Assembly (NCBI RefSeq): GCF_019977295.1
Contig: NZ_AP024651.1
Coordinates: 868,001-932,000 of the forward strand
DNA: 64,000 nucleotides
From: Arthrobacter sp. StoSoilB20
GTDB taxonomy: Bacteria > Actinomycetota > Actinomycetes > Actinomycetales > Micrococcaceae
Reading direction: 5' to 3'
Position 1 is the stretch's first letter; every line of letters starts with the position of its first letter. Position numbers and translations under genes: made by a program. A model generated the notes under the pieces. That model saw only the letters and a program-made list of their open reading frames with translations, was not told the origin of the DNA and did no database searches. Shown in pieces: positions 1-64,000 of the stretch.

Positions 1-11
1 CATGAAGACAG

Positions 12-572
12 ATGGATATGAAGACTGTTGATCCTGCAGGCGGAGGCGTTGCGGAGGTTAAAGGTTCGGGTGAGCTGGCTGGTCCTCTCTATGGTGCGTC
101 GTTTGGTAGGTCGGTGAAGCGGTTCTTTGCCAAGTATGCGAAGTTCTCTGGTCGCGCCTCGCGGAGTGAGTTCTGGTGGAGTCAGCTTTTCGTTTTCCTG
201 GTGATGGTGGTCCCGTACCTCGTGATGACGGTCGGGTTCGTGGCCAGTACTGCCTGGGCTCAACAGAACCCTAATGTGCAATCCATGGGTTTCGATCCGG
301 CCACCGGGCAAGAAGTGTTCTATGAGGCCGCTCCTGGTATCGTGAATGCCCCGACTGGAAGTCTCATGGTGGTAGGTTTCATTCTCGTCGTTATTCTGGG
401 GCTGGCCATTTTGGTGCCGCAGCTGTCGTTGCTTTGGCGGCGTTTGCACGACGCAAATCTTGCGGGTCCGCTTGCGTTCGTTGGGCTTGTTCCCCTAGTC
501 GGCGGACTGGCTGTTTTGATTCTGGCGCTTATGCCCTCCAAGGCGGAAGGTCGGCGCTTCGACCCCCGTTGA
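12..572 (+). CDS. DUF805 family membrane protein
   Basis: Small integral membrane protein of 186 aa. The DUF805 hallmarks are visible: FSGRASRSEFWW near residue 45, a long hydrophobic segment right after it, two further hydrophobic stretches (about 118-140 and 155-173), and WRRLHDANLAG near residue 142. The N-terminal 35 residues are polar and probably cytoplasmic. The biochemical role of DUF805 proteins is not established. The ATG at 12 is the first usable start in the window, so a start further upstream cannot be excluded. The coding sequence ends directly against an integrase remnant, so its 3' end may lie at an old recombination junction. Confidence 0.85.
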   Translation: MDMKTVDPAGGGVAEVKGSGELAGPLYGASFGRSVKRFFAKYAKFSGRASRSEFWWSQLFVFLVMVVPYLVMTVGFVASTAWAQQNPNVQSMGFDPATGQEVFYEAAPGIVNAPTGSLMVVGFILVVILGLAILVPQLSLLWRRLHDANLAGPLAFVGLVPLVGGLAVLILALMPSKAEGRRFDPR

Positions 573-987
573 CGGGCCCGAAGAATCACAAGAAGCGTAC
601 TGTCCCTTTCCCGCGATTCCTCAGCGACCAGCTGGCGGCTCGGTGTGAAGGGAAAGGCCGCAATGACCTGGTGTTCCCGGGCAAAGACGGTAACCATATG
701 CGGCTGCCACGAGTGCACGAGGACAACATGAGCTGGTTGCTGGCGCTGTGAAGCGTTCCGGGATCCTCAGGATCGCTCCGCGCGATCTCCGGCACTCCGC
801 TGTCGGCTTAGCCGTGTCGGCCGGCGCCAGCGTGAAGGCCGTCCAAAAAGTGCTTGGCCACAGCTCGGCCGCAATGACGTTGGACGTCTACGCGGATCCC
901 TTTGACGGGGACTTGGACTCAGTTTCAGACGCTCTAGATCACGCTGTATCTCTGGCGGGTGTGCCCAAAATGTGCCCACCCGCCTGA
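573..987 (+). pseudogene. Tyrosine recombinase (phage-type integrase) remnant, C-terminal part, frameshifted
   Basis: Two adjacent reading frames together spell the C-terminal catalytic half of a tyrosine recombinase. Frame 2 (about 573-735) gives KNHKKRTVPFPRFLSDQLA and LVFPGKDG, the usual beta-sheet and mid-domain region. Frame 1 from 748 gives DLRHSAVGLAVSAGASVKAV, then LGHSSAAMTLDVYAD, containing the R-H-x-x-R region (H, then LGH) and the catalytic Tyr. Joining them needs one net missing base near 740-747. The N-terminal DNA-binding domain and the first catalytic Arg are absent. The remnant ends 61 bp before tRNA-Ser, the usual arrangement for islands that integrate in tRNA genes. The family is clear; loss of function is inferred. 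Confidence 0.85.
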
Positions 988-997
988 TTTGGGCAAA

Positions 998-1046
998 GAG
1001 AAAGGCCCTGCCTCCCTCATAAACAAAGGGAAGCAGGGCCTTTCTC
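998..1046 (-). terminator. Strong hairpin terminator downstream of tRNA-Ser(CGA)
   Basis: Near-perfect inverted repeat: AGAAAGGCCCTGCCTCCCT pairs with AGGGAAGCAGGGCCTTTCT around a short AT-rich loop. On the minus strand it is followed by a T-rich tract and lies just beyond the tRNA 3' end. It could also stop transcripts coming from the integrase remnant side. Confidence 0.8.
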
Positions 1047-1048
1047 AT

Positions 1049-1138
1049 TGGCGGTGACGGTGGGATTTGAACCCACGTTGGCTTTTACACCAAACAACAT
1101 TTCGAGTGTTGCACCTTCGGCCGCTCGGACACGTCACC
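1049..1138 (-). tRNA. tRNA-Ser(CGA)
   Basis: The reverse strand folds as a class II tRNA. The acceptor stem is GGTGACG/CGTCACC with discriminator G and an encoded CCA (1049-1051). The anticodon arm is CAACA-CTCGAAA-TGTTG with anticodon CGA. The long variable arm is present, and the T arm is GTGGGTTCAAATCCCAC. It is next to an integrase remnant, suggesting it served as an attachment site. Confidence 0.95.
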
Positions 1139-1276
1139 AACTGAAATAGGCTACCCGAGATTGGCCCCGTTCCCCAAAACGAGCCCCTCTGGACCCTCCC
1201 CAAAAGGCAGGTGGCGTACCCTTCAATCCACGCCAACTTCCGTCCACAGCTCCGCACCGATAGATTCGTAAGCATC

Positions 1277-2290
1277 ATGACGATTTCGCAGGAACACGAA
1301 CGGAAACACGGGCACGAAGCCCACGCCTACTGGGTCACTGAGACGGGCGATGGTGAGCTGCGCCAGGAAGCCCTGCCGGAAAGGCAGGAAGGCGAAGCCC
1401 TCGTCAGGACCCTGTACTCAGGCGTCAGCCGGGGCACGGAGCGCGTGGTCCACGAGGGCCGGGTCCCGGAGCGCGTGGCTGACCTCATGCAGGCCCCGCA
1501 CCAGGAGGGCGACTTCCCGGGCCCGGTGAAGTACGGCTACCTGAGTGTGGGGATGGTCGAGCAAGGACCGGAACAGTGGGTAGGAAAAACCGTCTTCAGC
1601 CTGCACCCCCATCAGGACTTCTACGTGATCCCCACCAGCCAGCTCACCGCAATCCCCGAGGACGTCCCTGCCCGCCGCGCGGTGCTCACGGGCATCGTTG
1701 AGGTCGCCATCAACGCACTCTGGGAAGCCGGACCGAGGCTGGGTGACCGGGTCGCCGTCGTCGGTGGTGGTTTGGTGGGCGGCGTCCTGGCGACGCTGCT
1801 GCGGAAGTATCCGCTGGGCCGCCTGCAGTTGGTGGATGCGGATCCGGAGAAGCGAAAGCTGGCGGAAACCATCAACATCGAATTCGCCGAACCAGAGGTT
1901 GCAAAAAGCGACAACGACATCGTCTTCCACTGTTCCGCTTCCAACGAGGGCCTCAAATTGAGCCTGCAACTGGCCGGCGATGACTCCGACGTCATCGAGC
2001 TTTCCTGGTTCGCCGATAAGGAAGTTACCCTGCCGCTCGGCGAGGACTTCCATGCCCGCCGCCTGAACATCCGTTCCAGCCAGGTGGGTGCAGTGGCCCT
2101 CCCGCGACGGCACAGGCGCACCAACGCCCAACGACTCGAGCAAGCGGCAAGAGAACTGAAAGACCCGCTGTTCGACACATTCCTGACCAGCGAATGCCAG
2201 TTCCGGAACCTGCCCACCACACTCGTTAAATTGTTCGAACGGCCCGGCGGTTTCTGCCACGTGGTCGCCTACCCCACCCCGGAGGATTAG
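1277..2290 (+). CDS. Zinc-type (MDR superfamily) dehydrogenase of a pterin-like gene trio
   Basis: Medium-chain dehydrogenase/reductase of about 337 aa. The N-terminal YSGVSRGTERVVHEGRVPE matches the SRGTE-type MDR subgroup (BchC-like) rather than classical alcohol dehydrogenases. I see no catalytic-zinc cysteine or structural four-cysteine lobe. A Rossmann segment GDRVAVVGGGLVGGVLATLL followed by LVDADPEKR indicates NAD(P) binding. The chosen ATG at 1277 begins just before the conserved HAYWVTETG segment; a GTG at 1211 in the same frame is possible. The next gene starts 3 bp after the stop, so the two are almost certainly co-translated. Substrate unknown; context suggests a pterin-like or carbohydrate intermediate. 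Confidence 0.8.
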   Translation: MTISQEHERKHGHEAHAYWVTETGDGELRQEALPERQEGEALVRTLYSGVSRGTERVVHEGRVPERVADLMQAPHQEGDFPGPVKYGYLSVGMVEQGPEQWVGKTVFSLHPHQDFYVIPTSQLTAIPEDVPARRAVLTGIVEVAINALWEAGPRLGDRVAVVGGGLVGGVLATLLRKYPLGRLQLVDADPEKRKLAETINIEFAEPEVAKSDNDIVFHCSASNEGLKLSLQLAGDDSDVIELSWFADKEVTLPLGEDFHARRLNIRSSQVGAVALPRRHRRTNAQRLEQAARELKDPLFDTFLTSECQFRNLPTTLVKLFERPGGFCHVVAYPTPED

Positions 2291-2293
2291 TAC

Positions 2294-2692
2294 ATGTTCA
2301 GCCTGACCGTCCGACGCCACTTCATGATCGCCCACAGCCTTCCCCGCGAAGCGTTCGGCCCGGCCCAGGGCCTCCATGGTGCAACGTTTGTGGCCGAAGT
2401 CAGTTTCCGTCGCCCGGATCTCAATGACGACGCAATCGTTCTGGACATTGGCGCAGCGGGCGGAATCCTTGAGGAAATCCTGGAGGACCTTAACTACAAG
2501 AACCTCGACGAGCACCCGGCATTCAAGGGCAAGCTCTCCACCACCGAGGCACTGGCCAAGCACATCGCCGACGCCATGGCCACCCGGATCCAGGACACAG
2601 ATGATGGCCCGGCACTCAGCGGCATCGACGTCGTCCTCCGTGAAAACCCCGACGCCTGGGCCGGTTACTCGCTGGAGCTCCCGGTCAAGTAG
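2294..2692 (+). CDS. 6-pyruvoyl-tetrahydropterin synthase-like protein, divergent active site
   Basis: This 132-aa protein has the T-fold PTPS/QueD pattern: FMIAHSL (His14), LHGATF (His28), LNYKNLDEHP, LSTTEALAKHIAD and a C-terminal Glu in LRENPDAWAGY. In QueD and PTPS the second motif is CxxxHGH, giving the catalytic Cys and two zinc ligands. Here the Cys position is Ala24 and the last His is Ala30, so one metal ligand and the nucleophile are missing. The protein probably does not perform standard PTPS or QueD chemistry. It lies 3 bp after the dehydrogenase and its stop abuts the GTG of the glycosyltransferase, suggesting a common pathway. No GTP cyclohydrolase is seen nearby. Confidence 0.8.
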   Translation: MFSLTVRRHFMIAHSLPREAFGPAQGLHGATFVAEVSFRRPDLNDDAIVLDIGAAGGILEEILEDLNYKNLDEHPAFKGKLSTTEALAKHIADAMATRIQDTDDGPALSGIDVVLRENPDAWAGYSLELPVK

Positions 2693-3694
2693 GTGCGCAT
2701 CCGCTTCCTTGTCCCGGGGAACGTCAGGCACGGCTCCGGCGGAAACAAGTACAACGCCAAGCTCGCCGAGCATCTGACCGTCCTGGGCGCTGACGTTGAG
2801 ACCGTAAGGGTCGACGGCGACTGGCCGGTTGGGAGCCCGGCGGACAAGCAGCGATTCGCGGAAGCGCTCGACGGCGGCACAACGGTGATTGCCGACGGCT
2901 TGGTGGCGAGTGGGGCGCCGGAGGAGGTCGCCGGCGCCGTGGGCAAAGGAACCAAAGTCTGGATCCTGTCCCATATGGCGTTGGCGGACCATGGCGAGCT
3001 TGAAGCCAAGGCGCTGGCCGCCGCAACCGGAATCATCTGCCCCAGTTCCCACTCCGCCGCTGAGCTCGAGGCGAGGCACGGCCCGCAGACCATCGTCATC
3101 GCAACGCCGGGGGCCGACAAAGCAAACCCCGCCCAGGGATCGCAGCCGCCGCGCATCGTAGCCGTGGCCGCACTGCTGCCGAACAAGAGTCAGACACTCC
3201 TGGTCGAATCCCTCGCCAGCTTGCAGGACCTCGAGTGGGAGGCCGCCCTTATCGGCTCGGAGAACGCTGACCCGGCGTACGCCGCGGAGGTGCGGGCCGC
3301 CGTCGAGCATTACAGGCTTGAGGACCGCATCAGCATCACGGGCGAGTTGAGTGGCATCGCCCTCGATGAGGAGTGGCACAAGGCCGACCTCAGTGTTCTC
3401 ATGTCGCAGTCCGAATCTTTTGGCATGGTGGTCACCGAATCGCTGGCCCACGGGGTTCCGGTTCTGGTACGACGGGGAACGGGCGCGGAGGAAGCGCTTG
3501 GCGATAGCGGGGCTGGCGCTGTCACCGACGCCAAAGTTCTCGCCGACAAGCTCCGCGCCTGGCTCACCAACCCCGCCCTGCAGAAGCGCTGGCGCAACAA
3601 TGCCCTCCAAGCCCGCGAGCATCTACAAGGCTGGGACGCCACTGCCGCGACTGTCCTCAGCGCGCTGGCGACTAAACCACAAAGTTTGCTGTAG
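2693..3694 (+). CDS. Family 4-like (GT-B) glycosyltransferase
   Basis: GT-B glycosyltransferase of 333 aa. The N-terminal domain begins IRFLVPGNVRHGSGGNKYN. The C-terminal domain carries PRIVAVAALLPNKSQTLLVESL and the nucleotide-sugar binding motif SQSESFGMVVTESLAHGVPVL, which holds the E-x7-E pair. No transmembrane segment is visible, so it is likely cytosolic or peripheral. The GTG start at 2693 directly follows the stop of the PTPS-like gene (zero spacing), implying translational coupling and a joint role, perhaps glycosylation of the product made by the two upstream enzymes. Donor and acceptor cannot be read from the sequence. Confidence 0.85.
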   Translation: MRIRFLVPGNVRHGSGGNKYNAKLAEHLTVLGADVETVRVDGDWPVGSPADKQRFAEALDGGTTVIADGLVASGAPEEVAGAVGKGTKVWILSHMALADHGELEAKALAAATGIICPSSHSAAELEARHGPQTIVIATPGADKANPAQGSQPPRIVAVAALLPNKSQTLLVESLASLQDLEWEAALIGSENADPAYAAEVRAAVEHYRLEDRISITGELSGIALDEEWHKADLSVLMSQSESFGMVVTESLAHGVPVLVRRGTGAEEALGDSGAGAVTDAKVLADKLRAWLTNPALQKRWRNNALQAREHLQGWDATAATVLSALATKPQSLL

Positions 3695-4070
3695 CACTGG
3701 TCGAGCAGGCAGAGGGATCGAACGGCGGATCCCACTCCAACTTGGCGGTCGTCTTCGCAAGGGGCGTGGTGGAGCCCGTGAGGTAGACCGTTACTTCCAT
3801 GGTTTTTGTTCCGGCGGCGATCCATAGGGGGTTGTCGGCCACAGCGGCGTGGCGCTTGGTGTCAGAGTCCGGCGTGTACACACATGCTTCCCGCCCCGGA
3901 CAGTTGACGGTGTACTCCAAGGTTCCCCACGACGCGCCAAGCCGGGAAAAATCGATGCTCACGTCAGTGCGCCGAAGCATCGAATCGCATGCCTGTTGTC
4001 CGCATGCCGTCATAGTTCCTGCGACCACCACAGCAGCAAGACAAAAAGCTCCCCACGACTTTTCGAGCAT
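3672..4070 (-). CDS. Small secreted lipoprotein of unknown function
   Basis: About 132 aa from the ATG at 4070; an upstream TTG at 4088 is an alternative. A short basic start, a hydrophobic stretch and the lipobox TMTAC give a type II signal peptide with lipidation at the Cys. The mature part has four more Cys residues (ACDS, VNCP, EACV, SACS) that could form two disulfides. It contains WIAAGTKTMEVTVYLTG, a beta-strand-rich stretch. I recognise no named family. It is convergent with the glycosyltransferase gene, overlapping it by 23 bp at the 3' ends. Confidence 0.7.
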   Translation of the reverse strand: MLEKSWGAFCLAAVVVAGTMTACGQQACDSMLRRTDVSIDFSRLGASWGTLEYTVNCPGREACVYTPDSDTKRHAAVADNPLWIAAGTKTMEVTVYLTGSTTPLAKTTAKLEWDPPFDPSACSTSATANFVV

Positions 4071-4118
4071 GGGCCAGTCTAAGCTCAACCGTCGGCCGCG
4101 CGGGCAAAACGGTCAAAG

Positions 4119-4499
4119 TCAGCCCGAACCGTACGGCCGCGTGATCGCCTCAAGGAAATGCCCATCGGGGTTGCAGAAGTAGATTCCACGGCCGCCGTCG
4201 TTGTGGTTGATCTGGTTTGCTCGGGAACGGGCAGGGTCCGCCCAATAGGGAATGTGCTCCGCGGTGATTCGCAGGAAGATCTGGTCGAATTCCTCTTCGC
4301 TCACCAGAAAGGCGTAGTGCTGCGGGGCGATGGCACCGCTCGCCTCAAGGAAGTCCAACGTGACACCGTTGTCCTACGCCACCGTGACGAAGGACCACAT
4401 GGGTTGCGGCTTCGGAAGGCCGAAGATACGGGCGAGGAACTCCGCGGAACGGTGCTTGTCCGTGGCGTAAACGATGGTGTGGTTGAAACTGACAGGCAT
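4119..4499 (-). pseudogene. VOC (glyoxalase/bleomycin-resistance fold) protein interrupted by an in-frame stop
   Basis: Starting at the ATG at 4499 the reverse strand reads MPVSFNHTIVYATDKHRSAE, then FLARIFGLPKP and WSFVTVA. A TAG (bases 4374-4376) follows as codon 42, and then in the same frame DNGVTLDFLEASGAIAPQHY, IYFCNPDGHFLEAITRPYG. Both halves are typical VOC-fold sequence, including the C-terminal NPDGHFLE metal-side motif. There is no frameshift: a single nonsense codon splits an otherwise intact gene of about 126 codons. Either this is a recent pseudogene, or the 79-aa C-terminal half is made from a TTG at 4358. A sequencing error is the third option. Confidence 0.8.
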
Positions 4500-4526
4500 G
4501 GCTTGCTCCCGAAATGTTCGGCTTCG

Positions 4527-5063
4527 TCAGGCGGGTGGGCGGTGCTCCGGTGGCGGCAGCCGGTGAGAGGCGAAGAACTCCCTGAGAAGCGCCGCGCATT
4601 CCTCTTCACGGACACCCGCATAGACCTCCACCCAGTGGTTGAGGCGGCGCTCACGGAGGATATCGAACACCGAGCCCACCGCTCCTGCCTTCTCATCCCA
4701 CGCGCCAAACACCACTCTGGGGATACGCGCCAGGACAATGGCACCGGCACACATGGCACACGGCTCAAGGGTCACCACCAGGGTGCAGTCCTCAAGCCGC
4801 CAACCGTCACCCGAGCCGCCCATAGCCTGAGCGCGAAGTCGCAGCGAAGCAGCCGCCTGGCGGATGGCCACCACTTCCGCGTGGGCGGTCGGGTCCCCAT
4901 GCGCCTCACGTTCGTTGCGTCCGGAACCCAGTACGCCGCCGTCGGGACCCAACACCACCGCGCCAATGGGTACGTCGTCCGTTTTCAGCGCCAACCGGGC
5001 CTCGTCCAGGGCAAGGCCCATCCAGGCCATTTGGTCTGCGTGATACGGCTCGGTGGCGCTCAT
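4527..5063 (-). CDS. tadA: tRNA-specific adenosine deaminase TadA
   Basis: Deaminates A34 to inosine in tRNA-Arg(ACG), needed to read CGU/CGC/CGA codons; that tRNA is encoded in this window at 47201-47274. The 178-aa protein has the zinc-dependent cytidine-deaminase motif: TAHAEV (His61, catalytic Glu63) and PCAMCAG (Cys102, Cys105). A Gly-rich stretch of about 9 residues (GGSGDGW) between the motifs is longer than in E. coli TadA. The ATG at 5063 lies 22 bp from the divergent upp start, so the two share a promoter region. Confident family call. Confidence 0.95.
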   Translation of the reverse strand: MSATEPYHADQMAWMGLALDEARLALKTDDVPIGAVVLGPDGGVLGSGRNEREAHGDPTAHAEVVAIRQAAASLRLRAQAMGGSGDGWRLEDCTLVVTLEPCAMCAGAIVLARIPRVVFGAWDEKAGAVGSVFDILRERRLNHWVEVYAGVREEECAALLREFFASHRLPPPEHRPPA

Positions 5064-5085
5064 GTCTCAATGATAGTTTTGGGGG

Positions 5086-5721
5086 ATGCGCACACTCGTC
5101 GTGGACCACCCGCTGGTCGCCCACAAGCTCACCGTTCTGCGGGATAAGAACACCCCTTCACCGGTCTTCCGGCAACTCACTGAAGAACTCGTCACCCTCC
5201 TGGCCTACGAAGCCACCCGCGAGGTCAAGACGCAGCCAGTGGAGATCGAGACCCCTGTCACCAAGACCATCGGCACGGCGTTCACCAAGCCCACGCCGCT
5301 GGTGGTTCCCATCCTGCGCGCAGGCCTCGGCATGCTCGAGGGCATGACCAAGCTGGTCCCCACCGCTGAGGTGGGCTTCCTGGGCATGGCCCGCGACGAA
5401 GAAACCCTGGACATCATCACCTACGCCGAGCGCCTCCCCGAGGACCTCACCGGCCGCCAGATCTTTGTCCTGGACCCTATGCTCGCTACCGGCGGCACCC
5501 TGCGTGAGGCCATCAAGTTCCTCTTCAAGCGCGGCGCTTCGGACGTCACCTGCATCTGCCTGCTGGCCGCTCCCGAGGGCCTGGCCAAGCTGGAAGAGGA
5601 ACTCTCGGACGCAAACGTCAACATTGTCCTCGCATCGATTGACGAGAAACTCAACGAGAAGTCATACATCGTGCCGGGCCTGGGCGACGCCGGAGACCGC
5701 CTCTACGGCGTGGCTGGCTAG
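5086..5721 (+). CDS. upp: Uracil phosphoribosyltransferase
   Basis: Pyrimidine salvage: uracil + PRPP to UMP + PPi, in the cytosol. The 211-aa length is typical. The PRPP-binding loop [10 protein letters not shown] is at residues 130-139, [10 protein letters not shown] is at 74-83, and the C-terminal uracil-binding [11 protein letters not shown] is intact. The ATG at 5086 follows GGGGG in the short divergent gap shared with tadA. Confidence 0.97.
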
Positions 5722-5781
5722 TCTTCACAGGGAACGATTGACCCCTACCGGTTTCCCACCCAGCCCGTTAGCCTGTGGCGC

Positions 5782-6159
5782 ATGGACTGGAAACTTGAAC
5801 TGGTATTTGTCCCTGTCTCCGACGTCGATCGCGCGAAGGACTTCTACGTCAACAAGGTCGGTTTCAACGCCGATTTCGATGAGCGTCCCACGGACGGCAT
5901 CCGCTTCGTGCAACTGACGCCGCCGGGTTCGGCGTGTTCCATCGCTATCGGCGAGGGCCTCACGGACGCCCCTCCGGGTTCGGCTCCCAACCTGCAAGTG
6001 GTGGTGGCGGACATCAACAAGGCCCACGAGCACCTCAAGGCCAACGGCGTGGACGTCAGCGACGTCGACGTCCAGGACTGGGGTCACTTTGTGTACTTTG
6101 CCGACCCGGACGGCAACCAGTGGGCGGTGCAGTACCTCCCACAGCGGCCCAATGGCTAA
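5782..6159 (+). CDS. VOC family (glyoxalase-like) protein
   Basis: Complete VOC-fold protein of 125 aa: KLELVFVPVSDVDRAKDFYV at the N terminus, GFNADFDERP, the mid-domain PGSACSIAIGEG, and the C-terminal HFVYFADPDGNQWAVQ, where the metal-binding Asn/Glu-type residue sits. Such single-domain proteins are often annotated glyoxalase-like; the substrate is unknown. It lies 60 bp after upp with its own ATG and may be transcribed with it. Confidence 0.85.
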   Translation: MDWKLELVFVPVSDVDRAKDFYVNKVGFNADFDERPTDGIRFVQLTPPGSACSIAIGEGLTDAPPGSAPNLQVVVADINKAHEHLKANGVDVSDVDVQDWGHFVYFADPDGNQWAVQYLPQRPNG

Positions 6160-6204
6160 GTCACACTTCAGCACCACCCCATGAGCGTGCGGCAGGATGG
6201 AACC

Positions 6205-6891
6205 ATGAGCCATCCTGCCGCACCCGTGCTGACTGTCCGTGCCGTCCTCTTCGACATGGACGGCACGCTGGTGGATTCCACGGCCGTCGTGGAGCAGGTG
6301 TGGCTCGAGTTCGCTGAGCGCTACGGCCTGGATTACAACGAAATCCTCCGCACATCCCACGGTGTCCAAGCAGGCGATACCGTGCGGCGCTACGCCCCGG
6401 CAGGGGCCGACTTCGCCGCTTTGACGGCCGAACTTGGCGAGATGGAACGTTCCCGGACGGACGGTGTCATTGCCCTTCCCGGTGCTGAAGCCCTGCTGAC
6501 GGGCCTCCCGGATGATGCCATCGCCTTGGTCACCTCGGCAGATCAAATCCTTGCCGATATCCGCATGCAGGCAGCCGGACTCACCATGCCATCCACTGCT
6601 GTCACTGCGGAGTCCGTCAGCCGTGGCAAGCCGCATCCGGAGGGCTATCTGAAGGCGGCGGCACTCCTGGGAGCCGACCCGGCCGACGTCGTGGTTTTCG
6701 AAGACGCACCCGCCGGGATCGCTGCTGCGCGCGCGGCGGGGATGCGGACCGTGGTGGTGGGCAAAGCCGCTGCCGGTCACAATTCGGACCTGGAGCCTGG
6801 CATGTGGCAGATTCCGGACTACTCGGCCGTGACCGTCACCGCTGTCAAGGACGACGACGGCGGGCACGTCATCACGCTGACCCTCCAGTAG
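6205..6891 (+). CDS. HAD superfamily sugar-phosphatase-like hydrolase
   Basis: HAD phosphatase of subfamily IA, about 228 aa. Motif I is AVLFDMDGTLVDS (nucleophile and acid Asp), motif II is LVTSAD, the conserved Lys is in SRGKPHPEGY, and motif III is VVFEDAPAGIAAARAAGM. The helical cap lies between. This pattern matches the DOG-type sugar phosphatases, but substrate specificity is not readable. The ATG at 6205 was chosen because AGG sits 8 nt upstream; the in-frame ATG at 6181 has no ribosome-binding site. Confidence 0.9.
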   Translation: MSHPAAPVLTVRAVLFDMDGTLVDSTAVVEQVWLEFAERYGLDYNEILRTSHGVQAGDTVRRYAPAGADFAALTAELGEMERSRTDGVIALPGAEALLTGLPDDAIALVTSADQILADIRMQAAGLTMPSTAVTAESVSRGKPHPEGYLKAAALLGADPADVVVFEDAPAGIAAARAAGMRTVVVGKAAAGHNSDLEPGMWQIPDYSAVTVTAVKDDDGGHVITLTLQ

Positions 6892-6955
6892 CGCAGCTGG
6901 TACCGCCGGGCGAAAGGCTGTTCCACGAGGGACCAAGCGGGCGTAGGCTGTGCGC

Positions 6956-8347
6956 ATGTCTGCGATGCCGGAGGCGTACGGTGCTGCACTGGAGCGGGCC
7001 ATGGTCCACGCCGGTGACTGGCTTGCGTCGGTCCCAACACGTCCAGTCCGCCCGTCCTCCGATGCCGATCAGGTGGCCAAGAGCATCCTGCCGCGCCTGC
7101 CGGATGAAGCGACAGATGCCGCCGAGGTAGTCGATGAGCTCGCCGCGCTGGCTGAGCCGGGCCTCATGGCAATCCAGTCCGGACGGTTCTTTGGGTGGGT
7201 CATGGGCGGAACCCTGCCTGCGGCCATGGCCGCGGATTGGCTTGTTTCGGCGTGGGACCAGAACACGGGGCTTCGGTTCGCCACCCCTGCCGCTGCCGCG
7301 ATCGAGGAATCTGCAGCCGCCTGGCTGCTGGAACTCTTGGGACTGCCCGCCACCGCCGACGTCGGATTTACCACCGGCGCAACCACCGCCAACTTCGTGG
7401 GATTGGCGGCAGGACGTCAATACCTGATGGACGAGGCAGGCTGGGACTTGGAGGCTCTTGGGTTGACCGGCGCCCCGCGCATCACCACCTTTGCCGGCCG
7501 GGAGCGCCACGCTGCAGTGGATTTGGCGTTGCGGTACCTCGGCTTGGGGGCCTGCGTTCCGGTAGAGGCGGACCACCAAGGACGGATCCTTCCCGATGCC
7601 CTGGCTGAGGCCATGGACCAACAGCCCGGGCCTTCGCTGGTCTGCCTCCAAGCGGGAAACCTGCATTCCGGTGCGTTTGATCCCATGGAGGAAGCCATTG
7701 CGGTGGCCCATGATCGGGGAGCCTGGGTGCACGTGGATGGGGCGTTCGGTTTGTGGGCCGCTGTGAGCCCCACGTTGCGGGGTCGGCTGACGGGGGTGGA
7801 GGACGCGGACTCCTGGGCAACGGACGCCCACAAGACGTTGAACGTCCCCTATGACTGCGGCCTGGCGATTGTCTCCAGGCCAGAATCCCTAAGGCGTGCT
7901 TTCAGTGTCCACACCAGCTATCTCATAGCCACCGAAACCGGGCTGGGGGATCCGCTGGAGAAAGTCCCTGAGATGTCCCGCCGGGCCCGTGGCATTCCCG
8001 TATGGGCCGCACTCAGGCAACTGGGCCGCGATGGCGTGATCTCCATGGTTGAGCGCCTCGCGGCCAACGCCCGGGCATTGGCCGAAGGACTCGCCGCCAT
8101 TCCGGGCGTCGAGGTGCTCAACGATGTGGTGTTCACGCAGGTCTCGGTGAGCTTCGGCAGCGACGACCGGACGCACCGGGTGACGCAGCGGCTCATGGCC
8201 GAGGGCGCGGTGTGGATGTCCGGATCCTCGTGGCGTGGCCGTGAAATCCTGCGTATTTCCGTGAGCAACTGGACCACCGACGCCGGAGATGTTGCCGCCT
8301 CCATTGCAGCAGTCAGGGGTGCTGTGGAGGTCGAGCCCGAAGTTTAG
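6956..8347 (+). CDS. PLP-dependent group II decarboxylase / aminotransferase-class V-like enzyme
   Basis: Fold-type I PLP enzyme of about 463 aa, like aromatic amino acid or DOPA decarboxylases. The PLP-contact segment GAWVHVDGAFGLWA and the Schiff-base Lys293 in WATDAHKTLNVPYDCG are intact. FTTGATTANFVGLAAGR supplies the phosphate-binding region, and the small C-terminal domain is present. The substrate is unknown. The ATG at 6956 is preceded by TAGG at good spacing. Its stop overlaps the last bases of the convergent MerR gene by 4 bp, so transcripts meet there. Confidence 0.85.
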   Translation: MSAMPEAYGAALERAMVHAGDWLASVPTRPVRPSSDADQVAKSILPRLPDEATDAAEVVDELAALAEPGLMAIQSGRFFGWVMGGTLPAAMAADWLVSAWDQNTGLRFATPAAAAIEESAAAWLLELLGLPATADVGFTTGATTANFVGLAAGRQYLMDEAGWDLEALGLTGAPRITTFAGRERHAAVDLALRYLGLGACVPVEADHQGRILPDALAEAMDQQPGPSLVCLQAGNLHSGAFDPMEEAIAVAHDRGAWVHVDGAFGLWAAVSPTLRGRLTGVEDADSWATDAHKTLNVPYDCGLAIVSRPESLRRAFSVHTSYLIATETGLGDPLEKVPEMSRRARGIPVWAALRQLGRDGVISMVERLAANARALAEGLAAIPGVEVLNDVVFTQVSVSFGSDDRTHRVTQRLMAEGAVWMSGSSWRGREILRISVSNWTTDAGDVAASIAAVRGAVEVEPEV

Positions 8348-9117
8348 GCCTGGGGCTCGTGCGCCCTCGCTTTGTGCAGGTACCCCATCAGGCCGGCCAG
8401 GTCTTCGGCGCTCCAGGGCAGGTCTGCGCTGATCGTTTGGGCGTTCTCCTGCCAGGCTGCGCGGGCCGCGGTTTTTGTATCCTCGCCCGAATGGAACATC
8501 TCCCCGATGCGGTCCCAGGAATGCACCCACTCCTGCACTGCCGGATCCGAGATGGAAGTACCGGCCCGGACATGCTCCAGGCCTTCTTCCACCAGCGCGG
8601 TCCATTGACGTTTTGAGTCCTCGATCTTCTCTGCTCCCAGCTCCTGGCGTTTCTCCGCAAGCTGTCGACGCTGTTCCGGTGTGAAGTGTTTTTCGAACAC
8701 GGTGATCATCTCCAAAGTTGACATGAATTGGGCAGCGGTGGGCATGGCTGGAGCGTCCAGTCGGTTGAACAGCTCACCCAGCCGGTCCTGAAGCGCCTGG
8801 ACTTGTTGGGCGTGCTGTTGAACATGCCGTAATTGCCGGTCCAGCAGGACACGCATGGAACCGAGATCATCATCATCGTTCCCGGGTCCATCCAGCGCTG
8901 TCGTGATGGAAGCAAGCGGAATCCCGAGCATGTGAAGGGCCCTGATCCGGTACAGTCGTCGAAGATCGCCCTCCCCGTACCGTCGATGACCGGAAGGCGT
9001 CCGGCCGCTCGCGGTCAGCAGGCCGATCTCATCGTAGTGATGGAGTGTCCGCACGCTGACTCCGCAGGCTTTGGCGAGTTCGCCGATACTCCACTGTCCG
9101 CTCTCCGCTGTTCCCAT
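8344..9117 (-). CDS. MerR family regulator with TipAS-type ligand domain
   Basis: 257 aa. The N-terminal MerR winged helix reads WSIGELAKACGVSVRTLHHY, then DEIGLLTASGRTPSGHRRYG, followed by the dimerisation helix (about residues 80-125). The C-terminal half (VFEKHFTPEQRRQLAEKR onward, ending WSAEDLAGLMGYLHKA) matches the TipAS antibiotic-recognition domain, an all-alpha ligand pocket. It is 17 bp downstream of the glycosyltransferase on the same strand, so co-transcription is likely. MerR proteins of this type usually activate their own promoter on drug binding; no operator was found. Confidence 0.9.
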   Translation of the reverse strand: MGTAESGQWSIGELAKACGVSVRTLHHYDEIGLLTASGRTPSGHRRYGEGDLRRLYRIRALHMLGIPLASITTALDGPGNDDDDLGSMRVLLDRQLRHVQQHAQQVQALQDRLGELFNRLDAPAMPTAAQFMSTLEMITVFEKHFTPEQRRQLAEKRQELGAEKIEDSKRQWTALVEEGLEHVRAGTSISDPAVQEWVHSWDRIGEMFHSGEDTKTAARAAWQENAQTISADLPWSAEDLAGLMGYLHKARAHEPQA

Positions 9118-9134
9118 GGGAATACGCTAAATCC

Positions 9135-10379
9135 TCACGTAACGTCAGGTGCAAGCCTTCTTCGGCCAGCCACATACCCGCCGATATGCCCGGCGAGTCC
9201 AGCGGCAGCCAGCACGGCTCCTTCAAGCCAGCGGTCCGCCGTCGTCATTACCGGCAGGATCGCAAGCGCAGCCGTACTCAGCAGCGTCGTCAGGAGAAGC
9301 ATGACCGGTCCTTGGATGCGCAGGCGGGTAGTCGAGGCCATGAGGGCAAGGGCGATGAAGTTCGCCGGCAAAGGATCCACGACACTGCGGAGCAGCACGA
9401 AGAACAGGGCATAAAGCGACGTCCACGCCACCGCACCAAGCACACGCCCCGCAAGTCCGGTTCCGGGAGCCGTCCGGTCCCGTCCTAGCCGAAGCTCCCT
9501 GACCGGAAAACGTCCGGGGCGAAGGTCTCGGGTCAGCCGCGCCATGCCCCGCAGGTCGGCAAGCGCGGTTCGTACGACGTCGACACTTGAGTTGGGGTCA
9601 TCGGTCCAGTCGACCGGGACTTCATGAATGCGTAAACCACAACGTTCGGCGATGACGAGGAGCTCGGTGTCAAAAAACCAGCCGTCGTCCTTGGTATGCG
9701 GGAGGAGAAGGTGCGCAACGTCCGCGCGGACGGCTTTGAAGCCGCACTGGGCATCGGAAATGCGTGTGCCCAGGACGGTGCGGAGCAGGGCGTTGTAGCT
9801 GCGGGAGGTGAATTCGCGGCCACCACTGCGGACCACGCGCGAGTCAGGTGCCAGGCGCGTGCCGACAGCCAGGTCGGAGTGGCCTGAAAGCAGCGGCGCA
9901 AGGAGGGGAGCCAAGGCGGACAAATCCGTGGACAGATCCGCTTCCATGTAGGCCAGCACGGGTGACGGTGAGGATTGCCAGAGGCGGCGGAGGGCGTTTC
10001 CGCGCCCTCTTTCCTGGAACCGGACCACCCGCAGTTCCGGAAGTTCCCGTGCCAGGCGTTCGGCGATCCTTAGGGTGCTGTCCGTGCTGGAGTTGTCAGC
10101 GACCGTGATCCGGAAAGTGTGCGGAAAAGTGCCGGAGAGATGGCCGTGAAGCGTGCGGAGGTTCTTCTCCAGGTGCGCTTCCTCATTGAACACGGGGACG
10201 GTGAGATCGAGAACGGGGACGCCGGCCCCGGTGTCCACGGGGGAGCGCCTGGGCAACTGCGGGTTCTCCGGCCTTACGTTCAAGAGTTCCGGCTGCGAAG
10301 CAGGCAACGCCCCGCCACCGAAGCGCGCGGAGTGGAACCGTCGTGGGGGAGCGCTGGTGGTTGGATTTGTGAGCGTCAT
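9135..10379 (-). CDS. Family 2 glycosyltransferase with C-terminal membrane domain
   Basis: 414 aa. The N-terminal GT-A domain has DLTVPVFNEEAHLEKNLRTL, ITVADNSSTDSTLRIAERLA, the Asp motif YMEADLSTDL and DAQCGFKAVRAD, which resemble polyprenyl-phosphate sugar transferases (DPM/GtrB-like). The C-terminal third has three to four hydrophobic segments (AVAWTSLYALFFVLL onward), so it is membrane-bound. It likely transfers a sugar to or from polyprenyl phosphate for envelope glycans. The first 45 residues are Pro/Arg-rich and low complexity. It precedes the MerR gene in a probable two-gene operon. Confidence 0.85.
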   Translation of the reverse strand: MTLTNPTTSAPPRRFHSARFGGGALPASQPELLNVRPENPQLPRRSPVDTGAGVPVLDLTVPVFNEEAHLEKNLRTLHGHLSGTFPHTFRITVADNSSTDSTLRIAERLARELPELRVVRFQERGRGNALRRLWQSSPSPVLAYMEADLSTDLSALAPLLAPLLSGHSDLAVGTRLAPDSRVVRSGGREFTSRSYNALLRTVLGTRISDAQCGFKAVRADVAHLLLPHTKDDGWFFDTELLVIAERCGLRIHEVPVDWTDDPNSSVDVVRTALADLRGMARLTRDLRPGRFPVRELRLGRDRTAPGTGLAGRVLGAVAWTSLYALFFVLLRSVVDPLPANFIALALMASTTRLRIQGPVMLLLTTLLSTAALAILPVMTTADRWLEGAVLAAAGLAGHIGGYVAGRRRLAPDVT

Positions 10380-10466
10380 ATCTCCAGCATGGGCTCGCCA
10401 ATTATGAGGGCTTTAGGCGGAAGCTGTGACGTCACTGTGAGCTACGGCGGTCACCTGTGAAATGCA

Positions 10467-10536
10467 AAGACCGCGCCGGTTCCCGCCGTTCGCTCCAGTG
10501 GGGACTGGTGCGATCGGCGGCAACCGGCGCGGTCTT
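10467..10536 (-). terminator. Terminator of the transglycosylase gene
   Basis: Fifteen-base perfect arms AAGACCGCGCCGGTT (10467-10481) and AACCGGCGCGGTCTT (10522-10536), with an inner CGCCG/CGGCG pairing and a large loop, 14 bp beyond the stop of the transglycosylase gene. No long T tract is present. Confidence 0.7.
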
Positions 10537-10549
10537 CAAACTGCCTGGT

Positions 10550-11392
10550 TTAGTACCAGTTGTTGGCCAAGTGGAAGGCCAGGGCGGCCGACGGGGATCC
10601 GTAGCGCTCCTTGATGTAGTTCAGGCCCCATTTGATCTGGGTCTGGTAGTTGGTCTGCCAGTCAGCACCGGCAGAGGCCATCTTGGAAGCAGGCAGGGAC
10701 TGGACGATGCCGTACGCGCCGCTGGAAGCGTTCGTGGCAGTGGTCTTCCAGTTGGATTCCTTCTCCCACAAGGTGTTCAGGGCAGTCATTTCGCCGGCGC
10801 TCCAGCCGTAGCTGCCCAGGATGCTTGCGGCGTAGGCCTTGGCAGCGGCGGGGTCATCCACGGCTTTCGGGGCTGCAGCAGCGGCTTCGGCGGCGGCCTT
10901 TTCGGCGGCAGCAGCGGCGTCGGCGGCCTGCTTGGCTGCAGCGTCAGCAGCTGCCTTCTCCGCAGCGGCTTGGTCGGCGGCGGCCTTTTCGGCGGCAGCC
11001 TTTTCAGCAGCAGCCTGATCGGCGGCGGCCTTCTCGGCGGCAGCCTTTTCAGCAGCGGCCTTGTCCACGGCTGCCCGGTCGGCAGCGCCCTTTGCGGCGG
11101 CTGCGTCCAAGGAAGCGGAGATTTCGGCTGTCTTGTTAGTGCTGACCTGGGCAGCTGCCTGGGTCTCTGCAACGCGGCTGGCCTCAGGGAGGTTCAGGGT
11201 GGCGTTGGCAGCAGTACCGAGCGATGCGACGCCCAACGCGGCGGCCACGACGCCGGCAACAACCGACATGCGGTGGCCGGACTTACCTTGGCGGGCAGCG
11301 TTCTTGAGGACGGTTTGCGACTTGGTCAACGGTGCGTTGTGCTCATCGCGGTGACGCGCGGAAGGGCGCGTCTGATCGTTAAATTCAGACAT
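10550..11392 (-). CDS. Secreted transglycosylase-like cell-wall enzyme with Ala-rich coiled region
   Basis: 280 aa. A hydrophobic segment near 38-60 (MSVVAGVVAAALGVASLGTA) acts as signal or anchor. Residues about 85-175 are a low-complexity Ala/Lys/Glu repeat (AAAEKAAADQ units), likely a helical stalk. The last 85 residues match the small SLT-like domain found in actinobacterial resuscitation and aggregation-promoting factors: WSAGEMTALNTLWEKESNWK with the candidate catalytic Glu, ASSGAYGIVQSLP and AFHLANNWY. It likely cleaves peptidoglycan outside the membrane. Expression appears controlled by the c-di-AMP riboswitch in its leader, whose last bases form the ribosome-binding site (GAGAGG). 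Confidence 0.85.
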   Translation of the reverse strand: MSEFNDQTRPSARHRDEHNAPLTKSQTVLKNAARQGKSGHRMSVVAGVVAAALGVASLGTAANATLNLPEASRVAETQAAAQVSTNKTAEISASLDAAAAKGAADRAAVDKAAAEKAAAEKAAADQAAAEKAAAEKAAADQAAAEKAAADAAAKQAADAAAAAEKAAAEAAAAAPKAVDDPAAAKAYAASILGSYGWSAGEMTALNTLWEKESNWKTTATNASSGAYGIVQSLPASKMASAGADWQTNYQTQIKWGLNYIKERYGSPSAALAFHLANNWY

Positions 11393-11401
11393 GTGTGATT
11401 A

Positions 11402-11575
11402 CCTCTCAGCGCCTGCGGAGTTAGCTGTCGGGTTCGGATGAGGTCATCCGGCCGCGCATGTCGCTGCGGCTTCACCCCAAGGGTCCGGCATAAATGCCTG
11501 GGCCCGGAGACTCTGGGTCCCCCGTCTCTGCCTCGGAGTAAGAACGGACTCCGGGAAGTGGCAGAGCTCGGCGCA
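11402..11575 (-). ncRNA. ydaO-yuaA type cyclic di-AMP riboswitch
   Basis: On the reverse strand the leader contains the signature pieces of the ydaO class in order: CAGAGACGGGGGACCCA, TTGGGGTGAAGCCGC, GGCCGGATGACCTC, and CCGAACCCGACAGCTAACTC followed by CGCAGGCGCTGAGAGG. These blocks are highly conserved in this family and flank two variable hairpins. It lies directly before a cell-wall hydrolase gene, a known context in actinobacteria, where the ligand c-di-AMP turns expression off. Boundaries are approximate. Confidence 0.9.
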
Positions 11576-11637
11576 TCCCGGATGCGGGCCAGTTGGGGCG
11601 ACCCACCCTTTCGACGGTACAGGAGGAATTCGCAGAA

Positions 11638-11653
11638 GTCACATTTAGGTAAC
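11638..11653 (-). promoter_or_regulatory. Candidate MtrA-type direct repeat upstream of the riboswitch leader
   Basis: GTCAC-ATTTAG-GTAAC fits the MtrA pattern of GTMAC, six bases, GTAAC. MtrA is known to act on promoters of cell-wall hydrolases in actinobacteria. The position, upstream of the transglycosylase leader and within the gap to the histidine-kinase gene, suits a regulator site. Pattern match only. Confidence 0.45.
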
Positions 11654-11691
11654 AGAGATCACGACGCCGGTGAGTCGCCTTGCCGAGTTCG

Positions 11692-13191
11692 TTACATCCC
11701 TTCGGCGGTGACGGTAGGTAGCCGCAGGGCGAATTCGGTTCGACCCGGGCGCGACGTGACCTCCACGCTACCGCCGTGCGCTTCGACGATGGATTCCACG
11801 ATCGACAACCCCAGCCCCGACGTCCCTTCAGACCCCGATCTCGCGGCATCCGCCCGGGCAAAGCGGGAGAAGATCCGGCCTTGGAAATCCTCTGGAATGC
11901 CCGGCCCGTTGTCTGTCACGGTCACCACTGCGCTGCCATCGGCGGAGAGCATGACGGCCGTAACCACGGTAGTGCCGGCATCGGTGTGTTTGCGGGCATT
12001 GGACAAAAGATTGGCCAGGACCTGGTGCAGCTGGGTGGAGTCGCCGCGGACCGTGACGGGTTCGTCCGGCAGTTGCAGTTGCCATATGTGGTCCGGCGCC
12101 ATGACCTTCTCGTCACTGACCGTTTCGATCACCAACTGGGTGAGGTCCACATCGGTAACCTTGACCGGTTGGCCCTCGTCCAACCTGGCGAGCAGCAGGA
12201 GATCCTCCACCAGCGTTGTCATCCGCTCTGACTGGCTTTGCACGCGGGCCAGGGATTTGCGGCCGTCGTCAGTGAAGCTTTCGGTCATCCTCAGCAGTTC
12301 GGTGTAACCGCGGATGGCAGTGAGCGGCGTTCGGAGCTCGTGTGAGGCGTCCGCGACGAACTGGCGTACCTTGGTTTCGCTTTCCTGGCGGGCTTCCAAA
12401 GCGCTGGAGACGTTGTTCAGCATCAGGTTCAGGGCATGGCCTACGCTGCCCACTTCCGTTCCGGGATGGGCGGCCGACGGCGGTACGCGCACCGCAAGTG
12501 CCACTTCACCGGCGTCGAGCGGAAGACGTGAAACCTTGGTGGCCACCTCGGAGAGCTGCTCCAGAGGCCGCATGGTCCGGCGGATGATGACGGTGCCGGC
12601 GAGGCCGATGACCACCAGCCCGCCCAGCGAGACCAACACCATTGTCCAGACCAGTGAGGCCTCGGCGCTCTGTTTGTCCGCGAGAGGCAGGCCCGTGACG
12701 ATCACGTCGCCATAGGGGGCCTCGACCGCTACCAGCCGATAGTCCCCGTTGGAGAGGGAACGATCCACCGGATCACCGCTCTTGGGCAGCGCCAACAGCA
12801 CTTGCTCATCCGCGGGGGACAGCGCAACACGGTTGCCTTGGGCGTCAATGAGCCCTGAACTGCGGACAGTGGACCCGTCGATCCTGGCGTTGAGCGTTCC
12901 GGCGGCCTGCCCCCTGGCCTCCAGCGGGTCCGGCTTCCCCGAAGGTGAGGAGGGAAAGTTCGACGGCGGCCTGCCGAAGTCGTTCGCGCGGCTGGACGCC
13001 TGCTCGAGCTGCCTGTCGAGCTGCTTGTTGAACACCATGTCCATGGAGGCGTAGCTGACCACTCCTACCGCCCCGCAGATAGCGACCAGCAGTGCCATCG
13101 CCACCAGGACCAGCCGGGTACGCAAATGCCACGTGGAGGGGTTCAGCCAGCTGCGGCCGGATTTTCTGGCCACTCCTGAAAGTGTGCTCAA
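11692..13191 (-). CDS. Two-component sensor histidine kinase
   Basis: 499 aa membrane kinase. TM1 is near residues 24-48, an extracytoplasmic sensor region follows (about 49-177), TM2 is near 178-203, then comes a HAMP linker. The HisKA H-box is FVADASHELRTPLTAIRGY. The HATPase_c boxes are NLLSNARKHTD, VTVTDNGPGIPEDFQ and SGLGLSIVESIVEAHGG. The sensor region has few Cys and no recognisable domain. It is 3 bp downstream of its response-regulator gene, an operon. Overall organisation resembles MprB/TcrY-type kinases; the signal is unknown. Confidence 0.95.
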   Translation of the reverse strand: MSTLSGVARKSGRSWLNPSTWHLRTRLVLVAMALLVAICGAVGVVSYASMDMVFNKQLDRQLEQASSRANDFGRPPSNFPSSPSGKPDPLEARGQAAGTLNARIDGSTVRSSGLIDAQGNRVALSPADEQVLLALPKSGDPVDRSLSNGDYRLVAVEAPYGDVIVTGLPLADKQSAEASLVWTMVLVSLGGLVVIGLAGTVIIRRTMRPLEQLSEVATKVSRLPLDAGEVALAVRVPPSAAHPGTEVGSVGHALNLMLNNVSSALEARQESETKVRQFVADASHELRTPLTAIRGYTELLRMTESFTDDGRKSLARVQSQSERMTTLVEDLLLLARLDEGQPVKVTDVDLTQLVIETVSDEKVMAPDHIWQLQLPDEPVTVRGDSTQLHQVLANLLSNARKHTDAGTTVVTAVMLSADGSAVVTVTDNGPGIPEDFQGRIFSRFARADAARSGSEGTSGLGLSIVESIVEAHGGSVEVTSRPGRTEFALRLPTVTAEGM

Positions 13192-13194
13192 CGC

Positions 13195-13935
13195 CTAGTC
13201 CGCGGGCTTGATGACGTAGCCGGCGCCGCGAATGGTGTGGATCATCGGCGGATGGTTGGCTTCGATTTTCTTGCGAAGGTAGGAAATGTAGAGCTCCACG
13301 ATGTTGGCTTGCCCACCGAAGTCGTAATCCCACACGCGGTCCAGGATCTGGGCTTTGCTGATGACCCGTTTGGGGTTCTCCATGAGGTAGCGCAGAAGCT
13401 CGAACTGGGTTGCCGTGAGGGGAATGTCCTCGCCTGCGCGGGTAACTTCGCGGGTGTCCACGTTCAGGGTGAGGTCACCCACCACCAGTTCCGCGGTGTC
13501 CATGGCAGCGACGCCCGAACGCTGGACCAGCCGGTGGAGTCGCAGGAGGACTTCTTCCATGCTGAAAGGTTTGGTGACGTAGTCATCGCCGCCGGCAGCC
13601 AATCCGACGATCCTGTCCTGCACGGCATCCTTGGCGGTGAGGAAGAGGGCGGGCACTTCCGGGGCGAAGGCGCGGATGCGGTTGAGGACCTCCACGCCGT
13701 CGAAACCGGGCAGCATGACATCAAGGACCAGGACGTCCGGCCGGAAATCCTTGGCCAGCTTCACGGCCCCGGGACCATCGCCGGCAACGGACACAGACCA
13801 ACCGGCCATGCGCAATCCCATGCTCATGAGTTCGGCGAGGCTGGGTTCGTCATCCACCACCAAGGCGCGGATCGGAGAACCATCAGGGTGGGAGAGCTGG
13901 GGCAGGTTGTTGGTCATGGAGTGCGAGGAGGCCAT
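13195..13935 (-). CDS. OmpR-family response regulator
   Basis: 246 aa partner of the kinase encoded next. The receiver domain carries VVDDEPS (acidic pocket), VLDVMLPGFDG (phospho-acceptor Asp) and FLTAKDA/ YVTKPFSMEEV (Thr/Lys switch residues). The C-terminal winged helix has LTATQFELLRYLMENPKRV and YISYLRKKIEANHPPMIHTI, ending RGAGYVIKPAD. DNA-binding targets are unknown. The ATG at 13935 is followed by a 20-residue lead-in before the receiver; a start at 13920 (MTNNLPQ) is possible. Confidence 0.95.
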   Translation of the reverse strand: MASSHSMTNNLPQLSHPDGSPIRALVVDDEPSLAELMSMGLRMAGWSVSVAGDGPGAVKLAKDFRPDVLVLDVMLPGFDGVEVLNRIRAFAPEVPALFLTAKDAVQDRIVGLAAGGDDYVTKPFSMEEVLLRLHRLVQRSGVAAMDTAELVVGDLTLNVDTREVTRAGEDIPLTATQFELLRYLMENPKRVISKAQILDRVWDYDFGGQANIVELYISYLRKKIEANHPPMIHTIRGAGYVIKPAD

Positions 13936-14588
13936 GGGACAACTCTCCGTTCTGCTGGTTAGCCAGCGCTTTGCCCGTCCTGTGAGGATGCTGTGAAGTC
14001 AACACTAGCGAGGTGGGAGTCAGCGTGTCCGAAACGCTTGGCAATCCTGTTTCTACGGCTTGTAGCAGATTTTTGTCCGGATTTTTCGGAAGTGGGCCGT
14101 CCACGATTGGACAACAAGTGTTTCAGATCGTGAGATTCCGCAGCCGGGCTGTTCCCGGGAATGTCAGTGCACATGATGCCCCATTGGCCGAAGAATGTTC
14201 ACTGGATTGCAATTATTTCTTGCTCGAGCCGAATGAAATGGCGTTCATTTATCCCCTCGACTGAATTGTGATTTACGGCACAATAGACCTCTCCGTCTCA
14301 AAATGTGGACGGTTCTGCGCTTTGTTACTTGCGTGTTGCCATTGTTACGTTGCACACTTCCAATGTGAACAAGAACTCAACAGCACCTGCAGCCGCAGCA
14401 ACCTGGCCCAGCACACCCGCTGGCCATGATGACCGCTGTTGTCGAATGCAAGCCTAACTTTCCACCCCAAGAAGTTTCAGGCATTCGCCCCCTAGCCCAG
14501 CGTTGGGCGCCCCTCCCCAAACTCATTGCGGGGACAACCAGCATTCGAAGCCGCGATGACGGCTATTCACTTTTGAGGTAAGCACTCC
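13936..14588. other. Long divergent intergenic region, no gene seen
   Basis: About 650 bp, clearly lower in GC than its surroundings in the first half, separating the response regulator (minus) from the winged-helix gene (plus). It holds TTGTTAC direct repeats near 14321-14352 (GTTACTTGCGTGTTGCC and ATTGTTACGTTGC), which look like a tandem regulator site. I found no open frame with a ribosome-binding site that I would defend. A long 5' leader for the winged-helix gene is likely. Confidence 0.5.
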
Positions 14589-15455
14589 ATGTCAGTTGCA
14601 TCTGGATACGTCCACATCTCCGTCCGTAACGCCAACAAGGCCGCATCGAACGCAGGGCTCCGCCCCGGCTTCGGCAACCGCCCCGGCTACGCTCCCTCCC
14701 AGCAGGGCGCAGGCCAGCAGGCCCCCGGTTACGTTCCGCAGGGTTACAACCCCAACTCCTATGGCCAGTTGCGGGCAGTGCCCGCTGCCGAGCCGGCACC
14801 CATGACTGCGCCTACGCCGGTCATTGCCCAGTCCGACAGGCTCCGCCCCGTTGCCAACGACAACGTAGCCCGTGGCTTCGTGCTCTACATGGGCATTGAC
14901 GAAGAAACCGCAGCGGCCGCAGGCACCTCCATTGCCAAGCTGGCCCAGGAAATCCGTGCCTACGCCCAGTCCCTCGTGACCGGTGCAGAGAGCTATGCTG
15001 CCGTGGCAGTAGCCCCCGCCGGCGCGCCCGGGTCCGCACTCGACGTCGTGCGTTCAACCTTCGGTGACCCGACTGTCGCCGCACGCCAGCGCACCGAAAC
15101 CGCCCGCCCGGCACCGCAGCAGGAATCCCGCCCCTCCGGCGTGCTGATCGACCTCGCCCGCCGCGAAGTGCACCTGGACGGCGAATCGCTGAACCTGACG
15201 TTCAAGGAATTCGAACTCCTCAACTATCTCGTGGAGAACGGCACCCGCACCGTGGGCCGCGACGAACTCCTTGAAGGACTGTGGCGCAACGCCGAAGAGG
15301 TCCCCAACGAGCGCACCATCGACGTCCACATCCGCCGCCTCCGCTCCAAGCTGGGCCGCCTTGCCAACACCGTCCGCACGGTCCGTGGCCAGGGCTACCG
15401 TTTCTACGAGCACCCCGAGGTCATCGTCTGGGCCGCTCCGGAATACTCGATCTAA
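14589..15455 (+). CDS. Winged-helix DNA-binding protein (OmpR/PhoB type) without receiver domain
   Basis: 288 aa. Residues about 1-95 are Pro/Gln/Gly-rich and probably disordered (PGYAPSQQGAGQQAPGY). A middle segment (ARGFVLYMGIDEETAAAAG to GAESYAAVAVAP) is a short conserved-looking domain I cannot name. Residues about 185-275 are a clear PhoB-type winged helix: LTFKEFELLNYLVENGTRTV, ERTIDVHIRRLRSKLGRLAN and TVRGQGYRFYE. No phospho-acceptor Asp or receiver fold exists, so it is not a classical response regulator. GAGGTAAG precedes the ATG. It probably regulates transcription; the ligand and targets are unknown. Confidence 0.85.
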   Translation: MSVASGYVHISVRNANKAASNAGLRPGFGNRPGYAPSQQGAGQQAPGYVPQGYNPNSYGQLRAVPAAEPAPMTAPTPVIAQSDRLRPVANDNVARGFVLYMGIDEETAAAAGTSIAKLAQEIRAYAQSLVTGAESYAAVAVAPAGAPGSALDVVRSTFGDPTVAARQRTETARPAPQQESRPSGVLIDLARREVHLDGESLNLTFKEFELLNYLVENGTRTVGRDELLEGLWRNAEEVPNERTIDVHIRRLRSKLGRLANTVRTVRGQGYRFYEHPEVIVWAAPEYSI

Positions 15456-15466
15456 GCAGCACCGCA

Positions 15467-15553
15467 GCCGAAAGGCGGCAACATCCCCCTGTGCCTGCGC
15501 TCGTTCTTCTTGCGACAACGGCGCTATCGGGATATGCCGCCTTTCGGCTTTTT
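15467..15553 (+). terminator. Terminator with unusually long loop after the winged-helix gene
   Basis: Perfect 14-bp arms GCCGAAAGGCGGCA (15467-15480) and TGCCGCCTTTCGGC (15535-15548) followed by a T run. The loop is 54 nt, far longer than usual. Confidence 0.75.
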
Positions 15554-15724
15554 CGTGCCCTGACGAGGATTGGCCTCCGCAGCTGAAGGGTCCAGGGCGC
15601 CGGGTGTGTGTGCGGCTACCACCTACATTGGCTGGGGAAGCCCCCTGGCACGCCCGCTGCCTCCGCGTGTTGGGGGCGTACGGAGTTCAAAGTGGGTGGT
15701 GGGGGACCGGGGCGCCTGGGGCCG

Positions 15725-15804
15725 TGACCCTCTTTGATGCGCCGGCAGCCCATAGGCAACCGCATCCGGTTGCTATCGGGGCGGTTCCCTCTCAAAGAAG
15801 GTCA
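15725..15804. repeat. Long structured inverted repeat, possible ncRNA or element remnant
   Basis: TGACCCTCTTTGA (15725-15737) pairs with TCAAAGAAGGTCA (15792-15804) at 12 of 13 positions. Inside, CAACCG-CATC-CGGTTG extends through ATAG/CTAT into CCC/GGG. The whole 80 nt would fold into one long interrupted hairpin. It lies in the otherwise empty gap before the phosphatase gene, ending 36 bp before its start, and is not followed by a T run. Confidence 0.55.
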
Positions 15805-15840
15805 GGAACGCCCGGTGCCTTGGGCGGATAGGGTTGATCC

Positions 15841-16365
15841 ATGAGCGATCACCACATCAAGCGCCTTGTGATCATGCGGCATGCCAAGGCTGATTGGCCC
15901 ATGGGGGTGCCTGATCACGAGCGTCCCCTCGAGGAACGGGGCCACAGGGAGGCCCCGCTTGCCGGCAAATGGTTGCTCGAGCAAGGCGTGGTGCCCGACT
16001 TTATCCTGTGCTCGTCTGCGCTGAGGACCCGGCAAACATGCACATGGGTCTGCGATGAACTGGGCGACAAAGCGCCGACGCCGAAACTCGAGGACGGCCT
16101 GTACTCAGCCTCAGCGAACCGTATGTTGACGGTCATCAATCATGTCCCCGATACCGTCACCACGTTGATGATCATCTCGCACATGCCCGGGGTCCAGGAT
16201 CTCGCCATGCACTTGGCCTCGCGCGATTCGGACCACGACGCGTACATGGACGCCGCCACCCGCTACCCAACGAGTGCGTTGACGGTAATGGAAACGGAGA
16301 AATCCTGGGCTGAACTGGACGGGCAGGACGCGCGGCTGACGCACTTCGCGGTCCCCCGCACCTAG
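15841..16365 (+). CDS. SixA-like histidine phosphatase
   Basis: 174 aa member of the histidine phosphatase (phosphoglycerate-mutase-like) superfamily in the short SixA branch. The catalytic RHG-type motif is present as LVIMRHAKADWP; the second catalytic His is in MIISHMPGVQDLA, and CSSALRTRQT gives the phosphate-pocket Arg. SixA proteins remove phosphate from histidines of phosphorelay proteins; whether this one does is inference. It is monocistronic on the plus strand. Confidence 0.88.
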   Translation: MSDHHIKRLVIMRHAKADWPMGVPDHERPLEERGHREAPLAGKWLLEQGVVPDFILCSSALRTRQTCTWVCDELGDKAPTPKLEDGLYSASANRMLTVINHVPDTVTTLMIISHMPGVQDLAMHLASRDSDHDAYMDAATRYPTSALTVMETEKSWAELDGQDARLTHFAVPRT

Positions 16366-16474
16366 CGGGCTCCCCAAAGGACGGCGCGCGGCTGGAGCGA
16401 GGCCGCGCCTACAGCAAAGCCGCAGCCGAAGCGCCGGTGCTTGTTGGAGCGGCGGCGTTGCCCCCAGCCCCCGG

Positions 16475-16801
16475 CTACTGTTGGCTGCCCGAATCTCCGT
16501 GGGCCAACTGGGGCATGCACATGCAGCGAATTTCAAAGACGGGCAGGCCCGCCGCTTCATCGCCGTGTCCGGTGGCGACGAGGTATTCGCCGTCGAACAT
16601 GTACACCGGCAACTGGGGTGCCATGTATTCGTTGTAGCGGCTGGGATAGACCCATTGCCCGCGGATATCGAACGCCGGCAGGGCGTAGGGGTCCCGCCGG
16701 TTGTGGGCGCTCGGATAGAGTCCGTCATCGATCATGAGGTAACTGACCAAGCCATAGGTGTGATGGTGGTTCATGTCCGTGGGAAAGAGGATTGCTTCCA
16801 C
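16475..16801 (-). CDS. Small hypothetical protein behind an iron box
   Basis: 108 aa, no transmembrane segment or signal peptide. Starts with GTG at 16801, chosen because AAGGGG lies 7 nt upstream. It is rich in His, Tyr and Met (TDMNHHHTYGLVSYLMIDDG, YPSRYNEYMAPQLP) and has CMCM near the C terminus, which could bind metal. I recognise no family. A 17/19 match to the IdeR/DtxR operator lies 58 bp upstream of its start, so it is probably made under iron limitation. It has no operon partner. Confidence 0.7.
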   Translation of the reverse strand: MEAILFPTDMNHHHTYGLVSYLMIDDGLYPSAHNRRDPYALPAFDIRGQWVYPSRYNEYMAPQLPVYMFDGEYLVATGHGDEAAGLPVFEIRCMCMPQLAHGDSGSQQ

Positions 16802-16858
16802 AGTTGGGCCCCTTCAGGAGTTTCGACGATCGCGCTCCAAGCAGCGCGGACAGCTAGG

Positions 16859-16877
16859 TAAGGTTAGCCTAAGTTAA
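16859..16877 (-). promoter_or_regulatory. IdeR/DtxR-type iron box
   Basis: TAAGGTTAGCCTAAGTTAA matches the consensus TWAGGTWAGSCTWACCTWA at 17 of 19 positions. It lies between the small His-rich gene (minus) and the 3' end of the LysR gene, so the small gene is the only sensible target. Confidence 0.75.
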
Positions 16878-16917
16878 CAACTGGTGGGGCGTCGAATGTT
16901 CCCCTGTGTGACTTCGA

Positions 16918-17838
16918 TCAAACTGGTGGCAGCGGCAAGTCTTCAGCGGCGACGTCCTGCAACATGCGCACTGCTTGCCGGATGGTGGGGCTGGCGGTCA
17001 TCGTTTTCCGGTAGACCAAGCCCACGGATCGTTGCTGCACTGGGTTGATGACCGGAATCGCAACGACGCCCGGCGGCAGCTCCGGCCTTCCGAGACGCGG
17101 GACGAGTGCCACCGCCACCCCCTGCTCCACCATGGCAACGTGCGTCGAGAAGTCGGGATCATAAATGCGGATGTCGGGAACGCGGCCCAGTCCGGCGAAG
17201 ATCTGCAGCAGGGCCTCGTTGCAGATAGCCCCCGCCGGGGTACTGATCCACGTCTCATCCAGCAGGTCTTCACGCTCGACGGCGGTGCGGGACGCCAGCG
17301 GGTGGGTGCTGTTGACCAGGACATCGGCTTGGTCAATGCAGAGGTCCTCGTGCACCAGGTTTTCCGGTATCACCAGCGGCACTGAGTTCCAGTTGTGGAC
17401 GACCGCCAGTTCCGCCTCCCCACTGGCCACTCTTTGAACCGCTTCGCGGGGGTCTTCTGCCAGCACCGTGACCTTCACGGCGGGATGGTTGGCCGCTATG
17501 CGCCCGAGCATCGGCCCCACGAGCCCGCGGCACGCGGTGGAGAACGCCACCAGCCTCAGCAGGCCGGACGGCTTCGCGGGATCAGCCAACAAGGTGGCCT
17601 GGAGCTCTTCCAGTTCGCCCATGATCCGGCGCCCATACCCGGCCAGTGCCAGTCCGCGCTCAGTGAGGAGCACGCCGCGGCCATTCCGCTCCAGAACGGT
17701 AACGCCGGTCTGCTTTTCCAGTTTCTTGATCTGCTGCGACACCGCCGATGGGCTGAATCCCATCACCTCGGACGCCGCCACTACCGAGCCATGCTGTTCC
17801 ACGGCAACCAGCGCCCTCAAGGCGGGGATATCAATCAT
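16918..17838 (-). CDS. LysR family transcriptional regulator
   Basis: 306 aa. The N-terminal HTH reads IPALRALVAVEQHGSVVAAS and SPSAVSQQIKKLEKQTGVTV, and the effector-binding domain occupies the rest. It is divergently transcribed from an EamA-family exporter with a 72-bp shared gap. This is the classic LysR arrangement, so the exporter is its likely target. A TGAAGCA/TGCTTCA inverted pair (17838-17844, 17879-17885) lies in the gap. The effector is not predictable. Confidence 0.9.
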   Translation of the reverse strand: MIDIPALRALVAVEQHGSVVAASEVMGFSPSAVSQQIKKLEKQTGVTVLERNGRGVLLTERGLALAGYGRRIMGELEELQATLLADPAKPSGLLRLVAFSTACRGLVGPMLGRIAANHPAVKVTVLAEDPREAVQRVASGEAELAVVHNWNSVPLVIPENLVHEDLCIDQADVLVNSTHPLASRTAVEREDLLDETWISTPAGAICNEALLQIFAGLGRVPDIRIYDPDFSTHVAMVEQGVAVALVPRLGRPELPPGVVAIPVINPVQQRSVGLVYRKTMTASPTIRQAVRMLQDVAAEDLPLPPV

Positions 17839-17910
17839 GAAGCAAATCTACGCTGTTGGATGCACAATTCAACGCTGGTGCTTCACGCTAAAGGAAGTCA
17901 GAGTGTACTT

Positions 17911-18825
17911 GTGAACCTTCGCCATTCTGCCCTCGCCGTCCTGGTCGCCGTCCTCTGGGGCATCAATTTCGTTGCCATCGACCTCGGCCTGCACACCAAC
18001 GGCAGGGAAGTTCCTCCACTGCTTTTTGTCGCGATGCGCTTTGTCCTCGTCGTCTTCCCCTTCATCCTGTTCATCCGAAAACCGGACGTGGGCTGGAAGC
18101 CGATTCTCGGCGTCGGACTGTTCATGAGCGCCGGACAATTCGGCCTCCTGTATCTGGGCATGGCGCTCGGGATGCCTGCAGGTTTGGCCTCGCTGGTGCT
18201 CCAAGCGCAGGTGCTGTTCACCGTCCTGCTGGCCTCGAAGTTCCTGGGGGAGAGGCCCAGCCGGCGTCAATTGGCCGGCGTGGTCCTCGGCATCGCAGGG
18301 CTGGGAGTGGTGGCGCTGGGGCGCAGTGCTGTGGCACCGGTGCTTCCCCTCATGATTGTCCTGGCCGCGGCTTTGTCCTGGGCTGTCGGCAACGTGGTGG
18401 CAAGGCATTCCAAAGCCGCCTCCGGTTTGGGCCTGGTGGTGTGGTCGGGAGCGGTGGTACCTGTTCCCCTGGCGGGGTTGTCGCTGGTGGTTGACGGCCC
18501 GGGCACGGTCTGGGCTACGCTCACGGACCTGCAGCCGGCCACCATTCTTAGTGCGATCTACACTGCCGTGTTTGCGTCCCTTGTTGGTTACGGCATCTGG
18601 AACCGGCTGTTGTCGCTCTACCCGGGTTCCGACGTCGTGCCTTTCACGCTTTTGGTCCCGGTGATAGGGATGACAGCCGCGTGGCTGGTCCTCAACGAGA
18701 TTCCCACGCTGACCGAAATCATGGGCGGGCTGATACTGCTCCTCGGAGTGGCCATCGCTGTGCTGGGCGCCCGAGGCAAAATCCGCAAGGAAACTCCCGT
18801 TGCGAGGCCCGCTCTGCGCCTTTAG
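17911..18825 (+). CDS. EamA (drug/metabolite transporter) family permease
   Basis: About 304 aa, ten hydrophobic segments in two EamA repeats, with typical signatures VLWGINFVAIDLGLH, LVLQAQVLFTVLLASKFLGE, RRQLAGVVLGIAGLGVVALG and NEIPTLTEIMGGLILLLGV. Homologous permeases export amino acids or metabolites. The GTG at 17911 follows AAGGAAG at rather long spacing. Oddity: the last codons and TAG stop (VARPALRL-stop) are supplied by a 61-nt palindromic element, so the native C terminus has probably been replaced. Regulated most likely by the divergent LysR protein. Confidence 0.9.
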   Translation: MNLRHSALAVLVAVLWGINFVAIDLGLHTNGREVPPLLFVAMRFVLVVFPFILFIRKPDVGWKPILGVGLFMSAGQFGLLYLGMALGMPAGLASLVLQAQVLFTVLLASKFLGERPSRRQLAGVVLGIAGLGVVALGRSAVAPVLPLMIVLAAALSWAVGNVVARHSKAASGLGLVVWSGAVVPVPLAGLSLVVDGPGTVWATLTDLQPATILSAIYTAVFASLVGYGIWNRLLSLYPGSDVVPFTLLVPVIGMTAAWLVLNEIPTLTEIMGGLILLLGVAIAVLGARGKIRKETPVARPALRL

Positions 18826-18859
18826 ACCTCGGGAAAGCGCGCAGAGCGGGCCTCGCAAC
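18799..18859. repeat. 61-nt palindromic element, single copy
   Basis: Perfect 21-base arms (18799-18819 and 18839-18859) with core GAGGCCCGCTCTGCG, around a 19-nt loop. It overlaps the 3' end of the EamA gene and separates it from the convergent aldehyde dehydrogenase gene; it probably works as a bidirectional terminator. Confidence 0.9.
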
Positions 18860-18867
18860 GTGGGGGA

Positions 18868-20346
18868 TCAGCGCAGCCGGAAGATGGTCCGGTGCCAGTC
18901 CTTCTCCACAACGCCGTCCAGCTCGACCATCACATGCTTCACCTGCGTGTATTCCTCAAAGGAGTAGGCGGACATGTCCTTGCCGAAGCCGGATTGCTTG
19001 AAGCCGCCGTGGGGCATCTCGGAAATGATCGGGATATGGTCGTTCACCCAGACGCAGCCGGCGTTGATCTCGCGGGTGGCACGCATGGCCCGCTGCAGGT
19101 TGTTGGTCCAGGCCGACGCTGCCAGTCCATAGACGGTGTGGTTGGCCAGGTGGATCGCTTCGTCATCCGTATCGAACGGAAGGACCACCAGGACCGGGCC
19201 GAACACTTCATCCTTGACGATTTCCGAGTCCGGGCCTGCGTCCACCACCAGGGTGGGCCGGTAGAAGGCGCCGTTTCCCAAACTCCCATCCGTCGGCGCA
19301 TAGCCGCCGGCCATCACCTTGCTGTAGCTCCGGGCGCGATCCACCATCCCCGCCACATGGTCCCGCTGCTTGAATGACGCCAGTGGGCCAAGGTCCGCGT
19401 CCTCATCCCCAGGAACCCCCAGGGTGATCCCCTCGAAGCGGGCTGCGACCTTGGCCACGAATTCCTCGTACACGCTCCGGTGCACAATGGCGCGGGTGGC
19501 TGCGGTGCAGTCCTGCCCGGTATTGATGAGCGAACCAGCAACAGCGCCATGCACTGCGGCGTCCAGCGTGGCGTCGTCGAACACCACGAAGGGTGCTTTT
19601 CCGCCCAATTCAAGATGCACGCGCTTGGCATTGACGGCAGCAGCTTCCAGAACCGTGCGGCCTACAGCGGTGGAACCCGTGAAGGACACCATATCCACGT
19701 CCGGATGCCGCATGAGGGCAGCTCCAACAGTGGCGCCGTCGCCCACAACCACGTTCACCACGCCGTCGGGCAATCCCGCATCAGTGAGCGCCTGCGCGAA
19801 GAGGAGGGAGGTCAAGGGTGTGATCTCGGCGGGCTTGAGGACCATGGTGTTGCCGGCCGCGATTGCGGGCAGGATCTTCCACGCCGCCATCTGCAGCGGG
19901 TAGTTCCAGGGAGCGATGGAGCCCACCACGCCAATGGATTCGCGGCGGATGGACGAGGTGTGCTGAGGGGAGTATTCAGCTGTGGCTTTGCCCTCCAGGT
20001 GGCGGGCTGCCCCGGCGAAGAAGTCGATGTTGTCGATGGTTCCGGGGACGTCGAACTCCCGGGTCAGGCGCAACGGCTTGCCCGTCTGGGAACTCTCCAC
20101 GCGGGAGAACTCTGCGGCCCGTTCCTCCATGATCCTGGCAAACCTTTGCAGGATACCGGCCCGTTCCCCGGCCGTGGTCCTGGACCACGCGGGGTAAGCG
20201 GAACGGGCTGCTGCGACCGCGGATTCGAGGTCCGCCACGGAAGCCAGGCTCACGGTTTCAACCACTTCGGAGGTTGCCGGATTGATGACGTCCAGGGTGG
20301 TGCCCGACGTGCCGGGCAGTAGTTGTCCATTGATGAACTGATGCAT
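18868..20346 (-). CDS. Aldehyde dehydrogenase, gamma-aminobutyraldehyde dehydrogenase-like
   Basis: 492 aa NAD(P)-dependent aldehyde dehydrogenase. Visible landmarks: PWNYPLQMAAWKILPAIAAG (cofactor), FTGSTAVGRTVLEAAA, ELGGKAPFVVFDDA (general-base Glu), NTGQDCTAATRAIVHRSVY (catalytic Cys) and EVFGPVLVVLPFD. Overall sequence is closest in my reading to gamma-aminobutyraldehyde/betaine-aldehyde enzymes, which oxidise omega-amino aldehydes from polyamines. It lies beyond a TetR gene and near an amidohydrolase, an ABC importer and an FAD oxidoreductase, consistent with amine catabolism. The substrate is inferred. Confidence 0.85.
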   Translation of the reverse strand: MHQFINGQLLPGTSGTTLDVINPATSEVVETVSLASVADLESAVAAARSAYPAWSRTTAGERAGILQRFARIMEERAAEFSRVESSQTGKPLRLTREFDVPGTIDNIDFFAGAARHLEGKATAEYSPQHTSSIRRESIGVVGSIAPWNYPLQMAAWKILPAIAAGNTMVLKPAEITPLTSLLFAQALTDAGLPDGVVNVVVGDGATVGAALMRHPDVDMVSFTGSTAVGRTVLEAAAVNAKRVHLELGGKAPFVVFDDATLDAAVHGAVAGSLINTGQDCTAATRAIVHRSVYEEFVAKVAARFEGITLGVPGDEDADLGPLASFKQRDHVAGMVDRARSYSKVMAGGYAPTDGSLGNGAFYRPTLVVDAGPDSEIVKDEVFGPVLVVLPFDTDDEAIHLANHTVYGLAASAWTNNLQRAMRATREINAGCVWVNDHIPIISEMPHGGFKQSGFGKDMSAYSFEEYTQVKHVMVELDGVVEKDWHRTIFRLR

Positions 20347-20522
20347 GGTGTGCCGTGCTTTCCCTGCCGGGCGTCGCTGTCCGGCAGTGGTGAAGGAACA
20401 GTGGTGAAGGAACGACGCCGGGTGGCGGCGTGCGTGCGGAGGATGGGTTGCGTTTCGGGGCGGCTATTCGAAAAAGCCGGTCAGAAAACGGGCAATAAAT
20501 CTGGCGCAGCGAGGTGAGGATC

Positions 20523-20601
20523 CGGTGAAAGTCCCGGGCGGTAAAGGTTCGGTGCAGTGAAAGTTCGGGGCTGAAAGCCCGGTGAAAGTCCGGGGGCTTT
20601 T
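20523..20601 (-). other. Repeated GTGAAAGT motifs and TetR-gene terminator hairpin
   Basis: The gap between the TetR gene and the aldehyde dehydrogenase start contains GTGAAAGT three times (at about 20525, 20557 and 20581). The distal part folds on the minus strand as AAAGCCC...GGGCTTT, a plausible terminator for the TetR transcript. The other copies may be decayed duplications or an operator array. Nothing else is visible in 20347-20625. Confidence 0.4.
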
Positions 20602-20625
20602 GCGAAGGTGCCGAAAGGCGGTGCG

Positions 20626-21303
20626 TCAGCCCTGAGTGCTTTCGCGCTCGGCGCTGTCCAGGATGGCGGCGAGGCCTGCCTGGAATGCCTTCAGGGAATC
20701 GAGGTTTTGCAGTGCGGCGTGATGCTTTTCAAGGAGGGGGTGACCGGTAATGCGGGTGAAGACCCGTGGGTTGAGCCAGGGATCGTGCCCCTCGGAGTCG
20801 GGAAGCCGTTGGATTTCAACGGCAATGCCGGCACCGAGCGCAAGGGTGTAGCTTTCAAGGGCTGCGTAGTAGTGCACCACGCGGTCTTCTTCCAGCCCGG
20901 CGTCCGTCAGGCACTGGAGGACGAACTCAATGGCCTTCAACTCGCCGGGACCGTAAGTGTCCGTAGCGAACGATTCGCTGCCCAGGGCGGGGTGCTGCAT
21001 GAAGACCCTGAGGAGCTCGTCCAGGTACGCCTCCAGCCGGGCGCGCCAGTCCCTATCCCGTGTCACTGCCAGTGTGCGCTCCACCGAGGTCATGAACAGC
21101 TTGTCCAAGGCGGCCCTGACAATCGCATCCCTGTTCCGGAAATGCCGGTAAACAGCAGTGGCGTCGACCTCGAGTTCCTGTCCCAGCCGCCGGACAGTGA
21201 GCCGGTCTCCGGGTTCCTGGCTGGAAATCCGGAGGACAGCGTCGATGATGGTGGCTGGATCCAGGCGTGTGCGGCGGTCCGTCGACTGTGCTGGCTGCAC
21301 CAT
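20626..21303 (-). CDS. TetR/AcrR family transcriptional regulator
   Basis: 225 aa. The N-terminal HTH is DPATIIDAVLRISSQEPGDR followed by LTVRRLGQELEVDATAVYRH. The C-terminal ligand domain is helical and resembles the TetR_C family. It is divergent from the amidohydrolase-ABC operon. Two related palindromes lie in the shared gap, one of them perfect, so it likely represses that operon and itself until an imported substrate or product binds. Confidence 0.9.
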   Translation of the reverse strand: MVQPAQSTDRRTRLDPATIIDAVLRISSQEPGDRLTVRRLGQELEVDATAVYRHFRNRDAIVRAALDKLFMTSVERTLAVTRDRDWRARLEAYLDELLRVFMQHPALGSESFATDTYGPGELKAIEFVLQCLTDAGLEEDRVVHYYAALESYTLALGAGIAVEIQRLPDSEGHDPWLNPRVFTRITGHPLLEKHHAALQNLDSLKAFQAGLAAILDSAERESTQG

Positions 21304-21380
21304 CTGCTTGTCCGCCTTCCATGCGTTCCCCGGTTGACTATCAACCTACATGATTCATGGCCACCTCCTTTCGAGGACTA

Positions 21381-21419
21381 GTCAAAGTCTTTGTCATCAC
21401 TGATGTCAACACTGTTGAC
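21381..21419. promoter_or_regulatory. Twin palindromic operators between TetR gene and amidohydrolase operon
   Basis: GTCAACACTGTTGAC (21405-21419) is a perfect 7-1-7 palindrome. GTCAAAGTCTTTGTC (21381-21395) is a related imperfect copy sharing the outer GTCAA and TTG half-sites. Centres are 24 bp apart. The location fits an autoregulated TetR operator pair. Confidence 0.65.
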
Positions 21420-21482
21420 TTTAATGTGATCCGGCTCATAGTCTGTCTCCAGAGTTGAATTTCCCTTGAAAGGACTCGAATC

Positions 21483-23312
21483 GTGCACGCAGAGATTTTG
21501 TTGGAGAACGGATGGGTGTACACCGGCAAAGACGCCGGACCCATCCGGGCGGATATAGCAATTGCGGGCGGCCGGATCATCGCTGTCCAAAACGCCCAGG
21601 ACGCCCGGGACGCCCGGGACGCCCGGGACGCCCGGGACGCCCGGGACGCCCGGGATGCCGAGAACCCCCAGGACGCAGGAGACGCCCAGAACCCCCAGAA
21701 CGCAGGAGACGCCGGAGGGATCCAGGGGACCATCGCCCCGCACACCCGCCGCGTGGACCTCCAAGGACAGCTGGTGCTTCCCGGTTTCCAGGATGCCCAC
21801 ATCCACCCCATTTTCGCCGGAATAGAGCTGCTCGAGTGCGACCTGACGGAGGTGGCCAGCGCCGAAGAAGCCGTGGAAACAGTGGCCCGCTACGCCGCGG
21901 ACAACCCGGACCAGCCATGGATCCTCGGCGCAGGGTGGTCCATGGACCTGTTTCCGGGTGGCACCCCCATACGGCAGCTGCTGGACGCAGTGGTGCCGGA
22001 CCGCCCTGTTTACCTCGTCAACAGGGATCACCACGGGGCGTGGGCCAACACTGCGGCGTTCAAAGCCGCCGGGATCACCAAGGAAACGCCTGATCCGGAG
22101 GGTGGCCGCTTGGAGCGTGAAGAAGATGGCACACCCGCAGGTACTGTTCACGAGGGCGCCATGGACCTGTTCAATCCGGTGAAGCCGGAGGTCCCTTATG
22201 AGTTGGCGTACCAAGGCCTCATGGCCTCCCAGAAACTACTTCTCGCCCAGGGCATCACCGCCTGGCAGGACGCTTGGGTTCCCATCCCGGAAGGCGGGCA
22301 TGCCGATCACCTTGAGGTCTACCAGGACGCCGCGAAGGCCGGGGACCTCAAGGTCCGGGTCACGGCATGCCAGTGGTGGGACAGGACCGCCGGGATGTCC
22401 CAACTGGACGCAATCGTGGAACGCCGGGACAGCGTCGCCGGCGCCTTCGACCCCCTCCACCTCAATGCCAACACCGTCAAAGTGATGGTGGACGGTGTTG
22501 CGGAGAACTACACGGCAGCCATGCACCACGTCTACCTGGACCACCATGGACACCACACGGACAACCGCGGGATCGAGTTCTTCGAACCGGAGGAGCTGAA
22601 GGAGTTCGTGACCGCCATTGACGCCGAGGGCATGCAGGTTCATTTCCATGCGCTCGGGGACCGCGCTGTGACGGATGCACTGGATGCCTTGCAGGCTGCC
22701 CGGGAGGCCAACGGCGCCAACGATCACCGGCACCACCTTGCGCATCTTCAGGTGGTTCGGGACGAAGACCTTCCCCGTTTTGCCGCGCTCGACGCAGCCG
22801 CCAACGTGCAAGCGCTCTGGGCTTGCCATGAGGAACAGATGGACACCCTGACCCTCCCCTTCCTGGAGCCTGGCGCAGAGGACCGGCACTATCCCTTCGG
22901 CCAGCTGGCCAGCGCCGGGGCCACTGTAGTGGCGGGCAGCGACTGGCCGGTCTCCACTGCCGATCCCATCGCGGCCATCCATGTGGCAGTCAACCGCACT
23001 GCTCCCGGCGAGGACCTGCCTCCCCTTGGCCCGGCGTCACAAAAGCTCAGCCTCAAGCAGATCGTGGACGCCTACACGCACGGTACGGCCTGGATCAACC
23101 ACCTCGATGCCGCGACAGGCACCCTTGAACCTGGAAAACTCGCAGATCTGGTGGTGCTCGACCTGAACATCTTCGAACTCCCCGAGGAAGAACTGCACCG
23201 GGCAGTGGTGACGCAGACGTGGATTGGGGGCGAGTGCGTCTATGACCGTGCGGCAGCCCAAAGCCCACTCACGGAAACACGCCGTAGCCATCAACCGGCG
23301 GTGACGCAGTGA
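21483..23312 (+). CDS. Amidohydrolase (Amidohydrolase_3 / YtcJ-like) with an internal DAR repeat
   Basis: 609 aa metal-dependent amidohydrolase. LVLPGFQDAHIHPIFAG gives the HxH metal motif, VHFHALGDRAVTDALDA and HHLAHLQVV supply further His ligands, and VVAGSDWPVSTADP has the catalytic Asp. These match the cytosolic YtcJ-type branch. The GTG at 21483 follows AAAGGA. Residues 40-57 are six perfect Asp-Ala-Arg repeats encoded by a 9-bp tandem repeat, followed by degenerate NPQ/DAG repeats. They sit in a loop of the N-terminal beta domain, before VDLQGQLVLPGF. The downstream transporter gene overlaps by 4 bp, so the substrate is probably imported by it. Confidence 0.88.
   Translation: MHAEILLENGWVYTGKDAGPIRADIAIAGGRIIAVQNAQDARDARDARDARDARDARDAENPQDAGDAQNPQNAGDAGGIQGTIAPHTRRVDLQGQLVLPGFQDAHIHPIFAGIELLECDLTEVASAEEAVETVARYAADNPDQPWILGAGWSMDLFPGGTPIRQLLDAVVPDRPVYLVNRDHHGAWANTAAFKAAGITKETPDPEGGRLEREEDGTPAGTVHEGAMDLFNPVKPEVPYELAYQGLMASQKLLLAQGITAWQDAWVPIPEGGHADHLEVYQDAAKAGDLKVRVTACQWWDRTAGMSQLDAIVERRDSVAGAFDPLHLNANTVKVMVDGVAENYTAAMHHVYLDHHGHHTDNRGIEFFEPEELKEFVTAIDAEGMQVHFHALGDRAVTDALDALQAAREANGANDHRHHLAHLQVVRDEDLPRFAALDAAANVQALWACHEEQMDTLTLPFLEPGAEDRHYPFGQLASAGATVVAGSDWPVSTADPIAAIHVAVNRTAPGEDLPPLGPASQKLSLKQIVDAYTHGTAWINHLDAATGTLEPGKLADLVVLDLNIFELPEEELHRAVVTQTWIGGECVYDRAAAQSPLTETRRSHQPAVTQ
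21600..21719 (+). repeat. In-frame 9-bp and 27-bp tandem repeats inside the amidohydrolase gene
   Basis: GACGCCCGG is repeated six times without error at 21600-21653. A degenerate continuation follows, in which a 27-bp block (AACCCCCAGGACGCAGGAGA...) occurs twice at about 21663-21716. All units preserve the reading frame. Confidence 0.9.
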
Positions 23313-25018
23313 GGCAGCCAAAAGCGCAGACACCTGCACCCACACCTTCGCAGGGCGCCGTGCGACCCAAACAGCGGACGACGCCGTCGCGCATCACCGC
23401 GGTGACGGTCGCCGGCGTCGTACTCGGCTTGGTCCTGGGCGGCTGCGGCGTGCGGCCCGCCGGCGTGACTGACGCAGCCGACGGTGCCAAGTACACCGTG
23501 TCGGACTCCACCGAGCCTCCCAGCAAGGAAATCGACAACTTCACCTGGGCCATGTACGCGGAGCCTTTCTCCCTGGACTACGCCTACGCCTTCGACTATC
23601 CGGACAACACGGTCCTGTCCAACGTGTGCGAATCGCTCTTCAGGTGGAACGCGGACCTCTCGTCCTCGCCCGGCCTGGCCACGGGAGTAGAGAATCCTGA
23701 TCCCCTGACATGGGTTTACACCATCCGCCAAGGGGTGAAGTTCCACGATGGCACTGAGATGACGGCGGACGACGTCGTAGCTTCCTTGAGCCGCCACCTT
23801 GACCCGGAAGTGGGCTCGTTCTGGGCGTCGTCCTACCAAAATGTGGAATCGATCGTAAAGACCGGCGACTACCAGGTCACTGTCACCACCACGCGTCCGG
23901 ACTACGTGTTCAACGCTTCCCTGGTTGGCGCCCCCGGGGTTGTGGAGTCAGCCAAAACCCTTGAGGACGCTGGAAAGGACTACGGCAACTCCAAAGCCGG
24001 CGTGAACTGCACCGGACCCTTCCAGTTCGATCAATGGGAAGCGGGGGAGAGCATCACCCTCAAACGCTTCGACGACTACTGGGATCCGGACCTCAAAGCC
24101 AAATCGAAGCAGGTCACCTTCACCATCCTCCCGGACGCCACCTCCCGCATCAACGCCTTCCAAACCGGCGAAATCGACGGCGGGTTCGCGATCCCGTCCA
24201 ACGCGATCGACATCCTCAAAGCCAACAAAGACGCAGGATCCCTCTACTTCGGCAAGGACACCTCTGTGCAGAGCATGGTCTTTACCAACCTGGCCGGAAC
24301 GTTCAAGGATGTCCGCGTCCGCAAAGCGCTCATGATGGCCATCAACCGGGACGCGCTGATCAAGGCCGCGGAGCAGGGGTACGCGAAGAAGACAGATGCC
24401 CTGACCACCAAAAGCGTATGGAAGAGCATTCAACCGGGAACAACGGACGAGGCCTTCGACGGACTGTTGTCCACGCCCTATGACCTTGCCGAAGCCAAGA
24501 GGCTCATCAAGGAAGCGGGGGCCGAGGGCAGCACCTTCGTCTTCGCTACGGCCTCGCTCAATGCAGCCTTCGACATCGCAGCCCGGGCCATAGCCTCCGC
24601 GGCCAAGGAGATCGGCTTGGAACCGGAAATCCAGACCATGTCCAACGACAAATACACCACCTTGTTCTCCGACCCCGAGGCCCGCAGGAACGTGGATCTC
24701 CTGGTCACTTCCTGGTACCTGTCCAGCACCGAGCCCCTGGAAATGTACAGCGTGTTGCGCACCGGGGACTTCAGCAACTACGGAGGGTGGAGCAACCCGG
24801 AATTCGATGACGTGGTGAACTCCGCCTACGGAGTGCAGGACCCTGATGCCCGCGGCAAACTCACGGGCAAAGCGGCCAAGCTGGCCAGCGAAGACGTGGT
24901 TTGGGGACCGCTGTACGAGACCGTCACCTCCATGTGGCTGGGCAAGCGCATCACCGGCGCGGACCCGTCCATCAATTACATGTACTTCCCGTGGGCAGCC
25001 CAGATAGGAGGTCGCTGA
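23309..25018 (+). CDS. ABC transporter substrate-binding lipoprotein (peptide/Dpp family)
   Basis: 569 aa family 5 extracellular solute-binding protein. After a basic N terminus, a hydrophobic segment ends in the lipobox LVLGGCG, so it is lipid-anchored. Family motifs: LTWVYTIRQGVKFHDGTEMT, FQFDQWEAGESITLKRFDDY and VRKALMMAINRDALIKAA. The GTG overlaps the amidohydrolase stop (GTGA). Family members bind peptides, nickel, opines or other amino compounds; together with the amidohydrolase the ligand is likely an amide or peptide-like molecule. First gene of the SBP-permease-permease-ATPase set. Confidence 0.92.
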   Translation: MRQPKAQTPAPTPSQGAVRPKQRTTPSRITAVTVAGVVLGLVLGGCGVRPAGVTDAADGAKYTVSDSTEPPSKEIDNFTWAMYAEPFSLDYAYAFDYPDNTVLSNVCESLFRWNADLSSSPGLATGVENPDPLTWVYTIRQGVKFHDGTEMTADDVVASLSRHLDPEVGSFWASSYQNVESIVKTGDYQVTVTTTRPDYVFNASLVGAPGVVESAKTLEDAGKDYGNSKAGVNCTGPFQFDQWEAGESITLKRFDDYWDPDLKAKSKQVTFTILPDATSRINAFQTGEIDGGFAIPSNAIDILKANKDAGSLYFGKDTSVQSMVFTNLAGTFKDVRVRKALMMAINRDALIKAAEQGYAKKTDALTTKSVWKSIQPGTTDEAFDGLLSTPYDLAEAKRLIKEAGAEGSTFVFATASLNAAFDIAARAIASAAKEIGLEPEIQTMSNDKYTTLFSDPEARRNVDLLVTSWYLSSTEPLEMYSVLRTGDFSNYGGWSNPEFDDVVNSAYGVQDPDARGKLTGKAAKLASEDVVWGPLYETVTSMWLGKRITGADPSINYMYFPWAAQIGGR

Positions 25019-25019
25019 C

Positions 25020-26048
25020 GTGACCGTTGCAGAAAAGCTCCCGGCAGCTTCCTCCCCGGCAGGTCCCACCCGTCAACGGGCCAAAGCCGGCACCGCACGC
25101 CCGGCCATGTATATCGTGAAAAAGTTGTTGGCCCTGGTGCTGACACTGTTTGTTGCCTCCCTGGCCGTGTTCTTCTCACGCTTCCTCGTTCCGGGAGATC
25201 CGGCCCGCTTCCTGCTGAGGGGACGCAGCCCCAAGCCCGAAGCACTCGAAGAAATCACCCGCCAGTTCGGCTTGGATAAACCGGCCTGGGAACAGTACTT
25301 TAATTGGCTCGGCGGCATACTCCACGGCGACTGGGGCCGCTCCCTGACCTACCGCCAGAATGTTTCCGACGTCCTGCTGGGCCGGCTGCCCACCACGCTG
25401 CAACTCGTGGCGTTGGCCGCTGTGTTCATCACCATCCTCGGGTTGTTCGCGGGCATCGTGGCCAGCCTGAACAAGGGCTTCGGTGACCGCTTCATCCTCA
25501 TCACCCTCACCGCGGCCGGGGCAGTGCCTCCGTTCGTGGCAGCCATCGCCTTGGTTGCGCTCTTCTCCGTAGGCCTGGGCTGGTTCCCCTCCTTCGGAAG
25601 TGGCGACGGCGGAGCGGACCGGATCTGGCACCTGACCCTCCCGGCGCTCGCCTTGGGCATCACCTACATCGCCATGGTGGCCAGGGTGACGCGCTCCTCC
25701 ATGAACGAACAACTGCTCCGTGAGCATGTGGAAGTGGCAACCAGCCGTGGGCTGACCCGCGGATCCGTGGTGGCACGCCATGTGTTGCGCAACGCCCTGG
25801 GACCCATCCTGACAGTGAGCGGCGTGCTCGTGGCCGGGCTCCTGGTCTCCAGCGCCATCATCGAGCGGACCTTCGGCCTCTCCGGCATCGGACAACTCCT
25901 GGTGCAGTCCATCGACCGCCTGGACTTCGCAGTCGTCCAGGCAATCGTCATGGTGGTGGTTGCCGCATTTGTCGTAGTGAACACCGTGGTGGACCTCATC
26001 CAACCCCTCATTGATCCGCGGATCGCGGCCGGAACGGAGTCCCGATGA
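25020..26048 (+). CDS. ABC transporter permease, DppB type
   Basis: 342 aa. N-terminal signal-anchor helix (LLALVLTLFVASLAVFFSRF), the DppB hallmark RQFGLDKPAWEQYFNWLGGI, five more membrane spans, and the coupling EAA loop EVATSRGLTRGSVVARHVLR. It begins with GTG one base after the SBP stop. A 40-residue Pro/Ala-rich start precedes the first helix, so a later start (MYIVKKL, near 25107) is possible. Confidence 0.92.
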   Translation: MTVAEKLPAASSPAGPTRQRAKAGTARPAMYIVKKLLALVLTLFVASLAVFFSRFLVPGDPARFLLRGRSPKPEALEEITRQFGLDKPAWEQYFNWLGGILHGDWGRSLTYRQNVSDVLLGRLPTTLQLVALAAVFITILGLFAGIVASLNKGFGDRFILITLTAAGAVPPFVAAIALVALFSVGLGWFPSFGSGDGGADRIWHLTLPALALGITYIAMVARVTRSSMNEQLLREHVEVATSRGLTRGSVVARHVLRNALGPILTVSGVLVAGLLVSSAIIERTFGLSGIGQLLVQSIDRLDFAVVQAIVMVVVAAFVVVNTVVDLIQPLIDPRIAAGTESR

Positions 26049-26902
26049 CGTTGGCCATCCAGCTGCCACAGGCAGGCCTGCGCCGCTATGGCAGCCTCCT
26101 CTCACCCATGGCGTGGGGCGCGCTGGCTGTTGCCGCCGCCGTCGTACTTCTATCCCTGTTCGCCCCGGCCCTGGCGCCGTACGACCCTGACTATGTGGAC
26201 CTCAACAACGTCCTTGCCGGTCCCAGCGGACAGCATCTGCTGGGGACCGACGCGCTGGGGCGTGACCTTTTGAGCCGGATCATGCATGGCGGACGGACCT
26301 CGCTGCTTGGACCCACCATCGTGGTGATCGGATCAACGGTCCTGGGGCTGCTCCTGGGCTTGGTGGCCGGTTGGTCCGAAGGCTGGCTGGGCAAGGTCCT
26401 GGGCCGCCTGTTCGACCTCCTCTTCGCATTCCCGGCGCTGCTCATGGCCATGCTTGCCATCGCATTGTTCGGCAAGGGACTCTTTGCACCCATCCTGGCC
26501 ATGACCATCGCCTATGTTCCCTACGTTGCCAGGCTCGCGCAGTCCCTGGTGGTCGCCGAGCGTAGCCGGCCGTATGTCCAGGCCTACCGGGTACTCGGAT
26601 TCCGGACGCCCTGGGTGGTGCTGGGACGCGTTCTGCCCAACCTGGTTCCCACTGTCGGCGCACAATCAACACTGAACTTCGGCTACGTGCTGGCCGACCT
26701 CGCAGCGCTGTCCTTCATCGGACTCGGGGTCCAGCCGCCCACCAGCGACTGGGGCGCCATGATCGAGGAATCCCGCGGCGCACTGTTGGGCGGATATCTC
26801 CTGCCCGCATTCTGGCCCGCACTGGTAGTGGTCCTGGTGGTAGTGGCCGTCAACGTCATCGGCGAGGAACTCTCAGACCGCATCGGAGGAAAACTTTCAT
26901 GA
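26045..26902 (+). CDS. ABC transporter permease, DppC type
   Basis: 285 aa. Six hydrophobic spans, FGTD-type motif present as LLGTDALGRDLLSRIMHGG, and the coupling loop YVQAYRVLGFRTPWVVLGRV. It overlaps the DppB-type gene by 4 bp (ATGA) and the ATPase gene by 4 bp, so the subunits are translationally coupled. It partners the DppB-type permease. Confidence 0.92.
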   Translation: MTLAIQLPQAGLRRYGSLLSPMAWGALAVAAAVVLLSLFAPALAPYDPDYVDLNNVLAGPSGQHLLGTDALGRDLLSRIMHGGRTSLLGPTIVVIGSTVLGLLLGLVAGWSEGWLGKVLGRLFDLLFAFPALLMAMLAIALFGKGLFAPILAMTIAYVPYVARLAQSLVVAERSRPYVQAYRVLGFRTPWVVLGRVLPNLVPTVGAQSTLNFGYVLADLAALSFIGLGVQPPTSDWGAMIEESRGALLGGYLLPAFWPALVVVLVVVAVNVIGEELSDRIGGKLS

Positions 26903-28521
26903 GCCAGCTGCTGCAGATTCAGAACTTTACGCTCGGCTTTCCGGGCAGGCCGCCGCTGCTGGACAGCGTTTCCCTGCACGTGGACGACGGCGAAGCGGTC
27001 GCCCTGGTGGGGGAGTCCGGCTCAGGTAAGTCCCTGACAACGCGTGCCGCGCTCGGGTTGCTGCCCGGCGGCTCGGAGTCCTCGGGCAGCGTCTCCGTCC
27101 AGGGCCTGGACACCCTGACAGCCACCAGGCAACGGCTCATGGAGCTGCGCCGCAGGCATGCTTCGATGATCTTTCAGGACCCCCGGGCGGGCATCAACCC
27201 GGTCCGGACCGTGGGGGACTTCCTGACCGAAACCCTGGTGCGCTTCGACGGGCTGACCCGGGCAGAGGCCACCGAACGTGCCGTCAAACAATTGGAACAG
27301 GTGGGGCTTCGGCGGGCCAAGGAGCTCATGGGCCAGTACCCGCATCAGCTCTCCGGCGGCATGCTCCAACGGGTCATGATCGCCGCTGCCCTGCTGAACT
27401 CCCCGGATCTGTTGCTCTGCGACGAGCCCACCACTGCCTTGGATGTCACCACCCAGGCCGGGATCGTGCGGCTCCTGCGCGAGGAACAACAGTCCAGGGG
27501 GATGGGGATGCTCTTCATTACCCACGACCTCAACCTTGCGGCCAGCCTGTGTGAGCGGGTCTACGTGCTCCGGCGCGGGGAAGTGGTGGAGCACGGCGCA
27601 ACCCGGACTGTTTTCCTCACGCCCCAGCAGGACTACACGCGGCAGTTGGTGGAGGCGACTCCTGTCATTGAGGTGGGTGGTGGCTCTGCCGTGGCTGCGG
27701 CTCGCGGGCTTGAGCCGGTAGGGCCTCCGTTGCTGGAGGTTACCGGGTTATCCAAGACGTACCACCTGCCCCGCGGCGAAGTCATCACCGCCTTGGATGG
27801 CGCGGAATTCAGCCTGCCGGAGGGCGGATCCTTGGGCATCGTGGGCGAGTCCGGCTCCGGGAAGTCCACGCTCGCCAGGCTGGTGCTGGCGCTGGAAACC
27901 GCGACAGCAGGCGAAGTCGCCCTTCGCGGAGTCACCAGGCCACACCGGCCCTTGAAGGCAACCGAGCGGAAAGTGCTGGCCAAGGAAGTACAGATTGTCT
28001 TCCAGGACCCGTACTTGTCCTTGGATCCCCGGATCGCTGTTGGCAACGCCGTGGCCGATGTTTTCCGGCTGCACCAAAAGCAAGGACGCAAGGAGGCCAG
28101 GGACAGTGCACGCGATCTTCTGGCACGGGTGGGGATCGGGCCCGAACGGTTCGACGCCAAGCCCCGGGCCCTCTCGGGCGGACAGCGTCAACGCGTCGCC
28201 TTGGCCAAGGCCCTTGCTGCCCGCCCCCGCCTGTTGGTGCTGGACGAGGCCACCAGCGCTTTGGACGTCTCCGTCCAGGCCCAGGTGTTGGAACTCGTGG
28301 AGGAACTGCGGGACCAACTCGGACTGACCATCCTGTTCGTCACCCATGACCTGGCCGTGGTGTCGCGGCTCTGCGCCGACCTCATCGTGATGCACCAGGG
28401 ACGGATCGTGGAGCAGGGGCCCACCGCGAGAATCCTTGAGGACCCCGGAGATGAGTACACACGGAACCTCATCGCCTCCCGTCCCCGGCCCTTGTGGGAC
28501 GCCGAGTCGGTCATTGCCTGA
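26899..28521 (+). CDS. ABC transporter ATPase with two fused nucleotide-binding domains (DppD-DppF)
   Basis: 540 aa single polypeptide holding both ATPase domains. NBD1: [13 protein letters not shown], signature [16 protein letters not shown], Walker [16 protein letters not shown]2 (from about 275): [45 protein letters not shown]. This fused layout replaces separate DppD and DppF proteins. It begins by ATGA overlap with the DppC-type permease. Powers import by the transporter encoded upstream. Confidence 0.93.
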
Positions 28522-28560
28522 CCGGCTGGGAATACAACCATTGAAACAGGAGAACCTCCC

Positions 28561-29979
28561 GTGAAGACCACCGTTTTCGAACGGAACGTCCCGCAGGCCG
28601 CCGTCGTATCCCATGCGCTGGAAGGTGCCGCCCACCGGCCCTTCTGGATCGATGACCTGAAGGACTCAGCAACGCACTACCCCCGGCTCGACGGCAATGC
28701 TGCCGCCGACCTCGTCATTATCGGCGGCGGCTACACCGGCCTGTGGACGGCACTTCGTGCCAAGGAACGGGACCCCGGCAGGACTGTGATCCTGCTGGAA
28801 GCAGAGCACGTGGCCTGGGCGGCGTCGGGCCGCAACGGCGGCTTCTGCGAGGCCAGCCTCACGCACGGCCATGAGAACGGCAAGAACCGCTGGCCCGATG
28901 AGCTGGAGATTTTGGACCGGCTGGGCATGGAGAACCTGGACCGCATGGAGGAAGCCGTTCAGAAGTACGGCATGGAATGTGATTGGGAGCGGACCGGGGA
29001 GCTCAACGTCGCCGTCGAACCGCACCAGGTGGCTTGGCTCCAGGAGGACGACAGCCCCGGCAGCGTCTACCTGGACCAGGAGGCCGTCCGGGGCGAGGTC
29101 AATTCCCCCACGTATTTGGCGGGCCGCTGGCACAAGGACTCCGTGGCCATGGTCCATCCGTACAAACTCGGCCTTGAACTGGCGCGGGTGGCAACGGAGC
29201 TGGGAGTAGTGATCCACGAGGGCACCCGCGTCCGTGAACTCAAGGACCACGAAGACGGTGTCACGGTGGTGACGGAACGGGGAAACGTCGAAGCCGGGCA
29301 TGTGGTCCTTGGCACCAACGTTTTTCCCTCCCTGCTCAAGCGGAACCAACTCATGACCGTGCCGGTGTACGACTACGCGCTCATGACCGAACCTCTGTCC
29401 GCGGAGCAGTTGGAGTCCATTGGCTGGACCAAGCGCCAAGGAATTGGGGACATGGCCAACCAGTTCCATTACTACCGCATCACCAAGGACCACAGGATCC
29501 TCTTTGGCGGGTACGACGCCCTCTACTTCCGGGGCCGCCGCGTGGACCAGCGGCACGAGTACCAACCGGCGACGTGGGAGCGGATCGCCTCACACTTCTT
29601 CACCACGTTCCCGCAATTGGAGGGTGTGAAATTTACGCACAAGTGGGCCGGTCCCATCGATTCCAGCACGCAGTTCTGCGCCTTCTTCGGCACCGCGCGG
29701 AAGGGACGGGTGGCTTATGCGGCGGGCTTCACGGGACTCGGGGTGGGCGCCACAGCGTTCGCCGCTGACGTTCTGCTGGACCTGCTGGCCGGGCTGGATA
29801 CTGAGCGTACCCGTGTGGAGATGGTCCGGAAACGGCCGCTCCCGTTCCCTCCCGAGCCGCTGGCTTCATTGGGCATCAACCTCACCCGATGGTCCATGGA
29901 CAGGGCCGACCACAACCAGGGAAAGCGGAACCTCATCCTCAAAGCGCTCGACGCCGTGGGGCTGGGTTTCGACTCCTGA
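28561..29979 (+). CDS. FAD-dependent amine oxidoreductase (DAO family)
   Basis: 472 aa. The FAD-binding Rossmann motif is ADLVIIGGGYTGLWTALRA, the adenine-side Glu is in VILLEAEHVAWAASGRNGGF, and the C-terminal FAD contact is GRVAYAAGFTGLGVGATAFAADVL. It resembles gamma-glutamylputrescine oxidase PuuB and DadA-like enzymes that oxidise C-N bonds to aldehydes plus ammonia or imines. With the nearby aldehyde dehydrogenase this would convert an amine to the acid. GTG at 28561 follows GGAG. It is the last gene before the palindromic array and 39 bp after the ATPase gene, so likely in the same operon. Confidence 0.88.
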   Translation: MKTTVFERNVPQAAVVSHALEGAAHRPFWIDDLKDSATHYPRLDGNAAADLVIIGGGYTGLWTALRAKERDPGRTVILLEAEHVAWAASGRNGGFCEASLTHGHENGKNRWPDELEILDRLGMENLDRMEEAVQKYGMECDWERTGELNVAVEPHQVAWLQEDDSPGSVYLDQEAVRGEVNSPTYLAGRWHKDSVAMVHPYKLGLELARVATELGVVIHEGTRVRELKDHEDGVTVVTERGNVEAGHVVLGTNVFPSLLKRNQLMTVPVYDYALMTEPLSAEQLESIGWTKRQGIGDMANQFHYYRITKDHRILFGGYDALYFRGRRVDQRHEYQPATWERIASHFFTTFPQLEGVKFTHKWAGPIDSSTQFCAFFGTARKGRVAYAAGFTGLGVGATAFAADVLLDLLAGLDTERTRVEMVRKRPLPFPPEPLASLGINLTRWSMDRADHNQGKRNLILKALDAVGLGFDS

Positions 29980-29999
29980 CCTCGCCGCCGCGGGGTTGC

Positions 30000-30359
30000 G
30001 TTGTGGGGCCTGCTTTGCGGGGTTTGGTGGCGGGGAGGGGTGTAGAGCGGGCCTCGCAACGCAGGGGTGGTTTGGCTGTGTGGCCTGCTTTGCGGGGTTT
30101 GGTGGCGGGGATGGGTGTAAAGCGGGCCTCGCAACGCGGGGTGGTTGTGTTGTGGGGCCCGCTTTGCGCGGTTTGGTCCCGGGGAGGCGTGTAGAGCGGG
30201 CCTCGCAACGTGGGGTTGGTTGCGTTGTGTGGCCTGGTCTGCACGGTTTGGTTCCGGGGAGGCGTGTAGAGCGGGCCTCGCAACGTGGGGGTGGTTGCGT
30301 TGTGGGGCCCGCTTTGCGGGGTTTGGTGGCGGGAAAGCGCGCAGAGCGGGCCTCGCAAC
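30000..30359. repeat. Tandem array A: five 61-nt palindromic elements, period about 75 nt
   Basis: Units at 30000-30060, 30075-30135, 30149-30209, 30224-30284 and 30299-30359. Each has left arm like GTTGTGGGGCCCGCTTTGCG, 19-nt loop (GGTTTGGT...CGGGGAG), and right arm with AGAGCGGGCCTCGCAAC. They are separated by 13-14 nt GTGGGGTGGTTGC-like spacers. The last unit runs into the stop of the membrane-protein gene. Array fills the gap between two convergent genes; ORFs crossing it are repeat artefacts. Confidence 0.9.
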
Positions 30360-30369
30360 GTGGGGGTGG

Positions 30370-31029
30370 TTAGCGCTTGGGAGCCGGCTTGCGTTGAGAG
30401 GGAGCGCTCGACGCCGGTCGCTTGCCTGGTGCTGTTGGCGTACGGGGCGCTGGGCGCTTCACGGCAGGGCTCTTCGTTGCAGTCGAAGCCTTAGCTGGAG
30501 TGGTAGTACGCGGAAGGGGTCCGGCCGGGCGCTTGGTGGGGGTACCCGCGCGAGGGGCGGGTTTGCGCGCCGAAGCCGTACGCTTTGCCGGCGCCGGTGT
30601 TCGCTTGGCCGGCGCGGGGGCACGGGATCCAAAGGACGGCACCACCGCTCCGATGAACAGCACCGCCAGCGTCCCCAGTCCGGCTGCGGCGGCAAGGTAG
30701 AAGTAGATGTCCGAATCCTTGGTGCCCACGGCACTGCCCAAAGCGTTGGCATCCTGGTTGAAGGCAATTCCCCACATCCGCAGGAAAGCGATGCTGCAAC
30801 CAATGAACAGGCTGGTCCCCGCTGCGGCCAGCAGGACCACCAAGTACCGACGGCGGCTGAAGACCTGGACGAGCGATGCCAGATAGCAGACCAGCATGGA
30901 GCCCAAAAACAGGTACAACACCAGTTCTTCAAGGACTGCGGCTGCCAGGACCAGTAGCCCGAGGGATACAAAGGCGGCCACTACCGCAAGCTTTCCGCTG
31001 TTCCCCATGTGACGCATGAGGTTAATCAT
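30370..31029 (-). CDS. Four-helix membrane protein with long basic Pro/Ala/Lys tail
   Basis: 219 aa. Four hydrophobic spans (about 13-30, 32-50, 62-80, 108-128) followed by a 90-residue cytoplasmic tail rich in Lys, Arg, Pro and Ala with repeated PAPAKRTP units. Function unknown; tails like this occur in actinobacterial membrane proteins and may bind nucleic acid or membrane phospholipid. Its TAA stop overlaps the truncated end of array A. Start could be any of Met1, Met5 or Met8. Confidence 0.75.
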   Translation of the reverse strand: MINLMRHMGNSGKLAVVAAFVSLGLLVLAAAVLEELVLYLFLGSMLVCYLASLVQVFSRRRYLVVLLAAAGTSLFIGCSIAFLRMWGIAFNQDANALGSAVGTKDSDIYFYLAAAAGLGTLAVLFIGAVVPSFGSRAPAPAKRTPAPAKRTASARKPAPRAGTPTKRPAGPLPRTTTPAKASTATKSPAVKRPAPRTPTAPGKRPASSAPSQRKPAPKR

Positions 31030-31078
31030 CGCCGACCCAGTGGCCGCGCCACGCCGTCGTACATTGCAGTTGGATACC

Positions 31079-31139
31079 GTTGTGAGGCCCGCTCTGCGCC
31101 CTAAACACCAGTGAGAGTGCGCAGAACGGGCCCCACAAC
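31079..31139. repeat. 61-nt palindromic element, single copy
   Basis: Arms 31079-31099 and 31119-31139 (19 of 21 positions pair) with a 19-nt loop. Between the start of the membrane-protein gene and the end of the TetR gene, both minus strand, so it sits in the path of transcription from the YhgE operon and is a likely terminator. Confidence 0.88.
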
Positions 31140-31152
31140 GGGGCGGCCAAGG

Positions 31153-31833
31153 CTATTTGATGACGTAGCCGTGCATGATGGTCATCACGGCCGCCACGCT
31201 CTGCTCGCGGGTCCGTTCCGGGTTGTATGTCTGGCGATCCAGTCCCACCACAAAGATGGCCCCGAAAATTGCCGCCTCCAGTGAACCGCGGGCAATGGAC
31301 TCGTTCACCTTGTATCCGGATGCCACGCTCTCCACCGCGGAACCGATCACGGCAAGCAGCTCGGCACGGAGTTCGGCAAAGACAGCACTCCATTCCCCGG
31401 GAGTGCGCCAGTTCTCGCTCACCCAGAGTCGTGCGAAGGAAGGGTAGTCGTCCATGAATTCCATGGCCTGGGCCACCATGTTGTTCATGGACTCCAGGGG
31501 ATCGTTGGCCTTGCCGCGAACGTCCTGGAGCCGGACCAGCATGATGTCCACACCATGGCGCAGCAACTGGGCGATCAGATCCGATTTGCTGCCGAAGTTG
31601 TAATAGACAGTCCCTTTGGACACACCGGCAGCGGCTGCGATCTCGTCCACCGTCACCCCGGCTGCTCCGCGCTCGCCGATCAGTTCCATGGAAGCCTCGA
31701 ACAGGCGCTGCTTGGTGGCGTTGGTGCGGCCGGGCCGGAGCTTCTTCTCTCCGGCAGCAGCGCCGGCAGCGCCTGCGGCGGCGCCCGGCTCGGCAGGGAC
31801 CGGCTCGGTGGTGCCCGGCTCGGTGGTGCTCAT
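31153..31833 (-). CDS. TetR family regulator of the YhgE operon
   Basis: About 226 aa. Residues 1-30 are a Pro/Ala/Gly/Glu-rich leader, then the TetR HTH: KQRLFEASMELIGERGAAGV and TVDEIAAAAGVSKGTVYYNF. The C-terminal domain is helical. The ATG at 31833 overlaps the stop of the YhgE gene by 4 bases (ATGA), with GGAG upstream, so I prefer it to the earlier in-frame start. As the last gene of the operon that it probably represses through the 34786-34801 palindrome, it would set a feedback loop. Confidence 0.9.
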   Translation of the reverse strand: MSTTEPGTTEPVPAEPGAAAGAAGAAAGEKKLRPGRTNATKQRLFEASMELIGERGAAGVTVDEIAAAAGVSKGTVYYNFGSKSDLIAQLLRHGVDIMLVRLQDVRGKANDPLESMNNMVAQAMEFMDDYPSFARLWVSENWRTPGEWSAVFAELRAELLAVIGSAVESVASGYKVNESIARGSLEAAIFGAIFVVGLDRQTYNPERTREQSVAAVMTIMHGYVIK

Positions 31834-33866
31834 ACTGCGATCTCCGGCTTCAGCGTCTTGAGGGTCCACACCTTGTGCTTGCGGACGGCGAGCGTGGACA
31901 ACGCCATTCCCAGCAAAGTGTATCCAAGCAGGCCAAGGACAGTAGGCCAGATCATGCTGAGCTCACCACCGTAGATGAGGTGGCGCATGCCGGTGACCAC
32001 GTAGCCCATGGGCAGGACTTCGTGCACCACGTGCAGCGGCATAGGCGTGGTCTGCCACGGGAACGTACCGCCCGAGGACACCAGCTGCAGGACCAGCAGA
32101 ATCAGCACCACGAACTTGCCGGGTGTTCCCATGAGCGCCACGATGCCTTGGATGATCGCGCTGAAGGCCATCACGGCGGCCAGCATGAACAGCCACATTC
32201 CGATGGGGTGGGCCGGGTTCAATCCCAGTCCCAGGTTCACCACGAGGGTGAGGATGGTGGCCTGCAGTACCGAGACCACGAAGAACGGCAGCCAGCCTCC
32301 GACGGCGATTTTCCACGCGGGGGCGTTCGACGCCAAGGCCCGCTGGGTGATGGGCCGCATGGCCTGGACCAGCATGAACACGCCGATCCACAAGGCCAGG
32401 GTCAGGAAGAACGGTGCCAGGCCTGCGCCGTAGGAGCCCGCTTTGGCCTGCGAGACGTTGTCCACAGCTACCGGATCAGCGATCACCTTGGACACGCTGC
32501 TCTTCTGGTCATCGTTCGGATTGGGGATATCCCCGGCACCCTTGGCAAGTTCCGTGGCCAGGGTGTGCGAACCATCGGCTGCCGTCACTGCACCCGTGGC
32601 GAGCTGGCCTGCGCCGTCGTCCAGTTGGCGGGCGCCGTCGTCGAGCTTGGCTGCGCCGTCCAAAGCGGACTGCTGTCCGGCCGCGAGCGTTGCTGCGCCG
32701 GTACTGAGCTGGCCGGCACCTGCAGCGGCCTTCGAGATGGCATCGGTGAGTGTTGGCGTGGCAGCGGCGAGCTTGGAGGCACCGGCACTTACAGCGGCTG
32801 AACCGTCCGAGAGTTGCTGGATCTTGGCGGCGTCGCCGGAGATCTTTGCCTTGGCGTCCGTCACGGGGCTCGAGGCCGCGGCGGCGTCGAAGTCAGCAAG
32901 GACCTTGGCCGCCTGCTCCTGCGTCAGAACGCCGGCGGCGACCAGCCGGGCGTTGGACTCTACAACTCTGGTGCGCAGGCCCTTGTCCGCCGCTTCCAAC
33001 TGGCCGACGACGTCCTGGACTTTCGCGTTCAGCTCCGCGTTTCCGGCAGCTACCTGGGCGGCACCGTCGGCAAGCTTTTTGGAGTCGGCAGGCAGGGTTG
33101 CCGTTTTGTTTTTCAGTTCGGTGAGGCCTGAGCTGAGTTGGCCTGCACCGTTGTTGAGCTGAACGGCACCATCGCGCAATTGGGTCTGTCCGGCCACGAG
33201 TTGATCGGCGCCGGTCACCAGTTGGGTGGTTCCGCCATGGAGGGTAGCTGCGCCGTCACTGAGTTTTCCCACGCCCGTGGCCAGCTCGGAGGCTCCGTCG
33301 GCTGCCTTCACGATGGACGCGTGGATGGTGCCGAATCCGGTGAGGAGCTGATTGGCTGTTTCCTCGCCCACTTCCTTGGCCACGGTGGAATGCACTGCGG
33401 TGGTGAGCTTGTCCACGATGGTGCTCAGGAGGTAGTTGTTGGCATCGTTGGTGGTGACGTGGAGCATGGCCTGGTTGGCAGCGTCGAAGCTGCCGGGGGA
33501 GGCCAGATTGGCGGAGAAGTCCTTGGGGATCCGCAGGGCGAAAGCGTACTCACCTGTCCGGACACCGGCATCTGCGTCCTCGGCGCTGGAGACTTGCTTC
33601 CAGCTGAAGACGTGGCCCTCAACCAGGCTGTCTGCAACTTTCCTGCCGGCCTGAAGCTCCGTGCCGTCAGAGGACGTGGCTCCCGTATCTTCGACCACCA
33701 GGGCAGCGTCGATCTGGTTCAGGTTGCCGTATGGATCCCAGTTCGCGTAGAGGTACACGGCTCCGTAGAGCAGCGGAACCATGGTCAGGGCGAGGATGGT
33801 CAGCTTGGGCAGGAGCCCGCCGGTCATGCGCTTGAGTTCGGAGCGGGCGAGCCGCAGAACAGTCAC
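31830..33866 (-). CDS. YhgE/Pip domain membrane protein (ABC-2-like)
   Basis: 678 aa. One N-terminal transmembrane helix (LTILALTMVPLLYGAVYLYA), a long extracytoplasmic region, then about five C-terminal spans, the YhgE/Pip plan. The extracellular part (about 190-450) is made of repeats of the type L-x-x-G-A-x-Q-L, giving a helical-bundle stalk. Homologues include phage-infection protein Pip and ESX-like/Mmp export factors. Starts with GTG overlapping the ATPase gene stop by 4 bp. Together they look like a two-part exporter, although the ATPase is degenerate. Confidence 0.9.
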   Translation of the reverse strand: MTVLRLARSELKRMTGGLLPKLTILALTMVPLLYGAVYLYANWDPYGNLNQIDAALVVEDTGATSSDGTELQAGRKVADSLVEGHVFSWKQVSSAEDADAGVRTGEYAFALRIPKDFSANLASPGSFDAANQAMLHVTTNDANNYLLSTIVDKLTTAVHSTVAKEVGEETANQLLTGFGTIHASIVKAADGASELATGVGKLSDGAATLHGGTTQLVTGADQLVAGQTQLRDGAVQLNNGAGQLSSGLTELKNKTATLPADSKKLADGAAQVAAGNAELNAKVQDVVGQLEAADKGLRTRVVESNARLVAAGVLTQEQAAKVLADFDAAAASSPVTDAKAKISGDAAKIQQLSDGSAAVSAGASKLAAATPTLTDAISKAAAGAGQLSTGAATLAAGQQSALDGAAKLDDGARQLDDGAGQLATGAVTAADGSHTLATELAKGAGDIPNPNDDQKSSVSKVIADPVAVDNVSQAKAGSYGAGLAPFFLTLALWIGVFMLVQAMRPITQRALASNAPAWKIAVGGWLPFFVVSVLQATILTLVVNLGLGLNPAHPIGMWLFMLAAVMAFSAIIQGIVALMGTPGKFVVLILLVLQLVSSGGTFPWQTTPMPLHVVHEVLPMGYVVTGMRHLIYGGELSMIWPTVLGLLGYTLLGMALSTLAVRKHKVWTLKTLKPEIAV

Positions 33867-34741
33867 TTTGCAGTCCTTTGAAGGGTTTCGTTTTCAGGGT
33901 CGGCGGCTGATTGGTGCGCCGTGGGTGTTGTAGATGTTGCGGGCGTTTCCGGCTTGTCGAGTGCCGTTGCGGCAGCGTGCTTTGCTTTGGGCTCGACGGC
34001 GGTGGCCGGCTCGGCTGGTTCGACGGCGGTGGCTGGCTCGGGCTCGGCTGGTCCGACGGCGGTGGCTGGCTCGGCTGGTTCGACGGCGGTGCTCTCCGCC
34101 TCCGGTTCGGGCGGATGCGTCACTGAGTTGCCGATGACCGCGGCGGCTCCGGTCCAGTTGTCCGGTAGGGCACCGACGACGGCGACGACGGCAAGCGGCC
34201 GCCCGGCGTCGGACGCCAAAGCCTGAAGCCGGGGCAGCCAGGCAGCGGGGTCTGCGCTGTGGCGGTCGGGAGAGTCCACCACGAGGAGGTCGGTGGCGGG
34301 ATCTGCCAGGGCCAATGCCGTCAGGAGTTCCAGGCGGCGGGCGGCGGGAATTTGTTCAATCCAGAGCCCGGCGATGTCTTCAAAGCTGTTGACCTTCAGC
34401 CAGGGCTTGCTGAGCAAGGCGCCGCGGTAACGGCGGGGAATGAGGGACAGATCCTCGGTAACGAGGTCTCGGACGCTGAGGTGCTGCTCGGGCTCGTTGA
34501 CGCCCGGGGAATCCACCAAAGCGCTGGCCAGGCGGATCTTCTTGGTCTTGGTGGTGGTGTCCCAGCTGAGGATGCCGTTGCTTGGCTTCATGCGGCCGCT
34601 CAAAGCCAACGCCAAAGCGGTCCGCTGGTCTTGGCCCTCTCCGGCGACGAGCAGGAGTTCGCCCCGGCGGACTTGAAGTGACGTTGCCGGAAGGAGATCG
34701 CCCCGGCGGCCGTTGATCTGGAGTTGCTGTACGGACAGCAC
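33863..34741 (-). CDS. Degenerate ABC-type ATPase-like protein with Pro/Ala/Glu repeat tail
   Basis: 292 aa. The first 200 residues align with an ABC nucleotide-binding domain, but Walker A is GEGQDQRT (residues 34-41): the catalytic Lys is Arg40, and glycines are lost. No LSGGQ signature is visible, and Walker B ends in LLVVDSPDRHS, lacking the catalytic Glu. It may bind ATP poorly or not at all. The tail (from about 210) repeats AVEPAEPATAV. It is the first gene of the operon and overlaps the YhgE gene by GTGA, so it is probably the partner of YhgE. The start is the ATG at 34741. Confidence 0.75.
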   Translation of the reverse strand: MLSVQQLQINGRRGDLLPATSLQVRRGELLLVAGEGQDQRTALALALSGRMKPSNGILSWDTTTKTKKIRLASALVDSPGVNEPEQHLSVRDLVTEDLSLIPRRYRGALLSKPWLKVNSFEDIAGLWIEQIPAARRLELLTALALADPATDLLVVDSPDRHSADPAAWLPRLQALASDAGRPLAVVAVVGALPDNWTGAAAVIGNSVTHPPEPEAESTAVEPAEPATAVGPAEPEPATAVEPAEPATAVEPKAKHAAATALDKPETPATSTTPTAHQSAADPENETLQRTAK

Positions 34742-34785
34742 AATGAAGCCTTTCGCAGAAATAGTGTCTGCAGAAAGTCTAACTA

Positions 34786-34801
34786 AACTGACCAGTCAGT
34801 T
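34786..34801. promoter_or_regulatory. TetR-family operator upstream of the YhgE operon
   Basis: AACTGACCAGTCAGTT is a 7-2-7 inverted repeat (AACTGAC/GTCAGTT). It lies 45 bp upstream of the first gene of the operon whose last gene is a TetR regulator. Confidence 0.75.
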
Positions 34802-34812
34802 CAAATAGAGAT

Positions 34813-36270
34813 TTAGAGTCCGTACTTTTCCAGAAGCCGCAGCCACACTTCGCTGATGGTGGGATACGACGGAACCGCATGCCACAGGCGGTCCAGCGGC
34901 ACTTCGCCCACAATGGCTATGGTGGCCGAGTGGAGCAGTTCGGCGACACCCGGGCCCACAAAAGTGGCTCCAAGGATCACCTTCCGATCCTCATCCACCA
35001 CGATCTGCGCCCAGCCCTTGTAGTCCGGTGAATACAGTTGGGAGCCGGAGACGTTGATGGGAAGTTCCACTCCGGTGACATTCCTGCCTTGCAGGAGCGC
35101 CTGCTCCAGGCTTGGGCCCACTGCGGCAACTTCGGGATCGGTGAACACGACGCTTGGGACAGCATGGTCATTGGCGGTGTGGGCCCACGGGCTCCACGGT
35201 TCGGGTGATCCTTTGAGCTTGCCATTGGCCCGGGCGACGATTGCATCGCCGGTGGCCCGGGCCTCGTATTTGCCTTGGTGGGTCAGGAGTACCTTGCCGG
35301 CCGCGTCTCCGGCGGCATACAGCCAGAGCCCACTGGTGCCATCGCTTGCAGGACCTTCCACGAGCCCGCTTGGATCGGTGGTGAGGCGGAGCGGTTTGCC
35401 GTCCCGGGCTTCGACGCCCACGTTGTCCAGGCCCAGATTGGACAGGGCCGGGTGCCGCCCGGAAGCGACCAGAAGTTTGTCGGCTGTGACCTTTTTGCCG
35501 TCGAACGTCACAGTCACTGAGCCGTCGTCGTTCTTCTCTGTTTTCTCCACATCAGTGTGGACGTGGACGGTCACCCCATCGGCGCGGAGCCCGGCCATGA
35601 CCAGGTCGGCGGCCTCTTCCGGGTAGCTGCTCAGCAGGCGGCCGCGGGCAATCAGTGTGACGTCCGAGCCGAGGCGGGCGAAAGCCTGGGCCATCTCCAC
35701 GCCGGCCACGCCACCGCCGAGGACTGTGAATCGCCGGGGAACTTCCTTGGCTGCCGTGGCGCCGCGGGTGGTCCAGAAGGGAACATCCTTCAAGCCCTCA
35801 ATGTCCGGGATGGTGGGGGTCGACCCCGTCGCGATGACCACCGCATGGTGGGCCTTGAGCGCGTAGTTGGTGCCATCGATCCCGTCCACCTGAACCTCAC
35901 GTGGGCCTGTAATACGGCCGCGTCCACGGATCAACTCGATGCCGGCGCTATCAAGCCATTCGACCTGGCTGCCGTCCTGCCAGTTATTGGTGAACCAGTC
36001 CCGGTTTTTCAGCACGGCCTGGGGGTCCACCACTCCGGTCACAGCCTCGGAGGCGCCGGGCACCACCTGGGCTGCATGGAGGACATTCCCTGGCCGGAGC
36101 AGTGCCTTGGAGGGTATGCAGGCCCAATAGGAGCACTCGCCGCCTACCAGTTCGCTCTCAACAATCACCGCCGTCAAGCCGCCCCGGACCACCCGGTCCG
36201 CCACGTTTTCTCCTACGGCGCCCGCGCCGATCACAATTACGTCGAATTCCCGGGAGCTCTCGGCAGTCAT
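34813..36270 (-). CDS. Dihydrolipoamide-dehydrogenase-like NAD(P)/FAD flavoprotein
   Basis: 485 aa disulfide reductase family member. FAD site: DVIVIGAGAVGENVADRVV. The redox pair is ECSYWACIPSKALLRP, with CxxxxC spacing intact. NAD(P) site: FTVLGGGVAGVEMAQAFARL. The second FAD contact is LYAAGDAAGKVLLTHQGKYE, and the C-terminal interface domain ends AVPSYPTISEVWLRLL, including the His-x-x-Pro-type region (HAVPSYPT). Could be an Lpd, mercuric-reductase-like or mycothione-type enzyme. No dehydrogenase complex subunits are nearby. Its 3' end lies 12 bp from the YhgE-operon operator, its 5' end beside array B. Confidence 0.88.
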   Translation of the reverse strand: MTAESSREFDVIVIGAGAVGENVADRVVRGGLTAVIVESELVGGECSYWACIPSKALLRPGNVLHAAQVVPGASEAVTGVVDPQAVLKNRDWFTNNWQDGSQVEWLDSAGIELIRGRGRITGPREVQVDGIDGTNYALKAHHAVVIATGSTPTIPDIEGLKDVPFWTTRGATAAKEVPRRFTVLGGGVAGVEMAQAFARLGSDVTLIARGRLLSSYPEEAADLVMAGLRADGVTVHVHTDVEKTEKNDDGSVTVTFDGKKVTADKLLVASGRHPALSNLGLDNVGVEARDGKPLRLTTDPSGLVEGPASDGTSGLWLYAAGDAAGKVLLTHQGKYEARATGDAIVARANGKLKGSPEPWSPWAHTANDHAVPSVVFTDPEVAAVGPSLEQALLQGRNVTGVELPINVSGSQLYSPDYKGWAQIVVDEDRKVILGATFVGPGVAELLHSATIAIVGEVPLDRLWHAVPSYPTISEVWLRLLEKYGL

Positions 36271-36298
36271 GGGGAAAGCCTACAGCCGCTCCCTTGGG

Positions 36299-36650
36299 GT
36301 TGTGAGGCCTGGTGTGCAGGGTTTGCGTGGGTTGGAGGGTGCGGAGTGGGCCTGGCAAGTGTGGGTGGTGTGTTGTGAGGCCTGGTGTGCAGGGTTTGCG
36401 TGGGTGGGAGGGCGCAGAGTGGGCCTCGCAAGTGTGGGTGGTGTGTTGAGAGGCCTGGTGTGCAGGGTTTGCGTGCGTTGGAGGGTGCAGAGCGGGCCTG
36501 GCAAGACGCACCCTTGTCTTGGGAGGCCGGTGTGCAGGGTTCGCGTGGGTTGGAGGGTGCAGAGCGGGCCTCGCAAGTGTGGGTGGTGTGTTGGGAGGCC
36601 CGGTGTGCAGGGTTTGCGTGAGTTGGAGGGTGCGGAGTGGGCCTCGCAAC
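36299..36650. repeat. Tandem array B: five 61-nt palindromic elements, variant subfamily, period about 73 nt
   Basis: Units at 36299-36359, 36372-36432, 36445-36505, 36518-36577 (one base short) and 36590-36650. Left arms share GAGGCCTGGTGTGCAG, loops GGTTTGCGTG, right arms end GGGCCTCGCAAG or similar, with 12-nt TGTGGGTGGTGT spacers. Same 21-19-21 architecture as the other copies but a different sequence subtype (GGTGTGCAG versus GCTCTGCGC). It occupies the divergent gap between the flavoprotein and sulfurtransferase genes. Confidence 0.9.
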
Positions 36651-36662
36651 TCGGCTCTGTCC

Positions 36663-36690
36663 ATATATTGGGATACATATCTCAAAATAT
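36663..36690. promoter_or_regulatory. AT-rich imperfect palindrome before the sulfurtransferase gene
   Basis: TATTGGGATACATATCTCAA forms the core of an inverted repeat in which 12 of 14 positions pair. It is strikingly AT-rich in a GC-rich region, sits 25 bp upstream of the gene start, and fits a regulator site or promoter overlap. Confidence 0.5.
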
Positions 36691-36715
36691 GGATTTCCTG
36701 CCTAGGCTGCTGTGC

Positions 36716-37555
36716 ATGGAAGAAGAACTGAAGCCTTTCGTCGACTGGAGCTGGTGTGCGGCCAACCCCGGGACGTTTGTTCTCGCAGATTCCCGGTGGT
36801 ACCTCGATGGATCTTCAGGGAAGGACGCCTACGAGAGCGGCCATCTTCCCGGGGCCGTTTTCATCGACTTGGATCAGTGGTTGTCCGGCCCTGCGTCTCC
36901 TGGGGCCGGGAGAAACCCGTTGCCTGATCCCGAGGTCTTTGCCCAAGGCATGCGGGATGTGGGCATCAGCGATGCTGACACGGTGGTTGTCTATGACGAC
37001 GCCGGGGGAGTCATTGCCGCCAGGCTCGTCTGGATGCTCCGGTCAACGGGGCACAAAGCCGCCATCCTTAACGGGGGCATGGCCGCTTATCCGGGCGGCC
37101 TCAGCACGGAATCCTCGTCCCGACCGAAGGGAAACTTCTCATCCCGCGCGTGGCCGGTGCACCTTCTGGCGGACATCTCCGAGGCTTCTTCCACCGCGTA
37201 CCTGAGATTGGATGCGAGAAACACCGACCGCTTTGAAGGGCGTCAGGATCCTGTGGACCCTCGTCCAGGGCACATACCCGGCGCCGTGAATGTCCCTTGC
37301 CGTGGAAACCTTGACCCCTCGGGACAGCTGCTTCCCGAGCTTCAGATTCGCGCCAACTTTGAACGCGCCGGCGTCGAGTCCGCGCAGAACATCATCTCCT
37401 ACTGCGGTTCCGGAGTGACGGCCTGCCACAACCTGCTGGTGATGGAACAGCTTGGAATGGGTCAGGGCAGGCTGTTCGTCGGCGGATGGTCCCAGTACTC
37501 GCGCGCGCAGGAGAGGCCCGTGGCGACCATGATCCAGCCTTACGCCCCGTTGTGA
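36716..37555 (+). CDS. sseA: Sulfurtransferase (rhodanese, two domain)
   Basis: About 279 aa from the ATG at 36716, which has TAGG 9-10 nt upstream; an in-frame ATG at 36689 lacks a site. Two rhodanese domains: the N-terminal inactive domain begins VDWSWCAANPGTFVLADSRWY and contains SGHLPGAVFIDLDQW; the C-terminal domain has VPCRGNLDPSG and the catalytic Cys230 in YCGSGVTACHNLL. The CGSGVTA loop is the type seen in 3-mercaptopyruvate and thiosulfate sulfurtransferases. The stop codon TGA lies inside the left arm of a 61-nt palindrome. Putative regulation by the palindrome at 36663-36690. Confidence 0.9.
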   Translation: MEEELKPFVDWSWCAANPGTFVLADSRWYLDGSSGKDAYESGHLPGAVFIDLDQWLSGPASPGAGRNPLPDPEVFAQGMRDVGISDADTVVVYDDAGGVIAARLVWMLRSTGHKAAILNGGMAAYPGGLSTESSSRPKGNFSSRAWPVHLLADISEASSTAYLRLDARNTDRFEGRQDPVDPRPGHIPGAVNVPCRGNLDPSGQLLPELQIRANFERAGVESAQNIISYCGSGVTACHNLLVMEQLGMGQGRLFVGGWSQYSRAQERPVATMIQPYAPL

Positions 37556-37609
37556 GGCCTGCTTTGCGGGCTTCGCCTGCCTTTTAGGGCGCAGAGCGGG
37601 CCCCGCAAC
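37549..37609. repeat. 61-nt palindromic element, single copy
   Basis: Arms 37549-37569 and 37589-37609, core GAGGCCTGCTTTGCGG pairing with GCGCAGAGCGGGCC, 19-nt loop. It supplies the TGA stop of the sulfurtransferase gene and separates it from convergent nanE, so it is a likely bidirectional terminator. A 12-bp duplication (CAACGCGAGGGG) follows the right arm. Confidence 0.88.
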
Positions 37610-37629
37610 GCGAGGGGCAACGCGAGGGG

Positions 37630-38316
37630 CTAAGCCTGCATCGCACCCTTGAACCAGCCCGTGATGCTCGCCGGGTGGGTGATCGCTGTACCAACCACCA
37701 CCGCGAACGCTCCGGCGTCCAGGGCTTGCCGTGCGTGGGTAGGGGTGTGGATCCGGCCCTCAGCGATGAGCGGCTTGCCCAACCCAGCAGAAGCAATCTG
37801 CTCCAACAGCTCCACATCCGGGCCGTCCGTCTTGGGGCGCTCGCCGGTGTAGCCGGACAACGTGGTGCCGATCAAGTCAGCCCCGGCCTCGACGGCTGCC
37901 ACGGCATCGTCAAACGAGCCACAATCTGCCATGACCAGCGCGTGTGATTCTGCGTGGATACCCGCCACGGTATCGGATAGGGACAGCCCATCCGGCCGGG
38001 GACGCCGGGTTCCATCAATCGCAACAACATGGGCCCCGGCGTTCGCAACGGCAAAGGCATGCCGAAGCGTCGGGGTGATGAAAACGCCGTCGTGACCGTC
38101 TTTCCAAAGGCCAATAACAGGGACCTCGACGGCGGTGCGCGTGAACTGTACGTCGGCCAACCCTTGGACGCGGATCGCCGCCGCGCCGCCGATGACCGCT
38201 GATGCCGCCACTTGCGCCGTGGTCCGGGGATCGCGCATGGGCTCTCCGGGGTACGCCTGGCAAGAGACGATCAGCTGGGAACGGAGGGCTTCGAGGCCTT
38301 CGGGCGTGAGGATCAT
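37630..38316 (-). CDS. nanE: N-acetylmannosamine-6-phosphate 2-epimerase
   Basis: 228 aa TIM-barrel enzyme that turns ManNAc-6-P into GlcNAc-6-P. Recognisable segments are LIVSCQAYPGEPMRDPRTTA, GGAAAIRVQGLADV, VIGLWKDGHDGVFITPTL, DGLSLSDTVAGIHAE and GLGKPLIAEGRIHTPTHARQ, ending with the substrate-binding FAVVVGTAITHPA. It overlaps nanK by 4 bp (ATGA) and is the last gene of the sialic-acid operon on the minus strand. Confidence 0.93.
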   Translation of the reverse strand: MILTPEGLEALRSQLIVSCQAYPGEPMRDPRTTAQVAASAVIGGAAAIRVQGLADVQFTRTAVEVPVIGLWKDGHDGVFITPTLRHAFAVANAGAHVVAIDGTRRPRPDGLSLSDTVAGIHAESHALVMADCGSFDDAVAAVEAGADLIGTTLSGYTGERPKTDGPDVELLEQIASAGLGKPLIAEGRIHTPTHARQALDAGAFAVVVGTAITHPASITGWFKGAMQA

Positions 38317-39335
38317 GATGTTTCCCTTATTTCAAGGACGAGTTTCGCGGCGCCAACAATGGCGGCGGTGTTGCCGAGGGTTGCCCGGATGACGGGCACT
38401 GCAGCCAGGGGTGCCAGTAGTTCCAAACGCAGGGCAGACTCCATGGGCTTCCACCAGGGGTCGCCGGCATCGGCCAAGCCACCGGAGACCACCACGGTCT
38501 CGGGATCGAGGATATTAATGAGCCCGCCCACGGCTTGGCCTGCCGCTGCTGCGCCAACCTCGACGGCACGCAAAGCAGCAGCCCGGCTGTCCGCGGACGC
38601 TGCGGCAGCACCGTCGTCGTGCGTGTCTGAGGCCGAAGCCGCCAGCGCAAACACGCCCCGCGTGTCGGCTGCGTCCAGGGACGAACCGCCAAAGCGAAGG
38701 TAGGCCTGATACAAGGCAGGGCCGGAAGCAATGGCCTCAACGTGCCCGGAAGCACCGCAGACGCACGGCAAGGGAGCACCGTCAGCGCAGGCATAAGGGG
38801 AAGCGAAATGTCCAACATGCCCGCCCACAAACCGGTGCCCCAAAACGGGAGCGCCGTCCACCACAAAGCTGCCGCCTACGCCCGTACCGAACGCCACCAT
38901 GAGCGAGCTGGAGGAACCAGCGGCCGCGCCCAGCCAGGCTTCACCCAGGGCGTGCGCATGGACATCGTTGACGGCCCGCACCGCGGCGGCCGGCAGGGCA
39001 AGCCGGGAACACAGCCCGGAGACAAGTGCAGTGCCGGCCCAGCCATGAATCGCGTCGGTCGCTGACACAACAACCCCGGAAGAAGCGTCAATAACCCCCG
39101 CGGAGCCGACGCCGACGCCGGAAACCGAAATTCCGGCGTCGGCAGCGCGCTCCGCCAAGCCCGTGATCAGCGCAGCGGTGGCGTCGAGGATGGCTTCGCC
39201 ACCGGCCCGGTTCAACGTCGGAATGGTCTCCGAGATGAGCACGTCGCCGGAAGGGGAGACAACCCCGGCGGCCGTCTTGGTGCCACCGAGGTCAACGCCG
39301 ATCACGTGGGCGGCTTGGGTCAGGGGAGCGGTCAT
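38313..39335 (-). CDS. nanK: ROK family kinase, likely N-acetylmannosamine kinase
   Basis: 340 aa. Phosphate-binding motif VIGVDLGGTKTAAGVV at the N terminus, ROK signature region NDVHAHALGEAWLGAAAG and VAFGTGVGGSFVVDG. The zinc motif reads APLPCVCGASGHVEAIASGP: its third Cys is replaced by His, a known variation that may keep zinc. Placement between nanE and nanA indicates ManNAc as substrate, giving ManNAc-6-P. Overlaps nanE by 4 bp; 6 bp from the nanA stop. Confidence 0.9.
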   Translation of the reverse strand: MTAPLTQAAHVIGVDLGGTKTAAGVVSPSGDVLISETIPTLNRAGGEAILDATAALITGLAERAADAGISVSGVGVGSAGVIDASSGVVVSATDAIHGWAGTALVSGLCSRLALPAAAVRAVNDVHAHALGEAWLGAAAGSSSSLMVAFGTGVGGSFVVDGAPVLGHRFVGGHVGHFASPYACADGAPLPCVCGASGHVEAIASGPALYQAYLRFGGSSLDAADTRGVFALAASASDTHDDGAAAASADSRAAALRAVEVGAAAAGQAVGGLINILDPETVVVSGGLADAGDPWWKPMESALRLELLAPLAAVPVIRATLGNTAAIVGAAKLVLEIRETS

Positions 39336-39341
39336 TGAAAC

Positions 39342-40259
39342 CTAGACCAGCCCGTTCCGCTCCAGGATTTCGCGAATCGCGGCGGTCTCAGCATCATTCA
39401 AAGACAGCATCGGCGAGCTCATGGTGTTGGACTCGATGACGCCCATCACCTGCAAAGCGGTCTTGAACGCGCCCAAGCCTGCAGCACCTCCGGAGACACG
39501 GCCGTTGGGGGTGTAAACGATCTCGAAGACGTCCGCCAAACGGTCCTGTTCCCGTGCAGCAAGGGCCCAGTCACCGGCCTGGGCGGCGTCGAACAGCCGA
39601 CGGTAACCGGCCGGATCAACGTTGCCAAGGCCTGGAACAACGCCCTGCGCGCCGCCCAGGAGGGCGCCGTCCACTACTACTTCGTGGCCTGTAAAGATGT
39701 CGAAGTTGGGGATGTCTTTTGCCGCGAGCAGGAGCTGGCGGAAGGAGACGTCGTCGCCGGAGGAGTCCTTGACGCCGGCAATGACTCCATCGCGGCCGAG
39801 GCGGACCAAGAGCTCGGTGGGCAGCTTGAAGTGCGTGCGGACCGGGACGTCGTAAGCGAAGATCGGCTTGTCGATGGCGGCGTGGATGCCGCGGAAGTGG
39901 GTCTCGGTTTCCGCGGCATTGCCGATCGCGTAGTACATGGACGTGACAACGATCGCGTCGGCGCCGAGGTCCACTACCTTCCGCGCTTCTTCGATCACAC
40001 GGTGGGTGGTTTGCTCGTTGGCCCCCACGATCAGGGGGACGGCTCCTGCGTTGGCATCGGCGATGGTGGAGACCACCAGCTCACGCTCGTCGTTGGTCAG
40101 GTAGGGCACTTCGCCGGAGGAGCCGAGGACGAAAAGTCCGGACACACCGCCGTCGATCAGGTGTTTGGTGACGTTCTTCAGCGACGCGGTGTCGATGCTG
40201 CCGTCGGCGTGGCGGGGGGTGATGACCGGGGGGATGACGCCCTGGAACTGAGTGGACAC
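39342..40259 (-). CDS. nanA: N-acetylneuraminate lyase (DHDPS/NAL family)
   Basis: 305 aa from GTG at 40259, with GGAG 6 nt upstream. Cleaves sialic acid into ManNAc and pyruvate. Catalytic Lys164 is in GVKDSSGDDV, the Tyr in IFAYDVPVRT (136), and the substrate loop is GLFVLGSSGEVPYLTNDE. The family also contains DHDPS and other aldolases; the assignment to NAL rests on nanK, nanE and the sialic-acid-type transporter upstream. The longer frame to 40454 runs against the ATPase gene and is not used. Confidence 0.88.
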   Translation of the reverse strand: MSTQFQGVIPPVITPRHADGSIDTASLKNVTKHLIDGGVSGLFVLGSSGEVPYLTNDERELVVSTIADANAGAVPLIVGANEQTTHRVIEEARKVVDLGADAIVVTSMYYAIGNAAETETHFRGIHAAIDKPIFAYDVPVRTHFKLPTELLVRLGRDGVIAGVKDSSGDDVSFRQLLLAAKDIPNFDIFTGHEVVVDGALLGGAQGVVPGLGNVDPAGYRRLFDAAQAGDWALAAREQDRLADVFEIVYTPNGRVSGGAAGLGAFKTALQVMGVIESNTMSSPMLSLNDAETAAIREILERNGLV

Positions 40260-40296
40260 AGAATTCTCCGTTGTTTGTAGCTTGTGAAGGGAAAAA

Positions 40297-41112
40297 CTAG
40301 ATGTGGAGCAGGCTCGGCGCGGCGCCCAGCAGCTTCTTGGTGTAGTCGTTGCTCGGGTTGTCGAAGACCTGGCTGGCTGTGCCTTGCTCCACGATCTTGC
40401 CGAAGTACATGACGCAGATGCGGTCCGAGACGTAGCGGACGGTCTGGATGTCATGGGAAATGAAAACCATGCCCAGGTTCAGCTGCTTCTTCAGGTCGGA
40501 CAGCAGGTTCAGGACCTGCGCGCGGACCGAGACGTCCAGGGCCGACGTCGGCTCGTCCGCCACGATGATGTCCGGGTCCAACGCGAGTGCGCGGGCGATC
40601 GCCACGCGCTGGCGCTGGCCGCCGGAGACCTGCGACGGCGTCACCTCGGCTGCCGATTCCGGCAAGCCAACCAGCGCCAACAGTTCCTTGACCTTGGCAG
40701 CGCGGGAGGCGGCGTTGCCGATGCCGTGGATCTGCAGGGGATCGGTGAGGATGTCCTGGATGGTCATACGCGGGTTCAATGCTGTTGCCGGGTCCTGGAA
40801 AACCACGGAGACGGACCTGCCAAACTGCTTGCGCATGGCCGCGTTCCGCTTGATGGCTGGCTTTCCGTGGAACAAGACCTCGCCCGACGTCGGCGGCTGG
40901 AGTCCCACAAGCACTGAAGCGAGCGTGGACTTGCCGCAGCCGGACTCACCCACGATGCCCACGGTTTCGCCACGGCTGATGGTGAAGTCCACGCCGTCCA
41001 CGGCTTTGACGATGTTCGGCCGGAACAGCCCACCGGTCCGTGCGCGGTGGTAGACCTTGACGTCCTTGAGTTCGATGACCGGCTTAGGGTCTTGCTGGAT
41101 TGAGAGGCTCAT
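40297..41112 (-). CDS. ABC transporter ATPase (DppF/OppF type) of the sialic-acid operon
   Basis: 271 aa: ELKDVKVYHRARTGGLFRPN, Walker A GESGCGKSTLASVLVG, signature [19 protein letters not shown], Walker B IIVADEPTSALD and H-loop FISHDIQTVRYV. Single NBD that pairs with the NBD of the fused permease-ATPase gene upstream. Overlaps that gene by 4 bp. Provides ATP hydrolysis for uptake. Confidence 0.92.
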   Translation of the reverse strand: MSLSIQQDPKPVIELKDVKVYHRARTGGLFRPNIVKAVDGVDFTISRGETVGIVGESGCGKSTLASVLVGLQPPTSGEVLFHGKPAIKRNAAMRKQFGRSVSVVFQDPATALNPRMTIQDILTDPLQIHGIGNAASRAAKVKELLALVGLPESAAEVTPSQVSGGQRQRVAIARALALDPDIIVADEPTSALDVSVRAQVLNLLSDLKKQLNLGMVFISHDIQTVRYVSDRICVMYFGKIVEQGTASQVFDNPSNDYTKKLLGAAPSLLHI

Positions 41113-43229
41113 TTCGCGTCCTCCTTCAAGTGGCTTGCCCAGTAGTGGTCGGCATCGCCGCCGTTGACGGTGTCAACCGAAGAAACCTTGGTGAGGACCA
41201 GTGGCTGGTGGGGATCGGCGTCGGGCCTCAGCGAGCGGGCCGCGAAGCGGTCGCCCGTGGCGAAGTCCCGTGGCGAGGGAACCGTGCCGGGGATCTGATG
41301 GAGCCGGACGGCGTCGGCCTCGATGGAGAGCACAGCGCCGAGCAAGCCGCGGGTGTACTCATGCTTGGGGTTCTGCAGGAGCTCCGATGCCTGTGCGGAT
41401 TCCACCACCTGGCCGGCGTACATCACGGTGATCCGGTGGGCGAGGGAAGCCACCAGGGCGAGGTCGTGGCTGACGAATACCATGGCGAATCCGAGCTGCT
41501 CCCGGAGTTCGTTGAGGAGGTCCACCACCTGCTTCTGGACTGTGACGTCCAACGCAGTGGTGGGCTCATCGGCCACCACGATCCTGGGCGAGCGGGAGAG
41601 GGCCATGGCGATCAACACACGTTGGCGCTGCCCACCGGAGAGCTCGTGCGGGTAGCTGGCGAGGGTCCGGACGGGATCCAGTTTCACCATCTCCAGCAGC
41701 TCTGCCGGAGTCTTGCGGCCGCCACGCTTGGTGAGTTGCTCCATCTGGTCCTTGATCTTCATGGACGGGTTCAGGGAGCTCAACGCGTCCTGGTAGACCA
41801 TGGCAATCTGCTCGCCGCGGAGGCCCTCATAGGCCTTGGGACTGCTGTGCTTGGTGCTGGAGTCCAGGAGTTCCTTGCCATCGAAGGTGATGGATCCGGT
41901 GACCTGGGCTGTCTTGGGCAGCAGGCCCATGACAGCCAACGAGGTGATCGACTTGCCACAACCTGACTCGCCCACCAGGCCCATGGTTTCGCCTTCGCGG
42001 ACTGTAAAGGAGACGTTGTCCACGATCGCAATGTCGCCGAACCGGCCCGGGAAGCGAATGGACAGGTTCTTCACCTCAAGGACGTTGCGGGCGTCAGGGG
42101 AAACCTGCGGGAGCCTGTCGGTGCGTTTGGCTTCGATGGCGGCCAACAGTTCCAGTTCACGGTCCAGGAGGAGGTGCGGGTTGGCGGCGGCCACCTTCAC
42201 GTCGGTGAGGACGGCTGAGGTGCCTGCATCCGAGGTGACGGTGTCGCCGGAAGCTGCACGGACGCCGTCGAGCTCGTGTTCCTCCACGACGGAGGGCTGG
42301 GCCACGGAGGTTGCCACTTCGGCGTCGACAGCAACGGCGGCTGACGCGCCGTCGTCGTCCTTTACGGCCGGGGCGCGGCGCAGCTTCGGGTTGACCATGG
42401 CGTCGGTGAGGCCCTCGGCCAGGATGTTAAGGGACAGCACGGTCAACAGGATGGTCAGGCCCGCGAAGGTGGTTGCCCACCAGCCACCGGACAGGACCAG
42501 GTTGCGGCCGTAGGAAATCACGTTGCCCCATGACGGCGCGGGGTCCTGCACTCCGGCACCCAGAAAGGAGAGTGAGGCTTCGAGGATGATGGCGTCGGCG
42601 ACCATCACGGTAGCGAACACCAGCACCGGAGCGGCGGTGTTGCGGACGATGTGCTTGACCAGGATGTAGAAACGGCCTGCACCGATCACGCGCTCGGCGC
42701 GGACGTAGTCTTCGCCGTACTGTGCCAGCACGTTGGCGCGGACCACGCGGGCCAGCTGGGGTGTGTAGATGATGGCAATTGCGATGATGATGGTGGGCAC
42801 CGAGTTACCGAACGCCGCCAGCAGCACGGCGGCCAGCGCGATGCCGGGGAATGCCATGAGGATGTCCATGAGCCGCATGATGATCTCGTTCACGGACTTG
42901 CTGGACGTTGCGGCGAAGGAGCCAAGGAGCGCGCCGGCCAGGATGGCCAAAGCCACGGCGCCGAGGCCGATCATCAACGACGACTGTGCGCCGAAAAGGA
43001 GGCGGGAGAAGATATCCCGGCCCAAACGGTCGGTGCCGAAGAAGTGTTCAGCGCCCGGCGGTGTGGCCGGGATGAAGGTCTCCAAGGGATCGTGCGGGGC
43101 AATGACCGGGGCGAAAATGGCCGCCAGGACAATCACGATGAGGAAGAGCAGGGCGATACGGGAACCCCAGGGCAGGGCTTTGAAGCGAATGCCCGGGGCA
43201 CTCAGCCGTTCTGCGAGCTTGCTGCGCAT
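41109..43229 (-). CDS. Fused ABC permease (DppC type) and ATPase (DppD type)
   Basis: 706 aa fusion. N-terminal 290 residues: DppC-type permease with six spans, FFGTDRLGRDIFSRLLFGA and the coupling loop YGEDYVRAERVIGAGRFYIL. A linker of about 95 residues is rich in Asp, Ala and Val. The C-terminal NBD has GESGCGKSITSLAV (near 415), [19 protein letters not shown] and [11 protein letters not shown]. This permease-ATPase fusion has been reported in Sat-type sialic acid importers, in keeping with the nan genes nearby. It is 3 bp from the DppB-type gene. Confidence 0.9.
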   Translation of the reverse strand: MRSKLAERLSAPGIRFKALPWGSRIALLFLIVIVLAAIFAPVIAPHDPLETFIPATPPGAEHFFGTDRLGRDIFSRLLFGAQSSLMIGLGAVALAILAGALLGSFAATSSKSVNEIIMRLMDILMAFPGIALAAVLLAAFGNSVPTIIIAIAIIYTPQLARVVRANVLAQYGEDYVRAERVIGAGRFYILVKHIVRNTAAPVLVFATVMVADAIILEASLSFLGAGVQDPAPSWGNVISYGRNLVLSGGWWATTFAGLTILLTVLSLNILAEGLTDAMVNPKLRRAPAVKDDDGASAAVAVDAEVATSVAQPSVVEEHELDGVRAASGDTVTSDAGTSAVLTDVKVAAANPHLLLDRELELLAAIEAKRTDRLPQVSPDARNVLEVKNLSIRFPGRFGDIAIVDNVSFTVREGETMGLVGESGCGKSITSLAVMGLLPKTAQVTGSITFDGKELLDSSTKHSSPKAYEGLRGEQIAMVYQDALSSLNPSMKIKDQMEQLTKRGGRKTPAELLEMVKLDPVRTLASYPHELSGGQRQRVLIAMALSRSPRIVVADEPTTALDVTVQKQVVDLLNELREQLGFAMVFVSHDLALVASLAHRITVMYAGQVVESAQASELLQNPKHEYTRGLLGAVLSIEADAVRLHQIPGTVPSPRDFATGDRFAARSLRPDADPHQPLVLTKVSSVDTVNGGDADHYWASHLKEDAK

Positions 43230-43232
43230 GAG

Positions 43233-44189
43233 CTATACCGTCCTGATTCGGGGGTTGATGAGCAGGTAGAGAAGGTCCACCACGATGTTCACCAGAACGA
43301 AGGTGACCGAGATGGTGAGCACCACGCCCTGGACCAGGTTGACGTCCAGGTTGGTGATGCCGTTGAGGATCAGCTGGCCCATGCCAGGGAGGGCGAAAAT
43401 CATTTCAATCACGACGGCGCCGCCCAGCAGGTAGCCCACGCGCAGTCCCAGTACGGTCACCGGGGTGACGAGTGCGTTGCGGAGGACGTTCTTGGAGACA
43501 ACCTCGCGGTAGGGGACACCGTTGCCGATGGCGGTGCGGACGTAGTCGCGGTCCAGTTCTTCCACCATGGAGGTACGGACCACACGGATCAGCGACGCCG
43601 AGACGGGGATGCCGAGCGCAAGCGCCGGGAGGGCCATGGAGTTGAGCCAACCGCCGAAGCCGGATTCCGGCGTCGCAATTCCGCCTGAGGGGAACATCGG
43701 GTTCTCACCGAGCGCGAACCACTGGATGAGCAGGATGCCCAGCCAGAACGATGGCGTGGCGATCGCGGCGATGGAGAAGACACGGACCAACTGGTCCTGC
43801 CACTTGTCGCGGTAGAGGGCGCCGAGGATGCCGAACGCGAGCGAGAGCACGATCGCGATCAGGACACCCAGGAACGTGAGCTGCAGCGTCAGGGGGAACG
43901 CCGAGCCGATCATGGAGGCCACCGACTTTGCCGGCGGGGTGGTAACGCCGAGGTCGAACTGCAGGAGCTTTCCGAGGAAGCGGAAGTACTGCAGGACCAG
44001 GGGATCGTTCAAGCCATTGTCCTGGCGGTACTGTTGCTTCGCTTCTTCGCTGGCGCCGTCACCGAGGGCGGAGCTTGCCTGATCGCCGGGAGCGGCCTGC
44101 AGGACGAGGAAGACGAGCAACGTAATGCCCAGGATCATCAATGGCAGTGCTGCGAGTCTGCGGCCAAGCAAACGCAATATCGTGACCAA
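43233..44189 (-). CDS. ABC transporter permease (DppB type) of the sialic-acid operon
   Basis: About 318 aa with a TTG start at 44189 (LVTILRLLGRRLAALPLMIL), chosen because GGAG lies 6 nt upstream; longer frames run into the palindromic element and are not believed. Features: N-terminal span, RQDNGLNDPLVLQYFRFLG, six spans, and the coupling loop YVRTAIGNGVPYREVVSKNV. Partner of the fused permease-ATPase. A 61-nt hairpin lies between it and the substrate-binding-protein gene upstream. Confidence 0.9.
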   Translation of the reverse strand: MVTILRLLGRRLAALPLMILGITLLVFLVLQAAPGDQASSALGDGASEEAKQQYRQDNGLNDPLVLQYFRFLGKLLQFDLGVTTPPAKSVASMIGSAFPLTLQLTFLGVLIAIVLSLAFGILGALYRDKWQDQLVRVFSIAAIATPSFWLGILLIQWFALGENPMFPSGGIATPESGFGGWLNSMALPALALGIPVSASLIRVVRTSMVEELDRDYVRTAIGNGVPYREVVSKNVLRNALVTPVTVLGLRVGYLLGGAVVIEMIFALPGMGQLILNGITNLDVNLVQGVVLTISVTFVLVNIVVDLLYLLINPRIRTV

Positions 44190-44219
44190 TTTGTTCTCCG
44201 GTTGGTTGGGGTGCTGCTG

Positions 44220-44280
44220 GTTGCGGGGCCCGCTCTGCGGGTTATTCGGGGGATTTACGCCGCAGAGCGGGCCCCGCAAC
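44220..44280 (-). repeat. 61-nt palindromic element inside the sialic-acid operon
   Basis: Perfect 21-base arms (44220-44240 and 44260-44280) with core GGGGCCCGCTCTGCGG and a 19-nt loop, in the 102-bp gap between the substrate-binding-protein gene and the DppB-type permease, both minus strand. Unlike the other copies it is inside a transcription unit. Confidence 0.9.
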
Positions 44281-44291
44281 TCGAAGGGTGC

Positions 44292-45914
44292 TTAGGCGGT
44301 TCGTCCGACGTCGACGAAGGACAGGCCGGTGGTGGGCAGCGGCTTGAAGCCGTTGAGCTTCTTCTCGTCCCAGGCGCTGGGCAGCTGGCGGTGGAAGATC
44401 GGGTACAGGGGGACTTCGTCCGAGACCATGTCCACGATTTCGCCCACGATCTTCTTCGCCTCTTCGCCCGAAGCCTGGGAGCCCTTGTTCATGAGTTCCT
44501 GCAGCTTGGCGCGTTCGGGGGTTGTCCAGAAGGCACGCTTGTCCATCCATGTTGCACCTGAGTAGAACCAGCTCAGGAGGAGGTCTGCATCATTGCCAAA
44601 CACGGACGGATCGCCGGGGGCTGCGACCACCGAGTAATCGCCCTTGCCAACACGGTCGCTGTACAAGGCTCCGGACTGAAGGCTCTTGACGGTGACCTTG
44701 ACGCCCGGGATCTTGTTCCAGGATTCGAGGATCAGGGGTGCAACGTCCTTGACCCAGGCGGTGTCCGTGGTGAGGAGCTCGAACTCGAGGCTGGTAACGC
44801 CGGCCTGCTTCAGCAGTTCCTCAGCCTTGGAGGTATCGAAGCCGTAAACGTTCTTGGCCTTGACGTAGTCCGGGTGGCCTTCCTGGAAGTAGGAAGTAGC
44901 GGCTTTTGCGTTGCCGAACAGTGCTTTCTTGATGATTGCTTCCTTGTCCAGGCCGTAGTGCAGGGCCTGGCGGACAAGCTTGTTGTCGAACGGTGCCTTT
45001 GCACAGTTGAACATGAGGAACAACAGGCCGAAGGACTGGACCGATTCCACCTTGACCTTGGACTTCAGCCCGTCGACATCCAGATAGGGAACGTCTTCGA
45101 TTGCCTGGACCCGGCCGGACTGTACAGCGGTGACACGGGCTGCTGCATCTGAAAGCAGCAGCCAGGTCATGCCCTTGGCCAGTGCGGGCTTCGGGCCGTT
45201 GTAGTCGGCGAAAGCTTCGAAGACGATCTTGTCGTCCTTGACGGCGGAGACCAGTTTGTAGGGACCGGAGCCGATGGGTGAAGCGTCAAAGGCCTTCAGG
45301 TCCGTAGCGAGTGCCTTGGGCACAATCTTCACCACGGAGATGCGGGGACCGAAACCGGGGAAGGCGTACTTAAGGGTGAACTCCACGGTCTTTGCATCCA
45401 GTGGCTTGACGTCCTGGATGAAGGGGATGAACTGGGAGAACAAGGACTTGTTGGCCGGATCCATCACGCGGGTGAAGGAGAACGCGACATCCTCGGTGGT
45501 GACGGGGGAGCCGTCATGGAACTTGGCCCCATCGCGAATGGTCACCTGGTAAGTGGTGTCGTTGACCTTCTTGGGATCCGTGGCAGCCAAGGCGTTGTAG
45601 GGCTGGCGTGTGGCCGGGTGGAGTTCAATCAGGCCTTCGAAGATGTGCAGGTTTGCTGCCATCGGGGTGGCACCCGAGGAACTCAGGGGATCGAAACCGG
45701 TGGACAAGGCGTAGGAGATGCCAGCCTCAATGGTGAGGTCCTTGTTGACTGCGGCAGTGTTGGCAGCGGTTCCGGTTGTGGTGCTGGCAGCGCCGCCGCA
45801 CGCAGAGAGTGTTGCCGTGAAGGCGGCTGCTGCACCAACTGCGCCGCTTATCTTCAGGAAGTTCCGGCGGCTGGCGTCGTTGACCAGCGGCAGGCTTTGG
45901 ATCGTCTTGCTCAT
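44292..45914 (-). CDS. Substrate-binding lipoprotein of a Sat/Sia-type sialic-acid importer
   Basis: 540 aa family 5 solute-binding protein. Start at the ATG at 45914, with GAGG upstream; the longer frame starts inside the operator. A twin-arginine signal [10 protein letters not shown] (Arg16, Arg17) precedes the hydrophobic stretch and lipobox TLSAC (Cys39), so it is exported folded and lipid-anchored. Family motifs: [38 protein letters not shown] and [18 protein letters not shown]. First gene of the operon; two GntR-type sites flank its promoter. Ligand sialic acid is inferred from the nan genes. Confidence 0.9.
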
Positions 45915-45945
45915 AGGGTGCCTCACCAATCGCGTTTCGTGGGTT

Positions 45946-45966
45946 ATCGGATGTAGGACGTCCGAT
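45946..45966. promoter_or_regulatory. Operator 1 of the GntR regulator
   Basis: ATCGGATGTAGGACGTCCGA is an inverted repeat (ATCGGA...TCCGAT) just upstream of the substrate-binding-protein start. It shares GTRGGACRTCCGAT with operator 2. Confidence 0.7.
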
Positions 45967-46113
45967 GCTCGTATGGAAACTGTAAGGGCGGTCACAAGGG
46001 AACGTCAAGTGAGAAGGAGCGTTTGAGATGCCGTTGCGCGCTGACGGTGTGCCGGCTGCGGCCGGTCCTGGCGGGAAATCCCAGCGATTTCACCGTACAT
46101 AGCTATGCCGGAG

Positions 46114-46127
46114 GTGGGACATCCGAT
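46114..46127. promoter_or_regulatory. Operator 2 of the GntR regulator
   Basis: GTGGGACATCCGAT is a 12-of-14 match to the same motif in operator 1 (GTAGGACGTCCGAT), 161 bp from it and 125 bp before the regulator gene. A paired site in a divergent gap suggests autorepression. Confidence 0.65.
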
Positions 46128-46252
46128 ATTGTATGTTGCGAGTCACTCATTCTTGGGTGGGCACTAGGCTCGCCTCAATATTAACACCGCACATGCATAA
46201 GGACCGGTCTCCGCCGGGTTATCGAAGCAGGTGCATCGGCAAGGAGAAAGCC

Positions 46253-46981
46253 ATGACAACTTCCGGTGTGGTTCCGCAGGCGCGGTTCAGTGCACAGGCC
46301 CGGCTGCGCGCCCTGCAGTCGGACATTATGGAATTGATCCTTGAGCGCGAGCTCGAGGCAGGCGATCCATTGCCAACCGAAAGCGAGCTTTCCGGCGCGC
46401 TGGGAGTGGGGCGCAATACCCTGCGAGAGTCGCTCAAAGTACTCCAGGCCTTGGGCGTCATCGAAATCCGGCACGGCTTTGGCATGTTCGTTGCACCGAG
46501 CAACTTCGACGCCCTTGCCGATGGCCTGACATTCCGCGGCCGGCTGTCGTTGCGGCACCAGGGCTTGGAGGCCCTGCAGTTGGTGGATGTCCGCCAGGCG
46601 TTGGAGTCCGGCCTGATTGGATCCTCCATTGACGTCATGACCAAGGAGCAGCTCGCTTCCATCGAAGAAGCCGTCAAGCAGATGGAAGAGCTCGCCGCTG
46701 CCGGCGAAAACTTTGTTGCTGCGGACGCCGAGTTCCATCGCCGGCTCTTCGAACCCCTTAACAACGAACTCCTGATCAACCTCATGGGCGTCTTCTGGAA
46801 GGTCTACCGGAAGATCCACGTGGAAATCGGCCCGGGCAACGAGGACTTGGTGAAGACTGCCGCGATGCACCGGGGAATCTATGCCGCCGTAGCCTCGGGG
46901 GACAAGGTCCTGGCCTCCGAGCTGCTCAACCGCCACTTCGATGGGATCCGCCGCCGGATCAGCGAGGCCGTCGCCGACTAA
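46253..46981 (+). CDS. FadR-type GntR regulator (FCD domain), likely sialic-acid regulator
   Basis: About 242 aa from the ATG at 46253 with AAGGAGAAAG in front; the frame upstream of that is operator DNA. Winged HTH: EAGDPLPTESELSGALGVGR and NTLRESLKVLQALGVIEIRH. The FCD effector domain (about 100-235) keeps the Asp/His metal residues in AADAEFHRRLFEPLNN and TAAMHRGIYAAVASG. It divides from the nan/ABC operon by 338 bp holding two matching operators. Role as a NanR-like repressor is inferred. Confidence 0.9.
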   Translation: MTTSGVVPQARFSAQARLRALQSDIMELILERELEAGDPLPTESELSGALGVGRNTLRESLKVLQALGVIEIRHGFGMFVAPSNFDALADGLTFRGRLSLRHQGLEALQLVDVRQALESGLIGSSIDVMTKEQLASIEEAVKQMEELAAAGENFVAADAEFHRRLFEPLNNELLINLMGVFWKVYRKIHVEIGPGNEDLVKTAAMHRGIYAAVASGDKVLASELLNRHFDGIRRRISEAVAD

Positions 46982-46999
46982 GCGTTCGGCACTTAACGC

Positions 47000-47046
47000 A
47001 AGGGCCGCCGTCGTACTTCTTGAAAAGTACGACGGCGGCCCTTTCC
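47000..47046 (+). terminator. Terminator of the GntR gene
   Basis: AGGGCCGCCGTCGTACTT pairs perfectly with AAGTACGACGGCGGCCCT around a 5-nt loop, followed by TT. It lies 20 bp after the stop. Confidence 0.85.
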
Positions 47047-47088
47047 GTTCTGAGCGCGGGTCACCTGCCGCCGCGCCCACCCAACCAA

Positions 47089-47136
47089 GTAACAGCACAT
47101 GTCGTTATGAGCGCTCAATAGAGCATCTGCTGTTAC
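47089..47136. repeat. 48-nt palindrome GTAACAGCA...TGCTGTTAC
   Basis: Outer arms GTAACAGCA (47089-47097) and TGCTGTTAC (47128-47136) pair perfectly and continue with ATG/CAT; the loop has GAGCGCTC, itself palindromic. It lies between two terminators with no gene over it. Nothing further is visible in 47044-47159. Confidence 0.55.
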
Positions 47137-47159
47137 GTAATTGGGCTCGCCGGGCATGA

Positions 47160-47198
47160 AAAAAGACCCGCACCGGCGAACCGGTGCGGGTCTTCATT
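47160..47198 (-). terminator. Terminator of tRNA-Arg(ACG)
   Basis: GACCCGCACCGG pairs with CCGGTGCGGGTC around a CGAA loop, followed on the minus strand by a run of six T. Directly beyond the tRNA. Confidence 0.9.
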
Positions 47199-47200
47199 TG

Positions 47201-47274
<74 letters not shown>

Positions 47275-47393
47275 ATTTCGTGTGATTCTCGGCGGTCTGT
47301 TTCTCTGACCCCCTCGAACCTCAATAAACTTTACAGAAGTTCATGAGAAGTTCCAAATCGAAAAGCTGTAATCTGCGCAACTAGACCGGTCTA

Positions 47394-47409
47394 CGTGACC
47401 TTAGTCACT
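47394..47409. promoter_or_regulatory. CRP/GlxR-like palindrome upstream of pckG
   Basis: CGTGACCTTAGTCACT contains GTGAC/GTCAC half-sites matching the TGTGA-N6-TCACA pattern of CRP-type regulators in actinobacteria. It sits 150 bp upstream of a gluconeogenic gene, a logical target. Family match only. Confidence 0.45.
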
Positions 47410-47558
47410 TAAATTCACTCCTCTGGGATGCCAACCCCTTATTTCTAGCGGTTTTTGCTTTTGAAGGCTTTGGATGTCCGATGTCTGACAGCGGATTGGT
47501 CTGGTCCGCGGCCCCTATCGTTTAGGACACACCACTGAACCCGAGGAAGGGAACCGCA

Positions 47559-49385
47559 ATGGGCGATCTGGCGCGACTGCCGCTGCTTGAGAAGGCACCT
47601 ACTACGCATGCACGCCTGCTGGCCTGGGTTGAGGAAGTTGCCGAGCTGACTCAGCCGGACCGCATCCACTGGGTCGATGGCAGCGAAGCAGAAAACAAGA
47701 AACTCACGGACGAGCTGGTTGAGGCCGGCACGCTGAAGAGGCTCAACCCGGAAACGTTCCCGAACTCCTTCGCGGCGTTCTCGGACCCGGCCGACGTCGC
47801 CCGTGTGGAAGAGCAGACCTTCATCTGCTCCGAGAACGAGCGCGACGCAGGCTTCACCAACAACTGGATGGCCCCGGCCGAGATGAAGCAGAAGCTGCGC
47901 GGCCTGTTCGCCGGCTCCATGCGTGGCCGCACCATGTACGTCATTCCGTTCGTCATGGGCCACCTTGATGCAGAAGATCCCAAGTTTGGCGTCGAGATCA
48001 CCGACTCCGCCTACGTTGTTGCCTCCATGCGCATCATGGCCCGCATCGGAACCGACGTCCTGGACCGCATCACCCAGACCGACGCTTTCTTTGTCCCCGC
48101 CCTCCACTCGCTGGGCGCACCCCTGGAAGCCGGACAGGCCGACGTCGCATGGCCCTGCAACACGGACAAATGGATTGTGCACTTCCCCGAAGAGCGCTCC
48201 ATCTGGTCCTTCGGCTCCGGCTACGGCGGAAACGCCCTCCTGGGCAAGAAGTGCTACGCACTGCGCATCGCTTCGGTCATGGCCCGCGATGAAGGCTGGC
48301 TGGCCGAGCACATGCTCATCCTCAAGCTGACCTCCCCGGAGCAGAAGACGTACTACGTTTCTGCAGCCTTCCCCTCCGCCTGCGGCAAGACCAACCTCGC
48401 GTTGCTCGACCCCACCATCAAGGGCTGGAAAGTTGAGACCCTTGGCGATGACATCACCTGGATGCGCTTCGGCAAGGAAGGCGAACTCCGCGCCGTCAAC
48501 CCCGAGGCAGGCCTGTTCGGCGTTGCGCCGGGCACCGGCTGGGGCACCAACCCCAACGCCATGCGCGCTATTGCCAAGGGCAACAGCATCTTCACCAACG
48601 TGGCGCTGACCGACGACGGTGGCGTGTGGTGGGAAGGCATGACGGAGGAAACTCCGGCACACCTGACCGACTGGCGTGGTGAGTCCTGGACTCCGGACTC
48701 CGACTCCCCGGCGGCCCACCCGAACTCCCGTTTCTGCACGCCGATCGACCAGATCGACATGCTGGCAGAGGAATACTTCAGCCCGGAAGGCGTGGAGCTC
48801 TCCGCGATCCTGTTCGGCGGCCGACGCAAGACCACCATCCCGCTGGTCACCGAAGCCCGCGACTGGTCAAACGGCATCTTCATGGGTTCCACCCTGTCCT
48901 CCGAAACCACCGCTGCTGCCGCTGGTGCCGTAGGCGTGGTTCGCCGCGATCCCATGGCCATGCTGCCGTTCATCGGCTACGACGCAGGGGACTACCTGAA
49001 CCACTGGGTAAACCTGTCCGCGAAGGCAAACCCCGAGCGCCTGCCCAAGATCTTCCTGGTCAACTGGTTCCGCCGCACGGCTGAAGGCGGCTTCGCCTGG
49101 CCTGGCTTCGGGGACAACGCCCGTGTGCTCAAGTGGGCCATCGAGCGCCTTGAAGGCAAGGCCGACGCCATTGAGACCCCGATCGGCTTTGTTCCGACCG
49201 GCGAATCAATCGACCTCGAGGGCCTGGACATGACACCGGCTGAGGTTGAATCGGCTGTGCGCGTGGACCCGGAGGAATGGGCAACCGAACTGGCGTCCAT
49301 CGAGGAATGGTTCGCCAACTTTGGCGAGTCCCTCCCGGCGGCGCTTCAGTCCGAACTGGACGGTCTCAAGACCCGTCTGGGCTAG
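47559..49385 (+). CDS. pckG: Phosphoenolpyruvate carboxykinase (GTP)
   Basis: 608 aa, the usual length of GTP-type PEPCK. Converts oxaloacetate + GTP to PEP + CO2 + GDP, opening gluconeogenesis. Kinase-1a motif [18 protein letters not shown] (near 275) carries the reactive Cys and Lys; the nucleotide site region is [17 protein letters not shown] and the mobile active-site lid region [24 protein letters not shown] precedes the ATG. Followed by a strong terminator. A possible CRP-like site lies upstream. Confidence 0.97.
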
Positions 49386-49415
49386 ACCTCTTAGGAACAA
49401 CGGCGTTCTTAAGTG

Positions 49416-49468
49416 AACGACGACGGCCCGTCACCTTCCGTTGGAAGGTGGCGGGCCGCCGTCGTTTC
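49416..49468 (+). terminator. Terminator of pckG
   Basis: AACGACGACGGCCCG and the following CACCTTCC pair with GGAAGGTG and CGGGCCGCCGTCGTT around a GTTG loop, with one or two mismatches. It lies 31 bp beyond the pckG stop and between converging genes. Confidence 0.8.
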
Positions 49469-49500
49469 CGATCCCTGGCCAGTGTGGTTGCGAGCCAGAC

Positions 49501-50658
49501 CTAGTTGGCGAGCCAAACGTCCGGGCCAAAGACCTCGTAGTGGATCCGCGTGGCCGGAATTCCAGCCTCAATGGCTTCGTCGCGGATCTTCTTCATGAAG
49601 GGAAGCGGTCCGCAGAGGTACAACGAGGCATCGGCAGGGACGTCAACTTCCCGCAGTGACATGAAACCCTGCGTGGCCGCGGCATGCGGAGTTTCCAGCC
49701 AAAGTTTCAGGTCTGCGTCGATTGCCGCGGCGTCTGCCGTCATTTGCCCGCTGAGTGCCCAGTTGTCCATGGCCTTCTCGGCGTGGAGGACCAGGACCTG
49801 CCGGTCCGTTCCAGCCTCGGCGAGCGAACGCAGGATGGACGCCGTCGGGGTGCAACCGATGCCTGCCGAGGCGAGAATGACCGGTCCCGCTCCCTCTTTG
49901 AGGGTGATTTCGCCGTATGGGTTCGAGATTTCCAGAATGTCGCCAGGTTCGACGCCGGTGTGCAGGGCGGTGGATACCTCACCGCCGTCGTTCAGTTTGG
50001 TAGTGAAGGTCCGGCTGGTGCCCGTGTCGCCGGACAGCGAATACTGGCGCACCTGACGGAGCCCGTCACTGAGGCGGACCTTGACGCTGATGTACTGACC
50101 GGGAACCGCAGGGGTGACCGGGGTGTCATCGGCCGGTTCCAGAGTGAAGGTCATGGCGTCGGTGCCTGCCGGTTCCTTGGCCGTAACACGCCAGGGCATC
50201 CACATTTTGCTGTTTGCCTGCGAGGCGTAGAGGTCCTTTTCCAGCTTGATCAGCGCGTCAGCCATGAGCCAATAGACCTCAGTCCAGGCCTCAGCGATCC
50301 CGGGCGTGATGACCTCTGCCAGGTCTGCGGCGATCGCGGCGAACAAGTGCTCGTAGACCACGTCATACTGCTCTTCGGTGATTCCGAGGGAGGCATGCTT
50401 GTGCGCGATCCTGGACAGGACTTTCTCCGGAAGGGTGCCTGGGTTGTTGACCAGGTGGGTGGCGAAAGCTGCGATGCTTCCGGCCAGTGCCCGTTGCTGG
50501 TCACCTGAACGCTGGTTGGAACGGCTGAAGAGGCCGTCAAGCAGCTGGGGGTGCGCCGAGAAAAGCCGCTGGTAGAAGTCCACGGTGATCGCGCCGATCC
50601 GTGAGCCCACCAAGGGAAGGGTTGCTTCGATGATGGGGCGGGACTTTTCCGAGAGCAT
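49501..50658 (-). CDS. hmp: Flavohemoprotein (nitric oxide dioxygenase)
   Basis: 385 aa from the ATG at 50658 with AGGAG in front. Oxidises NO to nitrate using O2 and NAD(P)H. Globin domain: GSRIGAITVDFYQRLFSAHP and RIAHKHASLGI with the proximal His88. Reductase domain: VRQYSLSGDTG (FAD), VILASAGIGCTPTASILRSL and SLYLCGPLPFMKKIRD (NAD). Frame upstream of 50658 crosses the NsrR operator and is not coding. NsrR, encoded just upstream, most likely represses it. Confidence 0.95.
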   Translation of the reverse strand: MLSEKSRPIIEATLPLVGSRIGAITVDFYQRLFSAHPQLLDGLFSRSNQRSGDQQRALAGSIAAFATHLVNNPGTLPEKVLSRIAHKHASLGITEEQYDVVYEHLFAAIAADLAEVITPGIAEAWTEVYWLMADALIKLEKDLYASQANSKMWMPWRVTAKEPAGTDAMTFTLEPADDTPVTPAVPGQYISVKVRLSDGLRQVRQYSLSGDTGTSRTFTTKLNDGGEVSTALHTGVEPGDILEISNPYGEITLKEGAGPVILASAGIGCTPTASILRSLAEAGTDRQVLVLHAEKAMDNWALSGQMTADAAAIDADLKLWLETPHAAATQGFMSLREVDVPADASLYLCGPLPFMKKIRDEAIEAGIPATRIHYEVFGPDVWLAN

Positions 50659-50699
50659 GGTTCTCCTGGGTGTTAGGGGCAGGGCTTGCCGGCCAAAAT

Positions 50700-50724
50700 A
50701 TATAAGCATTTGAAATGCTTATAT
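50700..50724. promoter_or_regulatory. NsrR operator overlapping the hmp promoter
   Basis: AAGCATTTGAAATGCTT is the core of a perfect 25-bp palindrome (two 12-base arms and one central base). It fits the NsrR motif AAGATGYATTT-N-AAATRCATYTT closely. On the hmp strand it overlaps an AT-rich -10-like stretch, so binding would block transcription. Confidence 0.85.
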
Positions 50725-50802
50725 TGATACCTCAATTTCTACACCTCGTAGAAGTGATGTGCAAACTGGGAGGGAGGTCCCTGATAGGCGCTTTGGGGAG
50801 CC

Positions 50803-51273
50803 CTAAGGCTGGGTAGCCGGCAACCTGAATTCCGGACGCAGCCCAATGGAATGGAACACCGGATTCATCTGGCGGGCGTGGGGAAGCGAAGCAATGACCA
50901 CGGTGTCCAACTCGCGGTAGAAGGCTTCCCTGGCCCGGTTCATCGCGTGGCGCAGGCCGCATTCCGTGATGAGCGGACAACTCTTGGTGGGGGATTGGCA
51001 CTCTGCCGGGTCCTGCCTGCTGTCCAAATGACGCAAGACTTCGCCAACGGTAGCCTTGCGTCCGGTTTCATTCAGTCTGGAACCGCCCAGGCGTCCCCGT
51101 TCAACGTCAATGTAGCCCAGTGCGCGCAAGCGGACCATCGCTTTGCTGACATGGTTGTACGGTGTTCCCACGGCGTCTGCCACCGCTTGGGTGGTCAGGA
51201 GCACACCTTCTGGAGCGGCGGCCAACACCATGATGGCCCGGAGGCTGACATCTGCAAACGCGTTGATTTTCAT
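50803..51273 (-). CDS. nsrR: NsrR, Rrf2-family NO-sensing repressor
   Basis: 156 aa. Rrf2 winged helix: FADVSLRAIMVLAAAPEGVL and TPYNHVSKAMVRLRALGYID. Cys92, Cys99 and Cys105 (ECQSPTKSCPLITECGL) are the Fe-S cluster ligands of this family. It lies upstream of hmp on the same strand with an operator between, so NO relieves repression of hmp. Whether nsrR and hmp share a transcript is not clear. Confidence 0.93.
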   Translation of the reverse strand: MKINAFADVSLRAIMVLAAAPEGVLLTTQAVADAVGTPYNHVSKAMVRLRALGYIDVERGRLGGSRLNETGRKATVGEVLRHLDSRQDPAECQSPTKSCPLITECGLRHAMNRAREAFYRELDTVVIASLPHARQMNPVFHSIGLRPEFRLPATQP

Positions 51274-51313
51274 GGCATCAACTTCCGGCTAGGGTCCGGC
51301 TAACGGTCAGGGT

Positions 51314-51769
51314 CTAGTCCACCCAGATGGATGGCTCGTGTGTATCAGGTTCCATTGCGCTGAAGGCAAAACCGTCGGCGGTAGGAGAGTAGGGAATGAT
51401 AGCCGCCAGGACGTCGCCGTTCCGGTGCTCGGCTGCGCCGTGAATGCCGTCTGACCCATGGTCGGGCAGGCTGACGTCACTGACCACGGCTATGGCCCGG
51501 AAGTCATCCCGGCCCTGGCGCAGCAGGTCATGAACATCATTCAGCATTTGGCCGGCATCGACGTCGCCGTTTTCATCCGGCTCGCCGGGGGCAATCATGA
51601 CTATCCGGAGTTCACCATCATTGGACATGGTGATTCCGAACGGGAAAAAGCCGCCATTTTGCTGAATGTGCTCCTGGGCGGTTCCCAAAGCAGTGCCCAG
51701 GGTTTCGCGGAGTTCGCGATCCTGGTCTGATTCCTCCGGGAGGCCCTCGTTGGTGGACTGGTGGTTCAT
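51314..51769 (-). CDS. Conserved hypothetical acidic protein
   Basis: 151 aa, acidic, soluble, no signal or membrane span. The sequence has the shape of an alpha/beta protein: GGFFPFGITMSNDGELRIVM, DFRAIAVVSDVSLP and GDVLAAIIPYSPTADGFAFS. I recognise no named family. It starts 41 bp from the nsrR start on the far side and is followed 8 bp later by the phosphohexomutase stop, suggesting an operon downstream of the mutase gene. Confidence 0.75.
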   Translation of the reverse strand: MNHQSTNEGLPEESDQDRELRETLGTALGTAQEHIQQNGGFFPFGITMSNDGELRIVMIAPGEPDENGDVDAGQMLNDVHDLLRQGRDDFRAIAVVSDVSLPDHGSDGIHGAAEHRNGDVLAAIIPYSPTADGFAFSAMEPDTHEPSIWVD

Positions 51770-51776
51770 GACAGAC

Positions 51777-53195
51777 CTACGCCCGGACCAGTGCGAGGAC
51801 GCGGTCGCGGATCTTCTCCATGGTGGGCTGGTCCTTGGCCTCTGCGTTCAGGCGGAGGAAGGGCTCGGTGTTGGATGGGCGCAGGTTGAACCACCAGCTG
51901 CCATCCTTGGCCGTGAAGGTGCTGCCGTCCATGTGGTCGATCTCGACGTCCTCGGTTTCAAAGTCGACGCGAACGCGTTCCACAGCGCCTGCTTTGTCCT
52001 CGATCTCCGAGTTGATCTCGCCGGAGGATACGTAGGGCTCGTACTGGCGGCCCAGTTCGGACAGCGGACCGTCCTGCTCGCCGAGGGCGGCCAGGACGTG
52101 CATGGCGGCAAGCATGCCGGTGTCAGCGTTCCAGAAATCGCGGAAATAGAAGTGGGCGGAGTGCTCTCCGCCGAAGACCGCGCCTTCCTCGGCCATGACC
52201 GCTTTGATGAAGGAGTGACCCACGCGGGTCCGTACCGCACGGCCGCCATCCTTGGCGACAAGCTCGGGCACGGCCTTGGAGGTGAGCAAATTGTGAATGA
52301 TCACAGGGGTTTCTTCGCCCGCAGCTTGTGCACGGGCAATTTCCCGGCGGGCCACCATTCCGGTGATCGCAGACGGGGAGACGGGCTCACCCTTCTCATC
52401 GATCACAAAGCAGCGGTCAGCGTCGCCGTCGAACGCCAGGCCAATGTCCGCGCCGTGTTTGATGACGGCGGCCTGCAGGTCCCGGAGGTTTTCCGGTTCC
52501 AAGGGGTTGGCCGGGTGGTTGGGGAAGGAGCCGTCCAACTCGAAGTAGAGCGGGACGATCTCGAACGGCAGGGCCGGGAGCAGTTTGTCACCGAGGACTG
52601 CGGGAGTGGTCAGTCCGGCCATGCCGTTGCCGGCGTCCACCACCATTTTCAGTGGACGGGAACCGGAGAGATCCACCAACTGGCGCAGGTATTCCGAGTA
52701 ATCCTTCAAGACATCGCGCACGCCGATTTCACCGCGGGTGCCCGCGGCCGGGATGGTGCCTGAGTTCAGGTATTGCTCGGCCAGGGCCTGGATTTCCTTC
52801 AGGCCGGACTCCGAGGAAATGGGTTGGGCGCCGGCCTTGGCCATTTTGATGCCGTTGTACTCGGCAGGGTTGTGGCTGGCGGTGAACGTTGCCCCGGCTG
52901 CGTTCAAGGCGCCGCACGCGTAGTACAGCTCATCGGTGGAAATAAGGTCCAGCAAAAGGACATCAGCGCCACGCGTGGCCGCACCGTTGGCGAATGCCTG
53001 GCTGAACTCGGGGGAGGACGGACGCATGTCCCCACCGACCAGGACCGTCTGGCCTTCAAGTCCGAGGACGTCGATGAAGGCAGCACCGACGGCCTCGACG
53101 ATTTCAGCCGTAATGGATTCACCCACGATCCCACGGACGTCATACGCCTTGAAGGAGGCCGAGAGGTCGAATGTCTTGTTCTGCTCGCTAGTCAC
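51777..53195 (-). CDS. manB: Phosphomannomutase / phosphoglucomutase
   Basis: 472 aa from the GTG at 53195 (AGGA 8 nt upstream). Interconverts hexose-6-P and hexose-1-P. Four-domain alpha-D-phosphohexomutase pattern: KAYDVRGIVGE, catalytic Ser in ATFTASHNPAEYNGIKM, metal loop AFDGDADRCFVIDEKG, sugar-specificity loop GGEHSAHFYFRDFW and the C-terminal phosphate-binding RPSNTEPFLRL. The product GDP-mannose or glucose-1-P would feed polysaccharide and glycolipid synthesis. Substrate preference is uncertain. Confidence 0.93.
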   Translation of the reverse strand: MTSEQNKTFDLSASFKAYDVRGIVGESITAEIVEAVGAAFIDVLGLEGQTVLVGGDMRPSSPEFSQAFANGAATRGADVLLLDLISTDELYYACGALNAAGATFTASHNPAEYNGIKMAKAGAQPISSESGLKEIQALAEQYLNSGTIPAAGTRGEIGVRDVLKDYSEYLRQLVDLSGSRPLKMVVDAGNGMAGLTTPAVLGDKLLPALPFEIVPLYFELDGSFPNHPANPLEPENLRDLQAAVIKHGADIGLAFDGDADRCFVIDEKGEPVSPSAITGMVARREIARAQAAGEETPVIIHNLLTSKAVPELVAKDGGRAVRTRVGHSFIKAVMAEEGAVFGGEHSAHFYFRDFWNADTGMLAAMHVLAALGEQDGPLSELGRQYEPYVSSGEINSEIEDKAGAVERVRVDFETEDVEIDHMDGSTFTAKDGSWWFNLRPSNTEPFLRLNAEAKDQPTMEKIRDRVLALVRA

Positions 53196-53320
53196 GCGCT
53201 CAATCCTACTGTGGCAACGCAAACGGGCAGGCACGCACGGACCTTCCTTGTGGATAATTGTTGTCCACATAGCGGGGTCTGCGGGTGATGGCTGTCAGGG
53301 CCGGCTGGAATACTGGGGTG

Positions 53321-55486
53321 ATGGCCAACGAACCCCAAAACACTGCAGTTTCCGTGCAATCACCCACCCAGCAGCAAGCATTGGCCTGCCTGCGGGAGTT
53401 GGTGGGGCACCCCGAAGCCCGGTTCCATGATGGCCAATATGAGGCCATTGAAGCGTTGGTTGATGCCGGGCGCAGGGCCTTGGTGGTCCAGCGCACGGGG
53501 TGGGGAAAGTCCGCTGTCTACTTCGTTGCATCCTTGTTGCTGCGAAAGCGTGGAGCGGGCCCTACCCTGATTGTTTCGCCGCTGCTGGCGCTCATGCGCG
53601 ACCAGGTTGCCGCAGCCGCCCGGGCTGGAGTGCGGGCTGTTGCCATCAACTCCGCAAATGCCTTGGAGTGGGATACCGTACTGGCCCAGTTGGCCGCTGA
53701 CGAGGTTGACGTTCTCCTGGTCTCGCCCGAACGGCTGACCAACCCTTCCTTCAGGGAGAACCAGCTTCCGGAGCTCATCCGGCGTACCGGTCTGCTGGTC
53801 ATCGATGAAGCCCACTGCATATCGGACTGGGGACACGATTTCCGCCCGGACTACCGCCGCATCGCAGACCTCATAGCCCAGCTGCCGCCATCCGTGCCTG
53901 TCCTGGCAACCACCGCTACGGCCAACTCCAGGGTGGTCCACGATATCGAAGAGCAACTTGGCGAGGGCGTGCTGACCATCCGTGGTGCGCTGGGCCGTGA
54001 ATCGCTGCGGCTCGGAGTGCTGACACTGCCCGATTCCCGGGACCGGCTTGGTTGGTTGTTGACCCACCTTGCGGACATGCCCGGGAGCGGGATTATCTAC
54101 ACACTCACGGTCTCGGCGGCCGAGGATACTGCCAGGCTCCTTGCTGAAGCCGGACACAATGTCCTTTCCTACACTGGCAGGACGGACCCAGCAGACAGGG
54201 AGCGTGCCGAACAGCTCCTCAAGGACAACCAGGTGAAGGCCCTCGTGGCCACCTCCGCCCTGGGAATGGGCTTCGACAAGCCGGACCTGGGCTTCGTCAT
54301 CCACCTTGGCGCGCCATCGTCGCCAGTTGCCTATTACCAGCAGGTTGGCCGTGCAGGACGTGGGGCGGCCAACGCCGATGTCCTGCTGCTTCCCGGCTCC
54401 GAGGACCGTGAGATCTGGCAGTATTTCGCCACGGCATCCATGCCGTCCGCCGAGAAGGCGAACGCCGTACTGGCAGTCCTCGGTGAAGCCGGTTCGGCCC
54501 TGTCAACGGTGGCGCTGGAAGCCAGGGTGGACCTTCGCCGTACGCCTTTGGAACTCCTCCTCAAGGTCCTGGCGGTAGATGGAGCTGTGGAACGGGTTGG
54601 CGGAGGATGGCGTTCCACAGGCTTGCCGTGGAACTACGACGCCGAGCGCTACGCCCGTATCGCCGAGGCCAGGGTGGATGAGCAGGATTCCATGGTGATC
54701 TACCAGGACACCGCGGGATGCCGCATGGAATACATCACCTCGGTGCTGGACGACGAAACGGCTGCCGCTTGTGGGCGCTGCGACAACTGCGCTGGCCGGT
54801 GGTTCCCCGTGGACGTCGCGGCCTCGGCATCCGACGCCGCCGGGCAAACCCTGCGCCGTGCAGGAATAGCGTTGGAACCACGGCTGCAGTGGCCAAGTGG
54901 CATGGACCGTCTCGGAGTACCGGTCAAGGGAAAGATCAAGCCGGACGAAAGCGTGGCCGAGGGGCGGATTCTGGCCAGGCTCACCGACCTTGGCTGGGGT
55001 GGAGCATTGCGGGAGTTGTTTGCTGCCGGTGCCCCTGATCGGCCCGTTGACCCTGCCATGCTGCAGGCGTGTGTCCAGGTCCTTCGCGAATGGTCCGGAG
55101 CGGAGGGCGGAACCCCGTGGAGCGGAGCCGGACGTCCGGCGGCAGTTGTCAGCATTCCTTCACGAAGCAAGCCGCAGTTGGTCGAATCCCTGGCTCAAGG
55201 AATAGCGGGCATCGGACGGATGCCGTACCTCGGGCAGCTCCAACCCCAGCATGGCGGGCCCACCGGCGCACGTGGCGGCAACAGTGCTTACCGCTTGGCA
55301 GGGGTGTGGGACAGGCTCGTGGTCGGACCGGACCTCGCCCAGGCTTTGGCAGGTCTCGGTGGCCAACCCGTGCTGTTGGTCGATGACCTCATTGACAGCC
55401 GCTGGACCATGACGGTCTCGGCCAGGGCGTTGCGCCAGGCCGGAGTGGGCGCGGTGCTGCCGCTCGCGCTGGCCCAAGCCGGGTAG
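53321..55486 (+). CDS. recQ: RecQ-family helicase fused to a phosphoribosyltransferase-like domain
   Basis: 721 aa from the ATG at 53321; an in-frame ATG at 53288 is an alternative. Motif I TGWGKSAVYF (Lys63), motif II LLVIDEAHCISDWGHDF, motif III LATTATANSR, and the helicase C part with ALGMGFDKPDLGFVIHLGAP and QQVGRAGRG. The RecQ zinc site is CRMEY...CGRCDNC. The last 170 residues are unlike classical RecQ and hold a PRTase-like sequence, ending VLLVDDLIDSRWTMTVSARA, which resembles the PRPP loop. RecQ-PRTase fusions occur in actinobacteria; the PRTase role is unknown. The 3' end merges into a 20-bp tandem repeat. Confidence 0.9.
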   Translation: MANEPQNTAVSVQSPTQQQALACLRELVGHPEARFHDGQYEAIEALVDAGRRALVVQRTGWGKSAVYFVASLLLRKRGAGPTLIVSPLLALMRDQVAAAARAGVRAVAINSANALEWDTVLAQLAADEVDVLLVSPERLTNPSFRENQLPELIRRTGLLVIDEAHCISDWGHDFRPDYRRIADLIAQLPPSVPVLATTATANSRVVHDIEEQLGEGVLTIRGALGRESLRLGVLTLPDSRDRLGWLLTHLADMPGSGIIYTLTVSAAEDTARLLAEAGHNVLSYTGRTDPADRERAEQLLKDNQVKALVATSALGMGFDKPDLGFVIHLGAPSSPVAYYQQVGRAGRGAANADVLLLPGSEDREIWQYFATASMPSAEKANAVLAVLGEAGSALSTVALEARVDLRRTPLELLLKVLAVDGAVERVGGGWRSTGLPWNYDAERYARIAEARVDEQDSMVIYQDTAGCRMEYITSVLDDETAAACGRCDNCAGRWFPVDVAASASDAAGQTLRRAGIALEPRLQWPSGMDRLGVPVKGKIKPDESVAEGRILARLTDLGWGGALRELFAAGAPDRPVDPAMLQACVQVLREWSGAEGGTPWSGAGRPAAVVSIPSRSKPQLVESLAQGIAGIGRMPYLGQLQPQHGGPTGARGGNSAYRLAGVWDRLVVGPDLAQALAGLGGQPVLLVDDLIDSRWTMTVSARALRQAGVGAVLPLALAQAG

Positions 55487-55586
55487 TGCCGACCCATCCC
55501 GGGTAGGGCTGGCCCAAGCCGGGTGGTGCCGACCCATCCCGGGTAGTGCCGACCCATCCCGGGTAGTGCCGCCCAAACAGGGTCGT
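55468..55586 (+). repeat. 20-bp tandem repeat at the recQ 3' end
   Basis: Six units of about 20 bp, either GCTGGCCCAAGCCGGGTAGT or GCCGACCCATCCCGGGTAGT types. Each carries the TAG that ends recQ in the first unit. The repeat lies partly in the last six codons and runs 100 bp beyond. The following 120 bp to the MFS gene holds no visible gene. Confidence 0.85.
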
Positions 55587-55706
55587 GCACTGGTCGCTCA
55601 CCGGTAGAACTACGTCATGTTGTGATCGCTCCCACGCTGCATCTATAGGATCGAGCAAACAGCCTGCTGCCCGTCGCAGGCCTACGCCAGAACCCGGACC
55701 GGAGCC

Positions 55707-57173
55707 ATGAGCGCAAACCCGAGCAACACCGACGTCGACGCCACCGAACATACGACGTGGCGGCCGCGCCTGGCACTGCTGGTGGCAGCGACATTCTTCA
55801 TGGAGTTCCTGGATGGGACCATCCTGACCACGGCCATTCCCAGCATCGCCTCCGATTTCCGAGTGGCACCGGCCGACATTAACATCACCATGACCGCGTA
55901 CCTGGTGACGGTGGCCATGGGCATTCCGTTGAGCAGTTGGCTGGCGGAGCGTTTTGGTGCCCGTAGGATCTTCTGTCTCGCAATTTCGGTCTTCACCATT
56001 GCCTCCCTGCTCTGCGCGATCAGCACCGACCTGACCATGCTCACCCTCAGCCGGGTAGCCCAGGGGATGGGCGGAGCCATGATGGTACCCGTGGGCACCC
56101 TGGTGGTGCTTCGGGGCACACCCAAGTCCGAGCTTCTGCGCGCCACCGCCTACCTCGTGTGGCCGGGGCTCCTTGCACCTGTCTTGGCGCCGATGGTGGG
56201 CGGGGCACTGACTACCTTCCTGTCTTGGCACTGGATCTTCATCATCAACGTTCCACTCGGCCTGGCTGCTTTCATCGCCGCCCTGAGGCTGGTACCGCGG
56301 ACCCAGCTTGACGGGAAACGGCGTTTGGACTGGTTCGGACTCCTCCTGACGACCCTGGGCGTAGGTGCGTTGGTGGTGGGCCTGGAGACTTTGGGTGGGC
56401 ATGCATCCAACCTCCTTGCCGCAGGAGTGGTCTTCGCGGGGGTCCTGTCCCTTGCAGGCGCAGTCTGGTGGATGGGGAAAGCGAAGGTACCCCTGTTCAA
56501 CCTCGGCGTCTTTGGCACCCGGACCTTCAGGGCTACCTCCACGGGTGGGTTTATTTACAGGCTCACCATCAGCTCCGTCCCATTCCTGTTGCCGTTGATG
56601 TTCCAGGACGGGTTTGGCTGGGATCCCCTGAAAGCAGGTGTGATGGTGGCGGCCGTGTTCGTTGGCAACATAGGAATCAAGCCGGCGACTACGCCTTTGA
56701 TCAGGCGTTTTGGGTTCAAGCCGGTGCTGGTCTTCGCCTCGTTCGCCTCGGCTGTGACGTTTGCCCTGTGCGCTTTCCTTGACGCCCAGACCCCTGAGCC
56801 CCTCATTTTCGCCCTGTTGCTGTTCAGCGGCGCCTTCCGTTCCATCGGTTTCTCTGCCTACGCCTCGGTTCAGTATGCGGACATCGTTCCCGGGCAGTTG
56901 CCCTCCGCCAACGCCATCTCGGCAACGCTTGTCCAGTTGGCGGCCGCGGCCGGGATTGCGGTGGGCGCTTTGTTCCTGCGCTTGTTCGAGGCCACTGATG
57001 CCTTCGGCCCGGACCAGGTGGCGGCGTACAAGGGTGCTTTCGTGGCCATGGCTGCCTTGATGCTGATCAGCACCGTGGACAGCCTCACCCTGCACCGCCA
57101 TGCGGGGGCTGAGGTCAGCGGCGGCGTCACAACCGGAAGAGGCAAAACCAGCAGAGCACAGCGGGGGAGCTAA
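55707..57173 (+). CDS. DHA2 (EmrB-type) MFS exporter
   Basis: 488 aa, 14 predicted spans. Signature LDGTILTTAIPSIASDF at the first helix, motif A near LSSWLAERFGARRIF, and the DHA2 motif C region LVWPGLLAPVLAPMVGGALT. Such proteins use the proton gradient to export drugs, detergents or siderophores. No regulator adjoins it. The ATG at 55707 was chosen because the preceding bases carry GGAGCC. Confidence 0.92.
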   Translation: MSANPSNTDVDATEHTTWRPRLALLVAATFFMEFLDGTILTTAIPSIASDFRVAPADINITMTAYLVTVAMGIPLSSWLAERFGARRIFCLAISVFTIASLLCAISTDLTMLTLSRVAQGMGGAMMVPVGTLVVLRGTPKSELLRATAYLVWPGLLAPVLAPMVGGALTTFLSWHWIFIINVPLGLAAFIAALRLVPRTQLDGKRRLDWFGLLLTTLGVGALVVGLETLGGHASNLLAAGVVFAGVLSLAGAVWWMGKAKVPLFNLGVFGTRTFRATSTGGFIYRLTISSVPFLLPLMFQDGFGWDPLKAGVMVAAVFVGNIGIKPATTPLIRRFGFKPVLVFASFASAVTFALCAFLDAQTPEPLIFALLLFSGAFRSIGFSAYASVQYADIVPGQLPSANAISATLVQLAAAAGIAVGALFLRLFEATDAFGPDQVAAYKGAFVAMAALMLISTVDSLTLHRHAGAEVSGGVTTGRGKTSRAQRGS

Positions 57174-57287
57174 GCCCGGCGGCAGAGTGAAGCGCGGCTG
57201 AGCTCCTGCCCCTTTGCGCATCCGGAATTCATGCACGTCGGCTATACCTCCGGATTTCGGCGGGAGGAAGCACGCTTAAACGCAAAA

Positions 57288-57313
57288 GGTCCCGGTTTCG
57301 AAAAACCGGGACC
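57288..57313 (-). terminator. Terminator of tRNA-Ser(GCT)
   Basis: GGTCCCGGTTT pairs with AAACCGGGACC around a CGAA loop, with a T-rich tail on the minus strand, 6 bp from the tRNA end. Confidence 0.85.
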
Positions 57314-57319
57314 AATTCG

Positions 57320-57407
57320 CGGAGACGGGGGGATTTGAACCCCCGGTGGAGTTGTGCCCCACACTTCATTAGCAGTGAAGCCCATTCGGCCGCTCTGGCA
57401 CGTCTCC
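57320..57407 (-). tRNA. tRNA-Ser(GCT)
   Basis: Class II tRNA: acceptor GGAGACG/CGTCTCC with discriminator G, anticodon arm CTTCA-CTGCTAA-TGAAG giving anticodon GCT, long variable arm, and T arm GGGGGTTCAAATCCCCC. CCA is not encoded. Confidence 0.96.
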
Positions 57408-57490
57408 CTTTGCTATTGCTAGCCCACCAAGGATACGCAGAACGTGGCGTCCAGCGCAAAACAGCCTTTGCCAAGCTCCCCAATTCGATG

Positions 57491-57575
57491 GTTCCCTGCC
57501 AGCCGTGCCGTTCGCGCGGCACTCTCAGCAGGGAACCCCCGAAACGGGGAGGGCCTCTCCCACGAAATGGGAGGG
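57491..57575 (-). other. Three consecutive stem-loops beyond the S9 peptidase gene
   Basis: GGTTCCCTGC/GCAGGGAACC (with inner GTGCCG/CGGCAC), CCCCGAAACGGGG, and CCTCTCCCA/TGGGAGGG follow one another between the peptidase gene and tRNA-Ser. They are compact enough to terminate the peptidase transcript, or to form a processed RNA. Confidence 0.45.
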
Positions 57576-59804
57576 TCAGTCGCTTCCAGCCAACGAACGC
57601 CACAGGAAGTGGTTGCTCCGCGCCTGCAACGCCGCGGCCTGCCTGTTGTCCGATGCGCCGGCGTGGCCACCTTCAAGGGCCTCGTGGAACCAGACGTTCG
57701 GGATGCCCATGGCCTGCATGCGGGCAGCCATCTTGCGGGCTTGGACGGGTCCCACCCGGTCATCGGAAGTGGCAGTCCAGATGAACGTCTCGGGGTACTC
57801 CACGCCATCGCGAAGGAGGTGGTACGGCGAGAAGGTTCGGATGAACTCCCATTGTGCGGGGACATCGGGGTCCCCGTATTCGGCAATCCATGAATAACCG
57901 GCGGAGAGCTTGGTGTAACGGCGCATGTCCAGGAGCGGCACTCCGCAGGACACGGCACCGAACAGTTCGGGGTACTGCGTGAGCATGTTCCCCACCAGCA
58001 GCCCGCCGTTGGAGCCGCCGACGCATCCCAGGCGTGCCCGGCTGGTGACCCCGCGGGAGATCAGGTCGCGGGCCACGGCAGCGAAGTCCTCATAGGCCCG
58101 GTGACGGTTTTCCTGGAGTGCAGCCCGGTGCCAGGAAGGTCCGTATTCGCCGCCGCCCCGGATGTTGGCCACCACATATACGCCGCCGCGCGAGTGTGGT
58201 CCGGCGCCGTCTCCAGCGGAAGGACCAGCAGTTCGCCGTTCAAGCCATGCGCGGCCGATGGTTCCGCTGTAGGCCGGGGTCCGGGAGATTTCGAATCCGC
58301 CGTAGCCGGAGAGCTGGGTGGGGTTTTGGCCGTCGAGCACCAGATCCCTGGACGCTACCTGGAAGTACGGAACCTTCGTTCCATCTGCGGAGACGGCAAA
58401 GTGCTGCTGGACCTCGTACGCGGCTTCGTTGAAGAACGACGGCGACCGCTTCACTTCCGCATGCCGGCTCACCACGCCGCCGGACTGCTTGTCCCCGGCG
58501 GTGGTGAGGGTTCCCCGGGTCAGGGTGGTGGGAGTGATGAAGCCGGTGGCCACCAGCCAGAAGTCATTGCCGGCAGCGCCTTGGTCTTCGTCATCCACGG
58601 CATAGGCGTTGACGTCATGCAGGGGTGGACAGGCGTCCAGGGGGGTGGACGCCCAGGCACCTGCGGAGTCAACCGTGGAAGGGTCCAGTACCCGGATCTC
58701 CGAAGAAACGTCACGCAGGAGGTTCAGCAGCAGGTAGTCCTTGGTCCAGCTCCAGGACTGCAGCGAGGTCTGGGTATCCGGTGTGAACAGGACCAGCAGT
58801 GTACGGGATCCGGCCAGGTAGGACTCAAAATCGGCAGCCAGCAGCGATCCGGCAGGGTAGAGGGAACCGGACAGCTCCCAGTCTTTCTGCGGACGGAACA
58901 GCAACCAGTCGCGGTGTGCACTGATGTTGACGTCCGTGGGAACGTCGATTGCCACCCACGAGTCATCGCGCAGCAGCCAGGTGCTCCTGTTGTAGAAATC
59001 GATGTAGTCCACGGCGAAGGTGCGCTCGTAGCCGGGGGTTGAATCGTGGGCCACCATGGCCAGCATGTGGTCTTGGGGGATCTCGAATAGTCGCTCCGCC
59101 TCGGCCAGCGTCTGGCCGCGTCGGAGCTTTACGCCCGTCCGGGCGTAGGAGGACGTCGTTGCAGGCAGCCCGTCCGCTGTGCTGGATACCAGCAAAGTGT
59201 CCGCATCGAGCCAGCTCACATTTCCTTTGGCGGTGGGGAGGTCGAAGCCGCCCTCCACAAAGGTGCGGGATTCGACGTCGAACTCGCGGTGCCGGTCCGC
59301 ATCGCCGCCGTCGGGGGAGAGCGAGACCATGGCCAGCCGGTACTCCCTGCCGTCGGCCGGCCGGAGGAAGCCGGCGCCGTGGAAGACCCACTCCACGCCT
59401 TCGGCGGCGGAAAGAGCGTCGATGTCCAGCAGGACATCCCATTCCGGCTGCTCAGTGAGGTAGCTTTCCCAGGTGGTGCGGCGCCAGAGGCCTTTCGGGT
59501 GTTCCTGGTCTTTCCAGAAGTTGTAGTAGTAGTCCCCGCGTTTGGAAACCATGGCGATGCGGTCCGTTGAGTCGAGGACTTCCAGGATCCCGGCTTCAAC
59601 AGCGGCGTACCCGGCGTCTTCGAGCAGTTCTTCGGTGCGGGCGTTCTGTTCACGGACCCACGCCAGCTGTTCTTCGCCGTGGATGTCCTCGAGCCAGACG
59701 TTCTCATCGGTGGGCTCAGGCGCGAGGTCTGCGGCATGGCGCGGCCCGGAGGTAGTGGTGCCCGTCCCGGGAAGTGGCGTCTGATCAGCTTCTGTGGTGG
59801 TCAT
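57576..59804 (-). CDS. S9 family prolyl oligopeptidase-like peptidase
   Basis: About 742 aa from the ATG at 59804. N-terminal beta-propeller (about 60-400) and C-terminal alpha/beta hydrolase. Catalytic Ser in RARLGCVGGSNGGLLVGNML, Asp in WTATSDDRVGPVQARKM and His in ALEGGHAGASDN; DMRRYTKLSAGYSWIAEYGD is the usual proline-pocket strip. No signal peptide, so cytosolic. It cleaves small peptides after Pro; exact substrate unknown. Divergent from the FAD-binding gene with a 60-bp shared region. Confidence 0.93.
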   Translation of the reverse strand: MTTTEADQTPLPGTGTTTSGPRHAADLAPEPTDENVWLEDIHGEEQLAWVREQNARTEELLEDAGYAAVEAGILEVLDSTDRIAMVSKRGDYYYNFWKDQEHPKGLWRRTTWESYLTEQPEWDVLLDIDALSAAEGVEWVFHGAGFLRPADGREYRLAMVSLSPDGGDADRHREFDVESRTFVEGGFDLPTAKGNVSWLDADTLLVSSTADGLPATTSSYARTGVKLRRGQTLAEAERLFEIPQDHMLAMVAHDSTPGYERTFAVDYIDFYNRSTWLLRDDSWVAIDVPTDVNISAHRDWLLFRPQKDWELSGSLYPAGSLLAADFESYLAGSRTLLVLFTPDTQTSLQSWSWTKDYLLLNLLRDVSSEIRVLDPSTVDSAGAWASTPLDACPPLHDVNAYAVDDEDQGAAGNDFWLVATGFITPTTLTRGTLTTAGDKQSGGVVSRHAEVKRSPSFFNEAAYEVQQHFAVSADGTKVPYFQVASRDLVLDGQNPTQLSGYGGFEISRTPAYSGTIGRAWLERRTAGPSAGDGAGPHSRGGVYVVANIRGGGEYGPSWHRAALQENRHRAYEDFAAVARDLISRGVTSRARLGCVGGSNGGLLVGNMLTQYPELFGAVSCGVPLLDMRRYTKLSAGYSWIAEYGDPDVPAQWEFIRTFSPYHLLRDGVEYPETFIWTATSDDRVGPVQARKMAARMQAMGIPNVWFHEALEGGHAGASDNRQAAALQARSNHFLWRSLAGSD

Positions 59805-59864
59805 CGCCCCATCCAAGCAACAGTGTTCGACTGGAAGCAAGTCACACAGAAGTTAGGCTTGAGC

Positions 59865-61814
59865 GTGGCTAAATCGCAAACCATCCGTGTTGCCCTGGTA
59901 GGGGCCGGCCCCAGGGGCACCAGTGTCCTTGAGCGGCTGCTTGCGAATTGGGCTGCAGCGACACCACGGGGATCAAGCCTCCGGATCGATGTGGTGGATC
60001 CCTTTCCTGCCGGTTCGGGCCACGTGTGGCAGCCGGAGCAGTCGCGCCTGTACCTGATGAACACCCAATCGTTTTATCCGACGCTCATCCCCGAAGACCC
60101 GCAGCTGGCTGAGCCCTTGGCGGGTGGTTCCTTCGACCAATGGCGTGAAGCCCGGCGTCGTGATGGCGAGGGACTCAACGAGGCCGAAAAGGCGGAGCTG
60201 GCCACGCTGGAATCGCGCGACTTCCCCAGCCGCGCCCTGTACGGCAGGTACCTCCGCCAGACTTTGGCGGGCGTGCTGGAACGGCTGCCCGACGGCGTCG
60301 AAGTCACCTTCCATCAAACGCTCGCCGTTGCTGCGCGGCCGGTAAGCCGCGGCACGCAGGACGGATTCGACGTCGAACTCGCCAACGGCGACACCCTCAC
60401 CGTCGGCTCGCTGGTCCTCGCGCTGGGGCACATTGAGTCCCGCCTGAATCCGGAGCAGCGTTCTTTCCAGCGCGCAGCCGAGGACCAGGGCCTGCTGTAT
60501 TTCCCGCCTGCCCCGCCGGCGGACGTGGACTGGCAGGGGGTGCCGGACAACGAGCCTGTACTGGTCCGCGGCATGGGCCTGAATTTCTTTGACGTCATGG
60601 GCCAGTTGACGGAAGGCCGGGGCGGGAAGTTTGTTGAGGCCGGTGCCCCGGGAGCCGGGGTTCTGGAGTACCGGGCGTCGGGGAGGGAACCCAAAATCAT
60701 CGCAGCTTCCCGCCGCGGCACGCCGTACCGGGCCAAGGCGGGCCTTGATGGCTACTATCCGGCCAGCATCACCATGAGGTACTTGACCGAAGATGCCGTG
60801 GATGTTTTCCGGGCAGCAGGAATCCAGCCTGGTTTTGACCATGATCTGTGGCCGCTGCTGCACCGTGACGCTTTGTGGGCCTACTATTCAACCCTGGCCC
60901 GTTCCCAGCCCGCGGCCATCAAGGATCCCGCGCAGTTCCTGGCCGATCTTGAGGATGCGCTCCAGGTCCACGCCCATACCACCACGCATTGGGAAAGCAG
61001 CGTGGGCGACCTCGTCGAAAAACACGTTGTCCCCTCACGCCGCTTAAACCTCCGGGGGCTGGCCGCACCGCTAGCGGGACGGACGTTTGCCTCCCGGCAC
61101 GAGCTGGACCTTGCCATCACGGCCTATTTGGATGACGATGCCCGGCGCTCCGCCCTCGGCGAGGCAGACCCCGTCAAGATGGCCATCGGAGCGCTCCACA
61201 CCGGCCGGGCCATCCTCAAATCGGTGGTGGCCGATGGCGGCATCACTGACGAATCATGGCTCTCCGGCTTGCGTGGCTGGTTCGAGTCCTTCGTGGAAGG
61301 ACTGGCCAGCGGAGCCCCTGCGCTGCGTTCGGAGCAGTTGGCAGCCTTGGCGCGTGCCGGCGTCGTGAGTTTTGTCGGTCCGGATCCGAAGTTCAGCGTG
61401 GACCGGACCGCCAAGGTTTTCCGGGCCGCGTCCCCTTGGGTGCATGACGCCCCGGTGGAAGCCCCCACCCTCATTGAGGCGATGTCGCCGGCGAACCGGG
61501 TGGCCATGAATGTTTCCCCCCTGCTGGAGCAGATGCTCGCCGATGGCCTGGTACGCCCCAAGATCATGATGGGTGGTGAGGGTGCGCCCGTGCAGACCAC
61601 CGGACTGGACGTGGAGCCACATCCCTACAGGCCATTGGCCGCCAATGGTTCCATCACCCCGAACCTGTACGTCCTGGGCCTTCAGCTGTCCGCAACCCAG
61701 TGGGGCACTGCCATTGCTGCCGAGGCCCGGCCAAAGAAGGGCCCCGCCTACGCCAGCGGACAGCGGACCCTGCGCGATGCCGACGAGATCGCCCGAAGCA
61801 TTCTGGGTCGCTGA
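59865..61814 (+). CDS. FAD/NAD(P)-binding protein (FAD-NAD(P)-binding, PF13454-like)
   Basis: About 649 aa from GTG at 59865; frames further upstream overlap the peptidase start and are unlikely. N terminus TIRVALVGAGPRGTSVLERLLANW is the dinucleotide-binding loop. Conserved blocks: DPFPAGSGHVWQPEQSRLYL, YLMNTQSFYPTLI, GSLVLALGHIES and the C-terminal NLYVLGLQLSATQWGTAIAAEA. This family includes HpnW-like and N-hydroxylating accessory proteins; the reaction is unknown. A strong terminator follows. Confidence 0.85.
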   Translation: MAKSQTIRVALVGAGPRGTSVLERLLANWAAATPRGSSLRIDVVDPFPAGSGHVWQPEQSRLYLMNTQSFYPTLIPEDPQLAEPLAGGSFDQWREARRRDGEGLNEAEKAELATLESRDFPSRALYGRYLRQTLAGVLERLPDGVEVTFHQTLAVAARPVSRGTQDGFDVELANGDTLTVGSLVLALGHIESRLNPEQRSFQRAAEDQGLLYFPPAPPADVDWQGVPDNEPVLVRGMGLNFFDVMGQLTEGRGGKFVEAGAPGAGVLEYRASGREPKIIAASRRGTPYRAKAGLDGYYPASITMRYLTEDAVDVFRAAGIQPGFDHDLWPLLHRDALWAYYSTLARSQPAAIKDPAQFLADLEDALQVHAHTTTHWESSVGDLVEKHVVPSRRLNLRGLAAPLAGRTFASRHELDLAITAYLDDDARRSALGEADPVKMAIGALHTGRAILKSVVADGGITDESWLSGLRGWFESFVEGLASGAPALRSEQLAALARAGVVSFVGPDPKFSVDRTAKVFRAASPWVHDAPVEAPTLIEAMSPANRVAMNVSPLLEQMLADGLVRPKIMMGGEGAPVQTTGLDVEPHPYRPLAANGSITPNLYVLGLQLSATQWGTAIAAEARPKKGPAYASGQRTLRDADEIARSILGR

Positions 61815-61895
61815 CGGCTTCAGGTTGTGGGCACCCGCCCTTCGGTCAGCGCGTGCGGTTCTCCGGATGGAATGTACCCCGCCACCAAGTAGCTG

Positions 61896-61938
61896 CCAAG
61901 CACAAGTAATTCCCAAGCACAAGTATCTCCCAAGCACG
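61896..61938 (+). repeat. 17-bp tandem repeat
   Basis: CCAAGCACAAGTAATTC-like unit occurs three times (starting 61896, 61913, 61930), the last degenerate, between the FAD gene and its terminator. Perhaps a slippage product. Confidence 0.75.
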
Positions 61939-61984
61939 AGGCAGGGCCCCTCACGACCAAGATCGTGAGGGGCCCTGCCTTTAT
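61939..61984. terminator. Bidirectional terminator
   Basis: AGGCAGGGCCCCTCACGA pairs perfectly with TCGTGAGGGGCCCTGCCT (18 bp, 6-nt loop), then TTA. It separates two convergent genes. Confidence 0.9.
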
Positions 61985-62003
61985 TGTTCATGCCCGGAAG
62001 CGG

Positions 62004-64000
62004 TTAGCCCCTCAGGCACCTCTGGTACTCCAACCAGGCGAACCCATACCTGAGCCAGCCCACGATGTCGTACCACTTGGAGGGTTTGGTGGGTGCGGTG
62101 CACTGGGGCGGGTTCTGGCCGGTCGCGGCAACCTTCACGAGTGCCTTCACCACGGTCCCGCTTTCGACGGCGGTCAGCACCACGGTGCCGGTACCTGCGG
62201 CCGCCGCTGTGGGCACCTTGAGGTCCACGGTGGCCGCCCCTGCTGTTACCGGCACGGATCCGAGGGCCAACGTGGCACCCTTGCTGTCAACAAAGACTGC
62301 GTTCAGTGTTGCGTTGGCTGGGCTGCCGATCGAGGTGAGGTTCAGCTTGGAGACAGCCAGCGTGATGGATCCACCTGCTTTGACCTCTGCTGCGGTGGAG
62401 TTCACCACGGCGACGGAACGGCGGGCGAAGTCCGGCGACACAGGCTTGTGCCCCTGCAGATACTTGATCCACGCATCACGGTCCACCAGCCCGGTGTCCT
62501 TCGTGTTGTTCCCCTCCTTGAAGACCCGGAAGTTGTCACCACCGGTAGCCAGGAAGCTGAAGGTGCCGATCCTGTACTGCTTGGCGGGGTCAATCACGGC
62601 GCCGTTCACCCAAATGCCCGTAATCCGGTCTCCGGCAGCGCGTGCGGCGTCGTAGGTGTAATTGACGTTCTTGGACAGACCCAACTGCTGGTAGGGGCGG
62701 CTGGGTACGGTTCCGTCAGGGTTTGTCTGCCACTGCTGCTCAAGAAGGATCTTGAACTGTGCGCCCGTCAGGGAGGTGGTCCACAGGTTGTTCACGAACG
62801 GCAGGACCGCATTGGCCTCGGCGTAGGTGATGGTGCCGTCGGGCGCGTAGTAGAGCTCGTTGCGCAGGCCGCCCGGGTTGACGACGCCGATCTCCGCGGT
62901 TCCCAGTTCTGGCGCCTTGAGCGTATCCACCAGGGAGTCCGCCACCAGGTTGCCCAGCGTGGACTCGTTCGCGCGATCGTCGCGCTTAGGGGCCCCGCCG
63001 GCAGGATCGGGAGTGAACGCAGTGGTGATATCAGCGGTGACTGCGCCTACTGGCTGGTTGCCAATTTCCGCTGCCTGGGCCAGAGCCTTGTCCACGATCG
63101 TCTTTACCGCGGCAACCCGTGGGTAGGCAGCCACCAAGGCCTCCGCGGTTTCGGTGGTCCGGTCCACCACGGCTGCCTTGTAAGCAGTCACAGCTTTGCT
63201 TGCGGTATCCACCGTGAGCGTCACGCTGCCCACATTCTCGCCGTAGTTGCCGGTCTGAACGATGGGGCGGGTCTTGCCGGTCGGCTGGCCGTTGGAGTCC
63301 AGTACCGGGGCGTCCCAGGCGTATTCCTTATGCGTGTGGCCGGTGAAGATCGCCGCCACGTCCGGAGTGGTTTCATTGACCAGTTTGGCGAACGGACCGC
63401 CCGCTGCGACTTCCTGCTCCAACGTGGCACCCTCAGGGGTCCCGGAAGCCGCGCCGTCGTGGTTTTCCACGATGATGAGGTCAGCGAGGTTGCCGGCCTT
63501 GATCTTGGCCGCCACCCGGTTGATGGCCTCCACAGGATCGCCGAATTCGAGGTCCGCGATTCCGGCGGGTGTCACCAGCGAAGGAACTTCCTGTGTGACT
63601 GTGCCGATAACGGCCACCTTCATCCCGTTCATGTCCAGGACCTTGTACTCCGGCAGGACCGGTGTGGTGGTGCCCTTCTGGTACACGTTGGCTCCGAGGT
63701 AGGCAAACTTCGCGTTGGCGCCTCCAGCGACGACGCGGTCGCGCAGGTCCGGCCAACCGCCGTCGAACTCGTGGTTGCCCACAGCAGAGGCCTGCAGTTC
63801 CAAAGCGTTCAGGACGTCAATGGTGGGCTGGTCCTTTGCCACCGCAGAGGCGAAGAGTGAGGCTCCGATGTTGTCACCGGCCGAGATGAAGGCCGTAGCG
63901 CCGGGGGCGGCTGCGGCCCTGAGCTTTTCAACCGTTCCGGCAAAAAGCACCGTGTTGGTGTCGATGCGTCCGTGGAAGTCGTTGATCCCCAGGAACTGCA
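62004..64000 (-). CDS. 5'-nucleotidase / 2',3'-cyclic phosphodiesterase, secreted (partial)
   Basis: Incomplete: the frame continues past the window edge. The visible 665 aa begin LQFLGINDFHGRID (metallophosphatase dinuclear motif), then ISAGDNIGAS, ALELQASAVGNHEFDGGWPD, AIFTGHTHKEYAWDAP for the metal ligands, and the C-terminal substrate-binding domain LPFVNNLWTTSLTGAQFKIL. The end (about residue 590 on) is a Thr/Val-rich Ig-like stretch ending YQRCLRG, without an LPxTG motif. Secreted nucleotidases of this type recover phosphate and nucleosides from extracellular nucleotides. N terminus and signal peptide lie outside the window. Confidence 0.9.
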   Translation of the reverse strand, partial: QFLGINDFHGRIDTNTVLFAGTVEKLRAAAAPGATAFISAGDNIGASLFASAVAKDQPTIDVLNALELQASAVGNHEFDGGWPDLRDRVVAGGANAKFAYLGANVYQKGTTTPVLPEYKVLDMNGMKVAVIGTVTQEVPSLVTPAGIADLEFGDPVEAINRVAAKIKAGNLADLIIVENHDGAASGTPEGATLEQEVAAGGPFAKLVNETTPDVAAIFTGHTHKEYAWDAPVLDSNGQPTGKTRPIVQTGNYGENVGSVTLTVDTASKAVTAYKAAVVDRTTETAEALVAAYPRVAAVKTIVDKALAQAAEIGNQPVGAVTADITTAFTPDPAGGAPKRDDRANESTLGNLVADSLVDTLKAPELGTAEIGVVNPGGLRNELYYAPDGTITYAEANAVLPFVNNLWTTSLTGAQFKILLEQQWQTNPDGTVPSRPYQQLGLSKNVNYTYDAARAAGDRITGIWVNGAVIDPAKQYRIGTFSFLATGGDNFRVFKEGNNTKDTGLVDRDAWIKYLQGHKPVSPDFARRSVAVVNSTAAEVKAGGSITLAVSKLNLTSIGSPANATLNAVFVDSKGATLALGSVPVTAGAATVDLKVPTAAAAGTGTVVLTAVESGTVVKALVKVAATGQNPPQCTAPTKPSKWYDIVGWLRYGFAWLEYQRCLRG

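Follow-up and report, generated by a model that had tools for sequence, protein, structure and literature searches.

The 64,000-nt stretch of Arthrobacter sp. StoSoilB20 DNA analysed here (the window) contains 14 copies of a palindromic hairpin element, four of them single and ten arranged in two tandem arrays (Table 1). All 14 copies of a preliminary description of this DNA were found again, the singles at exactly the same coordinates, and the reported 61-nt unit span holds except for one 60-nt unit at 36518-36577. The EamA-type gene upstream of copy 18799 (17911-18825, + strand) ends inside this copy, its stop codon falling in the loop, and the first array occupies the convergent gap between genes 28561-29979 (+) and 30370-31029 (-). 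Copy 31079 lies 13 nt beyond the stop of gene 31153-31833 (-). The second array sits in the divergent gap between genes 34813-36270 (-) and 36689-37555 (+), the latter of which ends in a convergent gap with its TGA stop within the first 7 nt of copy 37549. Copy 44220 is located 11 nt beyond the stop of a solute-binding-protein gene (44292-45914, - strand) and ahead of a permease gene (43233-44138, - strand).

Table 1 Single copies and tandem arrays of the hairpin element in the window
Feature	Coordinates	Strand	Unit starts	Period	Arms
Single copy	18799..18859	+			perfect, 21/21
Tandem array, 5 units	30000..30359	+	30000, 30075, 30149, 30224, 30299	74-75	
Single copy	31079..31139	+			2 mismatches
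Tandem array, 5 units	36299..36650	+	36299, 36372, 36445, 36518, 36590	72-73	
Single copy	37549..37609	+			5 mismatches
Single copy	44220..44280	+			perfect, 0 mismatches

The palindromes are not chance hairpins, as the preliminary description had held: a two-armed degenerate pattern has six matches in the window (four copies, two of them on both strands) compared with none in 100 shuffles. The claim of perfect or near-perfect arms stands for copies 18799, 44220 and 31079 but not for copy 37549 or the array units, which carry 4 to 10 Watson-Crick mismatches; the arms are perfect in only 2 of the 14 copies, and many of the mismatches are G.U pairs on the + strand. Likewise, the proposed 21-19-21 geometry accounts for the 61-nt spans, but the palindrome extends by one more pair, an outer C..G that is complementary in 14 of 19 single copies of the genome, so that 63 nt with 22-nt arms is the better description. 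In the same 19 singles (the irregular single 1385822 is left out), identity between loci is 0.83 for the arms versus 0.37 for the loop, which is not conserved. Their flanks show C at -1 and G at +1 in 15/19 each and C at +2 and G at +3 in 11/19, and contain no GTAG or CGTC tag. For five copies folded as RNA, the + strand gives -31.0 to -53.2 kcal/mol and the - strand -18.4 to -50.7 kcal/mol, with z from -2.9 to -10.0. No Rfam model matches the element above its gathering score in the window, where only tRNAs and a c-di-AMP riboswitch are found; at 29900-31200 the search returns just sub-threshold microRNA models.

A covariance model built from the 14 window copies recovers these by construction and finds 67 copies at 34 places in the 4.78-Mb genome (Arthrobacter/Paenarthrobacter; 150 of 3178 candidates scored), 14 of the places being tandem arrays. 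Because of this training set, the strand calls of singles lean on the window copies. In fifteen control stretches no copy was found. Among 61 genomes of the genus, 10 are copy-rich and 40 lack the element (89 candidates scored per genome, the counts for the richest relatives being lower bounds), and 14 other genera of the order yield a single weak match (E 0.0018). Of 120 stretches in the genome-collection scan, 80 were listed. A viral origin finds no support, as viral contigs give no exact match of the two-armed pattern, although this pattern fails to detect 10 of the 14 copies in the window. A plasmid-record search with region 30800-31900 returns two records, one of them an Arthrobacter record at 81%. 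Among papers judged by title and the start of the abstract, none describes the hairpin element, and the element's sequence words retrieve one unrelated paper. The excerpt of RepRanger (PMC12306157) consulted includes an Arthrobacter livingstonensis row with the values 5,512 and 705, presumably palindrome counts.

With respect to genes, called by a codon-usage script, 33 of the 34 places are not inside a gene, four of them overlapping a gene 3' end. Convergent gaps are enriched, at 15/34 places compared with 53/329 other gaps from the same fetched stretches, which were partly chosen around copies (Fisher P 0.0003). At co-directional places the copy is closer to the upstream stop than to the next start in 11/12 cases (P 0.006), or 9/10 without two doubtful places. 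This gene-end bias suggests that the element functions where messages end, a role that the preliminary description did not propose. Divergent places are not depleted (7/34, P 1.0), and the five of them at which Pfam confirmed both flanks count against a pure terminator role. Where gaps of 40-400 nt in this genome lack the element, long palindromes occur in 15/31 convergent, 11/121 co-directional and 4/64 divergent gaps, a concentration indicating that long hairpins are a gene-end feature of this genome.

The location after stop codons and in convergent gaps, together with the strength of the hairpins, would fit ordinary intrinsic terminators that resemble each other by coincidence. We regard this as highly improbable, since the arm sequence is common to 34 places and limited to some species, and since tandem arrays and copies in divergent gaps are not accounted for. 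Moreover, a U-tract after the hairpin (at least 5 T in 8 nt) is present at only 2/34 places, as compared with 10/15 ordinary convergent-gap palindromes by the same measure. The proposed 'I-shaped' terminators of mycobacteria lack a U-tract (PMC12288462, in part), whereas Czyz 2014, listed among the references of that source, requires one, going by its title. The element resembles 'I-shaped' terminators in its GC-rich hairpin without poly-U, which at most places lies no more than 50 nt from the stop; unlike the element, they are not described in the consulted part of that source as one dispersed sequence family.

The preliminary description had reserved an ordinary-terminator reading for an element with few copies or with fixed positions across distant genera; within the genus the many copies come and go, and sites differ even between close relatives. 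Comparison of orthologous gaps, several of them by eye, reveals both presence/absence and copy-number differences. At the 44220 gap, the element is kept in 11 of the 21 genomes compared, with 96% of cells paired. Six pairs have changed on both sides, a number reached in 17/500 shuffles, as have 19 cells (0/500); the number of further pair types is not above shuffles (376/500 reach it), and kinship of the sequences inflates the other covariation measures. Template switching inside palindromes could yield such double-sided arm changes without selection. Ten of the 21 arm pairs are invariant, indicating conservation in excess of the pairing need. The orthologous loops share 0.63-0.71 identity, measured over a slightly longer stretch than that used for paralogues, among which the best pair of the 19 singles reaches 0.67; the low paralogous average argues against recent copying among these singles.

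Genomes that lack the element have unrelated palindromes in the same gap in several cases, namely 4/10 at 44220 (plus two by eye), 5/6 at 4110322 and 6/10 at 4099268, and G023 has another palindrome in the gap of the 30000 array. Empty or palindrome-free gaps are seen in G057, G023, G072 and G045 (4099268), in G022, G065, G004 and G066 (44220) and in G004 (4110322). The relatives' frequency at the two convergent gaps (11/16) is not clearly above that in convergent gaps of this genome (15/31), showing that such gaps favour hairpins, which is not in itself evidence for one-for-one replacement of the element.

The preliminary description likened the element to REPs or MITEs and suggested structural selection. 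MITEs and ERIC-like palindromes are small, intergenic and palindromic and carry no gene of their own, all of which is also true of the element here. The comparison with MITEs otherwise finds no support: flanking direct repeats of at least 2 nt occur in 2, 3 and 1 of 19 singles under three boundary choices, compared with 3.7, 1.9 and 1.2 in shuffled pairings, giving no sign of target duplication, and of the 33 matches to the arm core with no more than 1 mismatch, 31 fall within palindromes and two are isolated, with neither a longer element with the same ends nor matching transposon ends seen among them. The REP-like part of the claim is supported by the 67 copies, their patchy distribution, the compensatory changes that the arms show at a single orthologous gap, and the presence/absence and copy-number differences between relatives. 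In the consulted part of PMC3733652 (Di Nocera et al. 2013), REPs of the GTAG and CGTC super-families are tagged palindromes with a stem of 5-13 bp and a total of 20-40 bp, GTAG members being associated with a RAYT. The element shares with REPs as described there a short, dispersed, intergenic palindromic form, an uneven occurrence among species, G.T pairs in stems, a preference for convergent or co-directional gaps near the upstream stop, and the occasional provision of a stop codon. In contrast to them, it has a stem of 21-22 bp within a total of 61-63 nt (about 63 nt), no GTAG/CGTC tag and no RAYT, its arrays run head-to-tail and are not mainly opposed dimers, and it does not avoid divergent gaps.

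Insertion as a MITE or RAYT-type REP, with the hairpin serving as a transposase recognition site without host function and gene ends merely tolerating it, would explain the dispersed and patchy distribution, the five places in divergent gaps, and the three copies that G000 has, by eye, between two convergent stops lying 2 nt apart in G057. The recommended search for a transposase, extended genome-wide for PF01797 alone, shows Y1_Tnp/RAYT to be absent from the element's own genome and present in 1/61 genomes of the genus, that one without the element; no Pfam transposase is found among the 28 scanned of 51 called window genes. Together with the missing target duplication and the divergent paralogous loops, these results make the explanation unlikely in our view.

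Two features of the distribution may relate to replication. No copy was found in the terminus-proximal 36%, the empty zone in G000 spanning 1.537-3.252 Mb and its edges lying 1.537 and 1.532 Mb away from dnaA, and similar zones exist in G053 and G023, making three species in all. The idea that terminus-proximal DNA is accessory and that old copies were lost with it is weakened because both sampled 12-kb stretches are conserved in 5/5 relatives. In 13 of the 14 arrays, G+T on the leading strand exceeds the background, strongly so in 10, an orientation that single-strand (HUH) transposition could also give; single copies have no strand preference (11/20 co-oriented with replication). Array spacers also look G/T-rich by eye. 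RNA-level selection had been considered from an excess of G.U over A.C in every unit of 11/14 arrays, an argument dropped because arrays 648338, 4099268 and 4647343 fail it and whole arrays are G/T-rich.

A chromosome-organisation or replication-linked site, with a putative protein binding the palindrome across the two thirds of the chromosome nearest the origin, would accord with the empty zone, the conserved terminus-proximal stretches, arm conservation beyond pairing and the array bias. We hold it to be very unlikely, given the strand-indifferent singles, the 40/61 genomes of the genus without the element and the variable sites. A distinctly doubtful possibility is that spread and array growth are coupled to replication, a RAYT-free single-strand process acting close to the origin on the template of the lagging strand. 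The hairpin would then have been co-opted for gene ends, in gaps held by unrelated palindrome families in other species. Such coupling, if true, would explain both the terminus empty zone and the leading-strand G/T richness of the arrays.

On balance, we think it probable that these dispersed palindromes form a REP-like family specific to this lineage and now furnish the 3' ends of transcripts with a long and stable RNA hairpin. The family would have spread long ago and later been inherited, tandem-duplicated and lost; the original spreading is apparently inactive or rare, the changes seen being tandem duplication and internal deletion. If the copies are transcribed and affect termination or stability, the hairpin would act as a block in both directions between convergent genes and, between co-directional ones, would cap the 3' end or partially terminate transcription. 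It would probably do so without a U-tract, as proposed for 'I-shaped' terminators (PMC12288462, in part) or for REPs shielding mRNA from 3' decay, as in the E. coli mRNA stabilisation of Newbury 1987 cited in the consulted part of PMC7509114. The gene order at 44220, with the copy between a binding-protein gene and its permease gene, resembles malE-REP-malF, the sequence being unrelated. The REP of Newbury 1987 reportedly lies between malE and malF of E. coli.

The element contributes a large actinobacterial family of REP-like palindromes with neither a tag nor a RAYT, and its terminus empty zone provides a testable oddity for models of element spread. Orthologous gene-end gaps that hold unrelated palindromes in different species constitute a natural experiment on whether REP-like hairpins are selected or tolerated.

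All 14 window copies of the element in the preliminary description, four singles and ten units in two arrays, were recovered, and two details of their structure were revised. The copies are real at their sites, but 63 nt is a better span than the proposed 61 nt because one further base pair (C..G) lies beyond the arms in 14 of 19 singles; arms described as perfect or nearly so are perfect in only 2 of the 14 window copies, with 4-10 Watson-Crick mismatches in each array unit. Among 19 single copies of the source genome G000 (a single contig of 4,784,108 bases, with the window at 868001-932000), mean identity is 0.83 in the arms and 0.37 in the loop, indicating that arms are conserved and loops are not. 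The proposed genome-wide search, run with a covariance model built from the 14 window copies, gave 109 strand-wise matches in G000 (best 150 of 3178 candidates scored), which correspond to 67 distinct copies. These are distributed over 34 places, as 20 singles and 14 arrays (2-5 units each, period 72-76).

Locations of element copies, the second palindrome group and other features
Feature	Location	Remarks
Single element copies	window 18799, 31079, 37549, 44220	
Five-unit element arrays	window 30000-30359 and 36299-36650	
Second palindrome group	fetched stretches L260, L261, L264, L267 (orthologous gap of G000:4110322); G000:4640107 (in stretch L066)	~66 nt; CCCAACT...TTGGG, central GAGCC-type loop, middle arms variable
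Long palindrome	window 10467-10536	33-nt arms, 91% complementary; unrelated to the element family
c-di-AMP riboswitch (ydaO/yuaA leader)	window 11398-11559 (-)	58 bits
Tandem 20-nt repeat	window 55468-55577	~5 copies; at the 3' end of gene 53321-55486

Within the genus, the element matches at E 0.001 or better in 21 of 61 genomes (G000 included), and the covariance model found no match in the other 40 (best 89 candidates scored per genome). Ten genomes (G000, G005, G008, G023, G047, G048, G053, G055, G062 and G074) are copy-rich, having 20 or more strand-wise matches, with at-least counts for the richest relatives. When 39 genomes extending to 14 further genera of the order were searched, a single genome outside the genus matched, at E 0.0018. 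A two-armed pattern retrieved at least 120 stretches from a species-level genome collection and zero exact matches from viral contigs; among the matches listed, 80 of 80 stretches are named Arthrobacter or Paenarthrobacter, including P. aurescens TC1, P. nicotinovorans, P. histidinolovorans and P. nitroguajacolicus.

Our own gene calls put 15 of the 34 G000 places in convergent gaps, 12 between co-directional genes and 7 in divergent gaps. Convergent gaps are enriched (15/34; 53/329 among the remaining gaps of the fetched stretches; P 0.0003), and divergent gaps are neither over- nor under-represented (P 1.0). At co-directional places the element lies closer to the upstream stop codon in 11 of 12 (P 0.006), two of the 12 being doubtful: the call at 1150753 depends on a low-scoring neighbour gene, and 1537199 falls inside a gene call that matches no Pfam family. 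At four places (886799, 905549, 1064153 and 3919114) the element overlaps a gene's 3' end and holds the stop codon. Five divergent places have Pfam-confirmed genes on both sides (104142, 836022, 904299, 1378593 and 4240783), which counts against a role as terminator only; the remaining two divergent calls fall in long gaps where genes were possibly missed.

The gap at 44220, which separates the gene of a solute-binding protein from that of a permease, holds the element in 11 of 21 genomes compared. An unrelated ~66-nt palindrome (CCCAACT...AGTTGGG) occupies it in G057, G012, G068 and G059 and, by eye, a different GC-rich hairpin in G061 and G045; no hairpin was seen there in G022, G065, G004 and G066. 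Across the 11 orthologs, paired cells amount to 96%, and both-sided changes affect 6 pairs and 19 cells, values reached by 17 and 0 of 500 shuffles, respectively; for further pair types the count does not exceed that in shuffles (376/500). Loop identity is 0.63 among orthologs (0.71 in the close clade) versus 0.37 among paralogous loops, which argues for descent in place. The hairpin lies within a gene cluster (window 37630-45914) with NanE, ROK, DHDPS-like and oligopeptide-type ABC genes, which from its Pfam content looks like one for sialic-acid uptake and use.

Comparison of orthologous gaps, as the preliminary description had proposed, revealed differences between relatives in presence or absence of the element and in unit number, within the gaps whose flanks matched (many gave no flank match). 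The convergent 4110322 gap holds the element in two of eight fetched genomes, unrelated palindromes in five and neither in G004, the far flank being rearranged in G057. Among twelve genomes, the convergent 4099268 gap holds the element in two and other palindromes in six; it measures ~2 nt in G057 and ~8 nt in G023, and no palindrome was seen in G072 and G045. Copy-rich G023 lacks the element at both gaps. At the site of the 30000 array, G074 and G048 carry two units each and G023 carries a different palindrome; the 31079 site has three units in G074, one each in G053 and G008 and zero in G048, G022 and G012, and in G023 it is 15 nt long. The 36299 site has one unit in G023 and ~30 nt in G053, the 18799 copy recurs in G074 and G048, and at 37549 a copy is present in G023 and, judged by eye, a different palindrome in G053. 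Sequence resembling arm remnants was noted by eye in some of the short gaps among window blocks.

Long palindromes also occur in element-free G000 gaps of 40-400 nt (convergent 15/31, co-directional 11/121, divergent 4/64; block-shuffled controls, 0), so that long hairpins are a typical feature of this genome's convergent gaps. Only 8 of 13 element-bearing convergent gaps score by the same measure because many array units are imperfect. The relatives' palindromes at the 4110322 and 4099268 gaps (11/16) are not clearly above the convergent-gap rate. Of the 10 genomes without the element at the co-directional 44220 gap, 4-6 carry another palindrome, above the co-directional background. Allowing up to 2 mismatches, the core of one type in the second palindrome group, that of G012, is present in 32 of the 61 genomes of the genus, 1 of 10 copy-rich versus 31 of 51 others (P 0.0045, ignoring kinship).

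With dnaA at base 1, model matches across G000 include no copy at 1.537-3.252 Mb, a terminus-proximal zone that is symmetric about the origin, its two limits lying at distances of 1.537 and 1.532 Mb; 0 of 20,000 uniform draws gave so large a gap. Copies are likewise absent from 1.207-3.144 of 4.316 Mb in G053 and from a 1.78-Mb zone of the main contig in G023, and both stretches sampled from the empty zone show conservation in 5 of 5 relatives. Leading-strand G+T is 0.58-0.81 in 13 of 14 arrays (ten above 0.65, three ~0.58, one exception at 0.41), including all six convergent-gap arrays, versus 0.51 in element-free gaps (sd 0.075, largest 0.77); single copies show no strand bias (11/20 co-oriented).

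As RNA, the hairpin is predicted to be stable, with folding energies for five copies of -31.0 to -53.2 kcal/mol (+ strand) and -18.4 to -50.7 kcal/mol (other strand). The element lacks a U-tract: just 2 of 34 places reach 5 T in 8 nt, versus 10 of 15 ordinary convergent-gap palindromes. U-less terminators are suggested for mycobacteria in PMC12288462, which cites Czyz 2014, a paper that by its title reportedly holds the opposite, that a U-tract is required; PMC3733652 suggests that REPs end or shield transcripts. The element would, by analogy, form a 3'-end hairpin ending or shielding transcripts. By the tests made it is not a member of the GTAG and CGTC REP super-families, and of its preliminary designation as REP/MITE-like the REP part holds, while a MITE was not demonstrated. 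In part of Arthrobacter/Paenarthrobacter the element forms a genuine, abundant family of REP-like sequences; on a reading we slightly favor, it would be transcribed and probably works as REPs do at message ends.
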